Shown: positions 1 to 64,000 of the stretch, piece by piece | Position numbering within the stretch: the first letter of the stretch is position 1 | How the letters are laid out: every line of letters begins with the position of its first letter | Source: Cloeon dipterum | Lineage: Eukaryota > Arthropoda > Insecta > Ephemeroptera > Baetidae | Length of the DNA stretch: 64,000 nt | Reading direction: 5' to 3' | NCBI RefSeq assembly: GCF_949628265.1 | Contig: NC_088787.1 | Coordinates: 1,540,501 to 1,604,500 of the forward strand | Position numbers and translations under genes: made by a program | Notes under the pieces: model-generated | Seen by the model: only the letters and a program-made list of their open reading frames with translations | Databases searched by the model: none | What the model was told of the DNA's origin: nothing

Positions 1-584
1 GTGCTTTTTATTTTCTTAAAATTCAACCGCTAATCGAAACGTCGACCACGAACCCTCATCAGATAGCTCTTTCTCGGTTATATTTCCTGAAATGCCCAAA
101 CGACCTTTTTCAGGGTGGCTCGACCTGATATATCTTCCACGGCATGTTTTGTAATGCTTTTTCTGTATAACTTCGAGCACATTTGCCAACACTCTTCAAC
201 GATATTTAACCCTCGCCTGTCAACGACCTTCTTCAGGTTGCCTGACCTGAAACCTGCTGCTACGCGATTTTAGCACCGCAGTTGCTTCAGAAAAATTTGG
301 GCTTTGATCTAGGCAACGCGCCACGCACAACTGAAAGAAAAATTGCCTATTTTGAACTTTTGCAGGTGCGTTTATCATCCGTCATTTGTCATTTGAGTAA
401 TTCTCTTTTAAAATTAAAATGCCAGTCACGTCACCTTATTCTCCCTTAATTTTTCTTTATTTGTCTTTAGTTAGCCAGTTTATAAATTTTTTATTCCTTT
501 GTTTGAAACTTTCTAACAATAAATATTCCTTATTTTTCGCCGCACGCCTGCCTTCGTTGTTTTAAGACAAAATCACTGCTTTCT
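1..584. other. Left-edge flank, decayed 3' flank of a B-type gene
   Basis: No intact gene is visible. Read on the minus strand, this stretch follows the B-type exon relic at 585-703. Around 535-555 it keeps a short match to the last B exon (the Arg-Arg-Ala-Ala segment). Positions about 290-370 match, inverted, the sequence at about 23590-23665 downstream of B2, including a shared core near GCAACGCGCCA and the GTTCGAA/TTCGAAC-like end. This is what a B-gene 3' flank would look like after the exons decayed. Confidence 0.45.
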
Positions 585-703
585 CTCTGTTACTTAATTT
601 AAAATCACCGCTGCAATTTCCACCGTCACGCCCCTTTTGACGTATTTTCCGCACTTTTCTTGCAGCGTGGGAAGGTGGTAGAAATGCACCAAGGCAAGCA
701 GCT
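585..703 (-). pseudogene. RCC1-BTB (B-type) gene relic, one 3' exon
   Basis: Read on the minus strand from about 703, a splice-acceptor-like AG is followed by a reading frame closely matching the tenth exon of B1 and B2: ELLALVHFYHLPTLQEKCGK, then a Val-Thr-Val-Glu segment. In B1/B2 this exon lies just after the BTB domain, in the BACK-like part. The frame stops shortly after where the intact genes read on to IFEKAIQYEA, and there is no usable donor. No RCC1 or BTB exons follow within the window, so this is the 3' remnant of a third B-family copy, in the opposite orientation to B1/B2. Confidence 0.75.
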
Positions 704-1494
704 CTTTTAAAATTATTAAATTAATATTAATAGTTTGAAAATTCTTTTACCGAGTGCCGAATCTGGCTACAAATATAATATTCTCTAATAAATAAAATTT
801 CCAGAAAATAGTTGAAAAATTAATTTCCTTACAAATTCTAAATTATTGCTTTCTCGGTGTTTCAATTCCCCAACATCTAAACAGTTCGTGATGTTTCAAC
901 TTTTATCAGCACAACATGAGAGTGCTGAGTGTATGCGAGGTTCGTTCTCGTTGGAGTGGAGCAGCACTTCCTGTCGACTCCAATTTTCCTGCCAGCGCGG
1001 TCGCTCGCAGCCTACTATGTTGAAATCATACGAAAAGCTACAATAAAAAGTTGACTTCTGATTATTTGAGACAAAAATCCAAATTAATTTTAAAATTAAC
1101 GACCGACTGTATATAGTTAAATAAATATTGTTATTTCTCAGCAAGAAATTGGATATCCTTAAGGATCTAAAAACGATATCCAGATAAAATACTTTTGAAC
1201 AGCCTACGTCAAACGTAAATATCCAATATCTTGCTGGATTTTCAGCAATAACATGATCATACGATATTCAAGTGCCAGAGTTGCTCTGCCATATATTTTA
1301 CTCGTGAAAAATATGTTGCAATAAAGCTGGGAGCGTGGCCCCAATAGCAGTGGAGCCAGGATGCGAAACACAACATCTGTATACACGAGGCAAAGGTTTT
1401 TCGTTGAAATTCAGACAGGAAACAGAGAGCTCCACGTGCGGCTGGCAGTAGCAGCAACATTCGGTGGCATTTTCGATTTGTTTTCTGGTTCGGA
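704..1494. promoter_or_regulatory. A1 upstream region, shared A-family 5' flank
   Basis: No coding exon is supported here. Two blocks recur upstream of other A genes. One, at about 850-1035, contains CTGCCAGCGCGGTCGCTCGC and recurs near 6790-6815, 35945-35970, 37495-37515 and 42730-42750. The other, at about 1295-1480, contains CTCGTGAAAAATATGTTGCA and recurs near 7050, 12375, 36600, 36920 and 42500. Positions about 1150-1400 also match 35580-35790 in inverted orientation. Conservation across copies suggests promoter or 5'UTR sequence carried along with the gene duplications. No TATA box could be assigned with confidence. Confidence 0.5.
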
Positions 1495-4400
1495 ATGATC
1501 AAAACTCAATTTGCCCTGCTTTTCACTCTCCTCGCAATTTACTTTGCTACAGGTTAGAAAATTTAATTTGTGTTTGTTAAATTGTATCTCTTTCGACCGC
1601 AGATGTTTGGAGCGCGACCACTCGAAGGCCGAGGACGTCTACGAGTACGATAGTTGCTAAGCCAATTCGAAGAATGACAACCACGACGAGGCGTCCAACT
1701 AAAAGAACGACTCCTCCTCCGAACACGGACAGTTCATATCCCTTTTGCAGGAATTACAATCAAATAAAAAAGGTGAACTTCTAAAGATTTAAATGAAAAA
1801 TTATGTTTCAATCCATCACATAATAAGAATCTCCTGGAAACTGCGGTCCCCGATGGTACGACTGACATATATATTTGTGTTTTAAACTAATCGATATTTA
1901 TTAATACATTTTAACAACATAGATTTTGTTGCTGGCAAACGAGGTACTGTAATAATGTTCTACTTTCTACTTCAACAACAATTCACACAAAAAATGAAAT
2001 TTTTAGACTTGCTTCTTGAGTTGCTCGACCCGAGACAAATACCTCAAGGGATTTTCAGCAAAAAAGGGAATAGAATATTCTTCGAAAGTGTTGAAAAGGT
2101 TGTAGCCCAGGTACCAATTTCTTACGTTTTCTTAAATGTAAATCCGAAAAGATCGACTACAAGGCAGCAGTTGAGGCGTGTTTGTATCGGAAAATGCAGC
2201 TTTTGGCGTTTGACACGCCAGCAGAGATAAATAACAATCGGTTTTTTGTCACATACTGGGCATTTCTTGAAAACATGCCTGACTCAGGTTAAAATCCAAT
2301 TAATTTTCGCTGAAACTTGATTGGCTTTATGTTTTCCATACTAAAGTGCCTGAAATGGATTATGTGTGGACGAGTGCGGTGCCGTGTTCGAAAAGCGATC
2401 CGCTGAACAAAGCCACCAATTCGTGCTCGAGCGTCACGTGGTGTTCGAGCAAAGTCGAAACTCGCCTTGATTACACGTTGAATTTGGGTCAAATTTCCCC
2501 GCCTTACTGCTTGATTTATAAAAGGTTGAATAAGCAACTCGTGCCCATGAACTGCTCCTTCGCATCGTTCTTCTTGTGCGAGGTTTTAAAAAAATATGGA
2601 CCTAAATTGAAATAAATCTTTACTGATTCTGTTTGAATAGCTTTCTTGCTCGAAGCCAACCTGCCCGTCAGAAAAAATGTGCATTAAAGATGTAAAAGGA
2701 TTGTTAGAAGAAGGAATTCTCGGGTTTTAATAAACTATTTTCCAGGAATCCCTTTTTGAGGTGGTTGACGGAAAAACGTACATGAAAACAGGCAAGTTAC
2801 CAACATCTACAATACTCGTCAGATTTAGTTGATTAATTTAAATGATATTGTAATGTACTTTTATTCACTTCGAATCATGAGAAATTGTGAATTTCAGGAA
2901 GAGAAATACGAGGAAAGTGGGAGAAATCGACTCACAACAATTCTGATCACTACTACTTTCTCGGAGAAAAATTGGTTAGCCATCCGTAGTTTTGCCAAAA
3001 TTACAAATTTAAATTCTGTACCCCAAAAAGGTAACGTGGAGCGAAAACTGGAAGACGTGCTGCAGTCTGGGCCTCAAGCCTTTACCCTTGAGCGAGGACA
3101 TTTCCCGCTTTGACCGACACAACTCCCGTATCTATAAAACATATAAGACACGAATTTAATCAAAACCCTCTCCCTCCAGCGATGCAGGGTGTGGTTTACT
3201 GGACAGCGATGACCCGAGCAGGTTGTCCCTATCAATTCGAAAACTGCTTCCAAGAGAGAACGGAGTTTCCTCTGCGCGTCTTTGGTTTGAAAGAGGGAGG
3301 GTCTTGCGTGGCCATTTCGGTCCGCGACAGCAGCGCCAGAGCCAAGATAGGAACGGGATTGGCAGTGAAATCAATGGTTTGCAGCTCAAAACTTTTGATG
3401 GCCTGCAAAGGACCAGCGCAAACATTTGAAGTCAGGGTATATCAATTGTTTGATTCTAAATTACTTTGTTTATAATTTTCGTTAAAGGAAAATATTGCTA
3501 GCTGTGATTTGCCCGAGTGTACCGGAATCCCTGATTGCGTCATGGATGTAATTTCCTTTTGAAAAATCTATTTTACAAAAGCTAACAGAAATGCTTGCAG
3601 GATTCGAAATTCCTTACAAGACCTGCCAGAGTTTTGATCAGTGAGCTCAGATTAGAGATAAATATAGGTTTACCACTTTAATTTATCACCTCAATAAAAG
3701 ACACTCAAACTTACGGTAAATGGGATACTGCCTGCGACATGAGTTTTCTCCAGTTGAGAAATGAACTGGTTTGTTAATTATAGTAAAATTCTTCTCAATA
3801 CATTTATTTAATTTTAAGGGAACTTGGGACGAGGCTTACAAGCGGTGCTGCTCCCTCGGGATGGACCTCATGTCAATCCAAAATCCGAGCAAACAAAACT
3901 GCATGTCTAAATCTCCAGGTTGGTTATTAGTTTTTACACAAAAAACGTCAGAATTATTTTTTTGGATTGGACATTGTAGGCCTAGCAGATCTCGAAAAAA
4001 GCCTGTTTAAAGGCCAAATCTGGACGTCGGGGAGGGACGTTGAGGCTTGTCGCGGAAGATTGCGCTGGTGCAATGGCTACCTGAATGACTACCTGAAAAA
4101 AGATATCGTTTGGAAGAAAGGCGTGGACCCGAAATCAGCAAACAACTCTTGCGTGTACATTGACTTTGACGATCCCGATGTGCCCACCCTTGGATTGGCT
4201 GACTGCTCTGAGAAAAAACAGATCGTGTGCGAGGTATGCAACCTATTTGGGAGGATTTTAAATTTATGTACGCGTATTTTAGGCTCCTGCAGGAACGGAC
4301 TACAGGACGAAAATACACTTGTTTTTCTGTAGAAATTCTTTCAGAGCTAAACAAAGTTGGTTAAACTTTATTTTTTGAATGTTTTTTTTTTTAAATCAAA

Positions 4401-5874
4401 CCACTAGACGAAGCAAGCAAAATTTGGAATACTGGAGACATGAGCCAAGCTGGTTATAGCTTTAAAGTAATTATAAATATTTATAAATCATTTGAAGAAA
4501 AGTTTTTGGGTTGGTCTAAATTTCAGGAAATGGTACAATGCCTGGCGGAGTATCTGGGACTGGTAATTTAATTTTAAAAATAAGAATAACAAGATTTAAT
4601 TCAATTTTAAGGTGTATGACTCGACAAAAATCAACGATCATGTTTATCTGAGAATGATGTCTCGAATGTTTTTCCCTATGTAAAATACGACAACTATGAT
4701 GATTTATAATAATGTTTCAATTTAATAAATCATAGCAATTCATCTGCGATGAACAATGCGATTCAGGATAAAAACGATTGGCTTATGTCGCAACCTAAGC
4801 TCAGCTCCGCTGGAGTTTTCACCAGATTCTTGACAGAAGCGACCGAAGATATCTCGGACGAATTCCTTTCTGGCCACTTCCAACTGGCCGCCGAAATGAT
4901 CCGCCAACTCTACAATTGCAAAGACACCGCAAGTACGTATAACTACATTTTTGCGAGCTAATTTTAAAATTCTGTAACTATACGAAGAAACCAATAACGA
5001 AGAGACGTTCGCTTTCGACTTTCTCAAATGCCTCGTTGAGTCAAAAGGGTTGAATCGTTTTTGGAGAGCTTACAATTTCGAGATGGATGTACGGGAATAA
5101 TTTACATTGCTTTTCACACATTAATCTTTGATAACAGGGCTTCAGCGTGATTCCACTGCCTGACGAATTCTACTCGCTATGCTCGACGTTTCAAAACTTT
5201 TTACAAAACACGTCACTTTGCATACGTATGTTTTCTAAATTCCTGCAAACGCAATGTTTAATATTAATTATTTCAATTAGCAACTGACTTTGTAGCTGAA
5301 TTAGATCAAACTGGAATTTACTATTCAAAGCTGCCGATTAATGTTCAAAAGGTTATATAAAAGAATTAAAATTTAATAGAACTAAAGACTAATTTTCATT
5401 GCAGTTCCGAACATCGTCGTATACCGCGTGCTTGGAGAGGAGCGGCGCGTTGCCTTACGCAGAAACCAAAGAGATTTTCGACTCCCTCTACAAATATTTC
5501 AGGAGTAAGCTTTCCCAGACTGAAAAAAATCCTAATTTCTTTAAACTGAGGTTTGGTTCATAGGCCAGGCGCCGAATCTGACGATAATCTGGGACCAAGC
5601 GTATTTGAACAACATCGATGGCTTCACTTGGTGCGCCAGCGATTTCGACCCCTTATACGACCCCATGAACCACGTCGCGGTGCCCGTCGACGTGATCAAG
5701 GAGGTGTCCGGAAACCCCCTGATGCTGGTCTCGCTGCCAGGGCCGGAACCAAACCTGCACGCCGTTCCGGTCACCGATGAGCTCAAATACGAGACCCATG
5801 TTTTTTGTCGTTTCTCCATAAACATCGTTGCTTTTTGCCGGTCAAACCCAGGCTTGAAACGCTGGGAGTACTAA
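1495..5874 (+). CDS. A1: secreted four-CTLD protein with OBP-like module
   Basis: A spliced model of 27 exons stays in frame to TAA at 5872 and gives about 964 residues. Exons: 1495-1552, 1603-1772, 1828-1855, 1923-1943, 2007-2098, 2152-2287, 2347-2582, 2641-2691, 2746-2791, 2898-2974, 3031-3127, 3180-3436, 3488-3547, 3601-3640, 3701-3768, 3819-3918, 3980-4233, 4283-4355, 4408-4466, 4527-4562, 4612-4679, 4736-4932, 4988-5088, 5138-5225, 5281-5351, 5405-5504, 5564-5874. Residues 1-19 form a signal peptide (MIKTQFALLFTLLAIYFATG). Residues 20-76 are a Thr/Pro/Arg linker. CTLDs lie at about 120-247, 296-423, 465-597 and 785-964, each with W..A...C starts and C-x-x-C-type ends such as ADCSEKKQIVCE. 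A helical Cys module lies at about 620-775. No EPN, QPD or WND sugar motif is seen. Intron 9 begins with GC. The secreted binding role is inferred; no ligand can be read from the sequence. Confidence 0.85.
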
Positions 5875-7270
5875 ATAATTGTTTGCTTAAACCCTAAAAG
5901 AGAGTTTAAAAGATTTGACAGTTGGGGAATTTCTTGGGAAACATTTTAAAATATAATTTTACTATCCATTTACAATTAAAGGAAAAATATGGAGGCGGCA
6001 AACATTCTTCTGCGTGTTTTTACTATTGAAATTGCTATTAAATATATGTTTAATTTGAGAAAAATTCAAAAGCTAGGCTGTTTTTTTATTTAATTATTCC
6101 TTACCAATCAAATTTAAGGAGTTTTTACTTGACAGCCGTTAATTAATAATTAGTTCGTGTTTCGTGAAAAGCGAAGATTTAATGCTCTAATTGGCTTGAT
6201 ATTTAAATCATTGTGAGTATTTCATGCTCTTCGACGTTCTTCCAGAATTATTCTATAAATACCTAGATTTTTTAAGGAGTATTCTTATAAGGAGCTCAGG
6301 TTGCTCAACTTAATTTCAAGGGAGAATGTCGATGAAGGGTGTTCACGTAGTGCGTACATAGACAGCACTTTGTCGAAACTCTCGCGCGAGCTTTTTGTTT
6401 GACGTCCGCTCGAATGATGGTAGGCGAACGGAAGTTGGTGTGGGGAAATTTCGTGACATCGAACGCTCCCACCATCGAGCGGTGAGAACCACAATTCCAT
6501 GAATTATTCCAGGTAGAAGATCACCTAAAAATTTCAAGATAAATTGATATTATATTCTTAGACAATGACGGATTAATATTGTAATATTTTAAGACGCATA
6601 GTAAATATATTCTCTAATTAATAAACCACCGCAAAAGAGATGAAAATTATAATTTTTTAAATTCGAAAGTATTGCTTTCTCGTTGTTCCAATGCTCCAAT
6701 ATCTAACCAGTTCGTGATTTTCAAACTTTTATCAGCATGAAATGAGAGCGTTCGTTCTCGATCGAGTTTTCACTTCCTGTCGATACCAATTTTCCTGCCA
6801 GCGCGGTCGCTCGCAGCACGTGTGGAAATCATGAGGTATAGCGATGACTACAAACCCGTCACTGCTCAAATTCTAGGGTTTCAAAAATTGGCCTACGATT
6901 AAAATTCAACCCTATGTCAAACGTTACTGATAATCATAAATCGATATAATTAGCAACAATAAAAAATAACCTCTGAAAAGCCGCAATACTAAAATCTAAA
7001 TTTTTAATACGAAGAACAGTTATTAAACTGCAACTGATCGTTATTTTATTCGTGAAAAATAAGTTGCAATAAATCAAAAAGTGTGAAGCTCCCCTAATTA
7101 AAAATGCGGGCCGCAGAGGAAGCGAAACACAACATCATTAGTAACATCACACGAGCGAAAAGTTTCTCGTCAAAATTGAGGCCGGAAACACACCTCACAC
7201 CTCCAAACCAGGTGTTTCATGCCAGTAACAGCCACAGTCGTTAGCATTTTCGATTGGTTTTTGGTTCGGA
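5875..7270. other. A1-A2 intergenic region with A-family 5' flank
   Basis: Positions about 5875-6070 are the A1 3'UTR, with AATAAA-like signals and a block beginning GGGAATTTCTTGGGAAACAT that is shared with the A2 and A3 3' ends. Positions 6130-6540 are unique. They hold a short open frame (about 6270-6402) of unknown nature without family support. Positions about 6660-6840 and 7040-7270 repeat the A-family upstream blocks seen before A1. Nothing else is recognisable. Confidence 0.5.
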
Positions 7271-10200
7271 ATGATCAAAACTCAATTTGCTCTTCTTTTC
7301 GCAATTTACTTTGCTATAGGTTGGTAATTATTATTTAATTTTGTTAAATACGATTTCTTTCGAACAGATGTTTGGAGCGCGACCACTCGCAGGCCGAGGG
7401 CGACCACGACCACGACGGTTGCTAAACCGATTGGAAGAATAACAACCACGACAAAACGTCCAACAACTAAGATAACGACGACTCCTCCGAATACCGACAG
7501 TTCGTATCCGTTTTGCAGGAATTATAATAAAATAAAAAAGGTAACAATGAAAAGAATCTAAATTAAAATCTTCGATTCAATCCGTCTCATAATAAAAGGA
7601 TCTCCTGGAAAGTTCGCTCTCCGATGGTAAGACTGACATATTTGTTTACTTAACTAATCGATAATTATTAATTCGCTGAAACTAATATAGATTTTGTTGC
7701 TGGGAAACGAGGTATTACTATAATGACCATCCTTAATTATACGGTTAACAAAAACTGGTACGAAAAATGAAATTTTTAGACTTGGTGCTGGAATTGCTTG
7801 ACCAGAGACCAATACCTCAAGGATTTTTAAGGAAAAGGGGAAATAGAATATTTTTTGATAGCATTGAAAAGGTTGTAGCCCAAGGTACCAATGTTTAACA
7901 TTTTCTAAAATGTGAATCCTAAAAGGTAAACCACAAAGCAGCAGTTGAGGCGTGTTTGTATCGGAAAATGCAGCTTTTGGCGCTTGATACGCCAGGAGAG
8001 ATAGATGATAAGTTTGTTACCATGAACTGGAAACTCGATGATGGCACACAATTCAATGACACATGTAAACTACATATTTTTAAAATAATTAAATTATCTT
8101 CATGTCTCCAATAAAGCGGCTTACATGGAGTTTTTGTGGACGAGTGCGGTGCCGTGTTCGAAAAGCGATCCGCTGAACAAAACCACCAATTCGTGCTCAA
8201 GCGTCACGTGGTGTTCGAGCAAAGTCGAAAGCAACCTCGACTACACACTGAATTTGGGTCAAATTTCCCCGCCGTACTGCCTGATTTATAAATGGTCGAC
8301 TAAGCAACTCGTGCCAACGAACTGCTCCTTCGGATCGCTCTTCATGTGCGAGGTATTAAAATGGAGAGTTTTAAATTGTAATAAATTTTATATTTGATTC
8401 TGTTTTTAAAGCTGTCTTGCTCAAAGCCAACCTGCCCATCAGAAAAAATGTGCATCAAAGATGTAAGATGATTTTTCTTTTCGAAGATTTTCTGGATTTT
8501 TTAAACTTTTCCCCAGGAATCCCTTTTTGAGCTTAAGGATGGAAAAACATACTTGAAAACAGGTGAATGGTTAAATACTTTAACTCAACTATTAAGTTGA
8601 GAAATCGTGACTTTCAGGAAGAGAAATACGAGGAAAATGGGAGAAATCAAATAAGTTTAACAGTTCATATCGTTTTTACTTTCTCGGAGAAAAACTGGTT
8701 AACCAACAAAATAGCTGTTACCAAAATTAAAAATATTTACATTCCTTATCGAAAAAGGTGACGTGGACTGAAAACTGGAAGACCTGTTGCAGCCTGGGCC
8801 TCAAGCCTTTGTCCTTGGGCCAACACATTTTCCACTTTGACCGATACAACTCCTGTAACTTTAAAAAAACGTTATGGCACGATTTCTTTTTAAATTAAAT
8901 CCCACCTTCCAGCGATGCAGGGTCTGGTGCACTGGACAGCAATGACCAGGGCTGGATGTCAGTATCAATTCGAAAACTGCTTCCAAGAGAGCACAGAGTT
9001 TCCTCTGCGTGTCTATGGGTTGAAAGAGGGAGGGTCTTGCGTGGCCATTTCGGTCCACGACAGCAGCGCCATTGCCATGTCGGGCACGGGATTGGCAGCG
9101 AAAACGATGGTCTGTGCCACAAAGCTTTTGATGGCCTGCGAAGGGCCGGCGCAAACTTTTGAAGTCAGGGTATATCAATTGTTTAATTCTAAATTACTTT
9201 GTTTAAAAATTTGGAATAGGAAAAGATTTTCAGCTGTGATTTGCCCGAGTGTACCGGAATTCCTGATTGCGTCATGGATGTAATAACATTTTTAATAATA
9301 AATTTCGCAAGAACTTCGTCATATTATGCTTATAGGATTCGAAATTCCTCACAAGACCAGCCAGAGTTTTGCTCAGTGAGTTGAAATTAAACATAAAAAT
9401 GGCTTTACCACAATTTCTTTTCATCTCAAGATCCCCAACGCTTTGGACAATGGACTCCAGCCTGTGACACGAGTTTTCTCCTGTTGCGCAATGAACTGGT
9501 CTCTTTTTCATAATAAAAACTTCAATCGATGCATTTAATTAATTTTAAGGGAACTTGGGACGAGGCTTACAAAAGGTGCTGCTCCCACGGGATGGACCTA
9601 ATGTCGATCCAAAATCCGAGCAAACAATACTGCATGAATAAAGTTCCAAGTTCGGAAATTGTTTTTACGCAAAAAATATCAGCATTCTTTTATTTTTTCT
9701 CTTCATAGCCCTTTCGATAAAGATAAACAATGGTAGACTCCCGTTCAAAGGCCACATCTGGACGTCAGGGAGGGACCTTGAGACTTATTGTCGCGGAAAA
9801 TTGCGCTGGTGCACCGGTTACCTGAACGACTATTTGAAAAAGGATATCGTTTGGAAGAAAGGCGTGGACCCGAAATCAGCAAACAACTCTTGCGTTTACA
9901 TCGACTTTGACGAACCCGATGTACCCAGCCTTGGCTTGGCAGACTGCTCTGAGAAAAAACAGATCCTGTGCGAAGTATTGATATCTATAATTAAAAGAAT
10001 TATTTGGGAGGATTTTAAAACGTTTGTAATATAGGCTCCTGCAGGAGTGAGCTACAGGTCACAAATGCACTCGGTTTTCTGTAGAAATTCCTTCAGTGTT
10101 AAACAAAGTTGGTTAAATTTATTTTGTAAACGAATATTTAGTAAAATCAAATATCACAAGGTGAAGCAAGTAAAATTTGGAATACTGGAGACATTAGTCG

Positions 10201-11667
10201 CGCTGGATATAATTTTAAAGTAACATAAAAAATAGACAAATTTCTTTCATAGAAACAACGTTGTTTGGTTGGTTTGAATTTCAGAAAATGGTACAATGCC
10301 TGGCGGAGCATCTTGGACTGGTATCTTGAATGCAAAAATATAAAAATATTAAGATTTAATTTATTTTTAAGGTGTACGACTCGACAAAAATCAACGAGCA
10401 TGTTTATCTGAGCATGATGTCTCGAGTATTCTTCCGTTTGTAAAAATGCAATAACTATAAAGACAATTTATAATATATTTTAAACAACTAAATTAAAGCA
10501 ATCAATCTGAGATAGACAAAGCGACGCAGGATCTGAATGGTTTGGTTCGGGTGCTACCTCGATCCAACTCCACAATAATGATAATGAAGATCCTGACAGA
10601 AACGACTGATGAAGTCATGGACGAATTCCTTTCCGGCCACTTTCAACTGGCCACCGAAATGATCCGCAAACTCATCGATTGCAGACACACCGCAAGTAAA
10701 TAACTTAGATCTTTTTTAAAACATCCGACCTGACTTTGAATTTCTGAATCTACGAAGAAACTAACGAAGAGACGTTCGCTTTCGATTTTCTTATGTGCCT
10801 CGTAGAGTCGAAAGGGTTGGATCGTTTTTGGAGTGCTTACAATTTCGAGTTGGAGGTATATGGAAATAATTAAAAGACGCTTCATTAAATTTTTTTAATT
10901 TTTTTAAAAATAGGGATTCAGCGTGATTCCAATGGTTGATGAATTCTACTCGCCATGCTCGACGTTTCAAAACTTTTTACAAAACATGTCACTTTGCATA
11001 CGTATTTCTTCTAAATTCCTGCAAAACGTACTATTTAATAATAATTTTGTTAGCAACTGACCTTCTAGCTGGATTGGGTAAAACTGGAATTTTTATTTCA
11101 ACCAAGCCGATCAATGTTAGAAGGGTATTCTTAAAGAATTAATTAAATTTAACCATTGACTAATTTCCATTGCAGTTCCGAACGTCGTCGTACACCGCGT
11201 GCTTGGAGAGGAACGGCTCGTTGCCTTACGCAGAAACAAAAGAAATATTTTACTACCTCTACTTTTTTATCAGGAGTGAGTTTTCCAAGCATGAAAGTGT
11301 CCTAAAAAAATCCAAAAATTACCTCAAATTCTTTAAACTGAGGCACAATTTGTCTCTAGACCAAGCGCCGAATCTGACGATAATCTGGGACCAAGCGTAC
11401 ATGAACAACATCGGCGGCTTCGCGTGGTGCGCCAGCGACTACGACCCCTACAACCTCTTAAACCACGTCGCGGTGCCCGTCGACGTGATTAAAGAAGTGT
11501 CCGGAAACCCCCTGATGTTGGTCTCGCTGCCAGGGTCGGAGCCAAATCTGCACGCCGTTCCGGTGACCGGCCAGCTCAAATACGAGACGGATGTTTTCTG
11601 TCGCTTTTACATCGACACCGTTGAGTATTGTCTCTCAAATCCTGGCTTGAAGCGCTGGGAATACTAA
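7271..11667 (+). CDS. A2: secreted four-CTLD protein with OBP-like module
   Basis: Same exon plan and phases as A1, intact from ATG 7271 to TAA 11665. The signal peptide is shorter (MIKTQFALLFAIYFAIG). The linker is rich in Thr (RPRATTTTTVAKP). CTLD1 is encoded around 7926-8352, CTLD2 around 8762-9168, and CTLD3 around 9430-9974 with one extra codon before the CRGKLRWC motif. The OBP-like module spans about 10170-10860 and CTLD4 about 10916-11667. An apparent shift of frame after VVAQ near 7896 disappears if exon 5 ends after GAA AAG at about 7870. A4 and A5 use the equivalent donor and A6 requires it, so this is an annotation trap and the gene is intact. Intron 9 has a normal GT donor, unlike A1 and A3. 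Confidence 0.85.
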
Positions 11668-12566
11668 AAAATTGTTTACTTAAAAACAGTAATGAAGAAC
11701 TTTAAAGATTCGTCAGTTGGGAATTTCTTGGGAAACATTTTTAAATATAATTAGCATCCATTATAAATTATAATTCGAAGAAAAAAAACTGAGTGATTAA
11801 AAATACTTTTGAGTGTTTTGTTTCTGAAATTGCAATTAAAAATTTGATTGATTTGAGAAAAATTGAAAAGGACAGCTGTTTTTTTTTGTTTATTGCAAAC
11901 CTACCAATCAAGGAGTAGATATTTTGAGTCTCCACTTGAAGTCCTGTTGAAATCCTAAAAAGATGAGTTCGCCACCTTTTCACTCTCTGCAACTCGGATT
12001 TAATTTCTTGTTGAACCTCTCAGGACTGAGGAAGCATTACATGTTCAATGCACACTGGCGTCGACCTGCCCTTCGTCATCGACCCCACCGGCACAGGGTC
12101 AAGCCAGTTGTTTATTTCCCTAGAAATCGGAATTCCAAGCACAACCTAAATTTCACATTGCAGGCATGTGCCCGATTTGCCTGTCCAAACCGGTCCAAAC
12201 TAAAATCAACGCACATTCAACCAGAACTCTTGAACGAAATGGAATAAATACTTCTTTCGGGCTCGTCGGTTGTTTCAATTCTTATCTTATATAACAAAAG
12301 CAGTTGGTGATTTTTGAACTTTTATTGCGAACTGATTTTATGCGAGGTTTGCGGTCTCGTTAGTGCAATTTATATATTTTACTCATGAAAAATATGTTGC
12401 GACAAAGCCGGAAGCGTGGCCTACATAGCGGCCGAGACAGGATGCGAAACACAGCACGAGGCAAGGGTACATAATATTTCTATGAAATTCAGACAGGAAA
12501 CACACTGCTCCATATCAGCTGACGGCAGAAAATTCGTTCGCATTTCGCGTTGGATTTTGGTTCGGA
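11668..12566. other. A2-A3 intergenic region with a unique insertion
   Basis: Positions 11668-11900 are the A2 3'UTR. Positions about 11950-12260 are a less AT-rich segment with no match elsewhere in the window. It includes a short frame MCPICLSKPVQTK near 12166 that looks like the start of a RING finger but continues into nothing recognisable. Positions about 12290-12560 hold a shortened A-family upstream block, with CATGAAAAATATGTTGC near 12384. Confidence 0.45.
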
Positions 12567-15500
12567 ATGGTCAAAGCACAATTTGCTCTTCTTATTTTCA
12601 TCACAATTTACTTTGCTACAGGTTAGAAAATTTAATTTGTATTTGTTAAATTGTATCTCTTTCGACCGCAGATGTATGGAGCGCGACCACTCGAAGGCCG
12701 AGGGCGACCACAACCACGACGGCTGCTAAACCAATTCGAAGAATGACAACAACGACAAAGCGTCCAACTAAGAAAACGACCACTCCTCCGAACTCCGACC
12801 GTTCATATCCCTTTTGCAGGAATTACAATCAAATAAAAAAGGTAGCTTCCTAAATAATCTAAATAAAAAAATTATTCAATTTCAATCCTTCTAATAATTA
12901 GAATGTCCTGGAAACTACGGTCAGCGATGGTATGACTTTTGTACTATACTAATCGATAATTATTAAAATGTTTCTAACATAGATTTTGTTGTTGGGGATC
13001 GAGGTATTATGATCGTGTCCAACTTAATTACATGGCACGAACAGTTCAATTTTCAGACTTGCTGGTTGAGTTGCTCGACCCGAAACCGCTCCCTGAAGGA
13101 ATTTTCAGCAAAAAGGGAAACAGAATATTCTTTGAAAGCATGGAAAAAGTTGTTGTCAAGACCAAGACGCGATTTGTAGCATTTTTTAAAGTTTAAATCC
13201 TAAAAGGTCAACCACAAAGCCGCAGTTGAGGCGTGTTTGTATCGGAAAATGCAGCTTTTCGCGCTTGATACGCCAGGAGAGATAAATAATCGGTTCACTG
13301 ACAAATACTGGGTAGCGGTTGATAACATGGCTGACTCAAGTTAACAACTAAATATATTTGCCTAGACTTTTAGTTTAATTTATAATTTCTATTAAGTGGC
13401 TGACTTGAATTTCGTGTGGACGAGTGCGGTGCCGTGTTCGAAAAGCGATCCGCTGAACAAAACCACCAATTCCTGCTCCAGCGTCACGTGGTGTTCGAGC
13501 AAAATCGAAAGCCGCCTCGACTACACGCTCAATTTGGGCAAATTTTCCCCACCTTACTGCCTGATGTATAAATGGACGACCAAGCAACTCGTGCCAACGA
13601 ACTGCTCCTTCGGATCGTTCTTCATGTGCGAGGTATTAAAATAGAGGGTTGTAAATTGTAATGAATTTTATAATTGATTCTGTTTTTAAAGCTGTCTTGC
13701 TCCAAGCCAAGCTGCCCATCAGAAAAAATGTGCATCAAGGATGTAAGGTTTATTTTTGAAAAGTTTGCTTTTTTAATCTTTTTCCCAGGAATCTCTTTTT
13801 GAGGTCGTTGATGGAAAAACGTACATGAAATCAGGCAAGTTGTCAACATCTTGTTAATTGTTATACTTTTACTCAATAATGACACGATAAATTGTGAATT
13901 TTAGGAAGAGAAATTCGCGGAAAGTGGGAGAAATCAGTGTTAAACAATACACATCACTACTACTTTCTCGGAGAAAAATTGGTTAACCATAAGCAAACTC
14001 TCCCATAATTAAAAATTTTAAATTCTTAATCCCAAAAAGGTGACTTGGAGTGAAAACTGGAAGACCTGCTGCAGTCTGGGCCTCAAGCCTTTACCCTTGG
14101 ACGAACAAGTTTCCCACTTTGACCGATCCAACTCCCGTAACTAGAAAACAAGACTTGATTTATTTTTTCATCAAAACCTTCCCTCCAGCGATGCAGGGTG
14201 TGGTTTACTGGACAGCGATGACCAGGGCTGATTGTCAGTATCAATTCGAAAACTGCTTCCAAGAAAGCACGGTTTATCCTTCGCGTGTCTATGGTTTGAA
14301 AGAGGGAGGGTCTTGCGTGGCCGTTTCGGTCCGCGACAGCATCGCAAAAACCGTGACGGGCATTGGATTGGCATCGAAAACAATGTTGTGCAATTCAAAG
14401 CTGTTGATGGCCTGCGAAGGTCCGGTGCAAACTTTTGACGTCAGGGTATGTAGATTGTTTGATTACTAATTTCTTTGTTTAAAATTTGATAAAGGAAAAG
14501 ATTACCAGCTGCGATTTGCCCAAGTGTACCGGAATTCCTGATTGCGTCATGGATGTAGGAACATTTTCAAGAATAAATTTCCCAAAAGATTAAACAAATG
14601 CTTGCAGGATTCGAAATTCCTTACAAGACCTGCCAGAGTTTTGCTCGGTGAGCTCAAATTAGACATAAATATTGGTTTACCACTTTAATTTATCACCTCA
14701 AGACACTCAAACTTACGGTGTATGGGATATTGCCTGCGACATGAGTTTTCTCCCATTTAGAAATGAACTGGTATGTTATAATTATAGTAAAATTCTTCTC
14801 AATACATCTATTTAATTTTAAGGGAACTTGGGACGAGGCTTACAAGCGGTGCTGCTCCCTCGGGATGGACCTCATGTCGATTCAAAATCCGAGCAAACAA
14901 AACTGCATGTTTAAATCTCCATGTTGGGAACTTAAATTTTTCACAAAAAACGTCAGAATTAATTTTATTTCTGATTAGCTATTAAGGACGAGGATAATCT
15001 CGAAAAAATCCTGTTCAAAGGCCACATCTGGACGTCGGGGAGGGACGTTGAGGCTTGTCGCGGAAAATTGCGTTGGTGCAATGGCTACCTGAACGACTAC
15101 TTGAAAAAGGATATCGTTTGGAAGAAAGGCGTGGATCCGAAATCAGCAAACAACTCTTGCGTTTACATCGACTTTGACGTTTCCGATGTGCCCAGCCTTG
15201 GTTTGGCAGACTGCTCTGAGAAAAAACAGATCGTGTGCGAGGTATCGATATCTAAAAATATTTTGGAGGGTATTAATATTTATGTTCGTATTATAGGCTC
15301 CCTTAGGAGTGGGCTACAGGTCGCAAATGCACTTATTTTTCTGTAGAAATTCTTTTAGAGTTCGAACAAGTTGGTTAAATTTTATGTTGTCTTTGAATTT
15401 TTGGTAAAATCTCAAATATCGCAAGGTGAAGCAAATAAAATTTGGAATACTGGAGACATGAGTCAAGCTGGATATGGCTTTAAAGTAATATCGAATATTG

Positions 15501-16894
15501 ACAAAACACTTGTTGAAAAGTTTTTGGGTTGATCTAAATTTTAGAAAATGGTGCAATGTCTGGCGGAGTATCTGGGACTGGTATTTTAATTTTAAAAATA
15601 AGAGTAAAAACATTTAATTCAATTTTAAGGTGTACGACTCGACAAAAATCAACGAGCACGTCTATCTGAGCATGATGTCTCGAATGTTCTTCCCTTTGTA
15701 AAATTCGATTACAATATAGATTTATAATACATTTCAATTTGATAAATCAAAGCAATGCATCTGAGATGAACAATCAGATTCAGGATAAAATTGATTGGCT
15801 CATGTCGCAACCTACGCTCAAATCCGCAAAAAGTAAAACGAAGTTCGCAACAAAAGTGACTGATGACATCATGGACGAATTCTTTTCTGGCCACTTCCAA
15901 CTGGCCGCTGAAATGATCCGCAAACTCTACGATTGCAGGGACACCGCGAGTACAATTTCTTTTAATTTCCGAGATGGTTTTTAAAATTCTAAGTCTACGA
16001 AGAAACCAACGTAGAGACGTTCGCTTTCGACTTTCTCCAATGCCTCGTTGAGTCGAAAGGGTTGAATCGTTTTTGGAGTGATTACAATTTCGAGTTGGAA
16101 GTATATAGGAATAATTCATCAAGGTATTTCATTAATGAATCTTCGACAAATATAGGGCTTCAGCGTGATTCCAATGGTTGATGACTTCTACTCGCCATGC
16201 TCGACGTTTCAAACCATTTTACAAAACACATCATTTTGCATCCGTATGTATTCTGAATTATTACTGCCAAACCTGTTATTTAATATTATTTATTTCTGTT
16301 AGCAAACGATTTTTATGTTGGATTCAGTCAAACTGGTTTTATTTCAACCCAGCCGATTAACGTTAAAAGGGTTTTCTTAAATAGTATATTAAATCGAACT
16401 GTTGACTATAATTTCCATTGCAGTTCCGAACATCGTCGTATACCGCATGCTTGGAAAGGAACGGCGCGTTGCCTTACGCAGAAACAAAACAGATTTTTGA
16501 CTCACTCTACTCTTATTTCAGGAGTAAAAGCTTTCCCTGCCTGAAAAAATCCAATTTCTTTAAACTGAGGTTAAATTGGTTCTTAGGCCAGGCGCCGAAT
16601 CTGACGATAATCTGGGACCAAGCATATTTGAACAACAATGGCGGCTTCAATTGGTGCGCCAGTGACGTCAATTCATACGAAAACATTGACCACATCAACG
16701 TGCCCGTCGACGTGATCAAGGAGGTGTCCGGAAACCCCCTGATGCTGGTCTCGCTGCCAGGGCCGGAGCCAAATCTGCACGCCGTTCTGGCGACTGACAA
16801 GCTCAAATACGAGACGGATGTTTTTTGTCGCTTTTCCGTCAACTACTTGGCTTATTGTAAGGCAAATCCAGGCGTGCAACGCTGGGAGTACTAA
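12567..16894 (+). CDS. A3: secreted four-CTLD protein with OBP-like module
   Basis: Intact third + strand copy, ATG 12567 to TAA 16892, with the same exon order as A1. The signal peptide begins MVKAQFALLIFITIYFATG and is followed by a Thr-rich basic linker. CTLD1 includes PCSKSDPLNKTTNSCSS. CTLD2 has W-x-x-x-x-KTCCSLGLKPL and the MQGVVYWTAMTRA block. CTLD3 has GTWDEAYKRCCSLGMDL and the conserved ADCSEKKQIVCE end. The helical module includes KMVQCLAEYLGL and ETFAFDFLQCLVES. CTLD4 ends VQRWEY. Intron 9 starts with GC at about 13835 (AG|GCAAGT), as in A1. Exons 16-17 are almost identical to A1 while other exons differ more, which hints at recent duplication or gene conversion. Confidence 0.85.
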
Positions 16895-17207
16895 TAATAA
16901 TATAAACTCTAAAGAAGTGTTTTAAAGATTCATATATTGGGGACTTTCTTTGGAAACATTTTAAAATATAATTAGAATCAATTACAATTTAAGGCGAAAA
17001 TCGGAATGTTTTGTTTATGTAATTGCGAATAAAAATTTGTTTGATTTGAGAAAAATTCTAAAGGCTTTATCTTTATTAACACAGACGTCAGACTCTGATA
17101 AGCTTATCGCAGCTTGAAGATTATTTTTCATCCTTATCTGCTCTTGTAGTCTCGCCTTCAGAGCAGTGCAGCAAGAGAAATTTTTAGTTATTAATCTGCG
17201 GTGTGCC
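16895..17207 (+). promoter_or_regulatory. A3-B1 interval: A3 3'UTR and B1 upstream region
   Basis: A3 3'UTR sequence passes directly into the B1 upstream region within about 310 bases. The block AGAAAAATTCTAAAGGCTTT and the following GATA palindrome recur upstream of B2 and next to both B 5' relics on the minus strand (36180-36260 and 37770-37840). The close spacing indicates that A3 and B1 have been carried together during duplication. Confidence 0.5.
17097..17108. promoter_or_regulatory. GATA palindrome upstream of B1
   Basis: The 12-base palindrome GATAAGCTTATC lies about 100 bases before the B1 ATG. It is two back-to-back GATA cores. The same motif precedes B2 and persists in the B 5' relic at 37783-37794, with a degraded version at 36193-36204. 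GATA factors in insects act in gut, fat body and blood cells. Binding here is inferred. Confidence 0.5.
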
Positions 17208-19730
17208 ATGTCGGAGTACTTGGACAAGTGGGAAATATTTCGTGCTCTGGACGATGAATTGAAGGAGAATATTCGACTTGCCATCGTCTTTAGTGAGTAT
17301 TTAATAATATTTTGAGTTGCTTGCTTTGACTCACCACGAAACTAAATAATTATTTAAATGCGAAGGAGAGAATGCAATATTTGTAACGGAGGATGACGAG
17401 GTGCTCGCATTTGGGAAAAACCAAAATGGATGTCTCGGCACAGGCGAAACAATTCCACTGACAGAGCCAAAAAGAGTTGCAAGGCTGTGCGGAAAAAAAA
17501 TAAAAGGCAATCAATTTAAACCTTTTTGGAGCTCCGCTTTCGTAACTTTCTCTTCCTGCAAAAGCTCTTGAATATTCCGAAGATGGTTCTAGCAGAGGTT
17601 CGATCTTTGCAATATCGGCTCTTGGCTCGGTTTTTGCTTGGGGAGCCAATGGCAAGCGACAGCTGGGATTAGGCACGACGGGTGACACCATGATTCCAGC
17701 CAGAATATTGGGAGGGTATGGAAAGTTGGCCCCGAAAAGAGTTGTGCAAGTGGCTGGTACTACAACATATTCCCTGGCACTTACATCAGACGGACAGGTT
17801 TTTTCTCGGAACTCATCAATTAGAGCTACTCAACTTTAAGCATATATAATAGGTTTATGGATTTGGACAAAGGTTTAGCACAGACAGAGACTTCTGCGTA
17901 AGAAAGTTAGGTGGTCCTTGTGTTACAAGAGTGATGACCTCGATAGCTTGTAATGACAACTATCCCTTCGGAGTTCTTGATTCAGGAGAGGTAAGCCAAG
18001 TTAAAGCATGTGATTTTCTGTAAATTTTTTATTTAATGTTGTGTTAATTATAAATTCTAATAAAAATGTCGAAATTTTGTTGGTTTTAACGTTCTATATC
18101 AAATTATACTAAAAACAATGAGTTAAATAAGAAATATTTGACTATAATGATTAAATGTTTTCATTATATTATTGTAAAAATTGGTAAAAAGGAACCTGTG
18201 TAAATATACCTTTAGTGCTCTCTGAAGTATGCAATTCAAACTTAAATTTGAACTTATAATGAAATAAAAAAAAATGTGTACCTGACTACATATTATTTTT
18301 TAAAAATTGAATATTACAAATTATTGATCAACATTAAAATTTGTCATATAGCATTTAAATTATTGCTTTGATTTTTTCTCTAGGTTGCTACTTTGCTCGA
18401 GCCTCGCTACGAAAAAATAGATATGAAAGGTTTAGCAATTTCAAAGATTGTGTGTGGAAAATCACACGCGCTAGCTTTGTCTTTTGACGGAAAAGTATAT
18501 TCTGGCGGGAGAAGCAACAATGAATACGGTCAGCTGGGAAACGGAACCACCAATGTTGGACATAACCTTTATCCAATGGAATTTATATCAGAGGCAATTG
18601 GCAGGTTTGTTTCTAATTTTGTTCAATAAATTATAAAAGAATCACAACGCATGTATTCCATAGTCACCAAATGAAAGCGAGAAAATATTCCTGATTTCAG
18701 GGTGAAGGACATTGCCACGGTCAACTACGACGAGAAACAGCCTTGTGCCGCAATAACCGAAAAAAATGAAGTTTATATTTGGGGGCATTACAATGGTCTA
18801 CATTTAAATAAATTAATCAAAATCCATTACCATTTTTTTTATGATAAATTAGGTCAAAACTATTTGAGCCCTTCAAAGACGACATTTTCAACTCTGGATG
18901 AGGTTTTCGCTGGTCTAGGGATCACATGTCGATCATTGAAACCGAAGGAAAGAATACTTGAAGTAGCCCCATTGAAACCGAAAATTTCGAGCCCTTCAAA
19001 CACGCTCTATGATTGCGCGGGACGGATTATCGATGACGCAGTATATAAAGGGCTATGAATCCTTTTTAAAACTATTTAATTTTCTTAAATATACAGGAAT
19101 CGTCCGATTTCGCGTTTTTGGTTGAGGGAAAGAAAATTCACGTCCACAAATTGATTTTGATGATGCGATGCACCGTCTTCAAGACCATGTTCCAAGAGAG
19201 CAACACTGCAAGGTAAAGAAAAGAATTCCTCAACCACGCTTATCGTATAGCATTATCTTTACAGCGAGCACACAATCGAGGGGCACAGCTACGTCGCTTT
19301 TTACGCCTTCTTGAAATATTTCTACACGGATGAAATCGACTTGCCACCAGATTCCGCACTCGGTAAAAGAAATTTAAAGCAATTAATATTAATTTAATAA
19401 TTTTAAAAAGAGCTGCTTGCCTTGGCGCATTTCTACCACCTTCCCGCGCTGCAAGAGAAATGCGGAAAATTCATCAAAAGGGGCGTGACGGTGGAAAACG
19501 CAGCCGTGATTTTCGAGAAGGCGATTCAGTACGAAGCCAAGGTGAATTTGCAAATTAATTCCGAATGGATTCGATAAATTATATGTTAGGAACTTGAGGA
19601 GTACGTGTTCAAGTTCTGCGTGGATCACATGACTGATGTGATAAGCAGTGACGCCTTCAAGACTTTCAAGCCAGATACCGTATCAGAGTTTCTGAGGCGT
19701 GCGGCACAGCACGGAGCATTCAAGAATTGA
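17208..19730 (+). CDS. B1: RCC1-repeat and BTB domain protein (RCBTB-like)
   Basis: Eleven exons give 528 residues, close to vertebrate RCBTB1/2 length: 17208-17292, 17366-17506, 17565-17797, 17853-17990, 18384-18604, 18701-18795, 18853-19040, 19097-19212, 19265-19362, 19411-19541, 19590-19730. The N-terminus (WEIFRALDDELKENIRLAIVF) and the following FGKNQNGCLGTG are typical of the family. RCC1 repeats fill residues about 30-280, with signatures such as VFAWGANGKRQLGLGT and NEYGQLGNGTT. A BTB fold follows at about 368-470 (DFAFLVEGKKIHVHKLIL), then a BACK-like tail. Such proteins typically serve as cullin-3 substrate adaptors; that role is inferred here. The second intron appears to begin with GC (17507). 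Intron 4 (17991-18383) is long and AT-rich. Confidence 0.85.
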
Positions 19731-20052
19731 TAATTTTGTTGATTTTTATCTTATAAATAAGTTCTTTCTTCGCAAAATGTAAATCTTCGGTTTTTAAATA
19801 TTTATGAAAACCATTGAGTTCTAAGAAATTATTTTAGCTGAAATTTCTGGCTCTTTAATTACTATTTTTATTTTAAACCTTAAATACTGTGGCGAATGGG
19901 TTAGTTGTGATTGACGTTTTAATCTCTGCGAGTCAGAAAAAAGATTACAAAAACTGAATGTTTCATCGTGTCTCAGTGATAGTGAGTGATAACGTGATAA
20001 GAATTCGACCGTCACCGTAACGAATAGATTGAATTTTTCTGGCTGAACAGCT

Positions 20053-20066
20053 GTTGCTATGGCAAC
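20053..20066. promoter_or_regulatory. X-box (RFX site) downstream of B1
   Basis: GTTGCTATGGCAAC is a perfect inverted-repeat X-box of the kind bound by RFX factors, which in animals commonly drive ciliary genes. It is retained in the duplicate flank after B2 while neighbouring bases differ. Binding and target gene are inferred. Confidence 0.45.
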
Positions 20067-20709
20067 GACGATTGCATCGGAATTAAAATTTCCCTGTTTG
20101 AATAGTAAAATTTAATTAAAATACGTCACTTTTTTGGTCAACGTCCGTTGCGATTAATGGAAGACTCAACTAGAAGTCCGAGGGCAAGTTTTATGAAAAT
20201 TTGAAAGCCGAAAATGAAACCTAATAGAACAGAATAGATTGCTAACATTAATCGTGGCTTTGGAACCCGCAAACGCTTTATTGAAAGAAACAATTTAAAG
20301 GGAAGAACCTACGAATTGAGTCTGAATATCGCTGTCACGCGCGTATAATTTCTGTCTAAAGTCTGTCATGCTTATCTGACATGCGGTCTCGTTTGATTAT
20401 TTTATTAATGGCTGCCGCCTGACTCTGCCCTCTCCACTCCTACATCATTGAAGCCGCGACGCACAAAATTGTTATCTCTGAAAAAGCAGACGCTTCAAAG
20501 AGATTACCACGGAAAACCAGAAAGATAACAATTAAGAGCGGCTATGGATACATGTTCTGTGTCGCTTTTGCAAAAATAAAAAGCTGCGATAATTTCCTCA
20601 ATAAAGTCACTAAATTCATTAATTAAAATTGATCTTCTTATTGTTTTTGTCTGTATGCGAAAATTAGATTCGTGAGCTTAGAGTCTTCTTTACACACGTA
20701 CGCCACTCT

Positions 20710-20721
20710 GATAAGCTTATC
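20710..20721. promoter_or_regulatory. GATA palindrome upstream of B2
   Basis: GATAAGCTTATC lies about 80 bases before the B2 ATG, at the position equivalent to the B1 site. The flanks on both sides differ from B1, so retention of the whole 12-mer may reflect selection. Confidence 0.5.
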
Positions 20722-20796
20722 TCAGATGAACAATTGCGGTCAATCCTTATCAGATCAGTGCAACAGACACAAGTCTTTAGTTCAGAAGCTGTTGCA

Positions 20797-22979
20797 ATGT
20801 CGGACAGCTTGGACGAGTGGGAAATATTTCGGCCTCTGGACGATGAACTGAAGCAGAATATCCGACTTGCCATTGTTTTCGGTGAGTCAGTTTTTTGTTA
20901 AGCGAGTTTCATTCATTAATGCGCACCATTCAAGGTGAAAATGCAATATTTGTGACGAGAGAGGATGAAGTGTTTGGCTTTGGGAAGAATGAAAAGGGTT
21001 GCCTTGGCACTGGTACAACATTCCCACTTCCAGAGCCAAAAACAATAACAAGGTTGTGTGGACAACAAATAGAAGGTGAACCTGGAAGTCACATAAGATT
21101 TAAAAAACGCTTATGCCGCGCTTGCCTCTAGACCTTGTTTATTACGAAGCTGGTGAATCATGCCGAATCTTTGCAATTTCGGCGTCAGGCTCGGCTTATG
21201 CCTGGGGAGCGAATCCGCTTGGCCAGCTGGGACTTAAAACGACCGAAGACATCATGCTCCCTATCAAAATAAAGGGGGTTTTGGACCAAAAAAGAATTGT
21301 GCAAGTGGCCTGTTCTGAACTATTCACCTTAGCTCTAACATCAGAAGGAAAGGTTCCATTTTTAACTGGCTTAACCTTTTTTTATTAACTGTTTAATTTG
21401 TAACCAGGTTTACGCTTGTGGAAAGTTGGATATAGGTGGTGCATGTGGTAATTCAAATAATATCTCTCATGCCAAGCTGGAAGCTGGTGATCTCAATGAG
21501 AGATTTATCATCTCGATTGCCTGTGCTGGAAATTTTTGCCTTGCACTTCTAGATTCAGGAGAGGTAAATTGAACTACAATAACAAACGACGAAGAAAAAA
21601 AATCTTTTTTAACTTCAAGGTATTCGCATGGGAGTACAATTATCAATTTGATGCCTCGATCCAACGATCGATGATGCGCCAACATCTTCTTGAAGCTATT
21701 CGCAAGAAAAAAGCTCCACACAAAGTGGGAAGCTTGAGAGGAGTAGCAATTTCAAAAATTGTGTCCAGCAGCAACAAGATTCTAGCTTTGTCCTACGATG
21801 GGGATGTGCATTTCTGGCAAAGAACGGATTCCGACCAGCCGGGAAGCAGTTTCGAAAATGGAAACCTCATCTTTGCCACGATTTCAACAGCCATTGGCAG
21901 GTGCTTATCTCCTGTAATTTTTCAAAAGAGCAAACCCGCACGGAAACTTTTCCCAATTTTCAGAGTGAAGGATATTGCAGCCGTATATCATGACGACGTG
22001 CAGAATTTTGCTGCAATTACCGAGACAGATGACGTTTACATTTGGCAGCAATGCAATGGTTTTAGCTCAAACCTTGTCTAAGAAATTCATAAATCTTAAA
22101 ATCACTCTTGTCAAAGGTGAAACCCTTTCGAGTCCAACACTGACGTCATTTTCAACGTTGGACCAAGTTTTCGCTCAGCAGGCACGCACATTCCGACCCT
22201 TGAAATCGGAAGAAGAGAAAGTCATCCCAGGAAAAATCATTGCGAAATCTTCTCTGAACGAATGTGCTCAACAATTTATGGACGATACGGTAAGAAATGA
22301 TCACTTAAATAAATTAAAACTTCACTGCACAAATATAGGAAACGTCTGATTTCGCGTTTGTGGTTGAGGGTAAGAAGATCCACGTCCACAAATTGATTTT
22401 GATGATGCGATGCGCCGTCTTCAAGACCATGTTTCAAGGCGATTGGAAAGAGAGCAACACTAGGTAAAGATAATAAAATTCCTCAACCGCGCTTATCTTA
22501 AAGTTATCTTTAGCGAGCAAACAGTCGAAGGGCACAGCTACGTCGCTTTTTACGCCTTCATGAAATACTTCTACACGGACGAAATCGACTTGCCACCAGA
22601 TTCCGCACTCGGTATAAATAATCTTAAAACAATTAAAATTAATTTAGTATTTTTAAAAGAGCTGCTTGCTTTGGCGCATTTCTACCACCTTCCCGCGCTG
22701 CAAGAGAAATGCGGAAAATTCATCAAAAGGGGCGTGACGGTGGAAAACGCAGCTGCGATTTTCGAGAAAGCGATTCAGTACGAAGCCAAGGTGAAATAGC
22801 AAATTAATTCTGAATGGATTTCCTAAATTAATTTTTAGGAACTTGAGGAGTACGTGTTCAAGTTCTGCGTGGATCACATGACTGGCGTGATAAGCAGTGA
22901 CGGCTTCAAGACTTTGAAACCAGATACCTTATCAGAGCTTCTCAGGCGCGCGGCACAGCACGGTGCATTCAAGAATTGA
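20797..22979 (+). CDS. B2: RCC1-repeat and BTB domain protein (RCBTB-like)
   Basis: Paralog of B1 with the same eleven-exon plan, 548 residues: 20797-20881, 20935-21075, 21132-21352, 21408-21563, 21620-21900, 21964-22058, 22117-22289, 22339-22463, 22514-22611, 22660-22790, 22839-22979. It starts MSDSLDEWEIFRPLDDELKQ, then FGKNEKGCLGTG and the RCC1 segment AYAWGANPLGQLGLKT. Exon 5 is about 60 bases longer than in B1 and begins FAWEYNYQFDASIQRS; the WG...GQLG signature expected in that repeat is worn down (DVHFWQRTDSDQPG). The BTB exons are almost identical to B1, while the RCC1 exons differ strongly. The propeller therefore diverged while the BTB/BACK part stayed constrained or was gene-converted. 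Likely ubiquitin-ligase adaptor, by family. Confidence 0.85.
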
Positions 22980-23975
22980 TTATTTTGTTGCTTTGTTATC
23001 GTTTAAATAAAACCTCACAAAAAAGGCACCTTGGTTTTATTCTGCACATTTATTTTACTAGAATTCGAGGAACACCTTCTCGTCTGTAATTCATTTATTT
23101 ATTTCAATCATTAATAATTACTCCGGCGGATGATGGTGCGGTGAGTTATGATTGACGTATTAATCTATATGAGTCAGAACAAAGATAACAACGACTGAAG
23201 CTTTAAGCCTGTCGGTGATGTTGAGAGATAAGAATTCGACCGCCACGCGATAACGAGTAGATTATTGACTTTTCTGGCTGAACAACTGTTGCTATGGCAA
23301 CGATGATAGTGTCAAAATAAAAAATCCCTTTTTTGTGAAGTATTTCTGCATAATTTTGGGTATTATGGCATCAATACAAGCGCCTGACGATCTCAACGCT
23401 GCCCAAAAAATCTCGAGCGAATGTTGACAATTTGGAAAAAGTTAGTGGAGTGAGAAAAATCGCAATAATTTGCTCCTTGCCCCATCTCAGAGTGAAAAGG
23501 TCGTCAGGTTTGGTCAGGTGTTAGTGCTCGTCAAGTCGATTGATCTGAGACTTACACTGATTCACAGATGATGGATGTTAAACGCCTGCAAAAGTTCGAA
23601 ATATGCAATTTGCCTGACAGTGCTGCATGGCGCGTTGCCTACGTCAAAGCCCTAATTTTTTGCTACATTCACTTATTGTTTCGGAAGCCCTCTTATTAAT
23701 CCAACCCCCAAAAGCGGACATTAATAAATTCTCTTATTAATTCTCTTCGTGACAAAATAATCCCATATTTTAGCAATGAAAAAATATACGAATGTACGAA
23801 ATATCACGATGTTAATTATATTTTTTTATCTTTGTAAATCAACCTAGTGTTTATTAATTTATTAATAATCTACTTAGTCCATTCATTTGATTTAAGGGTG
23901 AAAATTTATTAATTGCAGAGGATAACTATTTGTATCTTCACAAATTTATACCCAATCCAAATATTATAAAATAAT
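22980..23975. other. B2-A4 intergenic region, turning point of the cluster
   Basis: Positions 22980-23310 repeat the B1 downstream flank. Positions about 23400-23670 match the left-edge sequence (about 60-370) in inverted orientation. Positions 23670-23975 are AT-rich and lead into the A4 3'UTR. Gene orientation switches here from all plus to all minus. No gene is seen. Confidence 0.45.
23288..23301. promoter_or_regulatory. X-box (RFX site) downstream of B2
   Basis: GTTGCTATGGCAAC is identical to the site at 20053-20066, inside the duplicated B 3' flank. Surrounding bases have diverged, for example in the stretch that follows. Confidence 0.45.
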
Positions 23976-26900
23976 TTAGTACTCCAACGTGTCGGGTGAG
24001 ATGTAGGTCAAGCACTCGTTCACGACGTAATCTGGCACGCGGCAAAAGACCGACATTTGGTACATGAGCTGCTCGGTGGCCGGGACGGCGTGCAGATTTG
24101 GATAGAAACCCGGCAGCGAGACCAGCATCACGAAATCCTCTTTGGTCGTCACGTTCACGGCGACAGGGATCGAAATTTTTGGACCGGCGTCGCTGCGGCA
24201 CCACATGAATTTATCGTGTCGCTTGTCGTAAAAGCCTTGGTCCCAGATTATCGTCAGCTTTGGTGCTATTCCTTTGATTTAATGTTAGCGTTTTGGGTTT
24301 ATTTCTTTCAATTTCTCACTTCTGATATAATTGTAGATCACTTCAAACTCATCTTTGGTTTCCGCGTAAGGCAGCGAGCCCCTCTTTTCCAAACACGCCG
24401 TGAAAGATGACGTGTTGAACTGCAGAAATTAATTAACATATGTCAAAAACTGTAATGCAAAACAACCTTTTTAATGTTGATCGGTCTCTTGGTAAGATAA
24501 GGCCCAGTTTCAGTCAGCGAAAGCAAGCCATGCGCTTTTTAAAAAAAATTAAATAATAAAAAAATGAAATAAGAGAGAAAAGTCGTACGTGGAATGCATG
24601 AAGACTTATTTCCCACGAAAATTTCAAACGTCAAGCACGGCAAGTTTAGATCGTTTTCCGCGGGAATCACACTTCTTTTCTGTTAAAAAAGTGGAAAATG
24701 AATTAAAATGTCTCGTTGGAATAATAGGTTAAATATAATACTTCCAAGTTGAATTCGTAAAACCTCCAGAAACGGGCCACTGCTTTGGACTGAAGGAAAC
24801 ACACCAGGAAGTCAAACGCGAACGTTTCCTCGTTCGTTACTTTAAAGCGAATATTTTAGTTTTCTTTAAGCTATCAGTAGATTGATGGCACCACCATTCA
24901 TTTACAATTCCTAATTAAATTGTTATAATTTTGATACATAGTTTTACAAAAAAATGAAATGGTATAATCGAAAGTATTCGCCGCAATTTTGAGGGCACCA
25001 ACTTTTCAAAAATGTGGGCATCATGATCTGTCCAACAGCATGTGAAACCATTTTGTTATGAAAAAATAGGATAAAAAGTAAGAAGACAGTGCTAACCTTT
25101 GAAAAGCCTCCTTTCTCAAAAATCCACACCGCTAATACTTAGGTCAAATCAAGTTTCAATACTGAATCCTGAGGGAAGATTTCATGCATTGGTAATAAAT
25201 ATTTCCTAAGGTTTTGCAGCATAAATAAAGGAATAATGGTGCTATCGTCTACCGTTTTATTCCACTGACTTCAGCAAGTTTACTTTTGATTCCTCTGCAT
25301 TCGTACAGTTTGATGATCATTTCGGAGGAAAAATCGAAGTGAGCCGAGTAAAATTCGTCCTTCACGTTAATATTCATATCAACAATGAAATTACTCATCT
25401 TCTTGTCATCGTGAATAAGGGCTTGGTTCGACGAGAACATCGCAATTTGGTCATTTATCGTTTTTTCCAATAAATCGCCGTTCCTTTTGAAAATTTTAAT
25501 TTCTGATTTACATTCGTTTGATATTACTTACAAGGGACAGAATAATCTGGACATCATTTTCAGGTACACGTGCACGTTGATTTTGGTTGAGTTGTACACC
25601 TATGGGTAGTATTTTCAAAATTATATCTTGAATTAACCTTTCATCGACTTTACCAGTCCTATGTGCTCTGCCAGGCATTGAATCATTATCTGGAAGATAG
25701 ATTTTACGCATAATTTTTAGAATTTGGGTTTAATTTTGATATCACTTTGGCTGCGTAACTGGTTCTGCTTAAATCACCAGTGTTCCAAATTTTCTCTGCA
25801 TCGCCTTAGTTAAAACAAAAAGAATTTGAACAGCAAAGAAAGAAAATTAAGAAATACTTTCTTTAACTCTGAAATTTCTCCTGCAAGGTTGATAATGCAT
25901 CTGCGATTTGAAGCCGACTCCCATGGGTGCCTTTTTGCAAAAATAAATTAAACCAATCCCATTATTCCGACACAATAAACCTCGCAAATGATCTGTTTCT
26001 TTTCCGAGCAGTCTGCCAGCGCCAGTGTTGGCACACTTGGATCCCCAAAATCGATGTAGACGCACGAGTTGTTCGCAAATCTAGGATCATGGCCCTTTTT
26101 CCAAGTCAGGTCGTTTTTCAGGTAGTCGTTCAGGTAGCCGGTGCACCATCGCAATTTTCCGCGGCAAGAATCGATGTCCCGCCCAGCCGTCCAGGCCTCT
26201 GTCCGAAAAGGCAAATCCCCCTTCTCATTCGGGTTGCTATTTTCTAATTTTTTCAAATTTAATTTCTGAAAAAAACTTTTATAAAAGCGTAACTGTAAGG
26301 GCTGCCCAAGCAGTCTTGCTTGGCTGGATTGTGGACTGAAAGGAGGTCCATTCCAAGGGAGCAGCACCGTTTGTAAGCCTCGTCCCAAGTGCCCTGATTC
26401 AAGATTTTGTTAAATCAATTGGTTCTTAACGAGATTTCATTACATATTCATCATGCAACTCGAGGATGCTGTTGTCGCAACATGAATGCCAATTATTGCC
26501 GAAACGCCAGGGTGCTTTTAATTTAATTTAAATTATCGTGTGAAGTTTTTAATTCGCAACTCACCAAGCAAGACTCGAAAGGGTTGCTTCAGGAACAAAT
26601 CATCCTGCAGAAAAATCTCAATTATTATTTTAAAATATTTCTTGGATTCGCAATCGTACTTCCATAGCGCAATCGGGTATGCCTGTGCACTCTGGCAGAT
26701 CGCAGTTGTTTATTTTGTCATCCTACCAGACTTATTTTAAATCGATTAAATGATCATAGTTTTTGTAACCCTGATTTCGAAGGTCTGTTCCGTTCCTTGG
26801 CAGCCCAACAGCAGTTTGGAAGCGCAGAGGGTGGTTTTCGCTGCCAGACTTGAACTCATCAACTCCGCGGACTTTGGGTCTCTGTTCGAAACGGCCACAC

Positions 26901-29009
26901 AAGAGCCTCCTATTCGGACTCCATATATGTCCATATCGTACGGTTCCGATGATGCGTTGTGGAGACAGTTTTCGAACAAAAGCTGGCATCCCGCGCGAGT
27001 CATTGCCGACCAGTAAACCAAACCCTGCATGGCTGAAAGAAGTTGTTTATTTTAGACAATGCAAATATCGAGTCATGAAGCTCGAATTAAATTTAGTAGC
27101 CAAGTCACTTCAGTATCGGAAATCGGTGGAAATGCCTAACTTTATCGGAATATAGGTTCACGACCAATCAAATTCGTTAGAACCCCAGGTACCAGTGAAC
27201 TTTGACATAGGGAAAATACATCATTAAATCCACCGGGATTGGCACCTGGGGAAGAACGCCGACGAACTACCGGCTGCTAAATAGCGTTGAAACTTTTGCT
27301 GTTTCGATTAGATTAGGCTTATCAGTGGGCTGATTGGTCGCCGACGATCATGTGTTAGAAGATATATACGCAAAAGTAATGTTTTATTCGTTTTCACTGA
27401 TATAAATAACCCAAATTGACCCTCTAAATTTGATTGGCTAAGTCAAAATATAAACTATAGTGCTATATGCCATGTTCAGGCAAGATTTTTAAAGAGTTTT
27501 ACGGGAATTTAGTCTCTCGAAATGGTCCGTAAGCGATTTAGTCACAGCTAAAGGTTTGAGGCCCAGTCTGCAGCATGTCATCCAATTTTCATTCCAGTTC
27601 ACCTTCGAGAATATATATTTTTTATTTGTTTGAGAAATGTAAGAAAAATACCAATTTCTCTCCAAGGAAATAAAAGAAACCAAATTCCGTTTGCTCCCAC
27701 GTGCCGCGGATCTCATGTTCTGCTTTTAGTAAATTAAGAAATATTTCTACAGAAAATTTAAAAGGAACCTTTTTTGAGGTATGTTTTTCCGCGAATTACT
27801 TCAAATAAGGACTCCTGCCAAAATTTCATTAATTGAATATTTATTCAAATTAATTTAAATCACTTACATCTTTTTGGCAGTCTTTCTGTGACGGACACAC
27901 TGGCTTCGAGCAAGCCGACTAAATTCAACAAGATTAATTGATTCATGAAAGAAAAGCACCGATTTAATTACCTCGCATGAAAAAAAGGCTTCAAAAGAGC
28001 AATCCATAGGTAAGAACTTCTTAGTCCACCTTCTGTAAATAATGCAGTATGGTGGAGTAAATTTTCCCAAATTTAACGAATAATCTAGTCGAGTTTCCAC
28101 ATTGTTTGGACACCAGGTTACGCTGGAGCATGAATTTGTGGCTTTGTTCAGCGGATCGCTTTTCGAACACGGCGCCGCACTCGTCCACAAAAACTCTGTG
28201 GTGTCTGAAGCAAAAGGTTATATTTTCAATTAATTAATCGTGTTTTTGTACCTTTGTAATTCCCGCTAAATTCGAACGATCTTCGATTAAAATACGAATC
28301 GTCGATTTTCTCGGATGCCAGCAGCTGCAGTTTCCGGTACAAACACGCCTCCACTGCTCTGCCGTACTCGACCTTTTTGAAGGGAACAAAACGAGTTTAT
28401 TCGAAGTTTCGGCACGCAGAGTTTACTTTGTCAACGCTGTCAAAGATATATTTGACTTCTCTTTTGTGGTACATTCCAATCGGCCGGTCTCGAACGTCAA
28501 GTAATTCGGTTATGCTGTCTTTGACACGAATTATTTATGGTTTTAAATTTTGTCCAAAATATTTACCTCGCTTTCCTGTGATGAAATCTTGAATAAGGTG
28601 TAAAAATCATCAAAATGTAAAAATTAAAGACAAATGTTGCTAAACCTTCACTTATTGCCGTGTCTTGTACGTTCTAATTTAAAATAAAAACAAATTTTAA
28701 AATAATTGCAACAAAATTATGGACCAACCTTTTTAATTCGATTGTAATTTCTGCAAAATATATAATTTGGACTCTCTGTTTTCGGACTGGTAGTCGTTGG
28801 TTTGACTGTTGTTCTAGTTGTCGATTTCCTGTTCCTTTTTTTCAGTGGTTTGGTGCTTGCTTCCTGCCTGCGAGTTGTCGCTCCCCAAACCTCTAAAGAA
28901 ATTAACGGGAGTCCAGACTTGCATTAGAAAATCTAAACCAACCTGCAGCAATAACGAGGATTGAGAGCAGAAACAGGACTTGAAAAAGGAGCCTGTTCGC
29001 CAGTACCAT
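23976..29009 (-). CDS. A4: secreted four-CTLD protein, divergent subgroup
   Basis: Intact minus-strand copy, ATG 29009-29007 to TAA 23978-23976, with the same 27-exon plan. It belongs with A5 to a divergent subgroup. The signal peptide begins MVLANRLLFQVLFLLSI. The linker ends TESPNYIFCRNYNRIKK. CTLD1 has AAPCSKSDPLNKATNSCSS. CTLD2 has NWMTCCRLGLKPL and a LLFENCLHNASS block. CTLD3 has NPNEKGDLPFRTEAWTAG in place of the A1-type insert. The module has QCLAEHIGL and ETFAFDFLVCFLQSKAV. CTLD4 ends PDTLEY. Two introns are much longer than in the other subgroup: 24840-25283 and 27033-27502. Intron 9 has a GT donor. Confidence 0.83.
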
Positions 29010-30028
29010 GTTGCGTTTCAAACTGATCGCAATGACGTTCAACACCAGCGACCAGAGAAACTGTTTCCTGTTTGCGCTTGTTATTTTACTGAAAAGTTCT
29101 CACGGTAGTGCTTTTGCTACACAAAACATATACACATCCGGAGTTACAAAATGTTTGTCCACAACAAAACAGACTTTCTGTTAAAAGAGAGCAAAAATAT
29201 TGGGAACACACGAGCACTACTATTGTAGATTTTGCATAGAGCAGATCAGAATGTTTTTACAATATATAAAAAAAGAGCTAGGGTGTAGCATATGTTGGAC
29301 ACAGATGTTCTCGTTAGATCACCGAAGTTAGGTAGCTGGATGGGTGACTGCCTTTTGCTGCCGTCTGCATATCTCTATATAGAAAAATTCGCTATTTGCT
29401 GGTTTGCACCTTTCCAGCATGCGTGATTTGGCTTCACGGGACAAATGTCTAGCGTTTCAAAAAAAGTCCTCGGTGCGGAGGCAAGTGGCCCTTGAGTGGG
29501 CTGGGTCCCTGCTGGCGGCCTGGTGCGCCCATGTTATCCGTTCGCGGTGTTATTGGGACCCGGGTTTCAGCATTCGTGCTAGTGCAGTGCGCGCCCTTCC
29601 CGCTCCGAGGACAGCGATAGATGCAAAAAATAAAGGAATCAATATCAATAAAAAAGATTTAACAATTTATCTGAGCAACGTTTTTGTTTTGCTCTCCTGC
29701 ACTATCTCCCAAAACAGGCACAATCTCACACGGAATTCGAGCAAAACGTCAGTTACTCGACAGTTTGCAACAATTCACATAAGGATCAAACTCGAATTCT
29801 GTCGAAATGTAGAGTGGAATATACCAACCGCTCAAAAACGGTGGAATGGCACAAGGCACGGCTTCAAGACTTTGCAAGCTGAGACCTTTAATTTTGATTA
29901 TAAACTTACATTTACAGGATTTCGGAAAAGGAAAGACATAATTAGAGAGGACAATATTTTTTTGATTTCACCAGATTTTAAATTTATTGTTGACAAATTT
30001 ATTCCCAATTAAAATAATTTAAAAGCAT
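29010..30028. other. A4-A5 intergenic region: A4 5' flank, SINE, B fragment
   Basis: Positions 29010-29265 match the A5 5' flank (34989-35240). A 5S-derived SINE-like unit follows at about 29280-29635. Near 29855-29890 is a short match to the last B exon (GFKTLQAET against GFKTLKPDT in B2), then AT-rich A5 3'UTR sequence. A 202-codon open frame spans 29404-30012, but it crosses the SINE and has no family support. Confidence 0.5.
29282..29635 (+). mobile_element. 5S rRNA-derived SINE-like element
   Basis: Positions 29307-29352 closely match the internal promoter part of 5S rRNA: GTTCTCG, then GATCACCGAAGTTA, then GGATGGGTGACTGCC. About 26 bases are missing from the middle compared with ordinary 5S. 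Upstream bases (CATATGTTGGACACAGATG) also resemble 5S. A GC-rich body of about 250 bases follows, in sharp contrast to the AT-rich surroundings, ending near ATAAAGGAATCAATATCAA. A 5S head with a foreign body is the hallmark of SINE3-type elements. Exact ends and target-site duplications could not be fixed. The A5 flank lacks it, so it arrived after the A4/A5 duplication. Confidence 0.6.
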
Positions 30029-33000
30029 TTAGTACTCCACTAACGTGTCTTTTTCCATCCTTGTCGAGCACTCGTTCACGACGTAATCTGGAACGCGGCA
30101 AAAGACTGAGGTTTGGTACATGAGCTGCTCGGTCGCGGGGACGGCGTGCAGATTTGGTTTGGCTCCCGGCAGCGAGACGAGCATCACGAAATCCTGTTTG
30201 GTCGTCGCGTTCACGGTGACAGGGATCGCAATATTTGGACCGGCGTCGCTGCGGCACCACATGAATTTGTTGTTCAGCTTGTCGTAAAATCCTTGGTCCC
30301 AGATGATCGTCAGCGTTGGAGCAATTCCTTTGATTTAATTTTAGCATTTCGTCAGCTTTATTTCTTTGAATTTCTTACTTCTCATATAATTGTAGATCGT
30401 TTCAAACTCGTCCTTGTTTTCCGCGTAAGGCAGCGAGCCCCTTTTCTCCAAACACGCGGTAAAAGATGACGTGTTAAACTGCAGATTTAATAAATATATG
30501 CAAAAATTGTATAGTAAAACAACCATTTTAATGTTGATTGGTCTCATGGTGAGATAAGGCCCAGTTTCAGTCAGCGGAAGTAAGTCGTGTGCTAAAAATA
30601 GAAAGTTAAAAAAGATTATATGAAATTAAAGGGAAAATCATACATGGAATGCATGAAGATTTATTTTCAAAAAAATTTTCAAACGTCAAGCACGGTGAGT
30701 TAAGATCGTTTTCCGCGGGAATCACACTGCTTTTCTGTAAAATAGGTGGAAAATAAATTGAAAAGACTCGTTGGCAAAATAAGTTAAGTAAAATACTTCC
30801 AACGGGAATTCGTAAAACCTCCAGAAACGGGCCACTGCTTTGGACTGAAGGAAACACACCAGGAAGTCAAACGCAAACGTTTCCTCGTTCGTTACTTTAA
30901 AGTGAATATTTTAGTTTTCTTAGAGCCAGGTAGATGGAGGGCACCGCCATTCATTTACAATTCCTAACTAATCGATATTTTTTTTGGTTTAACGAAAAAT
31001 GAAATGGTTTAAAGTAAAAGAGTAGTTCTCGAATTCCCCGCAGATATGATTATACCCACCTGCTTTTCTAGAATTTGGGCAACGCTACCTTTAAAATTCC
31101 CACGAGTTGCACCTCACCCGCAAAAAACCATCAACGTGGACACGTAATTCGTTAGCGAAAAAACACATTCGCAGAATCCAGAACCTCCTCGTGTTTTAAG
31201 GAATTAAAATAAACTGCTGTCATTTAACCAGGGGATAAATTTACAGCAAGCATTTTCGAGGGATTTACAGTTAACAATCCTCTTTAAAAGTGGCCCTAAA
31301 TCTACTACCCTTTTTTCCCATTGACCTCAGGAATTATACTTTTGATTCCCCTGCATTCATTGAGTTTGATGATCATTTTGTAGGAAAAATCAAAGTGGGC
31401 CGAGAAATAGTCATCCATCACATCATTTTTCATATCAACAATGAAATTGCTCATCTTCTTCGCCTCGTGAAGGGTTTTGAACGACGAGATTAACGCCGTT
31501 CGGTCACTCTTCTTATTCTCCATTGAATCGTAGTCACTTTTGAAAATTTGAATTTCTGATTCGTAACTGTTTTAACCTACTTACAAGGGATTGAATAATC
31601 TGGACATCATTTTCAGGAACCCGTGCACGTTGATTTTGGTTGAGTTGTACACCTTGGTTGTATTATATAATTAAACTATTAATTTATCTTAAAATAACCT
31701 TTTCCTCGACTTTACCAGTCCTATGTGCTCTGCTAGGCATTGAGTCATTTTCTGGAAGACGGATTTATGCATTAATTTATATTTGTATTTACTTTTTGGT
31801 TTCACTTTGGCTGCGTAACTGGTGCGGCTCAAATCGCCAGTGTTCCAAATTTTCTCGGCATCGCCTAAGTTAACACAAAAAGAATTTGAACAGCAAAGAA
31901 AGAAAATAAAGAAATACTTTCTTTAACTCTGAAATTTCTCCTGCAAGGTTGATAATGCATCTGCGATTTGAAGCCAAATCCCATGGGCGCCTTTTTGCAA
32001 AAATAAATTAAACGAATCCCATAATTCCGACATAATAAACCTCGCAAATGATCTGTTTCTTTTCCGAGCAATCTGCCAGCGCCAGACTAGGCACATTTGG
32101 ATCCCCAAAATCGATGTAGACGCATGAGTTGTTTGCAAATCTCGGATCGTGGCCCTTTTTCCATTTCAGGTCGTTTTTCAGGTAGTCGTTCAGGTAGCCG
32201 GTGCACCATCGCAATTGTCCGCGGCAAGAATCGATATCCCGCCCCGCCGTCCAGGCCTCGGTCCGAAAAGGAAAATCCCCTTTCTCATTCGGGTTACTAT
32301 TTTCTGATTTTTGTTTTTAATTTTAATTCCTGAAAATAACTTTTATAAAAGCGTAACTGTAAGGGCTGCCGAAGCAGTCTTGCTTGTCTAGATTGTGTAC
32401 TGAAAGGAGGTCCATTCCGAGGGAGCAGCACCTCTTGTAGGCCTCGTCCCAAGTGCCCTGGTGTAAGATTTCGTTAAATCAAACGGTTCTCTCTGTGATC
32501 TCATTACATATTCATCATGCAACTCGAGGATGCTACTGTCGCAACATGAATGCCAATTGCCGAAACGCCAGGGTGCTTTCAATTGAATTTATATTTTTAT
32601 TAGAAGGATTTAATTCGCAACTCACCAAGCAAGACTTGGAAGGGTTGCTTGAAGAACAACTTATCCTGCAGATAATATTCAAATTTTTTTCAAATATTTA
32701 AAGGTTTCACAATTCTACTTCCATAACGCAATCAGGAAGCCCTTTGCACTCTGGCAGGTCGCAGTTGTTTATTTTGCCATCCTACCAGACTTATTTTAAA
32801 TCGATTAAATTATCATAGTTTTTGTAACCCTAATTTCGAAGGTCTGTTCCGTTCCTTGGCAGCCCAACAGCAGTTTAGAGGCGCAGACGGTGGTTTTCAC
32901 TGCCAGATACGTGAACATCAACTCCTTGGCCTTTGGGTTTATGTTCGAAACAGCCACACAGGAGCCTCCTTGTCGGACCCCATTGATGTCAATGTCAAAC

Positions 33001-34988
33001 GATTCCGATGCGTTGTGGAAGCAGTTTTCGAACAAAAGCGGACATCCCGCTCGAGTCATTGCCGACCAGTGAACCACACCCTGCATGGCTGCAAAAGTGG
33101 TTTTTAGACAATCCAAATATCGATTCATGAAGCTAGAATAAAATTTTGAAGCTGAGTCACTCAGTCGTGATTGTCGACACACCGAAAATTAGTGGAAGCG
33201 TCAAACTTTGGAGGTATTTAGGGTTCGGACCAATCAAAAAGCCTGAAAAGAACGCCGACGAACTACAGGTGGTGCAAAATATGAGGTTATTGTTTCGATC
33301 AGGCCTATCGGAGGCCGCTCTCATCTCTGATTGGTCGACGACGTTCTTGTGGTAGATGTTATACGCAAAAGTAATGGTTTATTTGTTTCTACTGATATAT
33401 TTCGATTGAATAATTAAAATTGACCCTCTGATTGGCCATGTCAAAAATTAAACTCTAGTGCTTTATGCCCTTATTGAAGAAAAATAGTTTTACGGGAATT
33501 GGGTCTGTTGAAATGGTTGAAAAAAGAGTTAGTCAGAGCTAAAGGTTTGAGGCCCAGCCTGCAGCACGTCATCCAATTCTCCTTCCAGCTCACCTTCGAG
33601 ATAACATTTTTAATTTCCATGATAAATCTATATATAAAAATACAAATTTCTCTCCCAGGAAACAAAAGCCAAATTCAGCTTGCTCCCACGTGCCGACGAT
33701 CTCATGTTCTGTTTTATAAAATTCATAAATATTTCTATACGGAAAATTCAAAAGAAACCTTTTTTGAGAAATGTTTTCCCTCGAATTACTTCAAATAAGG
33801 ACTCCTGCCAAATTTAACTGCTTCATTATTTAAATTCAAATCAATTTTAATCGCTTACATCTTTGTTGCAGTCGTTCTGTGACGGACACACTGGCTTCGA
33901 GCAAGCCGACTAAATTCAACAAGATTAATTGATTCATTAAAAAAAGCACCGATTTAATTACCTCGCATGAAAAAAAGGCTTCAAAGGAGCAATCCATAGG
34001 TAAGAACTTTTGGGTCAATCTACTGTAAATAATGCAGTAGGGCGGAGTAAATTTGCCCAAATTCAACGTGTAATCTAGTCGAGTTTCCACATTGTTTGGA
34101 CACCAGGTGAGACTGGAGCACGAATTCGTGGCTTTGTTCAGCGGATCGCTTTTCGAACACGGCGCTGCACTCGTCCACAAAAACTCTTTGGTGTCTGATG
34201 CCAAAGGGTAATTTTTTCAATTTATTAATCGTGTTTTTGTACCTCTGTTTCTCAAGCTTGATTTCAACGACCTGCCATAAAAATACGAATCGTCGATTTT
34301 CTCAGATGCCAGCAACTGCAGTTTCCGGTACAAACACGCCTCCACGGCTCTGCCGTACTCGACCTGGGAAAAATTTTAAATCATTTTTAAGTTTCAGCAC
34401 GCAGAGTTTACTTTGTCAACGCTGTCAAAGGTAATTCTGAATCCTCTTTTGTTGTAAGTTCCGATCGGCCGGTCTCGAACGTCAAGTAATTCGGTCATGC
34501 TGTCTTTGACACGGATTAATCATTGTTTTAGATTTTTATATTTACCTCGCTTTCCTGTGATGAAATCTTGAATAAAGTAATCAAATTTAAAAACTGTAAA
34601 ATTGAACACAAAAATGTTGCTAAACCTTCACTTATTGCCGTTTCTTGTACGTTCTAATTTAATAAAAAACAAATTTTAAAATAATTGCAACAAAATTATG
34701 AACCAACCTTTTTAATTCGATTGTAATTTCTGCAAAATATATAATTTGGACTCTCTGTTTTCGGACTGGTAGTCGTTGGCTTGACTGTAGTTGTAGTTGT
34801 CGATTTCCTGATCCTTTTTTTCAGGGGTTTGGTGGTTGCTTCCTGCCTGCGAGTTGTCGCTCCCCAAACCTCTAAAGAAATTAACGGGAGTCCAGACCTG
34901 CATTAGAAAATCTAAACAAACCTGCAACAATAACGAGGATTGAGAGCACAAACAGGACCTGAAAAAGGAGCCTGTTGGCCAGTACCAT
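30029..34988 (-). CDS. A5: secreted four-CTLD protein, divergent subgroup
   Basis: Intact, ATG 34988-34986 to TAA 30031-30029, sister of A4. The signal peptide starts MVLANRLLFQVLFVLSI. The linker has RKSTTTTTVKPTTTSP. CTLD1 includes LNKATNSCSSLTWCPNN. CTLD2 has ENWMTCCRLGLKPLALT, with the MQGVVHWSAMTRA block starting at 33088. CTLD3 includes NPNEKGDFPFRTEAWTAG. The module includes KMTQCLAEHIGL. CTLD4 ends EKDTLVEY, a few residues longer than the other subgroup. Long introns lie at 30895-31339 and 33089-33493, in the same positions as in A4. The exon 16 donor is the GT at CTTACA|GTTACG, which keeps the A1 phase. Confidence 0.83.
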
Positions 34989-36032
34989 GTTGCGTTTCGA
35001 ACTGACCACAATGACGCTCAATACCAGCGACCAGAGAAACTGTTTCCTGTTTGCGCTTGTTATTTTACTGAAAAGTTCTCACGGTAGTGCTTTCGTTTCA
35101 CAAAACATACACATCCGGAGTTACAAAATGTTGTCCACAACAAAACAGACTTTCTGTTAAAAGAGAGCAAAAATATTGGGAACACACGAGCACTACTATT
35201 GTAGATTTTGCAGAAGAGCAGACCAGAATGTTTTTACGGTAGCTCAAAATTTTACATTGATGTGTTATGACTGCGTTGTAGGGGCAGGTCAGGATGATCT
35301 CAGGGTGAGCAGGTTGCTTTTGGAACGGGAGAGATATGAGAAGAGATCAAGAAGCCTGTGTTTTCTAAGTAAAATAATGTAATTCTATAATACTTTTTCC
35401 ACAAGCGCTCTTAGCGCCACGCTTTGCATCAACAAAACATGCAAGTGTGTCAGAATTGATGATTCCCACCATGACACTCGTGATTTCAGATTAAAATTCC
35501 GAAAATATCCCGTTTATATTTTATTATTAACCTGCCTGGATTTACATTATCTCGATTTTTTCCTTCTCTACTTAAAAATGGCCAACGATGGCGTTTATCA
35601 TCCTTGCTCCATTGCTATTAGGGCCAAACTTACAGCTTTACTGCAACATATATGTTTTTCATAAAATATTTGGCAGAGCAACTAATATTGAACCTGAACA
35701 TCATTTTCTTTTTAGTGTCGAGGATATCCAGCAAGATATATTGGATATCCACCTATCACGAAAGGCTGTTTAAACGTATTTCATCCGGTTAACCTTTGGA
35801 GATCCTGATGGATCCCTCTTTCAAGCTGGGAAGTAACAATATTTATTTAAGTTAAGAGTTTAAATTAGATGTTTTTTATTTTGGATTTTCAACTTCGCTA
35901 ATCCGAAGTCAATTTTCCACTGTTGCTTTTCGTATGATTTCGACATAGGCTGCGAGCAACAGCGCTGTGGTAGGAATATTGGAATCGACAGGCAGAAAGA
36001 TGATTTTAAAATAAGAACTCAGTTTTCGCCCG

Positions 36033-36290
36033 TCAGCCACTTAAGTACTGACGTAGTGGCCGCTTAAGTAAATCGTCCAGAGCACGGAATGTTTCCCACA
36101 TGTCCAGGTGCTCCAACATGGAACCGAGGATTAAGAACTGAAAATTTTCTCTTGCCGCACTGCTCTGAAGGGGAGACTTAGCTAAGGATATAAATAAGCT
36201 TATCAGTGTGTCAAATGTGTAAATAAAAGAAGCCTTGTGAATTTTTCTCGAATCAAACGAATTTTTAATTGCAATTCCAAAAACAAAACA
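36033..36290 (-). pseudogene. B-gene 5' relic 1
   Basis: On the minus strand, ATG near 36119 opens MLEHLDMWETFRALDDLLKR, clearly related to the B1/B2 first exon (WEIFRALDDELKENIR). The upstream bases match the B1 upstream region, including the stretch equivalent to CAGAGCAGTGC and a degraded GATA palindrome. Similarity ends after about 25 codons, where A-type upstream sequence begins, with no donor or later exons. Confidence 0.7.
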
Positions 36291-36640
36291 CAAGATTTTT
36301 CACCCATTCCGTTTTTTGCATCGAATTGTAATGGATACAGAATAAATTTTAAAATGTTTCCCAAGAATTTCCCCAACTGTCGAATCTTATAAACTCTCAT
36401 TTAGGGTTTAAGCAAACAATCATTTAATACTCCCAGCGTTTCAATACGTTTTCATACTGGCAACGACTGTTGTTGCTACTCATGCCAGCAGCTGACGTAG
36501 AGCTAGTTGTGTTTCCTGCCTGAATTTCGACGAAATGCTTTTGCCTCGTGCTGTGTTTCGCATCCTATATTGCGGCCACGCTTTTCCAGCTTTGTTGCAA
36601 CGTATTTTTCACGAGTAAAATAGTCGGCAGCTGCAGAGAG
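36290..36640 (-). pseudogene. Collapsed A-gene: 3' end fused to 5' flank
   Basis: On the minus strand, 36640 to about 36446 matches the A6 upstream region (CGTGAAAAATACGTTGCAAC, then TTTCGTCGAAATTCAGGCAG). It joins directly at about 36445 to the last codons of an A gene (K-R-W-E-Y, stop) and its 3'UTR, which contains GGGGAAATTCTTGGGAAACA. All exons except the final few codons are gone. Unequal exchange or deletion between repeats would produce this. Confidence 0.65.
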
Positions 36641-36899
36641 CACCTATTTCATTTCATCAAAACATGTCGATCCTTTTTATTGCTGAGAACAAAAGCACAA
36701 TTTATTTAAGTTATGGCTAAAAAATTTAAATAATTTGGATTTTTGACTCCCGTTTTGTCACAACTCAATTTTTACTGTTGGTTTTCGTATGATTTGGCTA
36801 CGAGCTTATTCCTCAATACTTACATTAATTTCGTAGTAATTCTCAGTAATAAAAATAAAATGTTTTGTTCAAGTACAATATATATAGGGGGTCTGCAAC

Positions 36900-37200
36900 T
36901 ACCAATTATTTTACACGTGAAAAATATGTTGCAATAAAGCTGGAAAAGCGTGGCCCCAATAGGATGCGAAGCACAACATCAGTATACACACGAGGCAAAA
37001 GTTTTTCGTTGAAATTGTGACAGGAAACACAGCTCCACATCGGCCTGCTGGCGGTAGCAGCGCTATACAGTCGTTGTTTCAACGAAAAACTTTTGCTTCG
37101 TGTATATTGATGTTGTGTTTTGCTTCCAGTGGCCCGCAGCTCCAATATGGGGGCCACGCTTTCGGCTTTATTGCAACACATAATTCTCAGTTGTAGAGCA
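36900..37200. repeat. Head-to-head A-family 5' flanks
   Basis: Positions about 36905-37075 are an A-family upstream block in plus orientation (CACGTGAAAAATATGTTGCA, then GAGGCAAAAGTTTTTCGTTG). It meets an inverted copy at about 37076-37200 (CAACGAAAAACTTTTGCTTC). No gene follows on either side, so this is an inverted-duplication junction built from promoter-type sequence. Confidence 0.6.
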
Positions 37201-37629
37201 CCTATTGAAATTTAACAAAATGTTTTTATAATTGAGAAAAACAGCAAATTTTATTAAAGTATAAGTTTTAATAATTAATTTGAATTTTTGACTCGCGGTC
37301 GTTGTCCAGAACTTAATTTTTTTAATGTTGCATTTTATATCGACATTGTTTATAAGTGATGATGACCAGTAACTCATTCCGACAAGGGTTGAATTTTAAT
37401 TGTGGTTTGTAATGTAGAGATTTTTGCAAAACTAGAATTGGAGCAGTTACAGGTTTGTGGTCGCCGCGCACTACTGCATGATTTCAACATCAGCTGCGAG
37501 CGACCGCGCTGGCAGGAATATTGGGAGCCAACAAATTGTCAGCTGTTATAATTATCTTAATTTTGCATTATGATTTAATAACAGCAGAAAGATGGTTTTA
37601 AAATAAGAATTTTCACCCATCAGCCAATC

Positions 37630-37860
37630 AGTGCTGACGTTGGTCGTTTAAGTTCACCGTCCAGAGAACGAAATATTTCCCAGTTGTCCAAAAAGTACTC
37701 TAACATAGCTCCGCAGATTAAGAACTAAAATTTATCTCTGGCTGCACTGCTCTGAAGGGGAAACTAAGGATGAAAAAGCTGTGATAAGCTTATCAGTGTG
37801 TCGAATGCGTAAATAAAAGAAGCCCTTTGAATTTTTCTCGAATCAAACCAATTTTTATTT
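37630..37860 (-). pseudogene. B-gene 5' relic 2, downstream of A6
   Basis: On the minus strand, ATG near 37706 opens MLEYFLDNWEIFRSLDGELK, matching the B first exon. The upstream bases keep the perfect GATA palindrome GATAAGCTTATC at 37783-37794 and the B1-like leader. Similarity stops at the same point as in relic 1 and passes into the same A-type upstream sequence, so the two relics descend from a single truncation event that was later duplicated. Confidence 0.7.
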
Positions 37861-37907
37861 GCAATTTCATAGACAAAACCCAATTAACGGTTCAATCAAA
37901 CAATTAT

Positions 37908-40900
37908 TTAGTACTCCCAGCGTTGCAAGCCTGGGTTTGACATACAATAAGCCAAGTAGTTGATGGAAAAGCGACAAAAAACATCTGTCTCGTATTTGAG
38001 CACGTCAGTCGCTGGAACGGCGTGCAGATTTGGCTCCGGTCCTGGCAACGAGACCAGCATCAGGGGGCTCTCATTGTCAGTTACCTCCTTAATCACGTTG
38101 ACGGGCACCACGATGTGGCTAAAGGGGTCGTAGGGGTTGATGTTGCTGGCGCACCAATTGAAGCCGCCATTGCCGTTCAAATACGCTTGGTCCCAGATTA
38201 TCGTCAGATTCGGCGCCTGGCCTAAGAACCAATTAAGTCTCAGTTTAATCAAATTGGGATATCTTTTGGATTTTTTTCAGTCTGGGAAAGCTTACTCCTG
38301 AAATAAGTGTAGAGGAAGTTAAAAATCTCTTTTGTTTCTGCGTAAGGCAACGCGCCATTCCTATCCAAGCACGTGGTGTACGACGACGTCCGGAACTGGA
38401 TTGGAAATTAATCAATAGTTCGATTTAATATATTATTTAATAAAACCTTTTTAACGTTTATCGGCTGGGTCGAAAAAAAAATTCCAATTTCAGCCAATCC
38501 AGTATAAAAATCATTTGCTAACAGGAATAATTAAAATTAAATATTGCGAATGTCAGGAATTTAGGAAACATACGTATGCAAAGTGATGTATTTCGTAAAA
38601 TGTTCATAAACGTCGAGCATGGCGAGTAGAAGTCATCGGGAGTAATCACTGAGTAATCCTTTTTTCAAAGATTAAAATTTATTAATTGCCACTTTAATTA
38701 TTCCCCTTACTTCCCACTCGAAATTGTAAACACTCCAAAAACGATTCAATCCTTTTGACTCAACGAGGCATTTGAGAATATCGAAAGCGAACGTCTCTTC
38801 CTTAGTTTCTTCGTATAGTTTCAGATTTGTTAAATCAGCTCGGATATTTCAAAAATAATCTATTAAATTACTTGCGGTGTCTCTGCAATGGAAGAGTTGG
38901 CGGGTCATTTCGGCGGCCAGTTGAAAGTGGCCAGAAAAGAACTGGTCAAGCACTTCTTCATACGCATCTGATGACACCTTCATCATCATTTTTTTATTGT
39001 TTTTTATTAGGGGCCAAGCTTGTGACAAAAGCTCGTCTGTCTTATTCTGAATTTCTTTTTCCACCTCAGATTGAATGCTTCAAATTATTAGATTCCAAAA
39101 ATATTACAAATTTTCTCTATATAGTAATTGCATTTTTACAATGGGATGAACATTCGAGACATCATGCTCAGATAGACTTGCTCGTTGATTTTTGTCGAGT
39201 CGTACACCTTGAAAATGAATGAAATATATTTTTTTTTTATTATTTCAGTCAAAATACCAGTCCTAGAAACTCTGTCAGGCATTGTACCATTTTCTAAAAT
39301 TCAGAACATTCATAATATCTAAGCTACAAATAAGATAGCAATATTTAAAATCACTTTAAAATTATATCCAGCTCGGCTAATGTCTCCAGTATTCCAGATT
39401 TTACTTGCTTCGCCTTGAAATATTTGATTTTACTAAATATTCATTTAAAAAATGAATTTAACCAACTTTGTTTAACTCTGAAAGAATTTCTACAGAAATG
39501 TAGGTGCATTTGCGACCTGTAGCCCATAGCTGCAGGAGCCTAAAATACACGCATTCATTATATAATTTAATATTTTCCCAAAAATATTTTCATTTTTAGA
39601 TATCGATACCTCGCACACGATCTGTTTCTTCTCAGAGCAGTCAGCCAAGCCAAGGCTGCGCACATCGGGATCGTCAAAGTCGATGTACACGCAAGAGTTG
39701 TTTGCTGATTTCGGGTCCACGCCTTTCTTCCAAACGATATCCTTTTTCAAGAAGTCGTTCAGGTAGCCGGTGCACCAGCGCAATTTTCCGCGACAAGCCT
39801 CAAGGTCCCTCCCTGACGTCCAGATGTGGCCTTTGAACGGGAGATACCCAGTATTACCTACCATTCCCGGGAGAGCGATATTAAAAATAAAGCTGACTTT
39901 TTTGCAAAGAAACTTTTTCCGAACCTCGAAATATATCCATGCAGTATTGTTTGCTCGGATTTTGGACCGACATGAGGTTCATCCCGAGGGAGCAGCACCG
40001 CTTGTAAGCCTCGTCCCAAGTTCCCTTCAAATTAATTAAAATGCATCGAGTGAAATTTTAATAATAAAAAACTAACCAGTTCATCGCGTAACTGTAGAAA
40101 ATTCATGTCACAGGCATGAGCCCATTTTCCATAACGCTTGGGATCTTTAATTGAGTTGAAAAATAATCGTGTTAAACCTCCTACTTTTAAGTCAAATTCA
40201 AACTTACTGAGCAAAACTTTTTCAGGTTTTGTGATGAATTTCGAATCCTGTAAGCATTTTTATTGTGATTTTTGTTCTTTAAAAATGTTATTACATCCAT
40301 GACGCAATTAGGAATTCCGGTACACTTGGGCAAATCGCAGCTGGCAATCTTTTCCTATACCAAATATTTAAAAAATAATATAATTAAGAAGAAAAAATGT
40401 ATCTACCCTGATTTCAAAAGTTTGATCTGGCGCTTCGCACGCCAACAAAAGCTTTGAAGTGCAGACCATCGTTTTCGCTGCCAATGCCGTTCCCATAGCT
40501 GCTCTGGCGGTGCTGTCGCGCACCGAAATGGCCACGCAAGACCCTCCCTCTTTCAATCCATAGACACGGTGAGGATAAACCGCGCTTTCTTGGAAGCAGC
40601 TTTCGAATTGATAGGGACAACCTGCTCGGTTCATCGCTGTCCAGAAAACCTTACCCTGCATTGCTGACGGGGGAAGCAAGGGTTTGATAAAATAAATTGA
40701 GTCTATTGTTTTATAGTTACGGGAGTTGTGTCTGTCAAGGTGGTTAATATGATGAACCAAGGATATAGGCTTCAGGCCCAGGCTGCAGCAGGTCTTCCAG
40801 TTTTCACTCCAAGACACCTTTTTGGGATAAAGATTTTAAATTTGTAATTTTAAGACAGCTGGATGGTTGACCAATTTTTCGCCGATAAAGTTGTTGTATG

Positions 40901-42356
40901 AACTATTAAACCTTGATTTCTCCCACTTTCCATGAATTTCTCTTCCTGAAATTTGCAATTTCTCATGAAAAAAATTGAGTAAAGGTATTCAAATATCTTT
41001 TAAATTAATCAACTTTTAATCTGACTGTTATGGATGTATGCAACATGCCTTTTTTAATGTAGGTTTTTCCGTCAACTACTTCAAAAAGGGATTCCTAGGA
41101 AAAAGTTTAAAAAATCCAAATATTCCTCCAAATAAACATTTTACATCTTTAATGCACATTTTTTCTGATGGGCAGGTTGGCTTTGAGCAAGACAGCTTTT
41201 CAAACAAACGCAGATAAGATATTTTCAAAATTAAGCCCTCTATTTTAATACCTCGCACAAGAAGAGCGATTCGAAGGAGCAGTTCGTTGGCACGAGTTGC
41301 TTGGTCGACCTTTTATAAATCAAGCAGTAGGGCGGGGAAATTTGACCCAAATTGAGCGTGTAGTCGAGGCGGCTTTCGACTTTGCTCGAACACCACGTGA
41401 CGCTGGAGCAGGAATTGGTGGCTTTGTTCAGCGGATCGCTTTTCGAGCACGGCACCGCACTCGTCCACAGAAAATCCATGTAAGCCTCTATATACGGGAA
41501 ACATAAAATCAACCAAGTTGTAGCAAAAGTATTTTGTTTCTACCCAAGGCAACGAATCGCATTCTATCATCTTCGAGATTCCATTTTGAGGTAAAAAACG
41601 TATTATTTATCTCTGCTGGGGTATCAAGCGCCAAAAGCTGCATTTTCCGATACAAACACGCCTCAGCTGCTGCTTTGTGGTTGACCTTTATTAATTTATA
41701 TTAGAAAATGTTGAAAATTGCGTTTGGGTTGCAACATTTTCAATGCTTTCGAAGAATATTCTATTTCCCTTTTTAATGAATGACCCTTGAGGTGTTTGTT
41801 TCGGGTCGAGCAACTCAGCCAGCAAGCCTACAAAATTTTCATTATTTGTGCCAATTTTTTATAAACATTATACGGAGTTAAGCAGGAAATTATGGAAATT
41901 ATCATAATACCTCGTTCCCCAAAAATCAAATCTATTTTAGTAGTTCATGAATAATTATCGATATTTGTAGAAAAATATACGTCACTCATACCACTGGAAA
42001 GCGTAGTATCCAGGAAATTCTTATCATCAGATGGATTGAAATGGAATTTGTTAATTCAGATTATTTAGAATCGTTATACCTGTTTTATTCGATTGTAATT
42101 CCTGCAAAAGGGATATGAGCTGTCGGAGTTCGGAGGAGGAGTTTTTCTAATTGTTGGACGCCTTGTCGTGGTTGTCATTCCTCTAGTTGGTTTTGCAACC
42201 GTCGTGGTCGTGGATGTTCTCGGCCTTCGAGTGGTTGCGCTCCACACATCTTGTTAAACAAGAGGATATTTTCAAAAATTGAAATTAAAAATTCCTACCT
42301 GTAGCAAAGTAAGTTGCAAGGAGAGCGAAAAGAAGAGCAAATTTAGTTTTGATCAT
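37908..42356 (-). CDS. A6: secreted four-CTLD protein with OBP-like module
   Basis: Intact minus-strand copy of the A1-A3 subgroup, ATG 42356-42354 to TAA 37910-37908. It begins MIKTKFALLFALLATYFATG and continues into a Thr-rich basic linker. CTLD1 has AYMDFLWTSAVPCSKSD. CTLD2 begins with S-W-x-E-N-W and KTCCSLGLKPI. CTLD3 has GTWDEAYKRCCSLGMNL and ADCSEKKQIVCE. The module has KMVQCLTEFLGL and a Met/Lys-rich insert (NNKKMMMKVSSD). CTLD4 ends LQRWEY and has an extra residue pair near VTDNESPLMLVSL. Exon 5 has no donor after GAA AAT other than the GT that directly follows, which fixes the conserved exon 5 boundary for the family. Intron 9 starts with GC (41048). Confidence 0.85.
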
Positions 42357-42951
42357 TCCGAACCAAAAACCAAAGCGAAAATGTCAACGACTGTTGCTGC
42401 TATACTGCCAGCGAGTTGATGTGGGGCTGTGTTTCCTGCCTGAATTTCGACGAAATACGCAGGTGCTGGGTTTCACATCCTATTGGGGCCACGCTCTTCC
42501 AGCTTTATTGCAACATATTTTTCACGAGTAAAATATTCGGCAGGTGCAGCAGATCACCTATTTCACTTGATAAAACGTGTTTTTCTTATTGCTGATAATA
42601 ATAACAATATTTATTCATGTATATTTATGGTTAATATTTATATTTAATTGGGATTTTCCACTGCGCCTGTTACAACTCAATATTTAGTTGTTGCTAGGCT
42701 TTTCATATGATTTCAACATATATAGGCTGCGAACGACCGCGCAGGCAGGAATATTGGAGTCGACAGGAAGTTCAGCTCCAACGCGAGCGAACCTCGCACA
42801 CATCCAGCACTCTTCATGTTATATGCTGAAAGTTTAAAAATTGCATATACATTAAAAATCATCGATATTATCGTCAAAAACATCGATATTAACGATTGAT
42901 TTTTGTTTGGGGGTGGACTATTATATGGCACCGTTTCTGAGCACGATTTTT
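42357..42951. promoter_or_regulatory. A6 upstream region
   Basis: On the minus strand this carries both A-family upstream blocks: CTCGTGAAAAATATGTTGCA near 42500-42530, and the GCTCGCAGCCTATATATGTT-like block near 42715-42760. A repeated ATCGATATTA string lies near 42860-42895. Similarity to the A cluster ends about 42850, which marks its right boundary. Confidence 0.5.
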
Positions 42952-43138
42952 GTGTGAAGAAAAGATTTAGATATGTAGCGCGAAAACTTCAAATTTGTGA
43001 GCTTTATCCTAAATAATTATGATTTTTCTTTATTTTAATGATTGAAAAATAGCTACAATAATTATAATAGAAACACGTACATTATTTCGATCGTGTTGAG
43101 TAAATAAATATCAGGTGTCTGAACTCCTTTCCTCACAC
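42952..43138 (+). mobile_element. MITE-like element, copy 1 (upstream of C1)
   Basis: An AT-rich unit of about 187 bases bounded by imperfect terminal inverted repeats: GTGTGAAGAAAAGATTTAG at the left, and the complement of GTGTGAGGAAAGGAGTTCAG at the right. It shares its interior (CTTTATCCTAAATAATTATG) with three other copies in the window. It has no coding capacity, consistent with a non-autonomous DNA transposon. It lies about 200 bases before the C1 ATG. Confidence 0.6.
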
Positions 43139-43340
43139 TTCTACTTCTTATCCTGTCAGCTGGTAGACCTAGAGAGGGGAACAAGGACAATTTTATGAAT
43201 TTTATTGACGTTCGTCACCGTGCCATCCTCCCGATTTTCGACCACTTTTGTTTTAGGCTGTCGACTGTGAGTGAATCGACAAGAGGTTTCGCCGAATTTG
43301 CATAGCTGTACTCATCCGCACAACACAAATTCGACCGGAA

Positions 43341-44293
43341 ATGGGCATGGGTGGCAGAAGAAGAGGAAGAAATTACGGATGGGGTAAAATATGAACTGCA
43401 GTAATTAATGGATGGATAATAGAACTATTTACACCATCTAAACACATAGCTTAACACATGATTTTGACTGGTTCTTTCGATTTCTGTCTATTAATTTATT
43501 TTTTCCTCATATTCTCTCTCTCTTTCAGGGCTCGCTGGATTCGTAGATGGGGTCGTTGGTGCCATGTGGGTATCCAGGAGGTAACATACACCCTGTACTA
43601 ATTTTGGAAGCACTCCTCTCTAAAACGACCTTTTCTTCTATTAAACAGAGTTATCTGGCTCAGCGCTTCTGACCTGTTTGTGTTTGATTCCGCGGCTGCG
43701 GGCCTCAGGGACAGCAATGGCGCCTGGATGCTAAATTTCAGCCTGCCACGCCCTGGCATCGACTCCTGCCACCTGACATTGCGGAGCTTCAGCGGCAGGC
43801 TTGCTGGTTCGCCTGATCTACTGCTCTACCGCGTGCCACCTGCCCTGGTCGGAGGGGCTGGCGCCGCAACCCTTTTGAAGGACTGCATTCTTCGCCCTGC
43901 TCCCTACATTTGGTGCATTTGTCGGTATGATATTTTCCTAATTTTACGTCTACGTCTTGTGATGAAATTTTGCTCTTATAGAATTGGGACTGCTGTTGTC
44001 CAATATGGACATTTTGAGGAAATATTTGTGGGCGCTGCTTCCATGTTTGCTGGCTTCATGTGTGGCAAGCTTTTCGAATGGATTTTCGGTGGAATTGGTA
44101 AGTTTATTTATAATTAATTATTATTATGTTGATTAAAAGTGTTGATTTCTAATTGCCAGGTGACTGCATGTTTTCGCCCCCATGCACCAAATCCAGCATT
44201 CTTCTCGGAACGGTGTTCATCGTCAGCACCAATCTGGCCTCTTTCTATGCTGCAGGAAAAGCAGGAAGGATGATCAGGGAAATTCTCGAATAA
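43341..44293 (+). CDS. C1: small glycine-rich membrane protein, unknown
   Basis: Five exons (43341-43383, 43529-43580, 43649-43924, 43982-44097, 44160-44293) encode 206 residues. The start MGMGGRRRGRNYGWG is basic and Gly-rich. It is followed by GLAGFVDGVVGAMWVSRR, a loop containing Cys and His residues, then hydrophobic stretches around GGAGAATLL, EEIFVGAASMFAGFMCG and SILLGTVFIVSTNLASFYAA, and a charged end GRMIREILE. Small-residue-rich helices suggest several membrane passes. I do not recognise the family; it resembles glycine-zipper membrane proteins only in composition. C2 at 59898-60831 is a close inverted duplicate that keeps the frame, which supports a real, constrained protein. Confidence 0.75.
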
Positions 44294-45037
44294 CTGTCAG
44301 CTTAATCCAGAAGGAATGTAGTAAAAAATAAAATTACAATAGTATCCATATAATATTGATGTTTTCTGAAGTCAGACAAAAAAAATCTTGTAATTCATGC
44401 CAACCGGCTGATTCTAAACCTTCTTTTACTAAAGAGGAATGATAGTTAACATCCCCGCAAAATTCAATAATAACAAATGCATTAAAATAATTAAAATGAA
44501 AAAAATCTGAGATGCTTCTTGAATAAATGAACTTATTTTAATTTTGATTTTTCTCAAAAAATTTGAAGGTTCTAATGGCCAGGTGTAATTTTCAGAAGAA
44601 TTTTGTACGAAAACAGAAAATTTGAGAACAATTTACTCCGAGGGAAGGAATCTGGAAATTTTATCAAATCTTTGAATATTAGCAGTTTTGATGCTACTAT
44701 CAACTGCTAAATTTCAATGAGACCAAACACACCCCTTTCGAAATCTGAGAAAATAAGAAATAATAATAATATTAATTCATTATCTGCTCACTATTAAATT
44801 TGCATAATTTTACTCAAACGCCAGATGAAATTCATTTCCTTTACAAAAAAAAGAAGGGCGTAACCAGTAAAACTAAAAAATTGGATTTAGAGACACTTTT
44901 GGTCAGGAGTTTATGAGAAAATTGGTTTGTTCGGGTTAAAAATTAATGATACACAATTTTTACAAATTAAAAACATGAAAACATAAATATCAGGATATTT
45001 ATGCTAATACAAGAATTCTTAAAAAGCATCACAACTT
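44294..45037. other. C1-D1 convergent intergenic region
   Basis: AT-rich spacer between convergent 3' ends. The first 80 bases match the sequence downstream of C2. Nothing further is recognised. Confidence 0.5.
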
Positions 45038-47655
45038 TTAGGCAGGAAAACAGAACTTTCTTCGCTTGTACAAATTCAAAAACTTGTAAAGAGTTTCGTC
45101 ACCGAGAATTTTAAACGCCGCCGCGTACCGACAGTCGAAATAGTCCACTTTTTCCGGACTGATATCCAACTCTGTGAAGATCTCGTCCCATTTCGTGCTT
45201 CCAAAAGAAAATTCTGCAGTTACGGTACTTAGTTCCGGCAAGTGAGCTGATGAGACCTTGATAAAGTTGCTAATCACTTGGAACACAGCTTTAAAATCAC
45301 GTTCTCCGTGATCAGATGACAAAAAATAGATGGAAAAGTCAGAAGCATGGTCGATGTGAAGAGTTTTCAGCTTTTGGAGGATGGCGCCGCTTTTAACCAA
45401 CCGTGTCACGTCCGCAAGATCTCCAAAGTTGAACGTTTTCAGAACAAGATTCTTCAGGTCTGGCGCCTTCAAGATGTTGCAAAGGCGAGAACTGCAACAT
45501 TTAATAGCATTTTACAAAATGGGCACTGGGAATTTAATCGAGTTAAATACAGCAGGAATTGATAGACACTATAAAAAAGACAGATTGATTTACGTGTTCT
45601 CAGCTGATTTGCAGGGTTTCCACTCGAAATTCTTGAGATTGGAGAACGCGTTCAAAGGCTTGTCTGAAACGCATACGTCTTCCAAGCCCAATGACTCCAG
45701 TATTGGACATTTTTCAAAAATTATCTTGAATCCGATCTCATCGTCGAAGTGTGCCTTGAAAAAAAGATAGAGCAAGTTTCGCCCGTAGGCATCGAGGAAT
45801 CGCTCCAAAATCTCCAAACTCGGAACAAGAATCAAAACCAGACTCTCGATGTCAGCAAAATGGAGAAGCGAATCGAGTTCTCTCTCGCTGTACGTCCAGA
45901 ATTGAAAATCCACCTAAAATTAGAAACATTTTCGTTTTAATAAAGTTATGACGTGCGAGATATCAGAGGAAGCGAAAGAAACCGATTATTTAGTGGCTCT
46001 CTGATTCTTGTGGCTCTTTTTGATAAAACAAAAACCTTTGAAGAACAGTTCTAGATGAACTTGGAAGGCCAAAAGATAGCGCTGTCTCAGCCATGTTAAG
46101 CATGAAGCACAGCTGTTCGGTCATAGTGGAGACGCATGCGCAGTGTAGCGATCAAAACATCAGACGTTTTGCTTTTCGCCTCTCCTTGCACGTCACAAGA
46201 CATTGTTCAGTTAAAATATAAATTTACCCCAAACGGGATCGATTGGAATAATAAAAAAATTGTGGTTTTGAGTGAATTTTGAACATTACCATGAGGTGCT
46301 TGACTTTGGGGAAAGAAAGGTGCAACTTGAATAGAGTGGGCCGCGTGCACAGATGCTCCAAGGCCGAAGTCCTCTTAGGAAGCTTCTCTAGCGTCCGACA
46401 CGGGGGCAATCGTCCTGCGTCCTTCTTGTCCGCAAATCTTTCGATGACCGTCAAGGCCGGAAGAGATTTGATGCACATTTCCCAAAACTCCAAGGCCAAG
46501 TCTTGCGACTGGAACCTTCCCATAGCTGAGAATATGCGGAAAGCAAACTGTTTCAACTTGGAAAAACTCTTCTTAAATTCTTTGAAGCTCGGATTGCACT
46601 CAAAAAATATATTTATATCCAGGTTAACGAGGAAATCCAGCTTCCTGCACATTTGAACGAGGTCTTCGTAACTGATGGAGCAGGACTTGACTGTCAAGCT
46701 GCGCAGGTTGGCCAGTTTCATCAATGGAGAAGCCGAAATCACGATTGCGCAGGACAGAGAGGCATTGCTGCGCTCATCGATGGTCAATGCACCAAGATTT
46801 GAGGCATGATCCGAGATGACTTGCACCAACTGTTGAAAAGAGAGTATTACATTGATTTCTTTTGAGTTTAGAAAACCTATTGAATCCGGAATTCCAGTGC
46901 TAAGTTCAAAAAGGAAATTATAACTTTGAATTATTAATAATTTTTACCTCTTCTGTTTTATCTCTTTTCAAGCTTTTGGGGCAGAAGCTTAGAAGACCAT
47001 CGACTTCTAGATGTTTCACCTCTGGAGAGAGCAGAAGCCGCAAAACTAACTTTCGTCTTTCAAACTCCTCCAAATCTCCCTCTTCTTTTGCACATCTTTG
47101 AGCAGTGAATTTAGGCAGCAGATGCTTTGCGCTCAGAGTAATCGCTGCGTGAGAAAGTGAAGTACATAAAAATCCAAATAAAATCAACGGGGTCCAGATG
47201 TGCGGTAAAATTGATTCGCATTGCGCAGATCCAAGATGGCGTTTGATTTTTGGATGCAAAAAGCACTCTTTGGATTGCCGTACGAGTGTCAAGAGTTTGT
47301 TTTTATGATCCAAAAGACACAATTACTACATTTTTGTCACAATATTGAACAAAACTTGCTTTTTTTGGCGCATTTTCAAGCCCACCGGGAAATTGCCCAG
47401 TGCGCTCGATGGACTATCCGGGCCTGCCTGCGCGTCGCACGAATCTGGCCCCCGCCGAATAAAATGAAATTTAATGTTGTACTTACGAATATTTTTTAGC
47501 TTGTGGCCTGCGTCCAAACAAACTAAAGAGTGGCTCAAATTAGGCTGGATAATGTTAAGTGCAGCCAGTTCCACAAGATTCTCGTGTTTCCGTTTTTCTA
47601 AACGGCACAGCCTTCTTTCCGTCAGAGCAAATAAAGCAGCTGCGTCCTCTGCCAT
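45038..47655 (-). CDS. D1: leucine-rich-repeat-like protein
   Basis: Five exons in frame, 559 residues: 47487-47655, 46948-47144, 46290-46829, 45594-45913, 45038-45491. The N-terminus (MAEDAAALFALTERRLCRLE) is helical and basic. The rest shows irregular Leu-rich repeats of the F-box/LRR kind, for example LANLRSLTVKSCSISYEDLV, CPILESLGLEDVCVSD and LKTLHIDHASDFS. The phases and the length of the last exon (454) match G1 and G2, so D and G are one family. No convincing F-box consensus is seen at the N-terminus. A substrate-recognition role in a ubiquitin ligase is possible by analogy. A probable 5'UTR exon ends at the donor near 47790 (GTAAGTATC). Intron 1 (47145-47486) and intron 3 (45914-46289) are long. 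Confidence 0.78.
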
Positions 47656-47892
47656 GATTTACAAACGCCTCTGGAAAGGATTTGTAGTGTCTGGATGGGT
47701 TATTTTCAGCCAATGATCAGGTTTAAATCTTCTAAAAGTATATCATGAACACCCAAGTAGGATAATACTCAGTTAAAGACTGATACTTACAGAGGAAAAC
47801 GAGCAAAACTTGACGAGACTATCGGCCGCGTGCACTGTTGTTGGTTGTGTTGTTCGAAACAGCTGTTCGAGCAACGCTCTTGCTCACTGTGG

Positions 47893-48072
47893 GTGTGAAG
47901 AAAAGAGTTAGGTGTGTAGCGCAAGAACTTCAAATTTGTAAGCTATATTCTAAATATTTATGATTCATTTTTATTTGAATGGTAAAAAATAGTTATAAAA
48001 GTTAATAAATTCACATTAATTCGATAATGTCTGGTTTTTAAATAACAGGTGCCATAACTCCTTTACTCACAC
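47893..48072 (+). mobile_element. MITE-like element, copy 2
   Basis: Begins GTGTGAAGAAAAGAGTTAGG and ends with the imperfect complement, ACTCCTTTACTCACAC. The interior is AT-rich and shared with copies 1, 3 and 4. No open frame. Confidence 0.6.
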
Positions 48073-48116
48073 TTCTAGTCCTCAGCTGTTACTTTTTAGC
48101 GGCAATTTGTGCGTGC

Positions 48117-48297
48117 GTGTGAAGAAAAGAGAGTTAGGTCTGGAGCGCAAAAACTTAAGAATTGTAAGCTTTATCCTAAATAATTATGATACGTCTTTAT
48201 TTAAATGATAAAAATATAAATAAACGTTCATATTTAAATTAAATTAATTAAAAATGTCTCGTATTTAAATATCAGGTGTCTAACTCCTTTTCTCACT
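48117..48297 (+). mobile_element. MITE-like element, copy 3
   Basis: Begins GTGTGAAGAAAAGAGAGTTA and ends CTAACTCCTTTTCTCACTC. The preceding bases (TTTTTAGCGGCAATTTGTGC) also occur, inverted, next to copy 4 at about 61225-61260. Copies 3 and 4 therefore share flanking DNA, and this insertion was probably copied as part of a larger segment. Confidence 0.6.
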
Positions 48298-48471
48298 CTT
48301 CTTATCCTGTCAGCTGTCATACGCCTACCTTCTTTACTTCTCAGGTCATATTGACGGCAAGTTTAGTATCCTGAGAAGTCTCAAGCGTGAATGCCAGTCA
48401 GTCAACGATTTTACATTCACAGAATTCCGAATTTTTTCTATTGCTTCGCCTGCTGACAGAAAATAGTTGTA

Positions 48472-50398
48472 ATGGCTGATGGGAATCTGGTGACAGTGGC
48501 CTCAAAGAAGCTGAGGGCCCTGCAAGAAATGCTCCTCACTGACGTTGTCTTTCTTTTCGGGGAAAATGACGAATTGGTACGTACATCAATTTTTGTTATA
48601 TCACATCAAAACGAAATTCCAAAAATTCCAGAGAATTCCAGCTTTTAAGTTTGAGCTAATGGTTTGCAGCGAGTATTTCGCCAACCTATTCAACAGCCCT
48701 GTGACCCTGAAATATGATGGAAAGTTCAGGTTGGAGAACATCGAGCCACATATCTTCGCAATGGTCGTCGAGTGAGAGATTTTGAACACAGTTCATTTTG
48801 TCCTTATTTTCTTTTTAGGTTTGGGCAATCCGGAAAATAAACTGGTATCAAATTTTGATATGATGTTAAACTTGGGTGGATGTTACGGCACTGTTTTTAG
48901 CTTGACCTTGAAACACACAATGCTATCCTTATGCCCAGCGTTTCCATTTTCTTTCAAGGTGTTGCGTTGCCATAATTTAGGATATCATATCTATAGATTA
49001 CTATTTCAAGTTTTATGTATTGTGTCCAACACTATCTCCTTTTAAAATTTAAGGTTTACACACCTGAGTGGACAGCTGGTGTCCAACGTGGACAGTCTGG
49101 AGACTTGCCTGAAGCTAGCATGTGCCGCCGAGGAGTTCATGATTGACGACCTGGCTGCTCTATGCTCCGTACTGCTCGAGGCAAAGTTTCTTAGCGTCGA
49201 CAACGTGTGGGCAGTGCTCAGCGAGCACTGTCTGGATCAGGGCATCGCCTCACCGTGTCTGCAAGTGAGTACTTATAGGAATAAATTACATGGCACACAA
49301 ATGATTCTGTTTAAAATTCATAATAGTTGTTGCGTTCGGAGACAAGAGAGTGTTTGAGACACCGAAGCTTCCTTGATGCCAGCGAGGAGGCCATCAAGCT
49401 TTTCCTAACTCTGGAACAGATGGACATTTCTTCCGAGTCTGAACTCTTGGAAGCGTGTCTTCAGTACGCATCGAGCAAGGATTCCTCCAGGGATGTGTTT
49501 CGCCGATGTTTTCTCCGTGACCTTCGGATTCTTGTCCTTGACACGGCCCACCTTGCTAAAGTTGCTCACTTTCTCACTCCTGAGGAGAAAATCAGCATTG
49601 TCAACCACACGAGTCCTTTGTTGAAAATGATTGGAGAAACCTTGCAGCTTTCGCCCAGCCTCTGTCCAATTTCAGAGGGGAGAACAGAAGTGATCAAGAT
49701 CGTTGGCGAGAAAACGCTGAATTTGATTCGAACCAGCCAAATCCTCGACCCTAAAGAGATTTACCTGGAAATGGGAGACGCATCTTGCTTGCCTTTCGAT
49801 TTTTTCGTCTACGACTCTGACGTCCATGATGCTTTCACTTTAATTCTACAGCCTAAAATTAGCATCAAGATTTTGGGCATTGAAATCGTCAACGAGTTGG
49901 ACTTTGAAGGCGTAGCCTTTGGATGTGGCGAAAGGTAATTTTTTGCCAAAAACTTGTTAATTTAAACCAACTTAAACGTTTGTTTCCAGTTTTACTCGAA
50001 AAGCACAACAGTTTGAAAAAATGGAGGTCTCTGTCTCAAATTCTTTTCAGTTCAAAGGGTTGCGAGTTCATCAAGAGGTCAAGCAGGATGCAACCTCTGC
50101 AACTAAATGCGGCAACTGCACTTTCGTCAAGCTCTCTACTCTTGTTCCTGCTGGCGCGATTTTCGCTTTTAAGGCGAAGTTTAAAGGAAGTACCTTCTTG
50201 AGAAAGTTGCGCTTCTATGACGAAACCCTGAATAGAATCAACGAGGAAGCCACCTTGAAAGCCTTTTCTCGCGTAACCAACGGCGCATCCTCTATGTTTC
50301 ATGACGATGAAACATATACATGCGAAAACAGAAAACTTGCTGAAGAGACTTACTGCATTTTCAAATCGATCCGATTTGCCGACAAGGATTATGAATAG
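48472..50398 (+). CDS. E: BTB-BACK-PHR-like protein
   Basis: Five exons (48472-48576, 48632-48771, 49054-49264, 49327-49934, 49990-50398) give 490 residues. Residues about 20-110 are a BTB domain (TDVVFLFGENDE, FKFELMVCSEYFANLF). BACK-like helices follow (DSLETCLKLACAAEEFMIDD, then SEEAIKLFLTLEQMDISSES). Residues about 310-490 resemble a PHR beta-sandwich (IKILGIEIVNELDFEG, FTRKAQQFEKMEVSVSNSF). That order matches the BTBD1/2/3/6 family, of which some members are cullin-3 adaptors, but sequence identity is low. Intron 2 (48772-49053) contains a decayed copy of the exon 3 start near 48819. Confidence 0.78.
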
Positions 50399-50852
50399 AA
50401 GAAAGAAATTTTTTGTCTCTTCAAATGAATAAATAAAATAAATTCATCAGTTCATTCTACTCTAGTTTTAGTTAGAGTTGGTGATCATAATATTTCGGCC
50501 TTTGACGCCGAAAATGATTTGATATTAATGTTTTCATTCAAAATAATGAGAGTGAATCACCACACTCAAATTAGGAAAAGCAATTAACATGAACAAGTGG
50601 CTTCATGGAATATTGGAAGAATTGTTTACAAAATATATCGAAGATAATTATGGCAATTAAAAGTATAAGTTTTTTATTGACTTGCAAACATCAAACAAAA
50701 ATAGCTATAGATATCAGATATTTCTTGGAGATTAAGGACGATCTGAAACATTCTTGCAAGGCCAACAGAACAGCTCATCGCATTTTTAATCGCACCTACA
50801 AAAATTCCGTATGAATAAGAAAACCACACGGCTTTAGTAAATAACTTACAAG
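50399..50852. other. E-F convergent intergenic region
   Basis: Spacer between E and the serpin, both ending here. It carries AATAAA signals near 50428 and an AT-rich body. A minus-strand frame near 50670-50820 begins after an AG and could be read in serpin phase, but it does not resemble a serpin C-terminus. Confidence 0.45.
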
Positions 50853-52553
50853 TCACAAGCCAAAATTGTTGGCAGGGTTTGTGACTCTGCCTCCGAAAAC
50901 ATTGGTGCTTTTGAAATTGAGGTAGAAGACGAACGGATGGTCACATTTCACGGTTGGCAAATCCGTCCTATAGCAGGGGCGACACATGGGCACGATGCGC
51001 ATAGCTTTTTGGGGCACAAAATTATTTTAAAATAAAGTTTGTATTTAGATAAGTCTTTGCTGAATGAAATTAGATGAGGGGAACATGGTGTGAAAATCAC
51101 GAAAACCATTGAAGTTTCAAGGAAAATGTGATTGTGACTTCAAAATGAAAGTCGGCCAAAGCATGACATAAAATAGATGTGAATTTTTGACTTAAATTTT
51201 ACCTGTGGCAGCAGCAGCTTCAGTGCCCTCCTCACTGACCTCAATAAATGCCTTCTGCACAACATTAGAAACCTTCAGATCCTCGGTAGTGCTGATTCCG
51301 GACAGGTTCACGTTGTCAGAGAAAATGTGGCTGAGGCCCATCTAAAAATATCCAATATAAAACAAACACGACAGAATAAGGAAAAAGGACAAACCTTTGA
51401 CAAATGATCAACTAGATCCAAAGACGTCTCGATCTTAAACTTAGGCAGGTGAACCTCCACTTTTAGGGGGGAACCAGATTGCAGGATTTCGCCGAGGTCT
51501 GCTGCTGTGGCCAATTTTTCCTCCAACACTTTCAGGCCATCCTTCTTATTTGGTAAAATGATTGCCATGCTCATATCATTACCCTAAATTTAAAATATAA
51601 TGTGAACTAGAAGATAGGCAATTTGTTGCAATACAAGCTTTATTGCAGTACAAAAAACAATTCTAAATCCTGATAAGTTTTTACCTGATAGGGCAAGATC
51701 AGTAGTTGGGCATCCAGTTCATCCAGTTTCCTGTAGTTAAATTCTGTCTGTTGAAACATCATCGGAACTGGGACGCTGGTATTTACGTCAGTGAAGAAGG
51801 GCCGATTATATCTAGTTTTATGTGTTTCGAAAGGCTTCAGCCACGAGCCCTTGAAGTAGATGGCGTTGACCAGAACCACGCGAGTCTGGTCATCAAACAA
51901 ATCTAGAGAAGCAAATTTGTGTTTCTTTTATTATATGTTTAAATCGAACTCACTGGAATCAACGAGGTTTTTGATCTTATTCTTGGTCTGCTCAGAGACC
52001 CATTCATTCATCTTGTCTGCAGTTGAGGGATCGGTGAACACGACGTTTTCCGCTTCTACCTGGAAGTACTTCTCGAGAGCCATTGAGTACTCTTCCAAAA
52101 TGGGGAAGTCCTTCGTGACGTAGATCTTGTTTGCAAGTGACAGCTCCACTTTTTTCGCTCTCTTTTTTAGTCACGAATGAGTTAATTTCGAACCTGAATA
52201 TTGCACTGAAAAATCATACCCTGAGCTGTGTCACCACTTCAGACAGCCCCTTCAAAGCGTGCGTCATGTTCTCAGGGAGGTGCAGTGCCCTGGCTATTTC
52301 CTGGATGGAATCTCCCTTTGCGCCAGCGTGAGTCATGGCCAGGGCAATCAGACAGCTCATGGGCGACGAAACAATGTTGCCAGGCTCGGCTTCAGACACC
52401 ACCTGAAGATTACATTATTAAAATCCTGCACCGCTTGACCAAACTAGGAAAAATTTAAAAATATTAAAATCCGCATCAGGAAATTCTTACCTTGTAGAAT
52501 TCTCGGCTGAATTCCGAGTATCCCTTAGATACAGCTTCGAACGGAGTATCCAT
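50853..52553 (-). CDS. F: serpin, inhibitory-type
   Basis: Seven coding exons (52491-52553, 52220-52402, 51954-52161, 51685-51902, 51395-51583, 51203-51341, 50853-51004) give 383 residues, a normal serpin length. Signatures are [55 protein letters not shown] and [20 protein letters not shown]. The hinge [10 protein letters not shown] is the small-residue type of inhibitory serpins. The last exon supplies the reactive loop [13 protein letters not shown], with an unusual Cys-Arg-Pro-Cys near the expected cleavage site, then the C-terminal VTNP signature. P1 cannot be fixed with certainty because of loop length. No signal peptide follows the ATG at 52553, so an intracellular form or a separate leader exon is likely. 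A splice acceptor (CTGCAG) lies just before the ATG. Confidence 0.85.
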
Positions 52554-54459
52554 GGCTGCAGCATTTATAATCAACCAAAGAAATCTGTAATGATACAAGT
52601 GAATGGACATGATCCATCAATAAAGATATTAAATTTATAGGTATGACTCAGAAGATAATTAATAGAATAAAGAGCGCTCTAGCTTTGATAAAGAAACACT
52701 CGGTGATTAAATGATAGGAAAATGTTTTGTACGATTTCATTGCTTCGAATTCATGGCGGCCGACGAAACCTTTCTCATATTTAAATTACGTAACATATAC
52801 CTGCTGAATTTTGGCTTAGCGACGGCTGAGAAAATTCAAAATTAAGTGTGAGCTTGTTTGCTGTGGCAAAAACAGATACACTCGAGAGCGGCGAAATGCC
52901 GAAGAGGTTTGACGACGCTAATATAATGTGCTTCTATTTTGTGATTTACTCAAAAGTGCTTTTCCAATAATTCAAAAGTGATTATTTTCATAGTGCTCAA
53001 AAGTCTGATTAGTGTGATAAACCCAAATAACAATGTAAAGCAAGAAAAAACCTCAAGTTCAACACAGTGATTTAAAATGAATTTATTGTCAGCCAAGCAA
53101 GCTCACCATTCAAGACTGTTCAATTGTTAAATAAAAGGCTAATTATTCAAATTAATTGCCTTCTAAAAAGGGCCGGGAGGAATTGACATAGAGACTGTCA
53201 TGCCACCTAGTGAGCATTTGTTGCTACAATCAGTTAGAATAAAGATGGAGCTAGATAGCACACAACGGCGCTCTACAAGAAAATCCTTCTAATCCTAATA
53301 GCTACAAAGACATCCGTAATCACCGGACGTCCGATACCCTTCGGACAGGCGCCACTCCGTAAGAGTACACGAAGGTAGCGCGCTACTTCAAATATATTAG
53401 TTAACCAATTACCAAGGTGATGGCTGCTATATAATATGTCACAGCGAAGATTAATTTTTTTGTTGTTATCAATTAGGGCCTATTTCCAACGGAGTAAACA
53501 AACGTAATCACTTATTAATTTTTCCAATTAGGGCTCTGAGGTTATAAATTATTATTGTTTAATGTGTTTTTAATTTTATTTTAAAGACCCACTAGAGAAA
53601 AGTGCTTTTAACCTGCGTAACGCATATTATTTTGTGTTTTTAAATTGCAAGTGATGTAATATGGTTTTTGATAAAACGAGATGGTGTATCCAATCCAATC
53701 ATCATCTATCCTGGCTGTTTGATGAGCTAAGTGGGTTAAAAGTCTGAAATTGTGGTATTAGATCCCCGAACTGCTCAAATACTGTATCTCGTGAGATAGC
53801 CTTAGCAATGCGAGCCAACGGGCTGGTTAAAATATACACACGTATATTTCATTAAAAAAGCCCCATGCAGCAGGAGCCAAAATATTGAATATAAAAGTTG
53901 AGATAAAAATTGAACTCACCTTAACGTTGCAGGCAGTTCGTCTGAACCCGAATTTCTCGCACTTGCAAGAGAACTAAAATTAGACTTTATCAAGTTTTAA
54001 GGACCAACTAAAAGAACTTGAACTAAATTGTTTAAATTTATATCATAGTACCTACTGGGCCCCCTACCATTTCTATAGTTGTTATTAGATTTATATATTT
54101 ACTATAAATAACTGATAGTGTCAGCTGTTTACCGTCTTTAGCGGAATATTTAGAGACCGACGGAACAATAACAAACAGACGTACACTTTCAAATTTTGAT
54201 GACCAAAACAGTAAAATTATGTATATTTCAGACGATATATATATTAGCGATATTAATAATCAAAAACATTTGGCGTAGACTAATTTTTGGCTACGCTGTT
54301 ATTGTCTTTTATTGTCTTGGTTTTCCTTCAACCGTAAAGAGGAATAAAAATAAAAGAGACAAATTTCAGGCCTCCTCAAATCTTATTTATCTGAAAATTG
54401 GGAACACATCGAACTATTGCAATTTTAAGTGGTCATTTCAATGCTACAGGTGTAATTTT
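52554..54459. other. Serpin first intron and upstream; unknown repeat-like stretch
   Basis: The acceptor just upstream of the serpin ATG implies a 5'UTR exon, probably the segment ending at 53920. Positions about 53165-53400 are a less AT-rich patch containing paired short inversions (CACCGGACGTCCGATA, GGTAGCGCGCTACTTC) that may be an old transposon, but I cannot name it. The 3' flank of G1 (about 54290-54459) belongs to the G palindrome. Confidence 0.4.
53921..54010 (-). other. Candidate 5'UTR exon of the serpin gene
   Basis: On the minus strand, AACGTTAAG is followed by a good donor, GTGAGTTCAA, at 53920. The segment contains no useful ATG. With the CTGCAG acceptor at about 52554-52560 it would form a first intron of about 1.36 kb. 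The start of the exon is not defined. Confidence 0.4.
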
Positions 54460-56370
54460 TTAATCAATTAAGAACCGGTCGAGGATGAGAATGAGGTCAG
54501 TGTCGATGAACCAATTAAGCCGATCTCGATCCGCGTCGAAGAAAAAATTTGCAGAGCGAATTTTCCGACCGTTACAAGATCCAGTGTGGCACCTGACCAG
54601 GGTGGAGTACTCGTCCAGCTTGTTCATAAAAAACTGGATATTCTCGAGATTCGCATCTTTGAGCCATTTCTCGGCGCAGTAGATCAGCTCGACGTACGAC
54701 TTAAAGTTTTCTTTCTTGACCTGTCCGATCGAGGCGCAGTCCATGTCGATGACCAGCGACTTCAGGTTGCGCAGGATTCCGTCGACGTTGCGGATGCTGC
54801 GGACCACATTTTCCACGTCTTGAACGTTTTCAGTTTGGCCAATCAACTTGACCCTCTCCAAAGTGGGCGGACGCAGGACGAACGACAGCAAATCGCTCCT
54901 GGCCTTTGAAATGCTGCAAATTTTGACCGTTGGTTACAATTAATTTATTTCGAGAGAGAGAGAACTTACTCAGTCACCAGCAGCTCCAGTTCTGTCAGGT
55001 GATTAATCGGTGGTTGGAGCCAATCAACTTCCATTTCGTAAGACACAAAATTGAGCTTTTCCAGATGCGGACACTGCTGGAAAATGTGGCTGATGCTGCA
55101 GGTCTTGATCGTCGGAGAGACGCTCACGACGCTCAGGGTCTTGAGCCTGTATTTGTACCTTCCAAAGAGCTTCTCCAAGATTTGGTTGAAGGTCGACGGC
55201 CTGGACAAGCGGAGGTCCAGGTGCTCAACCATGGAAAAGTTGAGCAGACAGTCTATTGTTTTCAATAAGTCCACATCTTCAGGGAAAAATTCGTCGTTTT
55301 GAAACATCTGCAGGAAAAATTTCTAAATTAATTTATCGTTATTTAAATAATTTATAACAAACCTTTAAATGGGTGACGTGGGGAAACCTGAGATGAATTT
55401 CCTCTGCCTCAAAAAGAATAGTGTCCAAATCAATTGTTAAATGGAGAAGGTTCGAAGGAGCAGGTGATCTTTCTTCAGGATCGGGAAGGGGCAAACCCTC
55501 GCCATTGCAGAAATGGCTGGCGAATTCCTTGACGACCTGCAACTTGGGCAGGTTTCTGGCGCAGTGCATACTCAGCAGCTCGACTAATGCCTTCGATTCC
55601 GAGTGGAAGAGGAAAATCCGCAAATTGGCCAGTTTTTCCTGCAACTCCAACGCATTTGGAAGTTGCACAGAGTCGTCCAGGTCGAGGTTGACGCTGACGA
55701 ACACGAGAGAAGAGCGGCAGCAATAACTCAGGTTTAGCACATCGTCCAATTTGCAGGCGAAAAGCTCAATGCGCAACACGCGCAGACGCGGCATCTTGTA
55801 CAGAACGGTGTGGTGAATCAAATCGCAGAAATAGATCTTGTGGTGGAGGAGGAGGTCCAGGTCCAGGTGCTTGAAAAGCAGCACCTTGCTGATCGTTTCA
55901 TGAGCGATTCTGAAGATTTTTTTCAAAAACTACTTTTGGGTTAATTGCATTATTTGTAGTTTTATTTATTTATTCACCTCTTGGAAGTAATCAAACTTTA
56001 TTTCAGGGCTGCAGAAGGAGATGGGGCCGGTCAGATCGGCCAAGTCCAACTGAGGGCCAATGATTCCTGTTGTAGACATGGAGTAAGCCGGCAAAATCGC
56101 CGTTTGCAAGGTGGCCCCGTCTCCATTCGGATTTTTACACTTGAACGTCTTCAGCTCAAGCAAAACGTATAATCGAACATCCGGTGCTACAAAAGCAGGT
56201 TTAGTCAGAGAATTTAGAGAAAATTGAAGGGACTCACGGGCAACTCGAAGGGTTTTGTATTTAGATAACACATTCTCCAGGCAGCGTAGTTCCATTTTCG
56301 GCGATTGAGCCCGGTCCAAAATACAACATTCGCTTTTTACCAAAGCCTCTTCAACGGTGAGTCCAGCCAT
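54460..56370 (-). CDS. G1: leucine-rich-repeat-like protein
   Basis: Five exons (56238-56370, 55978-56186, 55363-55929, 54970-55307, 54460-54913) give 566 residues. The N-terminal helix is MAGLTVEEALVKSECCILDR. Leu-rich repeats include HLDLDLLLHHKIYFCDLIHH, LRVLRIELFACKLDDVL, VEHLDLRLSRPSTFNQILEK and CPHLEKLNFVSYEMEV. Exon 3 must start after GTAG at 55930; the earlier AG would place an in-frame stop first, so this copy uses an acceptor shifted by three bases relative to G2. It is related to D1. It is likely an LRR substrate-binding protein; no enzymatic domain is present. Confidence 0.8.
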
Positions 56371-57117
56371 TTCCTATTAGTAAAAATCACAAATATTTTA
56401 TTTAGAATAATGAAAGCAAACAAAATGTGGGTAATTCTAATTATTTTAAAAATGCGATGCATTTTCAAGAGGTCCACAGATAAGAATTTCCCTGATGTTG
56501 AATTTCCAGTTACTAAACGAATAAAGTTTAAAATTTCATGACATATTCATTGAAAACCCTAAAAAGTACTCAAAAAAACCACCTCGTTGTAAATTCTCCT
56601 CAAATTCGGCTGAAAAGGTGTCTTTGCAGGCGAGCGGCGACCCACCAGCTGTTTGTGTTTATCTCAGGTCGCTGTTTCCGTGGATGGCTCTCCTGCGCGC
56701 CACCTGACGGTTGGAGGGGGAACGAACACGACCTGTGAGACGCGTAGCTCCACCTCCACACATCCACGGAAACAGCGACCTGACGGGAGAGATCAACAGA
56801 AACAGCTGGGCCGCTCGCCTGGAAAGACACCTTTCAGCAGAATTTGAGGAAAAAATACAACAAGGTGGGTTTTTTGAGTACTCTTTAGGTTTATCAGATT
56901 TGTTAAGGTAATTTTGAACTCTGGGATATTCAAAAGAACGAATGTGTCGTGACATTTTAAACCAATTCGTTCAGTAACCGGAAATTTTAAACCGTTAAAT
57001 TTCTGAGGACCCCACGCAAAATTTTAAAAATGCTTTAAACTTTTCACATAATTGAAATTTCCCACATTTTCTCTGCTTCCAACAATTTTAATAAAATATC
57101 TTGTGATTTACTAGGAA
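56371..57117. promoter_or_regulatory. Shared divergent upstream region of G1 and G2, palindromic
   Basis: A 747-base region between two divergent ATGs. Positions 56566-56892 form an imperfect palindrome, with GTCGCTGTTTCCGTGGATG matched by CATCCACGGAAACAGCGAC and a GC-rich loop of about 60 bases. The centre of the gene-scale inverted repeat falls here, so both genes have near-identical promoters pointing outward. Confidence 0.6.
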
Positions 57118-59045
57118 ATGGCTGAACGTACCGTTCAAGAGACTTTAGAGAGATGCGAATGCACTATTTTGGAACGGGCTCAATTTCTGATATTGGAACA
57201 GCGCTGCCTGGAGATGTTGTTAGCTAAATACAAAGCCATTCGAGTTACCCGTGAGTCCGTTCAATTCCGTACAATTATTTAATTTCTCTGGCTATAATAA
57301 CTTAACCTTGTGCAGCGGAGAGCCATCGGTCAAAAGTTTTGCTTGAGCTGAAGACGTTCAAAAGTAAACATCCAAACGGAGACGCATGGGTCTTGCAAGC
57401 GACGATTTTGCCGGCTTGCGTCATCATGTACCATCAAGTCCTTAGTCCTTATTTGGACTCGGCCGACCTCACCGGCCCCATCTCCTTCTGCCATCCTGAC
57501 GAAAGGTTTGAGATCTTCAAAACGGTGAATAAATAAATTTTACCCATTTAATAAAAATTAATTCAACCCAATAACGAACAGCTTTTCAAAGATATCTTCA
57601 AATGCGCTCGTGCAACGATCAGCAAGGTGCTGCTTTTCAGGCACCTGGACCTGGACCTCCTCCTCCACCACAGGATCTATTTCTGCGATTTGATTCACCA
57701 CACCTGGCTGTTCAAGATACCGTATCTGCGCGAGTTGCGCATTGAACTTTTCGCCTGCAAATTGGAAGAAGTGATGGACCTGATCTATTGCTGTCGCTTT
57801 TCTCTCGTGTTCGTCAGTGTCAACCTCGACCTGGAGGACCCTGGGTCTCTTCCACCTGCGAAGGCGTTGCAGGAAAAACTGGCCAATTTGCGGCTTTTCC
57901 TCTTCTGCTCGGCGTCAAAGACGGCAAACGAGCAGCTGAATGAACTCTGCGTCACGAACCTGCCCAAGTTGCAGGTCGTCCAGGAATTCGCCAGTCATTT
58001 CTGCACTGGCGAGGGTTTGCCCCTTCCCGATCCTGATGAAACATCGCCCACAGCTTCCAACCTGCTCCATTTAACAATTGATTTGGACACGGTTCTTCCT
58101 AAGGCAGAGGAAATTCATCTCAGGTTTCCCCACGTCACCCATTTGAAGGTTTGAAATTTATTTAAATAAAGGAAATATTAATTCAGGAATTTTCCCTGCA
58201 GGTGTTTCAAAACGACGAATTATTTTTCTCCGAAGAAGTGGATTTGAAAACAATAGACCATCTGCTCCATTTTTCCAAGGTTGAACACCTGGACCTCCGC
58301 TTGTCCAGGCCGTCGACCTTCAACCAAATCTTGGAGAAGCTCTTTGGAACGTACAAAAGCAAGATCAAGACCCTGAGCGTCGTGAGCGTCTCTCCGATGA
58401 TCAAGACCTGCAGCATCAGCCACATTTTCCAGCAGTGTCCGCATCTGGAAAAGCTCAATTTTGTGTCTCACCGAATGGATTTTGATCTGAGCCGACCCCC
58501 GATTAATCACCTGACAGAACTGGAGCTGCTGGTGACTCAGTAAGTTCTCTTTTAGGAAATATACATATCAATCAACAATTTAATTTTGCAGCATTTCAAA
58601 GGACAGAAGCGATTTGTTGTCGTTTATTCTGCGTCCGCCCACTTTGGAGAGGGTCAAGTTGATTGGCCAAACTGAAAACGTTGAAGACGTGGAAAATGTG
58701 GTCCGCAGCATCCGCAACGTCGACGGAATCCTGCGCAACCTGAAGTCGCTGGTCATCGACATGAACTGCGCCTCGATCGGACAGGTCAAGAAAGAAAACT
58801 TCGAGTCGTACGTCGAGCTGATGTACTGCGCCGAGAAATGCCTCAAAGGTGCGAATCTCGTGAATATCCAGTTTTTTATGAACAAACTGGACGAGTACTC
58901 CACCCTGGTCAGGTGCCACCTTGGACCTTACGAAGAACGGAAAATTCGCTCTAGAGTTTTTTTCTTCGGTTCGGATAGAAAACGGCTTATTTGGTTCATC
59001 GACACAGACCTCATCGCCTTCCTCGACCGTTTTATAATTGATTAA
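57118..59045 (+). CDS. G2: leucine-rich-repeat-like protein
   Basis: Mirror copy of G1: exons 57118-57250, 57316-57524, 57582-58148, 58202-58539, 58592-59045, 566 residues. It begins MAERTVQETLERCECTILER. Repeats such as LRELRIELFACKLEEVMDL and HLDLRLSRPSTFNQILEKLF are nearly the same as in G1. The N-terminal exons differ most (PACVIMYHQVLSPYLDSADL here), while exons 3-5 are close. All phases match G1. Both copies are open, so both may be functional. Confidence 0.8.
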
Positions 59046-59897
59046 AAATTTTAATCACGTAGATTGCGTAGGAATGTTGCAATAGTTATGTTCACAATTT
59101 TCAGATAAATAAGATTTGAGGAGGCCTGAAATTATTTCCTTTTATTTCCTATACCTCTCAAAGGGTGAATTGTTTGAACGGGTAGCCAAGACAACATCGC
59201 AGCGTAGCAAAATATTATTTAGAGCCTTAAATTTGTGAAAATCGGCTTTATTATTGGTTTCCAGCTGGCAGATTGAAAAATTCGATTCTTTGATCTCTAG
59301 TCAGTTGAGGGTGGCGGTGGAATCAATTAAAATATGTCAAATTTATAAGGGACAGCGCATGCAAAACCGTAAAGAAACAGAATGTGATGTCATTTGGAAT
59401 GCTTTTGTTAAAAAGTAAAAATTTAAATAAAAGTATCGAAAATAAAGCATAACTTTTGATAAAAACCAACTGAAATACATTTTTTCTCTATAAAAGGGAA
59501 ATTTTTTCTCTTATTTTTGAAACAATTCACCACTTGCATAAACCCTAAGTGTTTGAAGCCGCCAACAGATGGCGCCACCGTAGACTTTCGCTTTTAAGGC
59601 ACTTCCGCTGCGATTTCAGAATCAATCTAGCTCTTGTGCATTCTTCAATTAATTTTCTAATTTTTAACGAGCTGAAACCCAAAATTGGTTCAGCCATTCG
59701 CCGTAGAATCGTAAAAAACTATTTTTTGAAATGGCTGAACAGATTATGGTTTTCTTTAGTAAAAGAAAAGGTTTGGAATCGGCCTGTTGGCATGAATTAC
59801 AATAATTTTATTTTTGTTTGACAGAAAATATCAATATTATATGGATACTATTGTAATTTTATTTTTTTAATATATTCTTTCTGGATTAAACTGACAC
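59046..59897. other. G2-C2 convergent intergenic region
   Basis: Up to about 59215 this is the outer part of the G palindrome arm. The rest is AT-rich and holds a 90-codon frame at 59549-59821 with no similarity to the families here and no splice support. The last 80 bases mirror the C1 3' flank. Confidence 0.45.
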
Positions 59898-60831
59898 TTA
59901 TTCGAGAATTTCCCTGATCATCCTCCCTGCTTTTCCTGCAGCATAGAAAGAGGCCAGATTGGTGCTGACGATGAACACCGTTCCGAGAAGAATGCTGGAT
60001 TTGGTGCATGGGGGCGAAAACATGCAGTCACCTGGCAATTAGAAATCAACACTTTTAATCAACATAATAATAAATAATTATAAGTAAACTTACCAATTCC
60101 ACCGAAAATCCATTCGAAAAAATTGCCACACATAAAGCCAGCAAACATGGAAGCAGCGCCCACAAATATTTCCTCAAAATGTCCATATTGGACAACAGCA
60201 GTCCCAATTCTATAAGAGCAAAACTTCATCACAAGACGTAGACGTAAAATTGTGAAAATATCATACCGACAAATGCACCAAATGTAGGGAGCAGGCCGAA
60301 GAATGCAGTCCTTCAAAAGGGTTGCGGCGCCGGCCCCTCCGACCAGGGCAGGTGGCACGCGGTAAAGCAGTAGTTCAGGCGAACCAGCAAGACCGCCGCT
60401 GAAGCGCATTGTCAGGTGGCAGGAGTCGATGCCAGGGCGTGGCAGGCTAAAATTTAGCATCCAGGCGCCGTTGCTGTCCCTGAGGCCCGCAGCCGCGGAA
60501 TCAAACAGGTCAGAAGCGCTGAGCCAGATAACTCTGTTTAGAAGAAAAGGTCGTTTTTAGAGAGGAGTGCTTCTAAAATTAGTACAGGGTATGTTACCTC
60601 CTGGATACCCACATGGCACCAACGACCCCATCTACGAATCCAGCAAGCCCTGAAAGAGAGAGAGAATATGAGGAAAAAATAAATTAATAAACAGAAATAA
60701 AATATTGTAAGAAAGAACAGTCAAAAGGATGCGTTAAACTATGTTTATATCTTTCCATTAATCACTGCAGTTCATATACATATATTACCCCATCCGTAAT
60801 TTCTTCCTCTTCTTCTGCCACCCATGCCCAT
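59898..60831 (-). CDS. C2: small glycine-rich membrane protein, duplicate of C1
   Basis: Inverted copy of C1 with the same five-exon plan, start ATG 60831-60829 and stop 59900-59898. Differences are in-frame: two residues are missing in the DLF/DSA segment, TLRSFSGRLAG becomes TMRFSGGLAG, and CGKLFEW becomes CGNFFEW. Retention of the frame despite indels supports coding function. The function is unknown, as for C1. Its upstream region abuts MITE-like copy 4, with D2 diverging on the other side. Confidence 0.73.
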
Positions 60832-61568
60832 TTCCGGTCGAGTTTGTGTTGCGCGGATGAGTACAGCTATGCAAATTCGGCGAAACCTCTTCTCGATTCA
60901 CTCACAGTCGACAGCCTAAAACAAAAGTGGTCGAAAATCGGGAGGATGACACGGTGGCGAACGTCAATAAAATTCATAAAATTGTCCTTGTTCCCCTCTC
61001 TACGTCTACCATCTACCAGCTGACAGGATAAGAAGTGTGAGAAAAGAAGTTCAGGCACATGATATATTATTAATTTACGCAACATGATCGAATTAATGTG
61101 TTTCTATTTTAATTATTCTAGCTATTTTTGAATCATTAAAATAAAGAAAAATCATAATTATTTAGGATAAAGTTCACAAATCTGAGGTTTTCGCGTTAAA
61201 TATATCTAACTTTTTTCTTCACACCCACGCACAAATTGCCGCTAAAAAGCAACAGTTGACTGCACGATGCTGCCTCCTTCAGAGGCGAGCTGACAAAACT
61301 TCCAAAACTTAAACTTGATCTAATGAGCGTAACACAAAACACGATCAGAGATGAGTCGAACAACCATCAAATCGCGCGCGGTCGATAGTTTCGTCAAATT
61401 TTGTCCTGTAAGTATCAGAGTCTATAATTGAGTATTTATTCTACTTGGGTGTTCATTGTAATATATTTTTAAAAGAGCCAACAACCGTTTAAACGTGATC
61501 ATTGGCTGAGAATAGCCCATCCAGCCACCACAACTCCGTTCCTTGCCACCAGAAGAGTCTGTTTAATC
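60832..61568. promoter_or_regulatory. C2-D2 divergent intergenic region
   Basis: The C2 5' flank (60832-61034) matches the C1 5' flank. MITE-like copy 4 lies at 61035-61224. The bases after it, to about 61410, match the D1 upstream region, including a donor at about 61410 (GTAAGTATCAGAG) that would close a 5'UTR exon. In the other copy of this segment, C and D lie in a different arrangement, so a rearrangement has occurred. Confidence 0.5.
61035..61224 (-). mobile_element. MITE-like element, copy 4
   Basis: Same element inverted: starts GTGTGAGAAAAGAAGTTCAG and ends AACTTTTTTCTTCACAC. It lies exactly between the C2 and D2 upstream regions. Confidence 0.6.
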
Positions 61569-61808
61569 ATGGCCGATGACGCAGCAAAAGCAAATTTATT
61601 GGCTCTGTCGAAGAGAAGGCTGTTCTCTTTAGAAAAACTTGTGGATCTGGCTGCACTTAAAATTATCCAGCTTATTTCGGAGGGAGGATGCAAGCTAAAA
61701 ATTCGTAAGTATATATACCACTAAATTTTATTGAATTTGAATTATTATTTGCTTCACTTTCCTCAAGCAGCGACTGATCTGATGAAAAATATCTGCTGCG
61801 AAAATTAA
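61569..61808 (+). pseudogene. D2: truncated copy of the LRR-like gene D1
   Basis: Exon 61569-61704 encodes MADDAAKANLLALSKRRLFS and continues like the D1 first exon, ending at a proper donor. A second exon from 61771 matches the D1 second exon at DNA level for about 40 bases but stops at TAA 61806 after a dozen codons. No later LRR exons are found before the window end. It may still produce a peptide of about 57 residues, but it is best called a 5' remnant. Confidence 0.7.
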
Positions 61809-64000
61809 CCACTCGTCAAGGATGTATGAAGGTAAAGGGAGATTTATTGTATATCATGACTGCTGCACTAAAAACTCACAAAACAGATAACGGGGCGAAT
61901 ATTTTTAACATAACATAATACACGTGAATTGAAAAAAGAGAATCTGGCTCGGCGCGGCTGCCTCAGATTATAATTTAGGTGATCCGATCAAGGTCACGAT
62001 TAAGCCTATGTCTGCCTCTCTGCTGCGCGGCTACAGGCGGCGTATGAGGAAAAGTCCAAAATCCGCTTTCGAGGCCACTCGGTTAATCTTATCGCAGCAG
62101 TCAGCATTCGGCAAGCTCTGTGGCTAAATTGTAGACAAAAAAATTCTTCAAGGTTGCATAAAATATGAACAATTCATTTATTCTTGCTGTGTTTGTTTTC
62201 TCTGTTTATTTTACTAAGCAATCCGCAGGAAACCAATATGCATTAATAAAAATAGGAGAGTGATAATTATTTTCTCTTTTTTTAATTTAGTCCCCATGAA
62301 ATCAATATACGTTAGCACGGATTATATACTGTTCAAACGACGATAATAAATTGATATGAAAAGTGACCTACACCTTATAGTTGATCTCACATCTAGTCCG
62401 AGACCTGAAGAAAACGTTCAGGGCAGCTGCCCTCACAATTTGTTGAGAGAGCCACTCTCCGGGTCGCCACGCGGACCAACACACTCGCGACTCGCAGCAG
62501 CGGCTTCTCGATGACGTGTGTGTAGTCACGTGTGTGCGGAGTGGAGCGGCCGGCTGGCGATCAGCCTCCCGCGAGATAACAGAGAAATTGAGTCACCGCG
62601 GATTCGCCCTCCTCTTGCTATCAGTTCAGCAGGCGCCCGCATAGAGGCGGCAGCAGTCAAATCTCGTCAAAATAAACAAGATTATTTATTATCACTCATT
62701 CCCCGCGCGTTTGCAGTGAGACTTTAATTTCGTTTGTTTATGTGGCAGCTGAATGTTAAACTCTTATTAATATTAAATGATTTTATTTTATATAATTGTA
62801 CAGGTGGAATGGCAAAAACATCGACTGTTATATACGATCTCAATGAAGGGAAAACGAAAACGGTGGTCGACGTTCAGACCAGCGGCCGAATTTGGAAAAA
62901 AAATCATTTTCGCGCGTACACATTTATTAACGCGATGTGTGAAGAGAAAAAAAACACGAATATCATTTATTTCCGCTGTATGATATCTCTTTTTTTTACT
63001 GACCACTTCACTAACAAAAACACTAATTTAACGTGCAAGGAATTTAACTTGACGTAAATTTACGCAGTATTTATTTTAACAATTCGGCGGATGGGCAGAG
63101 TAAAGAGCAACACGCGCCGCGCACGAAAAGTCACACGTACCGTTCTCACGGCCCCTCAGTTCATCACTCTTCTCACATCCGTCAGCAGAAGACAAACATT
63201 TTTTTATGACGCAAGCTCTGCGTCTCAATTTATACCGCAAAAATTCTTCAAGGTTTTAAAAAAAATAGAAATTCCATTATTTCTTGCAGTGTGTTTTCTC
63301 TGATCATTTTACTGAGCAATCAGGAAAAATCCAATATATTATTTTGAAAGAAGAAATTCAATTTAAATGGCAGAATAATTACTCCTTTATCAAAAATGAA
63401 TTCTATTAATTCTCGCGGTGTTTTCCCGCCGCAAAAGGTCTAATACATTAATTTTAAAGAAAGCAGTCTATACAAATGGGCATTTTTTAAATTTAATCTC
63501 AATGCTATCAAAAACATTTAACTTACCGAACAGTTGATCTCACATTCAGTCAGAGAACTCTTGAAAATTTTCAGGGCAGCTGCCCTCAAAATATTGAGAG
63601 TGACGCGCGGACGTGCTCACTCGCGACTAGCGGCACCGGCTTCTCGTCGTGGTGTGCGCGCGGAGCGGCTGCCTGGCTGGCTGGCGTTTCGCCACTCGCG
63701 AGTTAGACTTTTTAATTATACTTTTCGCACTAAGTGAGTCGCTGCGCGGTTTCGCTCTCCTCTTTAAAAGTTCAACTATCGCCCGCACAGTGGCGGGCGG
63801 CAGCAGCCGATCTCGTCGAGATAAACAAGAAGTTTTGCTTTGCCCCATCGCTCATCAATTCTCGCCACCACCAGCCTCCAGTTGGCGGCTCCAGGAGAGA
63901 AAGCAAGCACCTAAATGGTCCGGGAGCAAAGCCCGCAGAATTGATGTATTATGCACCACGCGCATAAAAATTACGCTGACACTTTAATTTAAATTTGTTC
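61809..64000. repeat. Right-edge non-coding region with tandem duplicated GC-rich block
   Basis: Two related blocks lie in tandem, about 62130-62730 and 63235-63985. Shared landmarks in order are AAATTCTTCAAGGTT, CAGTTGATCTCACAT-like, CAGGGCAGCTGCCCTCA, ACTCGCGACT, GGCTTCTCG, GCGGCAGCAG and AATAAACAAGA. They are CpG- and GC-rich in an AT-rich setting, with CACGTG-type boxes near 62528. No conserved reading frame spans both copies. A frame at 62734-63057 lies outside the shared blocks and lacks support. These may be duplicated promoter or 5'UTR exons of a gene beyond the window. Confidence 0.5.

What the first reader, a model, noticed from the sequence alone, without database searches (positions are those of the whole stretch)
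1495..42356. Six intact copies of a large four-CTLD secreted protein with a non-lectin module inside
Hand splicing gives an uninterrupted frame in all six copies, with the same 27-exon plan. The order signal peptide, basic Thr/Pro linker, three CTLDs, helical Cys module, CTLD is one I cannot match to a known named family. Six intact copies suggest selection for dosage or diversity, as in immune or secretory proteins. Role is inference.
Basis: partly seen in the sequence, partly recalled or inferred. Interest (0 to 1): 0.78.

Follow-up and report, generated by a model that had tools for sequence, protein, structure and literature searches.

The report
Odorant-binding domain inside multi-lectin proteins
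This insect-like genome carries a large family of secreted-type proteins in which an odorant-binding domain, normally a small protein of its own, is built into a chain of C-type-lectin-like domains; no such fusion turned up in the papers searched.

Summary
In detail: six intact copies (955-966 aa), each spliceable into 27 exons without a stop. The unnamed 'helical Cys module' is an insect odorant-binding-protein (OBP) domain. Pfam PBP_GOBP matches all 17 distinct full modules scanned (best 7.5e-8). Cysteines C1, C3, C4, C6 are kept; C2 and C5 are lost, the published 'Minus-C' pattern.

Decisive: in a distant subfamily of the same genome the same slot holds a classic six-cysteine OBP (L056: C1-X25-C2-X3-C3-X40-C4-X10-C5-X8-C6). 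Pfam finds it in 7 of 8 loci (8.2e-6 to 3.5e-15), with four introns at the same positions and phases.

The window copies belong to at least 40 loci; 39 of 40 have CTLD3 and CTLD4 exons beside the OBP exon. CTLD3 is secure, CTLD2 well supported, CTLD1 weaker, CTLD4 tentative. Sugar/calcium motifs are not conserved.

Likely role, inferred: a secreted carrier or capture protein whose OBP binds a small ligand, with CTLDs as scaffold or anchor. Six paper searches for the fusion found none. No transcript was available.

The parts
1495..5874 (+). Copy A1, whole gene, 27 exons, 964 aa
   Evidence: Hand-spliced open frame, reproduced by the spliced aligner
1495..1772 (+). A1 exons 1-2: hydrophobic leader and basic Thr/Pro-rich linker (residues 1-76)
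   Evidence: hydropathy and linker composition
2007..2582 (+). A1 exons 5-7: CTLD1 (probable)
   Evidence: Profile vs PDB: 10 of 10 hits at E<=1 are CTLD proteins, best 0.022; collinear with CTLD3 over 107 columns, E 0.0088; Pfam Lectin_C 0 of 4
2746..3436 (+). A1 exons 9-12: CTLD2
   Evidence: hhalign to CTLD3 88% and 81%; PDB 5 of 5 hits at E<=1 are mannose receptor 2 or Ly75, best 0.056; Pfam Lectin_C 0 of 4; the CTLD2 of distant L056 scores 21.7 bits, cut-off 22.6
3601..4233 (+). A1 exons 14-17: CTLD3 (secure)
   Evidence: PDB best 1.7e-9, 14 of 17 hits at E<=1 CTLD proteins; Pfam Lectin_C in 3 of 4, best 2.1e-4; in whole A1 16.6 bits, under the cut-off of 22.6
4283..5088 (+). A1 exons 18-23: OBP module (residues 598-775), C1 = C613, C3 = C646, C4 = C737, C6 = C756
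   Evidence: Pfam PBP_GOBP 25.7 bits, cut-off 22; intron positions shared with the classic-OBP subfamily
4666..4874 (+). A1 hypervariable insert between OBP C3 and C4 (residues 672-722; intron 21 lies inside)
   Evidence: 25.8% mean identity over 18 proteins against 68.1% and 58.4% in the flanks; omega 0.70-2.11 against 0.17-0.41 in the OBP core
5138..5874 (+). A1 exons 24-27: CTLD4 (tentative)
   Evidence: PDB 4 of 4 hits at E<=10 carry the tetranectin CTLD (three so named, the fourth recognised from recall), best E 0.24; Pfam Lectin_C 0 of 10; fold pLDDT 36
7271..11667 (+). Copy A2, 27 exons, 966 aa; OBP module exons at 10035-10855
12567..16894 (+). Copy A3, 27 exons, 962 aa; OBP module exons at 15297-16100
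23976..29009 (-). Copy A5, 27 exons, 957 aa; OBP module exons at 24742-25930
30029..34988 (-). Copy A6, 27 exons, 955 aa; OBP module exons at 30797-31990; first exon set by homology to A5
37908..42356 (-). Copy A4, 27 exons, 965 aa; OBP module exons at 38711-39539

Best explanation
Each gene encodes one secreted-type chimeric protein: leader, basic Thr/Pro linker, three CTLD-type domains, one OBP domain, one further CTLD-like domain. Shown by sequence: the continuous coding frame, the OBP identity of the module, its intron positions, and its presence across the family. Inferred: the mature exons of an OBP gene were captured between phase-0 introns of a multi-CTLD gene (exon shuffling). In the window's subfamily the OBP then lost the C2-C5 pair and gained a long insert, and the family spread to at least 40 loci. 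Inferred function: a secreted carrier or capture protein on an outer or fluid-bathed surface. The OBP pocket holds a small hydrophobic ligand; the CTLDs and basic linker act as scaffold or as attachment to glycans, matrix or microbes, probably by contacts other than the standard calcium/sugar site, whose motifs are not conserved. Among the parts measured, gene copies differ most in the OBP insert, so copy number probably serves ligand diversity more than dosage. I put about 0.93 on the fusion and OBP identity, 0.75 on exon shuffling and 0.35 on the functional reading.
For: Pfam PBP_GOBP: 6 of 6 window modules (best 7.5e-8) and 13 of 13 in a wider set (best 8.5e-8), together 17 distinct modules. 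Cysteines at C1, C3, C4, C6 in 18 of 18, 18 of 18, 17 of 17 and 18 of 18; OBPs lacking C2 and C5 are called Minus-C in PMC2722677 (passages). Distant subfamily L056-L062: classic OBP in the same slot, E 6.2e-10 and 2.1e-9, 8.2e-6, 2.7e-14, 3.5e-15, 1.5e-9, 1.5e-9, so 7 of 8 loci; L063 none. L056 against PDB: 14 of 16 hits at E<=1 are OBP, pheromone-binding or D7 proteins (12 so named, two labelled only by Anopheles gene ids that I recall as OBPs), best 5.9e-5. Introns at C1+9 phase 1, C2 phase 0, C3+8 phase 0, C4+5 phase 1 in 7 of 7 distant models; in the window family the first three in 17 of 17 and the fourth in 16 of 17. Phase-0 introns flank the module: upstream 17 of 17, downstream 16 of 17. 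An apparently stand-alone OBP gene (L009) also has phase 0 exactly before C2 and phase 1 after C1 and C4. OBP loci with CTLD3 and CTLD4 exons alongside: 39 of 40. Trees of CTLD1-3, OBP and CTLD4 give the same three main clades. OBP insert omega 2.11 in clade B, 2dlnL 10.2, p 0.0014.
Against: No RNA or protein evidence. The whole A1 protein scores 20 bits for PBP_GOBP, below the cut-off of 22; only the excised module passes. PDB profile hits of the window module are weak (5dic E 0.054 and 0.013), and in the first search an unrelated chain (E 0.05) ranked above it. hhalign of the module profile against single OBPs is not significant (L009 E 0.028; L056 E 0.44). L056 was hand-spliced with the window's intron pattern already known, and its six relatives were modelled on it. 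CTLD4 is unproven: Pfam 0 of 10, fold pLDDT 36, L058's CTLD4 finds no CTLD in PDB. Omega above 1 is significant in one of three clades (A 0.70, C 0.83), and the region was picked after its variability was seen. No ligand, tissue or expression data, so the functional part is inference.
Confidence: 0.7

Rival explanations
1. Secreted immune recognition proteins: the CTLDs bind microbes, and the OBP domain is a remodelled spacer or peptide-binding part without an odorant-like ligand. Copy number reflects an arms race.
For: Multi-CTLD layout with a leader; PDB matches of CTLD2 and CTLD3 are to mannose-receptor-type proteins; a fast-changing insert; loss of the C2-C5 cysteine pair.
Against: Canonical sugar/calcium motifs are not conserved; of the parts measured the fastest change is in the OBP insert, not in a CTLD; no expression or infection data.
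Confidence: 0.25
2. A structural or adhesive secretion (mucus, cuticle, egg coat), where many copies give dosage and the OBP domain is only a disulfide-tied building block.
For: Basic Thr/Pro linker, 68-80% T/P/K/R/S in residues 23-66 of the six copies; many cysteines conserved in all copies; at least 40 loci.
Against: Copies diverge far (52-85% identity in the window), which dosage alone does not ask for; the OBP insert has omega 2.11 in one clade.
Confidence: 0.2
3. Several separate short genes (lectin-like and OBP-like) lie side by side and were joined only on paper.
For: No transcript was seen; five of six models were led by the first.
Against: The introns on either side of the OBP module (17 and 23) are 49-70 nt in the six copies, leaving little room for a promoter, leader and terminator; the frame carries through in all six; CTLD3, OBP and CTLD4 exons lie together at 39 of 40 loci on four chromosome-size contigs.
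Confidence: 0.04
4. The module is another helical cysteine domain that merely resembles an OBP.
For: Window-module matches to PDB are weak, profile comparison with single OBPs is not significant, and two cysteines of the classic OBP are missing.
Against: The distant subfamily has a textbook OBP in the same slot with the same four intron positions; PBP_GOBP is the only family matched by all members.
Confidence: 0.03

Closest known systems
Insect odorant-binding proteins, Minus-C type (PBP/GOBP, PF01395)
   Same: Profile match, C1, C3, C4 and C6 cysteines, C2 and C5 missing, introns of phase 0 and 1 at positions close to those of an OBP gene of this genome (definition in PMC2722677 passages)
   Different: Not a small protein of its own: a domain inside a ~960-aa protein, with about 50 more residues between C3 and C4 than the classic OBP of L056
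Double-domain OBPs (Nasonia, Drosophila dimers, mosquito atypical OBPs)
   Same: OBP fused into a longer protein, clustered copies, loss of cysteines in one domain (PMC3428353 passages)
   Different: There the partner is a second OBP; here the partners are CTLDs
D7 long salivary proteins
   Same: D7 chains appear among the PDB hits of L056's OBP
   Different: Two OBP-type domains and no lectin domains (recalled); only one OBP domain here
Mannose receptor / Ly75 family multi-CTLD receptors
   Same: CTLDs in a row; best PDB matches for CTLD2 and CTLD3
   Different: No membrane segment found; an OBP domain inside; other hallmark domains of those receptors (recalled) did not appear in the Pfam scan of A1
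OBP expansion of the mayfly Cloeon dipterum (191 OBP genes, PMC7250882)
   Same: The host may be this insect: here 190.1 Mb, of which 187.3 Mb in five contigs; there a 180-Mb assembly with 191 OBP genes
   Different: The main text of PMC7250882 never uses the word 'lectin' (term search); supplements were not seen, so whether these genes are among the 191 is unknown

Membership tests
Insect OBP (PBP/GOBP) | Match to the family profile | tested here: met
   6 of 6 and 13 of 13 modules, 17 distinct; A1 module 25.7 bits vs cut-off 22, whole A1 protein 20 bits; bit scores of the other members were not shown; distant subfamily 7 of 8
Insect OBP (PBP/GOBP) | Six cysteines with classic spacing | tested here: not met
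   Window family keeps four (C1, C3, C4, C6), with 85-93 residues between C3 and C4 (the 96 printed for L048 is a mis-picked cysteine). The distant L056 meets the classic spacing
Insect OBP, Minus-C type | C2 and C5 missing, other four kept | tested here: met
   definition from PMC2722677 passages
Insect OBP (PBP/GOBP) | Introns at OBP positions | tested here: met
   Phase 0 exactly before C2 in the window family (17 of 17), distant subfamily (7 of 7) and L009; offsets after C1 and C4 differ from L009 by 3 and 2 residues. Published OBP splice classes were not compared one by one
Insect OBP (PBP/GOBP) | Small single-domain secreted protein | tested here: not met
   955-966 aa multidomain protein; so it contains an OBP domain rather than being a stand-alone OBP
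Insect OBP (PBP/GOBP) | OBP fold and ligand pocket | not testable with these tools
   The spliced module is not given letter for letter by the DNA, which the fold tool asks for, so it was not sent
C-type lectin-like domain | Profile or fold match | tested here: inconclusive
   CTLD3 met; CTLD2 by homology to CTLD3; CTLD1 weak; CTLD4 faint
Sugar-binding C-type lectin | EPN/QPD and WND motifs | tested here: not met
   Not conserved in any of the four domains: EPN/QPD-like triplets in 1 of 18, 0 of 18, 3 of 18 and 7 of 17 members of CTLD1-4, WND-like in 2 of 18, 0 of 18, 0 of 18 and 0 of 17. L056's CTLD3 has EPN
Double-domain OBP / D7 | Two OBP domains | tested here: not met
   One PBP_GOBP place in whole A1; the other copies were scanned by module only
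Mannose receptor / Ly75 family | Membrane-anchored receptor | tested here: not met
   Highest 19-residue hydropathy from residue 40 on is 1.05-1.38 in the six copies

The most novel reading that the evidence does not exclude
An early-branching insect lineage turned an OBP into the variable module of a large germline repertoire: about 47 lectin-scaffolded capture proteins, each with its own diversified ligand loop, secreted into water or onto the body surface for chemical sensing or defence. Part of what is counted as an OBP expansion in such insects would then be this chimeric family.
Probability: 0.15. Interest if true: 0.87.

Novelty: new variant of a known kind. Interest (0 to 1): 0.72.

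Why it matters
OBPs are treated as small stand-alone carriers; the only fusions met in the passages read are OBP with OBP (PMC3428353). A family of at least 40 OBP-CTLD chimeras (about 47 with the distant subfamily) would show an OBP used as a shuffled domain, link chemosensory and lectin-type proteins, and give a directly testable case of which part of an OBP diversifies. It also warns that OBP gene counts taken by domain search may mix stand-alone carriers with domains of larger proteins.

Tried and rejected
Rejected: a self-trained gene finder ended with 20-43 exons per gene, zero-length ones included, and was dropped for hand splicing plus a protein-guided aligner. The reading of the module as an unknown helical domain was dropped once Pfam and the distant subfamily agreed. 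Side-by-side short genes were rejected on exon adjacency and intron length.

Led nowhere: AlphaFold of CTLD4 (pLDDT 36; no fold search was run on it). hhalign of the OBP profile against single sequences. PDB search with L058's CTLD4 (one hit, plectin, E 1.3). The six-frame PF01395 scan scored four candidates and found one match, probably because OBP exons are short. The host could not be named: a COX1 family search gave one match below cut-off on C2 and no mitochondrial contig, and two genome-note searches gave no fitting paper. Rfam 0 hits and tRNA 0 hits in the window.

Rows dropped: L044 (cut in mid-OBP; its model holds a stop) was left out of the intron table, the wider OBP set, the three part trees and the omega sets. 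L049 (one stop in a doubtful first exon, an odd extra intron) was left out of the omega sets. The pairwise dN/dS table shows 11 chosen pairs only. Of 13 CTLD4 sequences printed, 10 were used. CTLD1, CTLD2 and CTLD3 profiles used 4 sequences each. N-termini of L043, L045, L046, L049, L050 and L052 are unreliable. L058 lacks a modelled C5-C6 exon. In one search L048's C4 was taken at another cysteine, hence 16 of 17; L042 differs at the downstream intron. The omega sets used gap-free codons only. Log and checkpoint omegas differ a little (clade A insert 0.70 and 0.74; clade C core 0.17 and 0.18). L009 departs from the published spacing (C1-X23-C2, C5-X9-C6).
Full report
1. What is there. The window lies at C2:1540501-1604500 of an unnamed 190.1-Mb genome in 10 contigs; C1-C5 are 33-43 Mb long and hold 187.3 Mb together. 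Copy A1 was spliced by hand: 27 exons, 964 aa, no stop. A protein-guided spliced aligner gave the other five with no internal stop and, after a hand correction of A6's first exon, 27 exons each. The copies are 52-85% identical, and pairwise dN/dS is 0.20-0.47: proteins under constraint, not decayed repeats. A1 and A3 use a GC donor at intron 9.

2. The module between CTLD3 and CTLD4 is an odorant-binding-protein domain. On whole A1, Pfam gave PBP_GOBP at E 7.6e-4 (20 bits, just under the cut-off of 22) and Lectin_C at 0.013. With the module alone, all 6 window copies match PBP_GOBP (best 7.5e-8; A1 25.7 bits). A 13-member set, two window copies and 11 paralogs from elsewhere in the genome, matches in 13 of 13 (best 8.5e-8); together 17 distinct modules. 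In PDB profile searches the OBP 5dic came at E 0.054, just behind an unrelated chain, and then first at 0.013. These are weak but in the right register, cysteine on cysteine. Four cysteines (A1 613, 646, 737, 756) are present in 18 of 18, 18 of 18, 17 of 17 and 18 of 18 proteins. They fall on OBP C1, C3, C4 and C6; C2 and C5 are missing. PMC2722677 (passages seen) calls such OBPs Minus-C and gives, for silkworm, the spacing C1-X25-68-C2-X3-C3-X31-46-C4-X8-29-C5-X8-C6. The window family departs from it in C3-C4, with 85-93 residues.

3. The decisive comparison is inside the same genome. A search with a CTLD3 query (150 of 438 candidates scored) returned 39 close loci (60-98% identical) and 8 distant ones (36-40%). 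The 8 distant loci (L056-L063) were fetched. In L056 the slot after CTLD3 holds C1-X25-C2-X3-C3-X40-C4-X10-C5-X8-C6, a classic OBP, with PBP_GOBP E 6.2e-10 across nearly the whole profile. Against PDB, 14 of 16 hits at E<=1 are OBP, pheromone-binding or D7 proteins, best 5.9e-5 (two of the 14 are labelled by Anopheles gene ids only, which I recall as OBPs). L057-L062 give 2.1e-9, 8.2e-6, 2.7e-14, 3.5e-15, 1.5e-9 and 1.5e-9; L063 gives none. L056's CTLD3 matches Lectin_C at 3.3e-9, and its CTLD2 at 3.4e-4, just under the cut-off. Downstream of the OBP, the CTLD4 exon pair read in L056 is also found in L059-L062, with scores of 154-347 against shuffled controls of 0 or less; L057, L058 and L063 score 15-37 against controls of -9 or less, so their CTLD4 is doubtful (the query came from L056 itself).

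4. The introns tell the same story. Introns lie nine residues on from C1 (phase 1), exactly before C2 (phase 0), eight on from C3 (phase 0) and five on from C4 (phase 1) in 7 of 7 distant models. In the window family the first three are found in 17 of 17 and the fourth in 16 of 17, where the miss is a mis-picked cysteine. Models were template-led within each subfamily; L056 itself was hand-spliced, with the window's pattern already known to me. An OBP gene on another contig (L009, hand-spliced; no Lectin_C match near it in the capped list) also has phase 0 exactly before C2 and phase 1 after C1 and C4, offset by 3 and 2 residues. In the window family the module is bounded by phase-0 introns upstream (17 of 17) and downstream (16 of 17), the symmetric layout expected of a shuffled module. 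PMC2722677 reports a first OBP intron in phase 0 near the signal-peptide cleavage site, so capture of the mature OBP exons is a natural reading; this step is inference.

5. Family size. Counting by hand the hits to the last OBP exon gives 40 loci: 33 on C2, 4 on C4, 2 on C5 and 1 on C1. The list was cut, so this is a lower bound. Of these, 39 of 40 have a CTLD3 and a CTLD4 exon within 2.6 kb (the other, at C2:477 kb, has CTLD4 only), and all 39 close CTLD3 exons sit beside an OBP exon; one partial CTLD4 (C2:3663323) has no OBP neighbour (from the listings). Eighteen proteins were modelled (6 window, 12 fetched). They form three main clades. Trees of CTLD1-3, OBP and CTLD4 taken apart (17 proteins) give the same three clades, with L042 moving and small disagreements inside clades, so the fusion came before the family spread.

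6. The CTLDs. CTLD3: PDB best 1.7e-9 with 14 of 17 hits CTLD proteins; Lectin_C in 3 of 4. CTLD2: homologous to CTLD3 (hhalign 88% and 81%); PDB 5 of 5 mannose receptor 2 or Ly75, best 0.056; Lectin_C 0 of 4. CTLD1: PDB 10 of 10 CTLD proteins, best 0.022; collinear with CTLD3 over 107 columns, E 0.0088; Lectin_C 0 of 4. CTLD4: PDB 4 of 4 hits carry the tetranectin CTLD, best E 0.24 (three are named so, and 3l9j chain C is labelled TNFalpha but shows the same sequence, which I recognise from recall). Against it: Lectin_C 0 of 10, no hhalign match to CTLD3, AlphaFold pLDDT 36, and L058's CTLD4 finds none. EPN/QPD and WND are not conserved, so sugar binding by the standard route is not supported.

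7. What changes fastest. Between OBP C3 and C4 the 18 proteins share 25.8% mean identity, against 68.1% and 58.4% on either side; the leader-plus-linker part is next lowest at 39.1%. Codon-model omega for this insert is 0.70, 2.11 and 0.83 in clades A, B and C, against 0.41, 0.35 and 0.17 for the OBP core and 0.23-0.65 for the CTLDs. Clade B differs from 1 (2dlnL 10.2, p 0.0014; dropping any one member leaves 1.67-2.63). Clade A (2dlnL 2.15, p 0.14) and clade C (2dlnL 0.52) do not. The stretch was chosen after its variability was seen, and alignment error can inflate omega, so this is a lead and not proof of positive selection.

8. Mechanism. Shown: a hydrophobic leader, no further membrane segment, one OBP domain, CTLDs around it. 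Inferred: the OBP binds a small hydrophobic ligand; the CTLDs and basic linker hold the protein at a surface or assemble it; diversity of the insert tunes the ligand. Immune and structural readings remain open (see rivals). No function was tested.

9. Known or new. Both domain types are known; their fusion was not found. Searches for it: C-type lectin + odorant binding protein + mayfly (one paper); fusion + multidomain (none); PBP_GOBP + C-type lectin + domain architecture (none); odorant-binding + C-type lectin + Ephemeroptera + domain (the same one paper); domain fusion (none); lectin domain + fused + insect (four papers, two opened for passages, neither on such a fusion; the other two seen as listings). 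Other searches: Cloeon dipterum + genome + odorant-binding, genome notes, OBP gene structure. The library lacks most subscription journals. PMC3428353 (passages) describes OBP-OBP fusions. PMC7250882 (passages) reports 191 OBPs in Cloeon dipterum and has no occurrence of 'lectin' in its main text. PMC5381652 (passages) mentions the two families apart. PMC6275457 (passages) states that mites, like crustaceans and myriapods, lack OBPs, which fits a hexapod host here. The host species is not proven.

Noticed in passing
C2:1.522-1.537 Mb, just left of the window: Three more copies of the family (OBP, CTLD3 and CTLD4 exons at about 1522.3-1524.7, 1525.8-1527.9 and 1534.9-1537.2 kb), making nine in this cluster.
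   Followed up: partly
L063 (C4:24205300-24208900): A possible intermediate: the residue at the C2 position is not Cys, as in the window family, and its last exon resembles the window family's CTLD4, but Pfam finds no OBP.
   Followed up: partly
window 16524-16586 and 11276-11359: Intron 26 of A3 (63 nt) and of A2 (84 nt) is open and a multiple of three, so retained-intron forms would keep the frame.
   Followed up: no
window 2792-2897 and 13835-13904: Intron 9 of A1 and A3 has a GC donor (GCAAGT), while the other four copies use GT.
   Followed up: no
window 42952-44435 and 59753-61224: A 1.5-kb inverted duplication, 90% identical, with only these two full-length copies found in the genome; ORFs at 54.4-56.4 kb (-) and 57.6-59.0 kb (+) between them look mirrored.
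   Followed up: partly
window 18702-23335: RCC1-type gene material between the copies (RCC1 E 4.1e-13 at 21113-21385; blocks 19091-20100 and 22333-23335 repeated at 81% identity).
   Followed up: no
window 49327-50398: A BTB/BACK-type gene fragment (BACK E 4.5e-4, just under cut-off).
   Followed up: no
G000 C2:6339498, 6352950, 6366483, 6380016: Four Lectin_C hits with identical scores and the same listed in-frame stops spaced about 13.5 kb apart, and another such pair at C2:25217658 and 25231129: young tandem duplications or an assembly artefact.
   Followed up: no
G000 whole genome: At least 106 Lectin_C matches (150 of 375 candidates scored), a CTLD-rich genome beyond this family.
   Followed up: no
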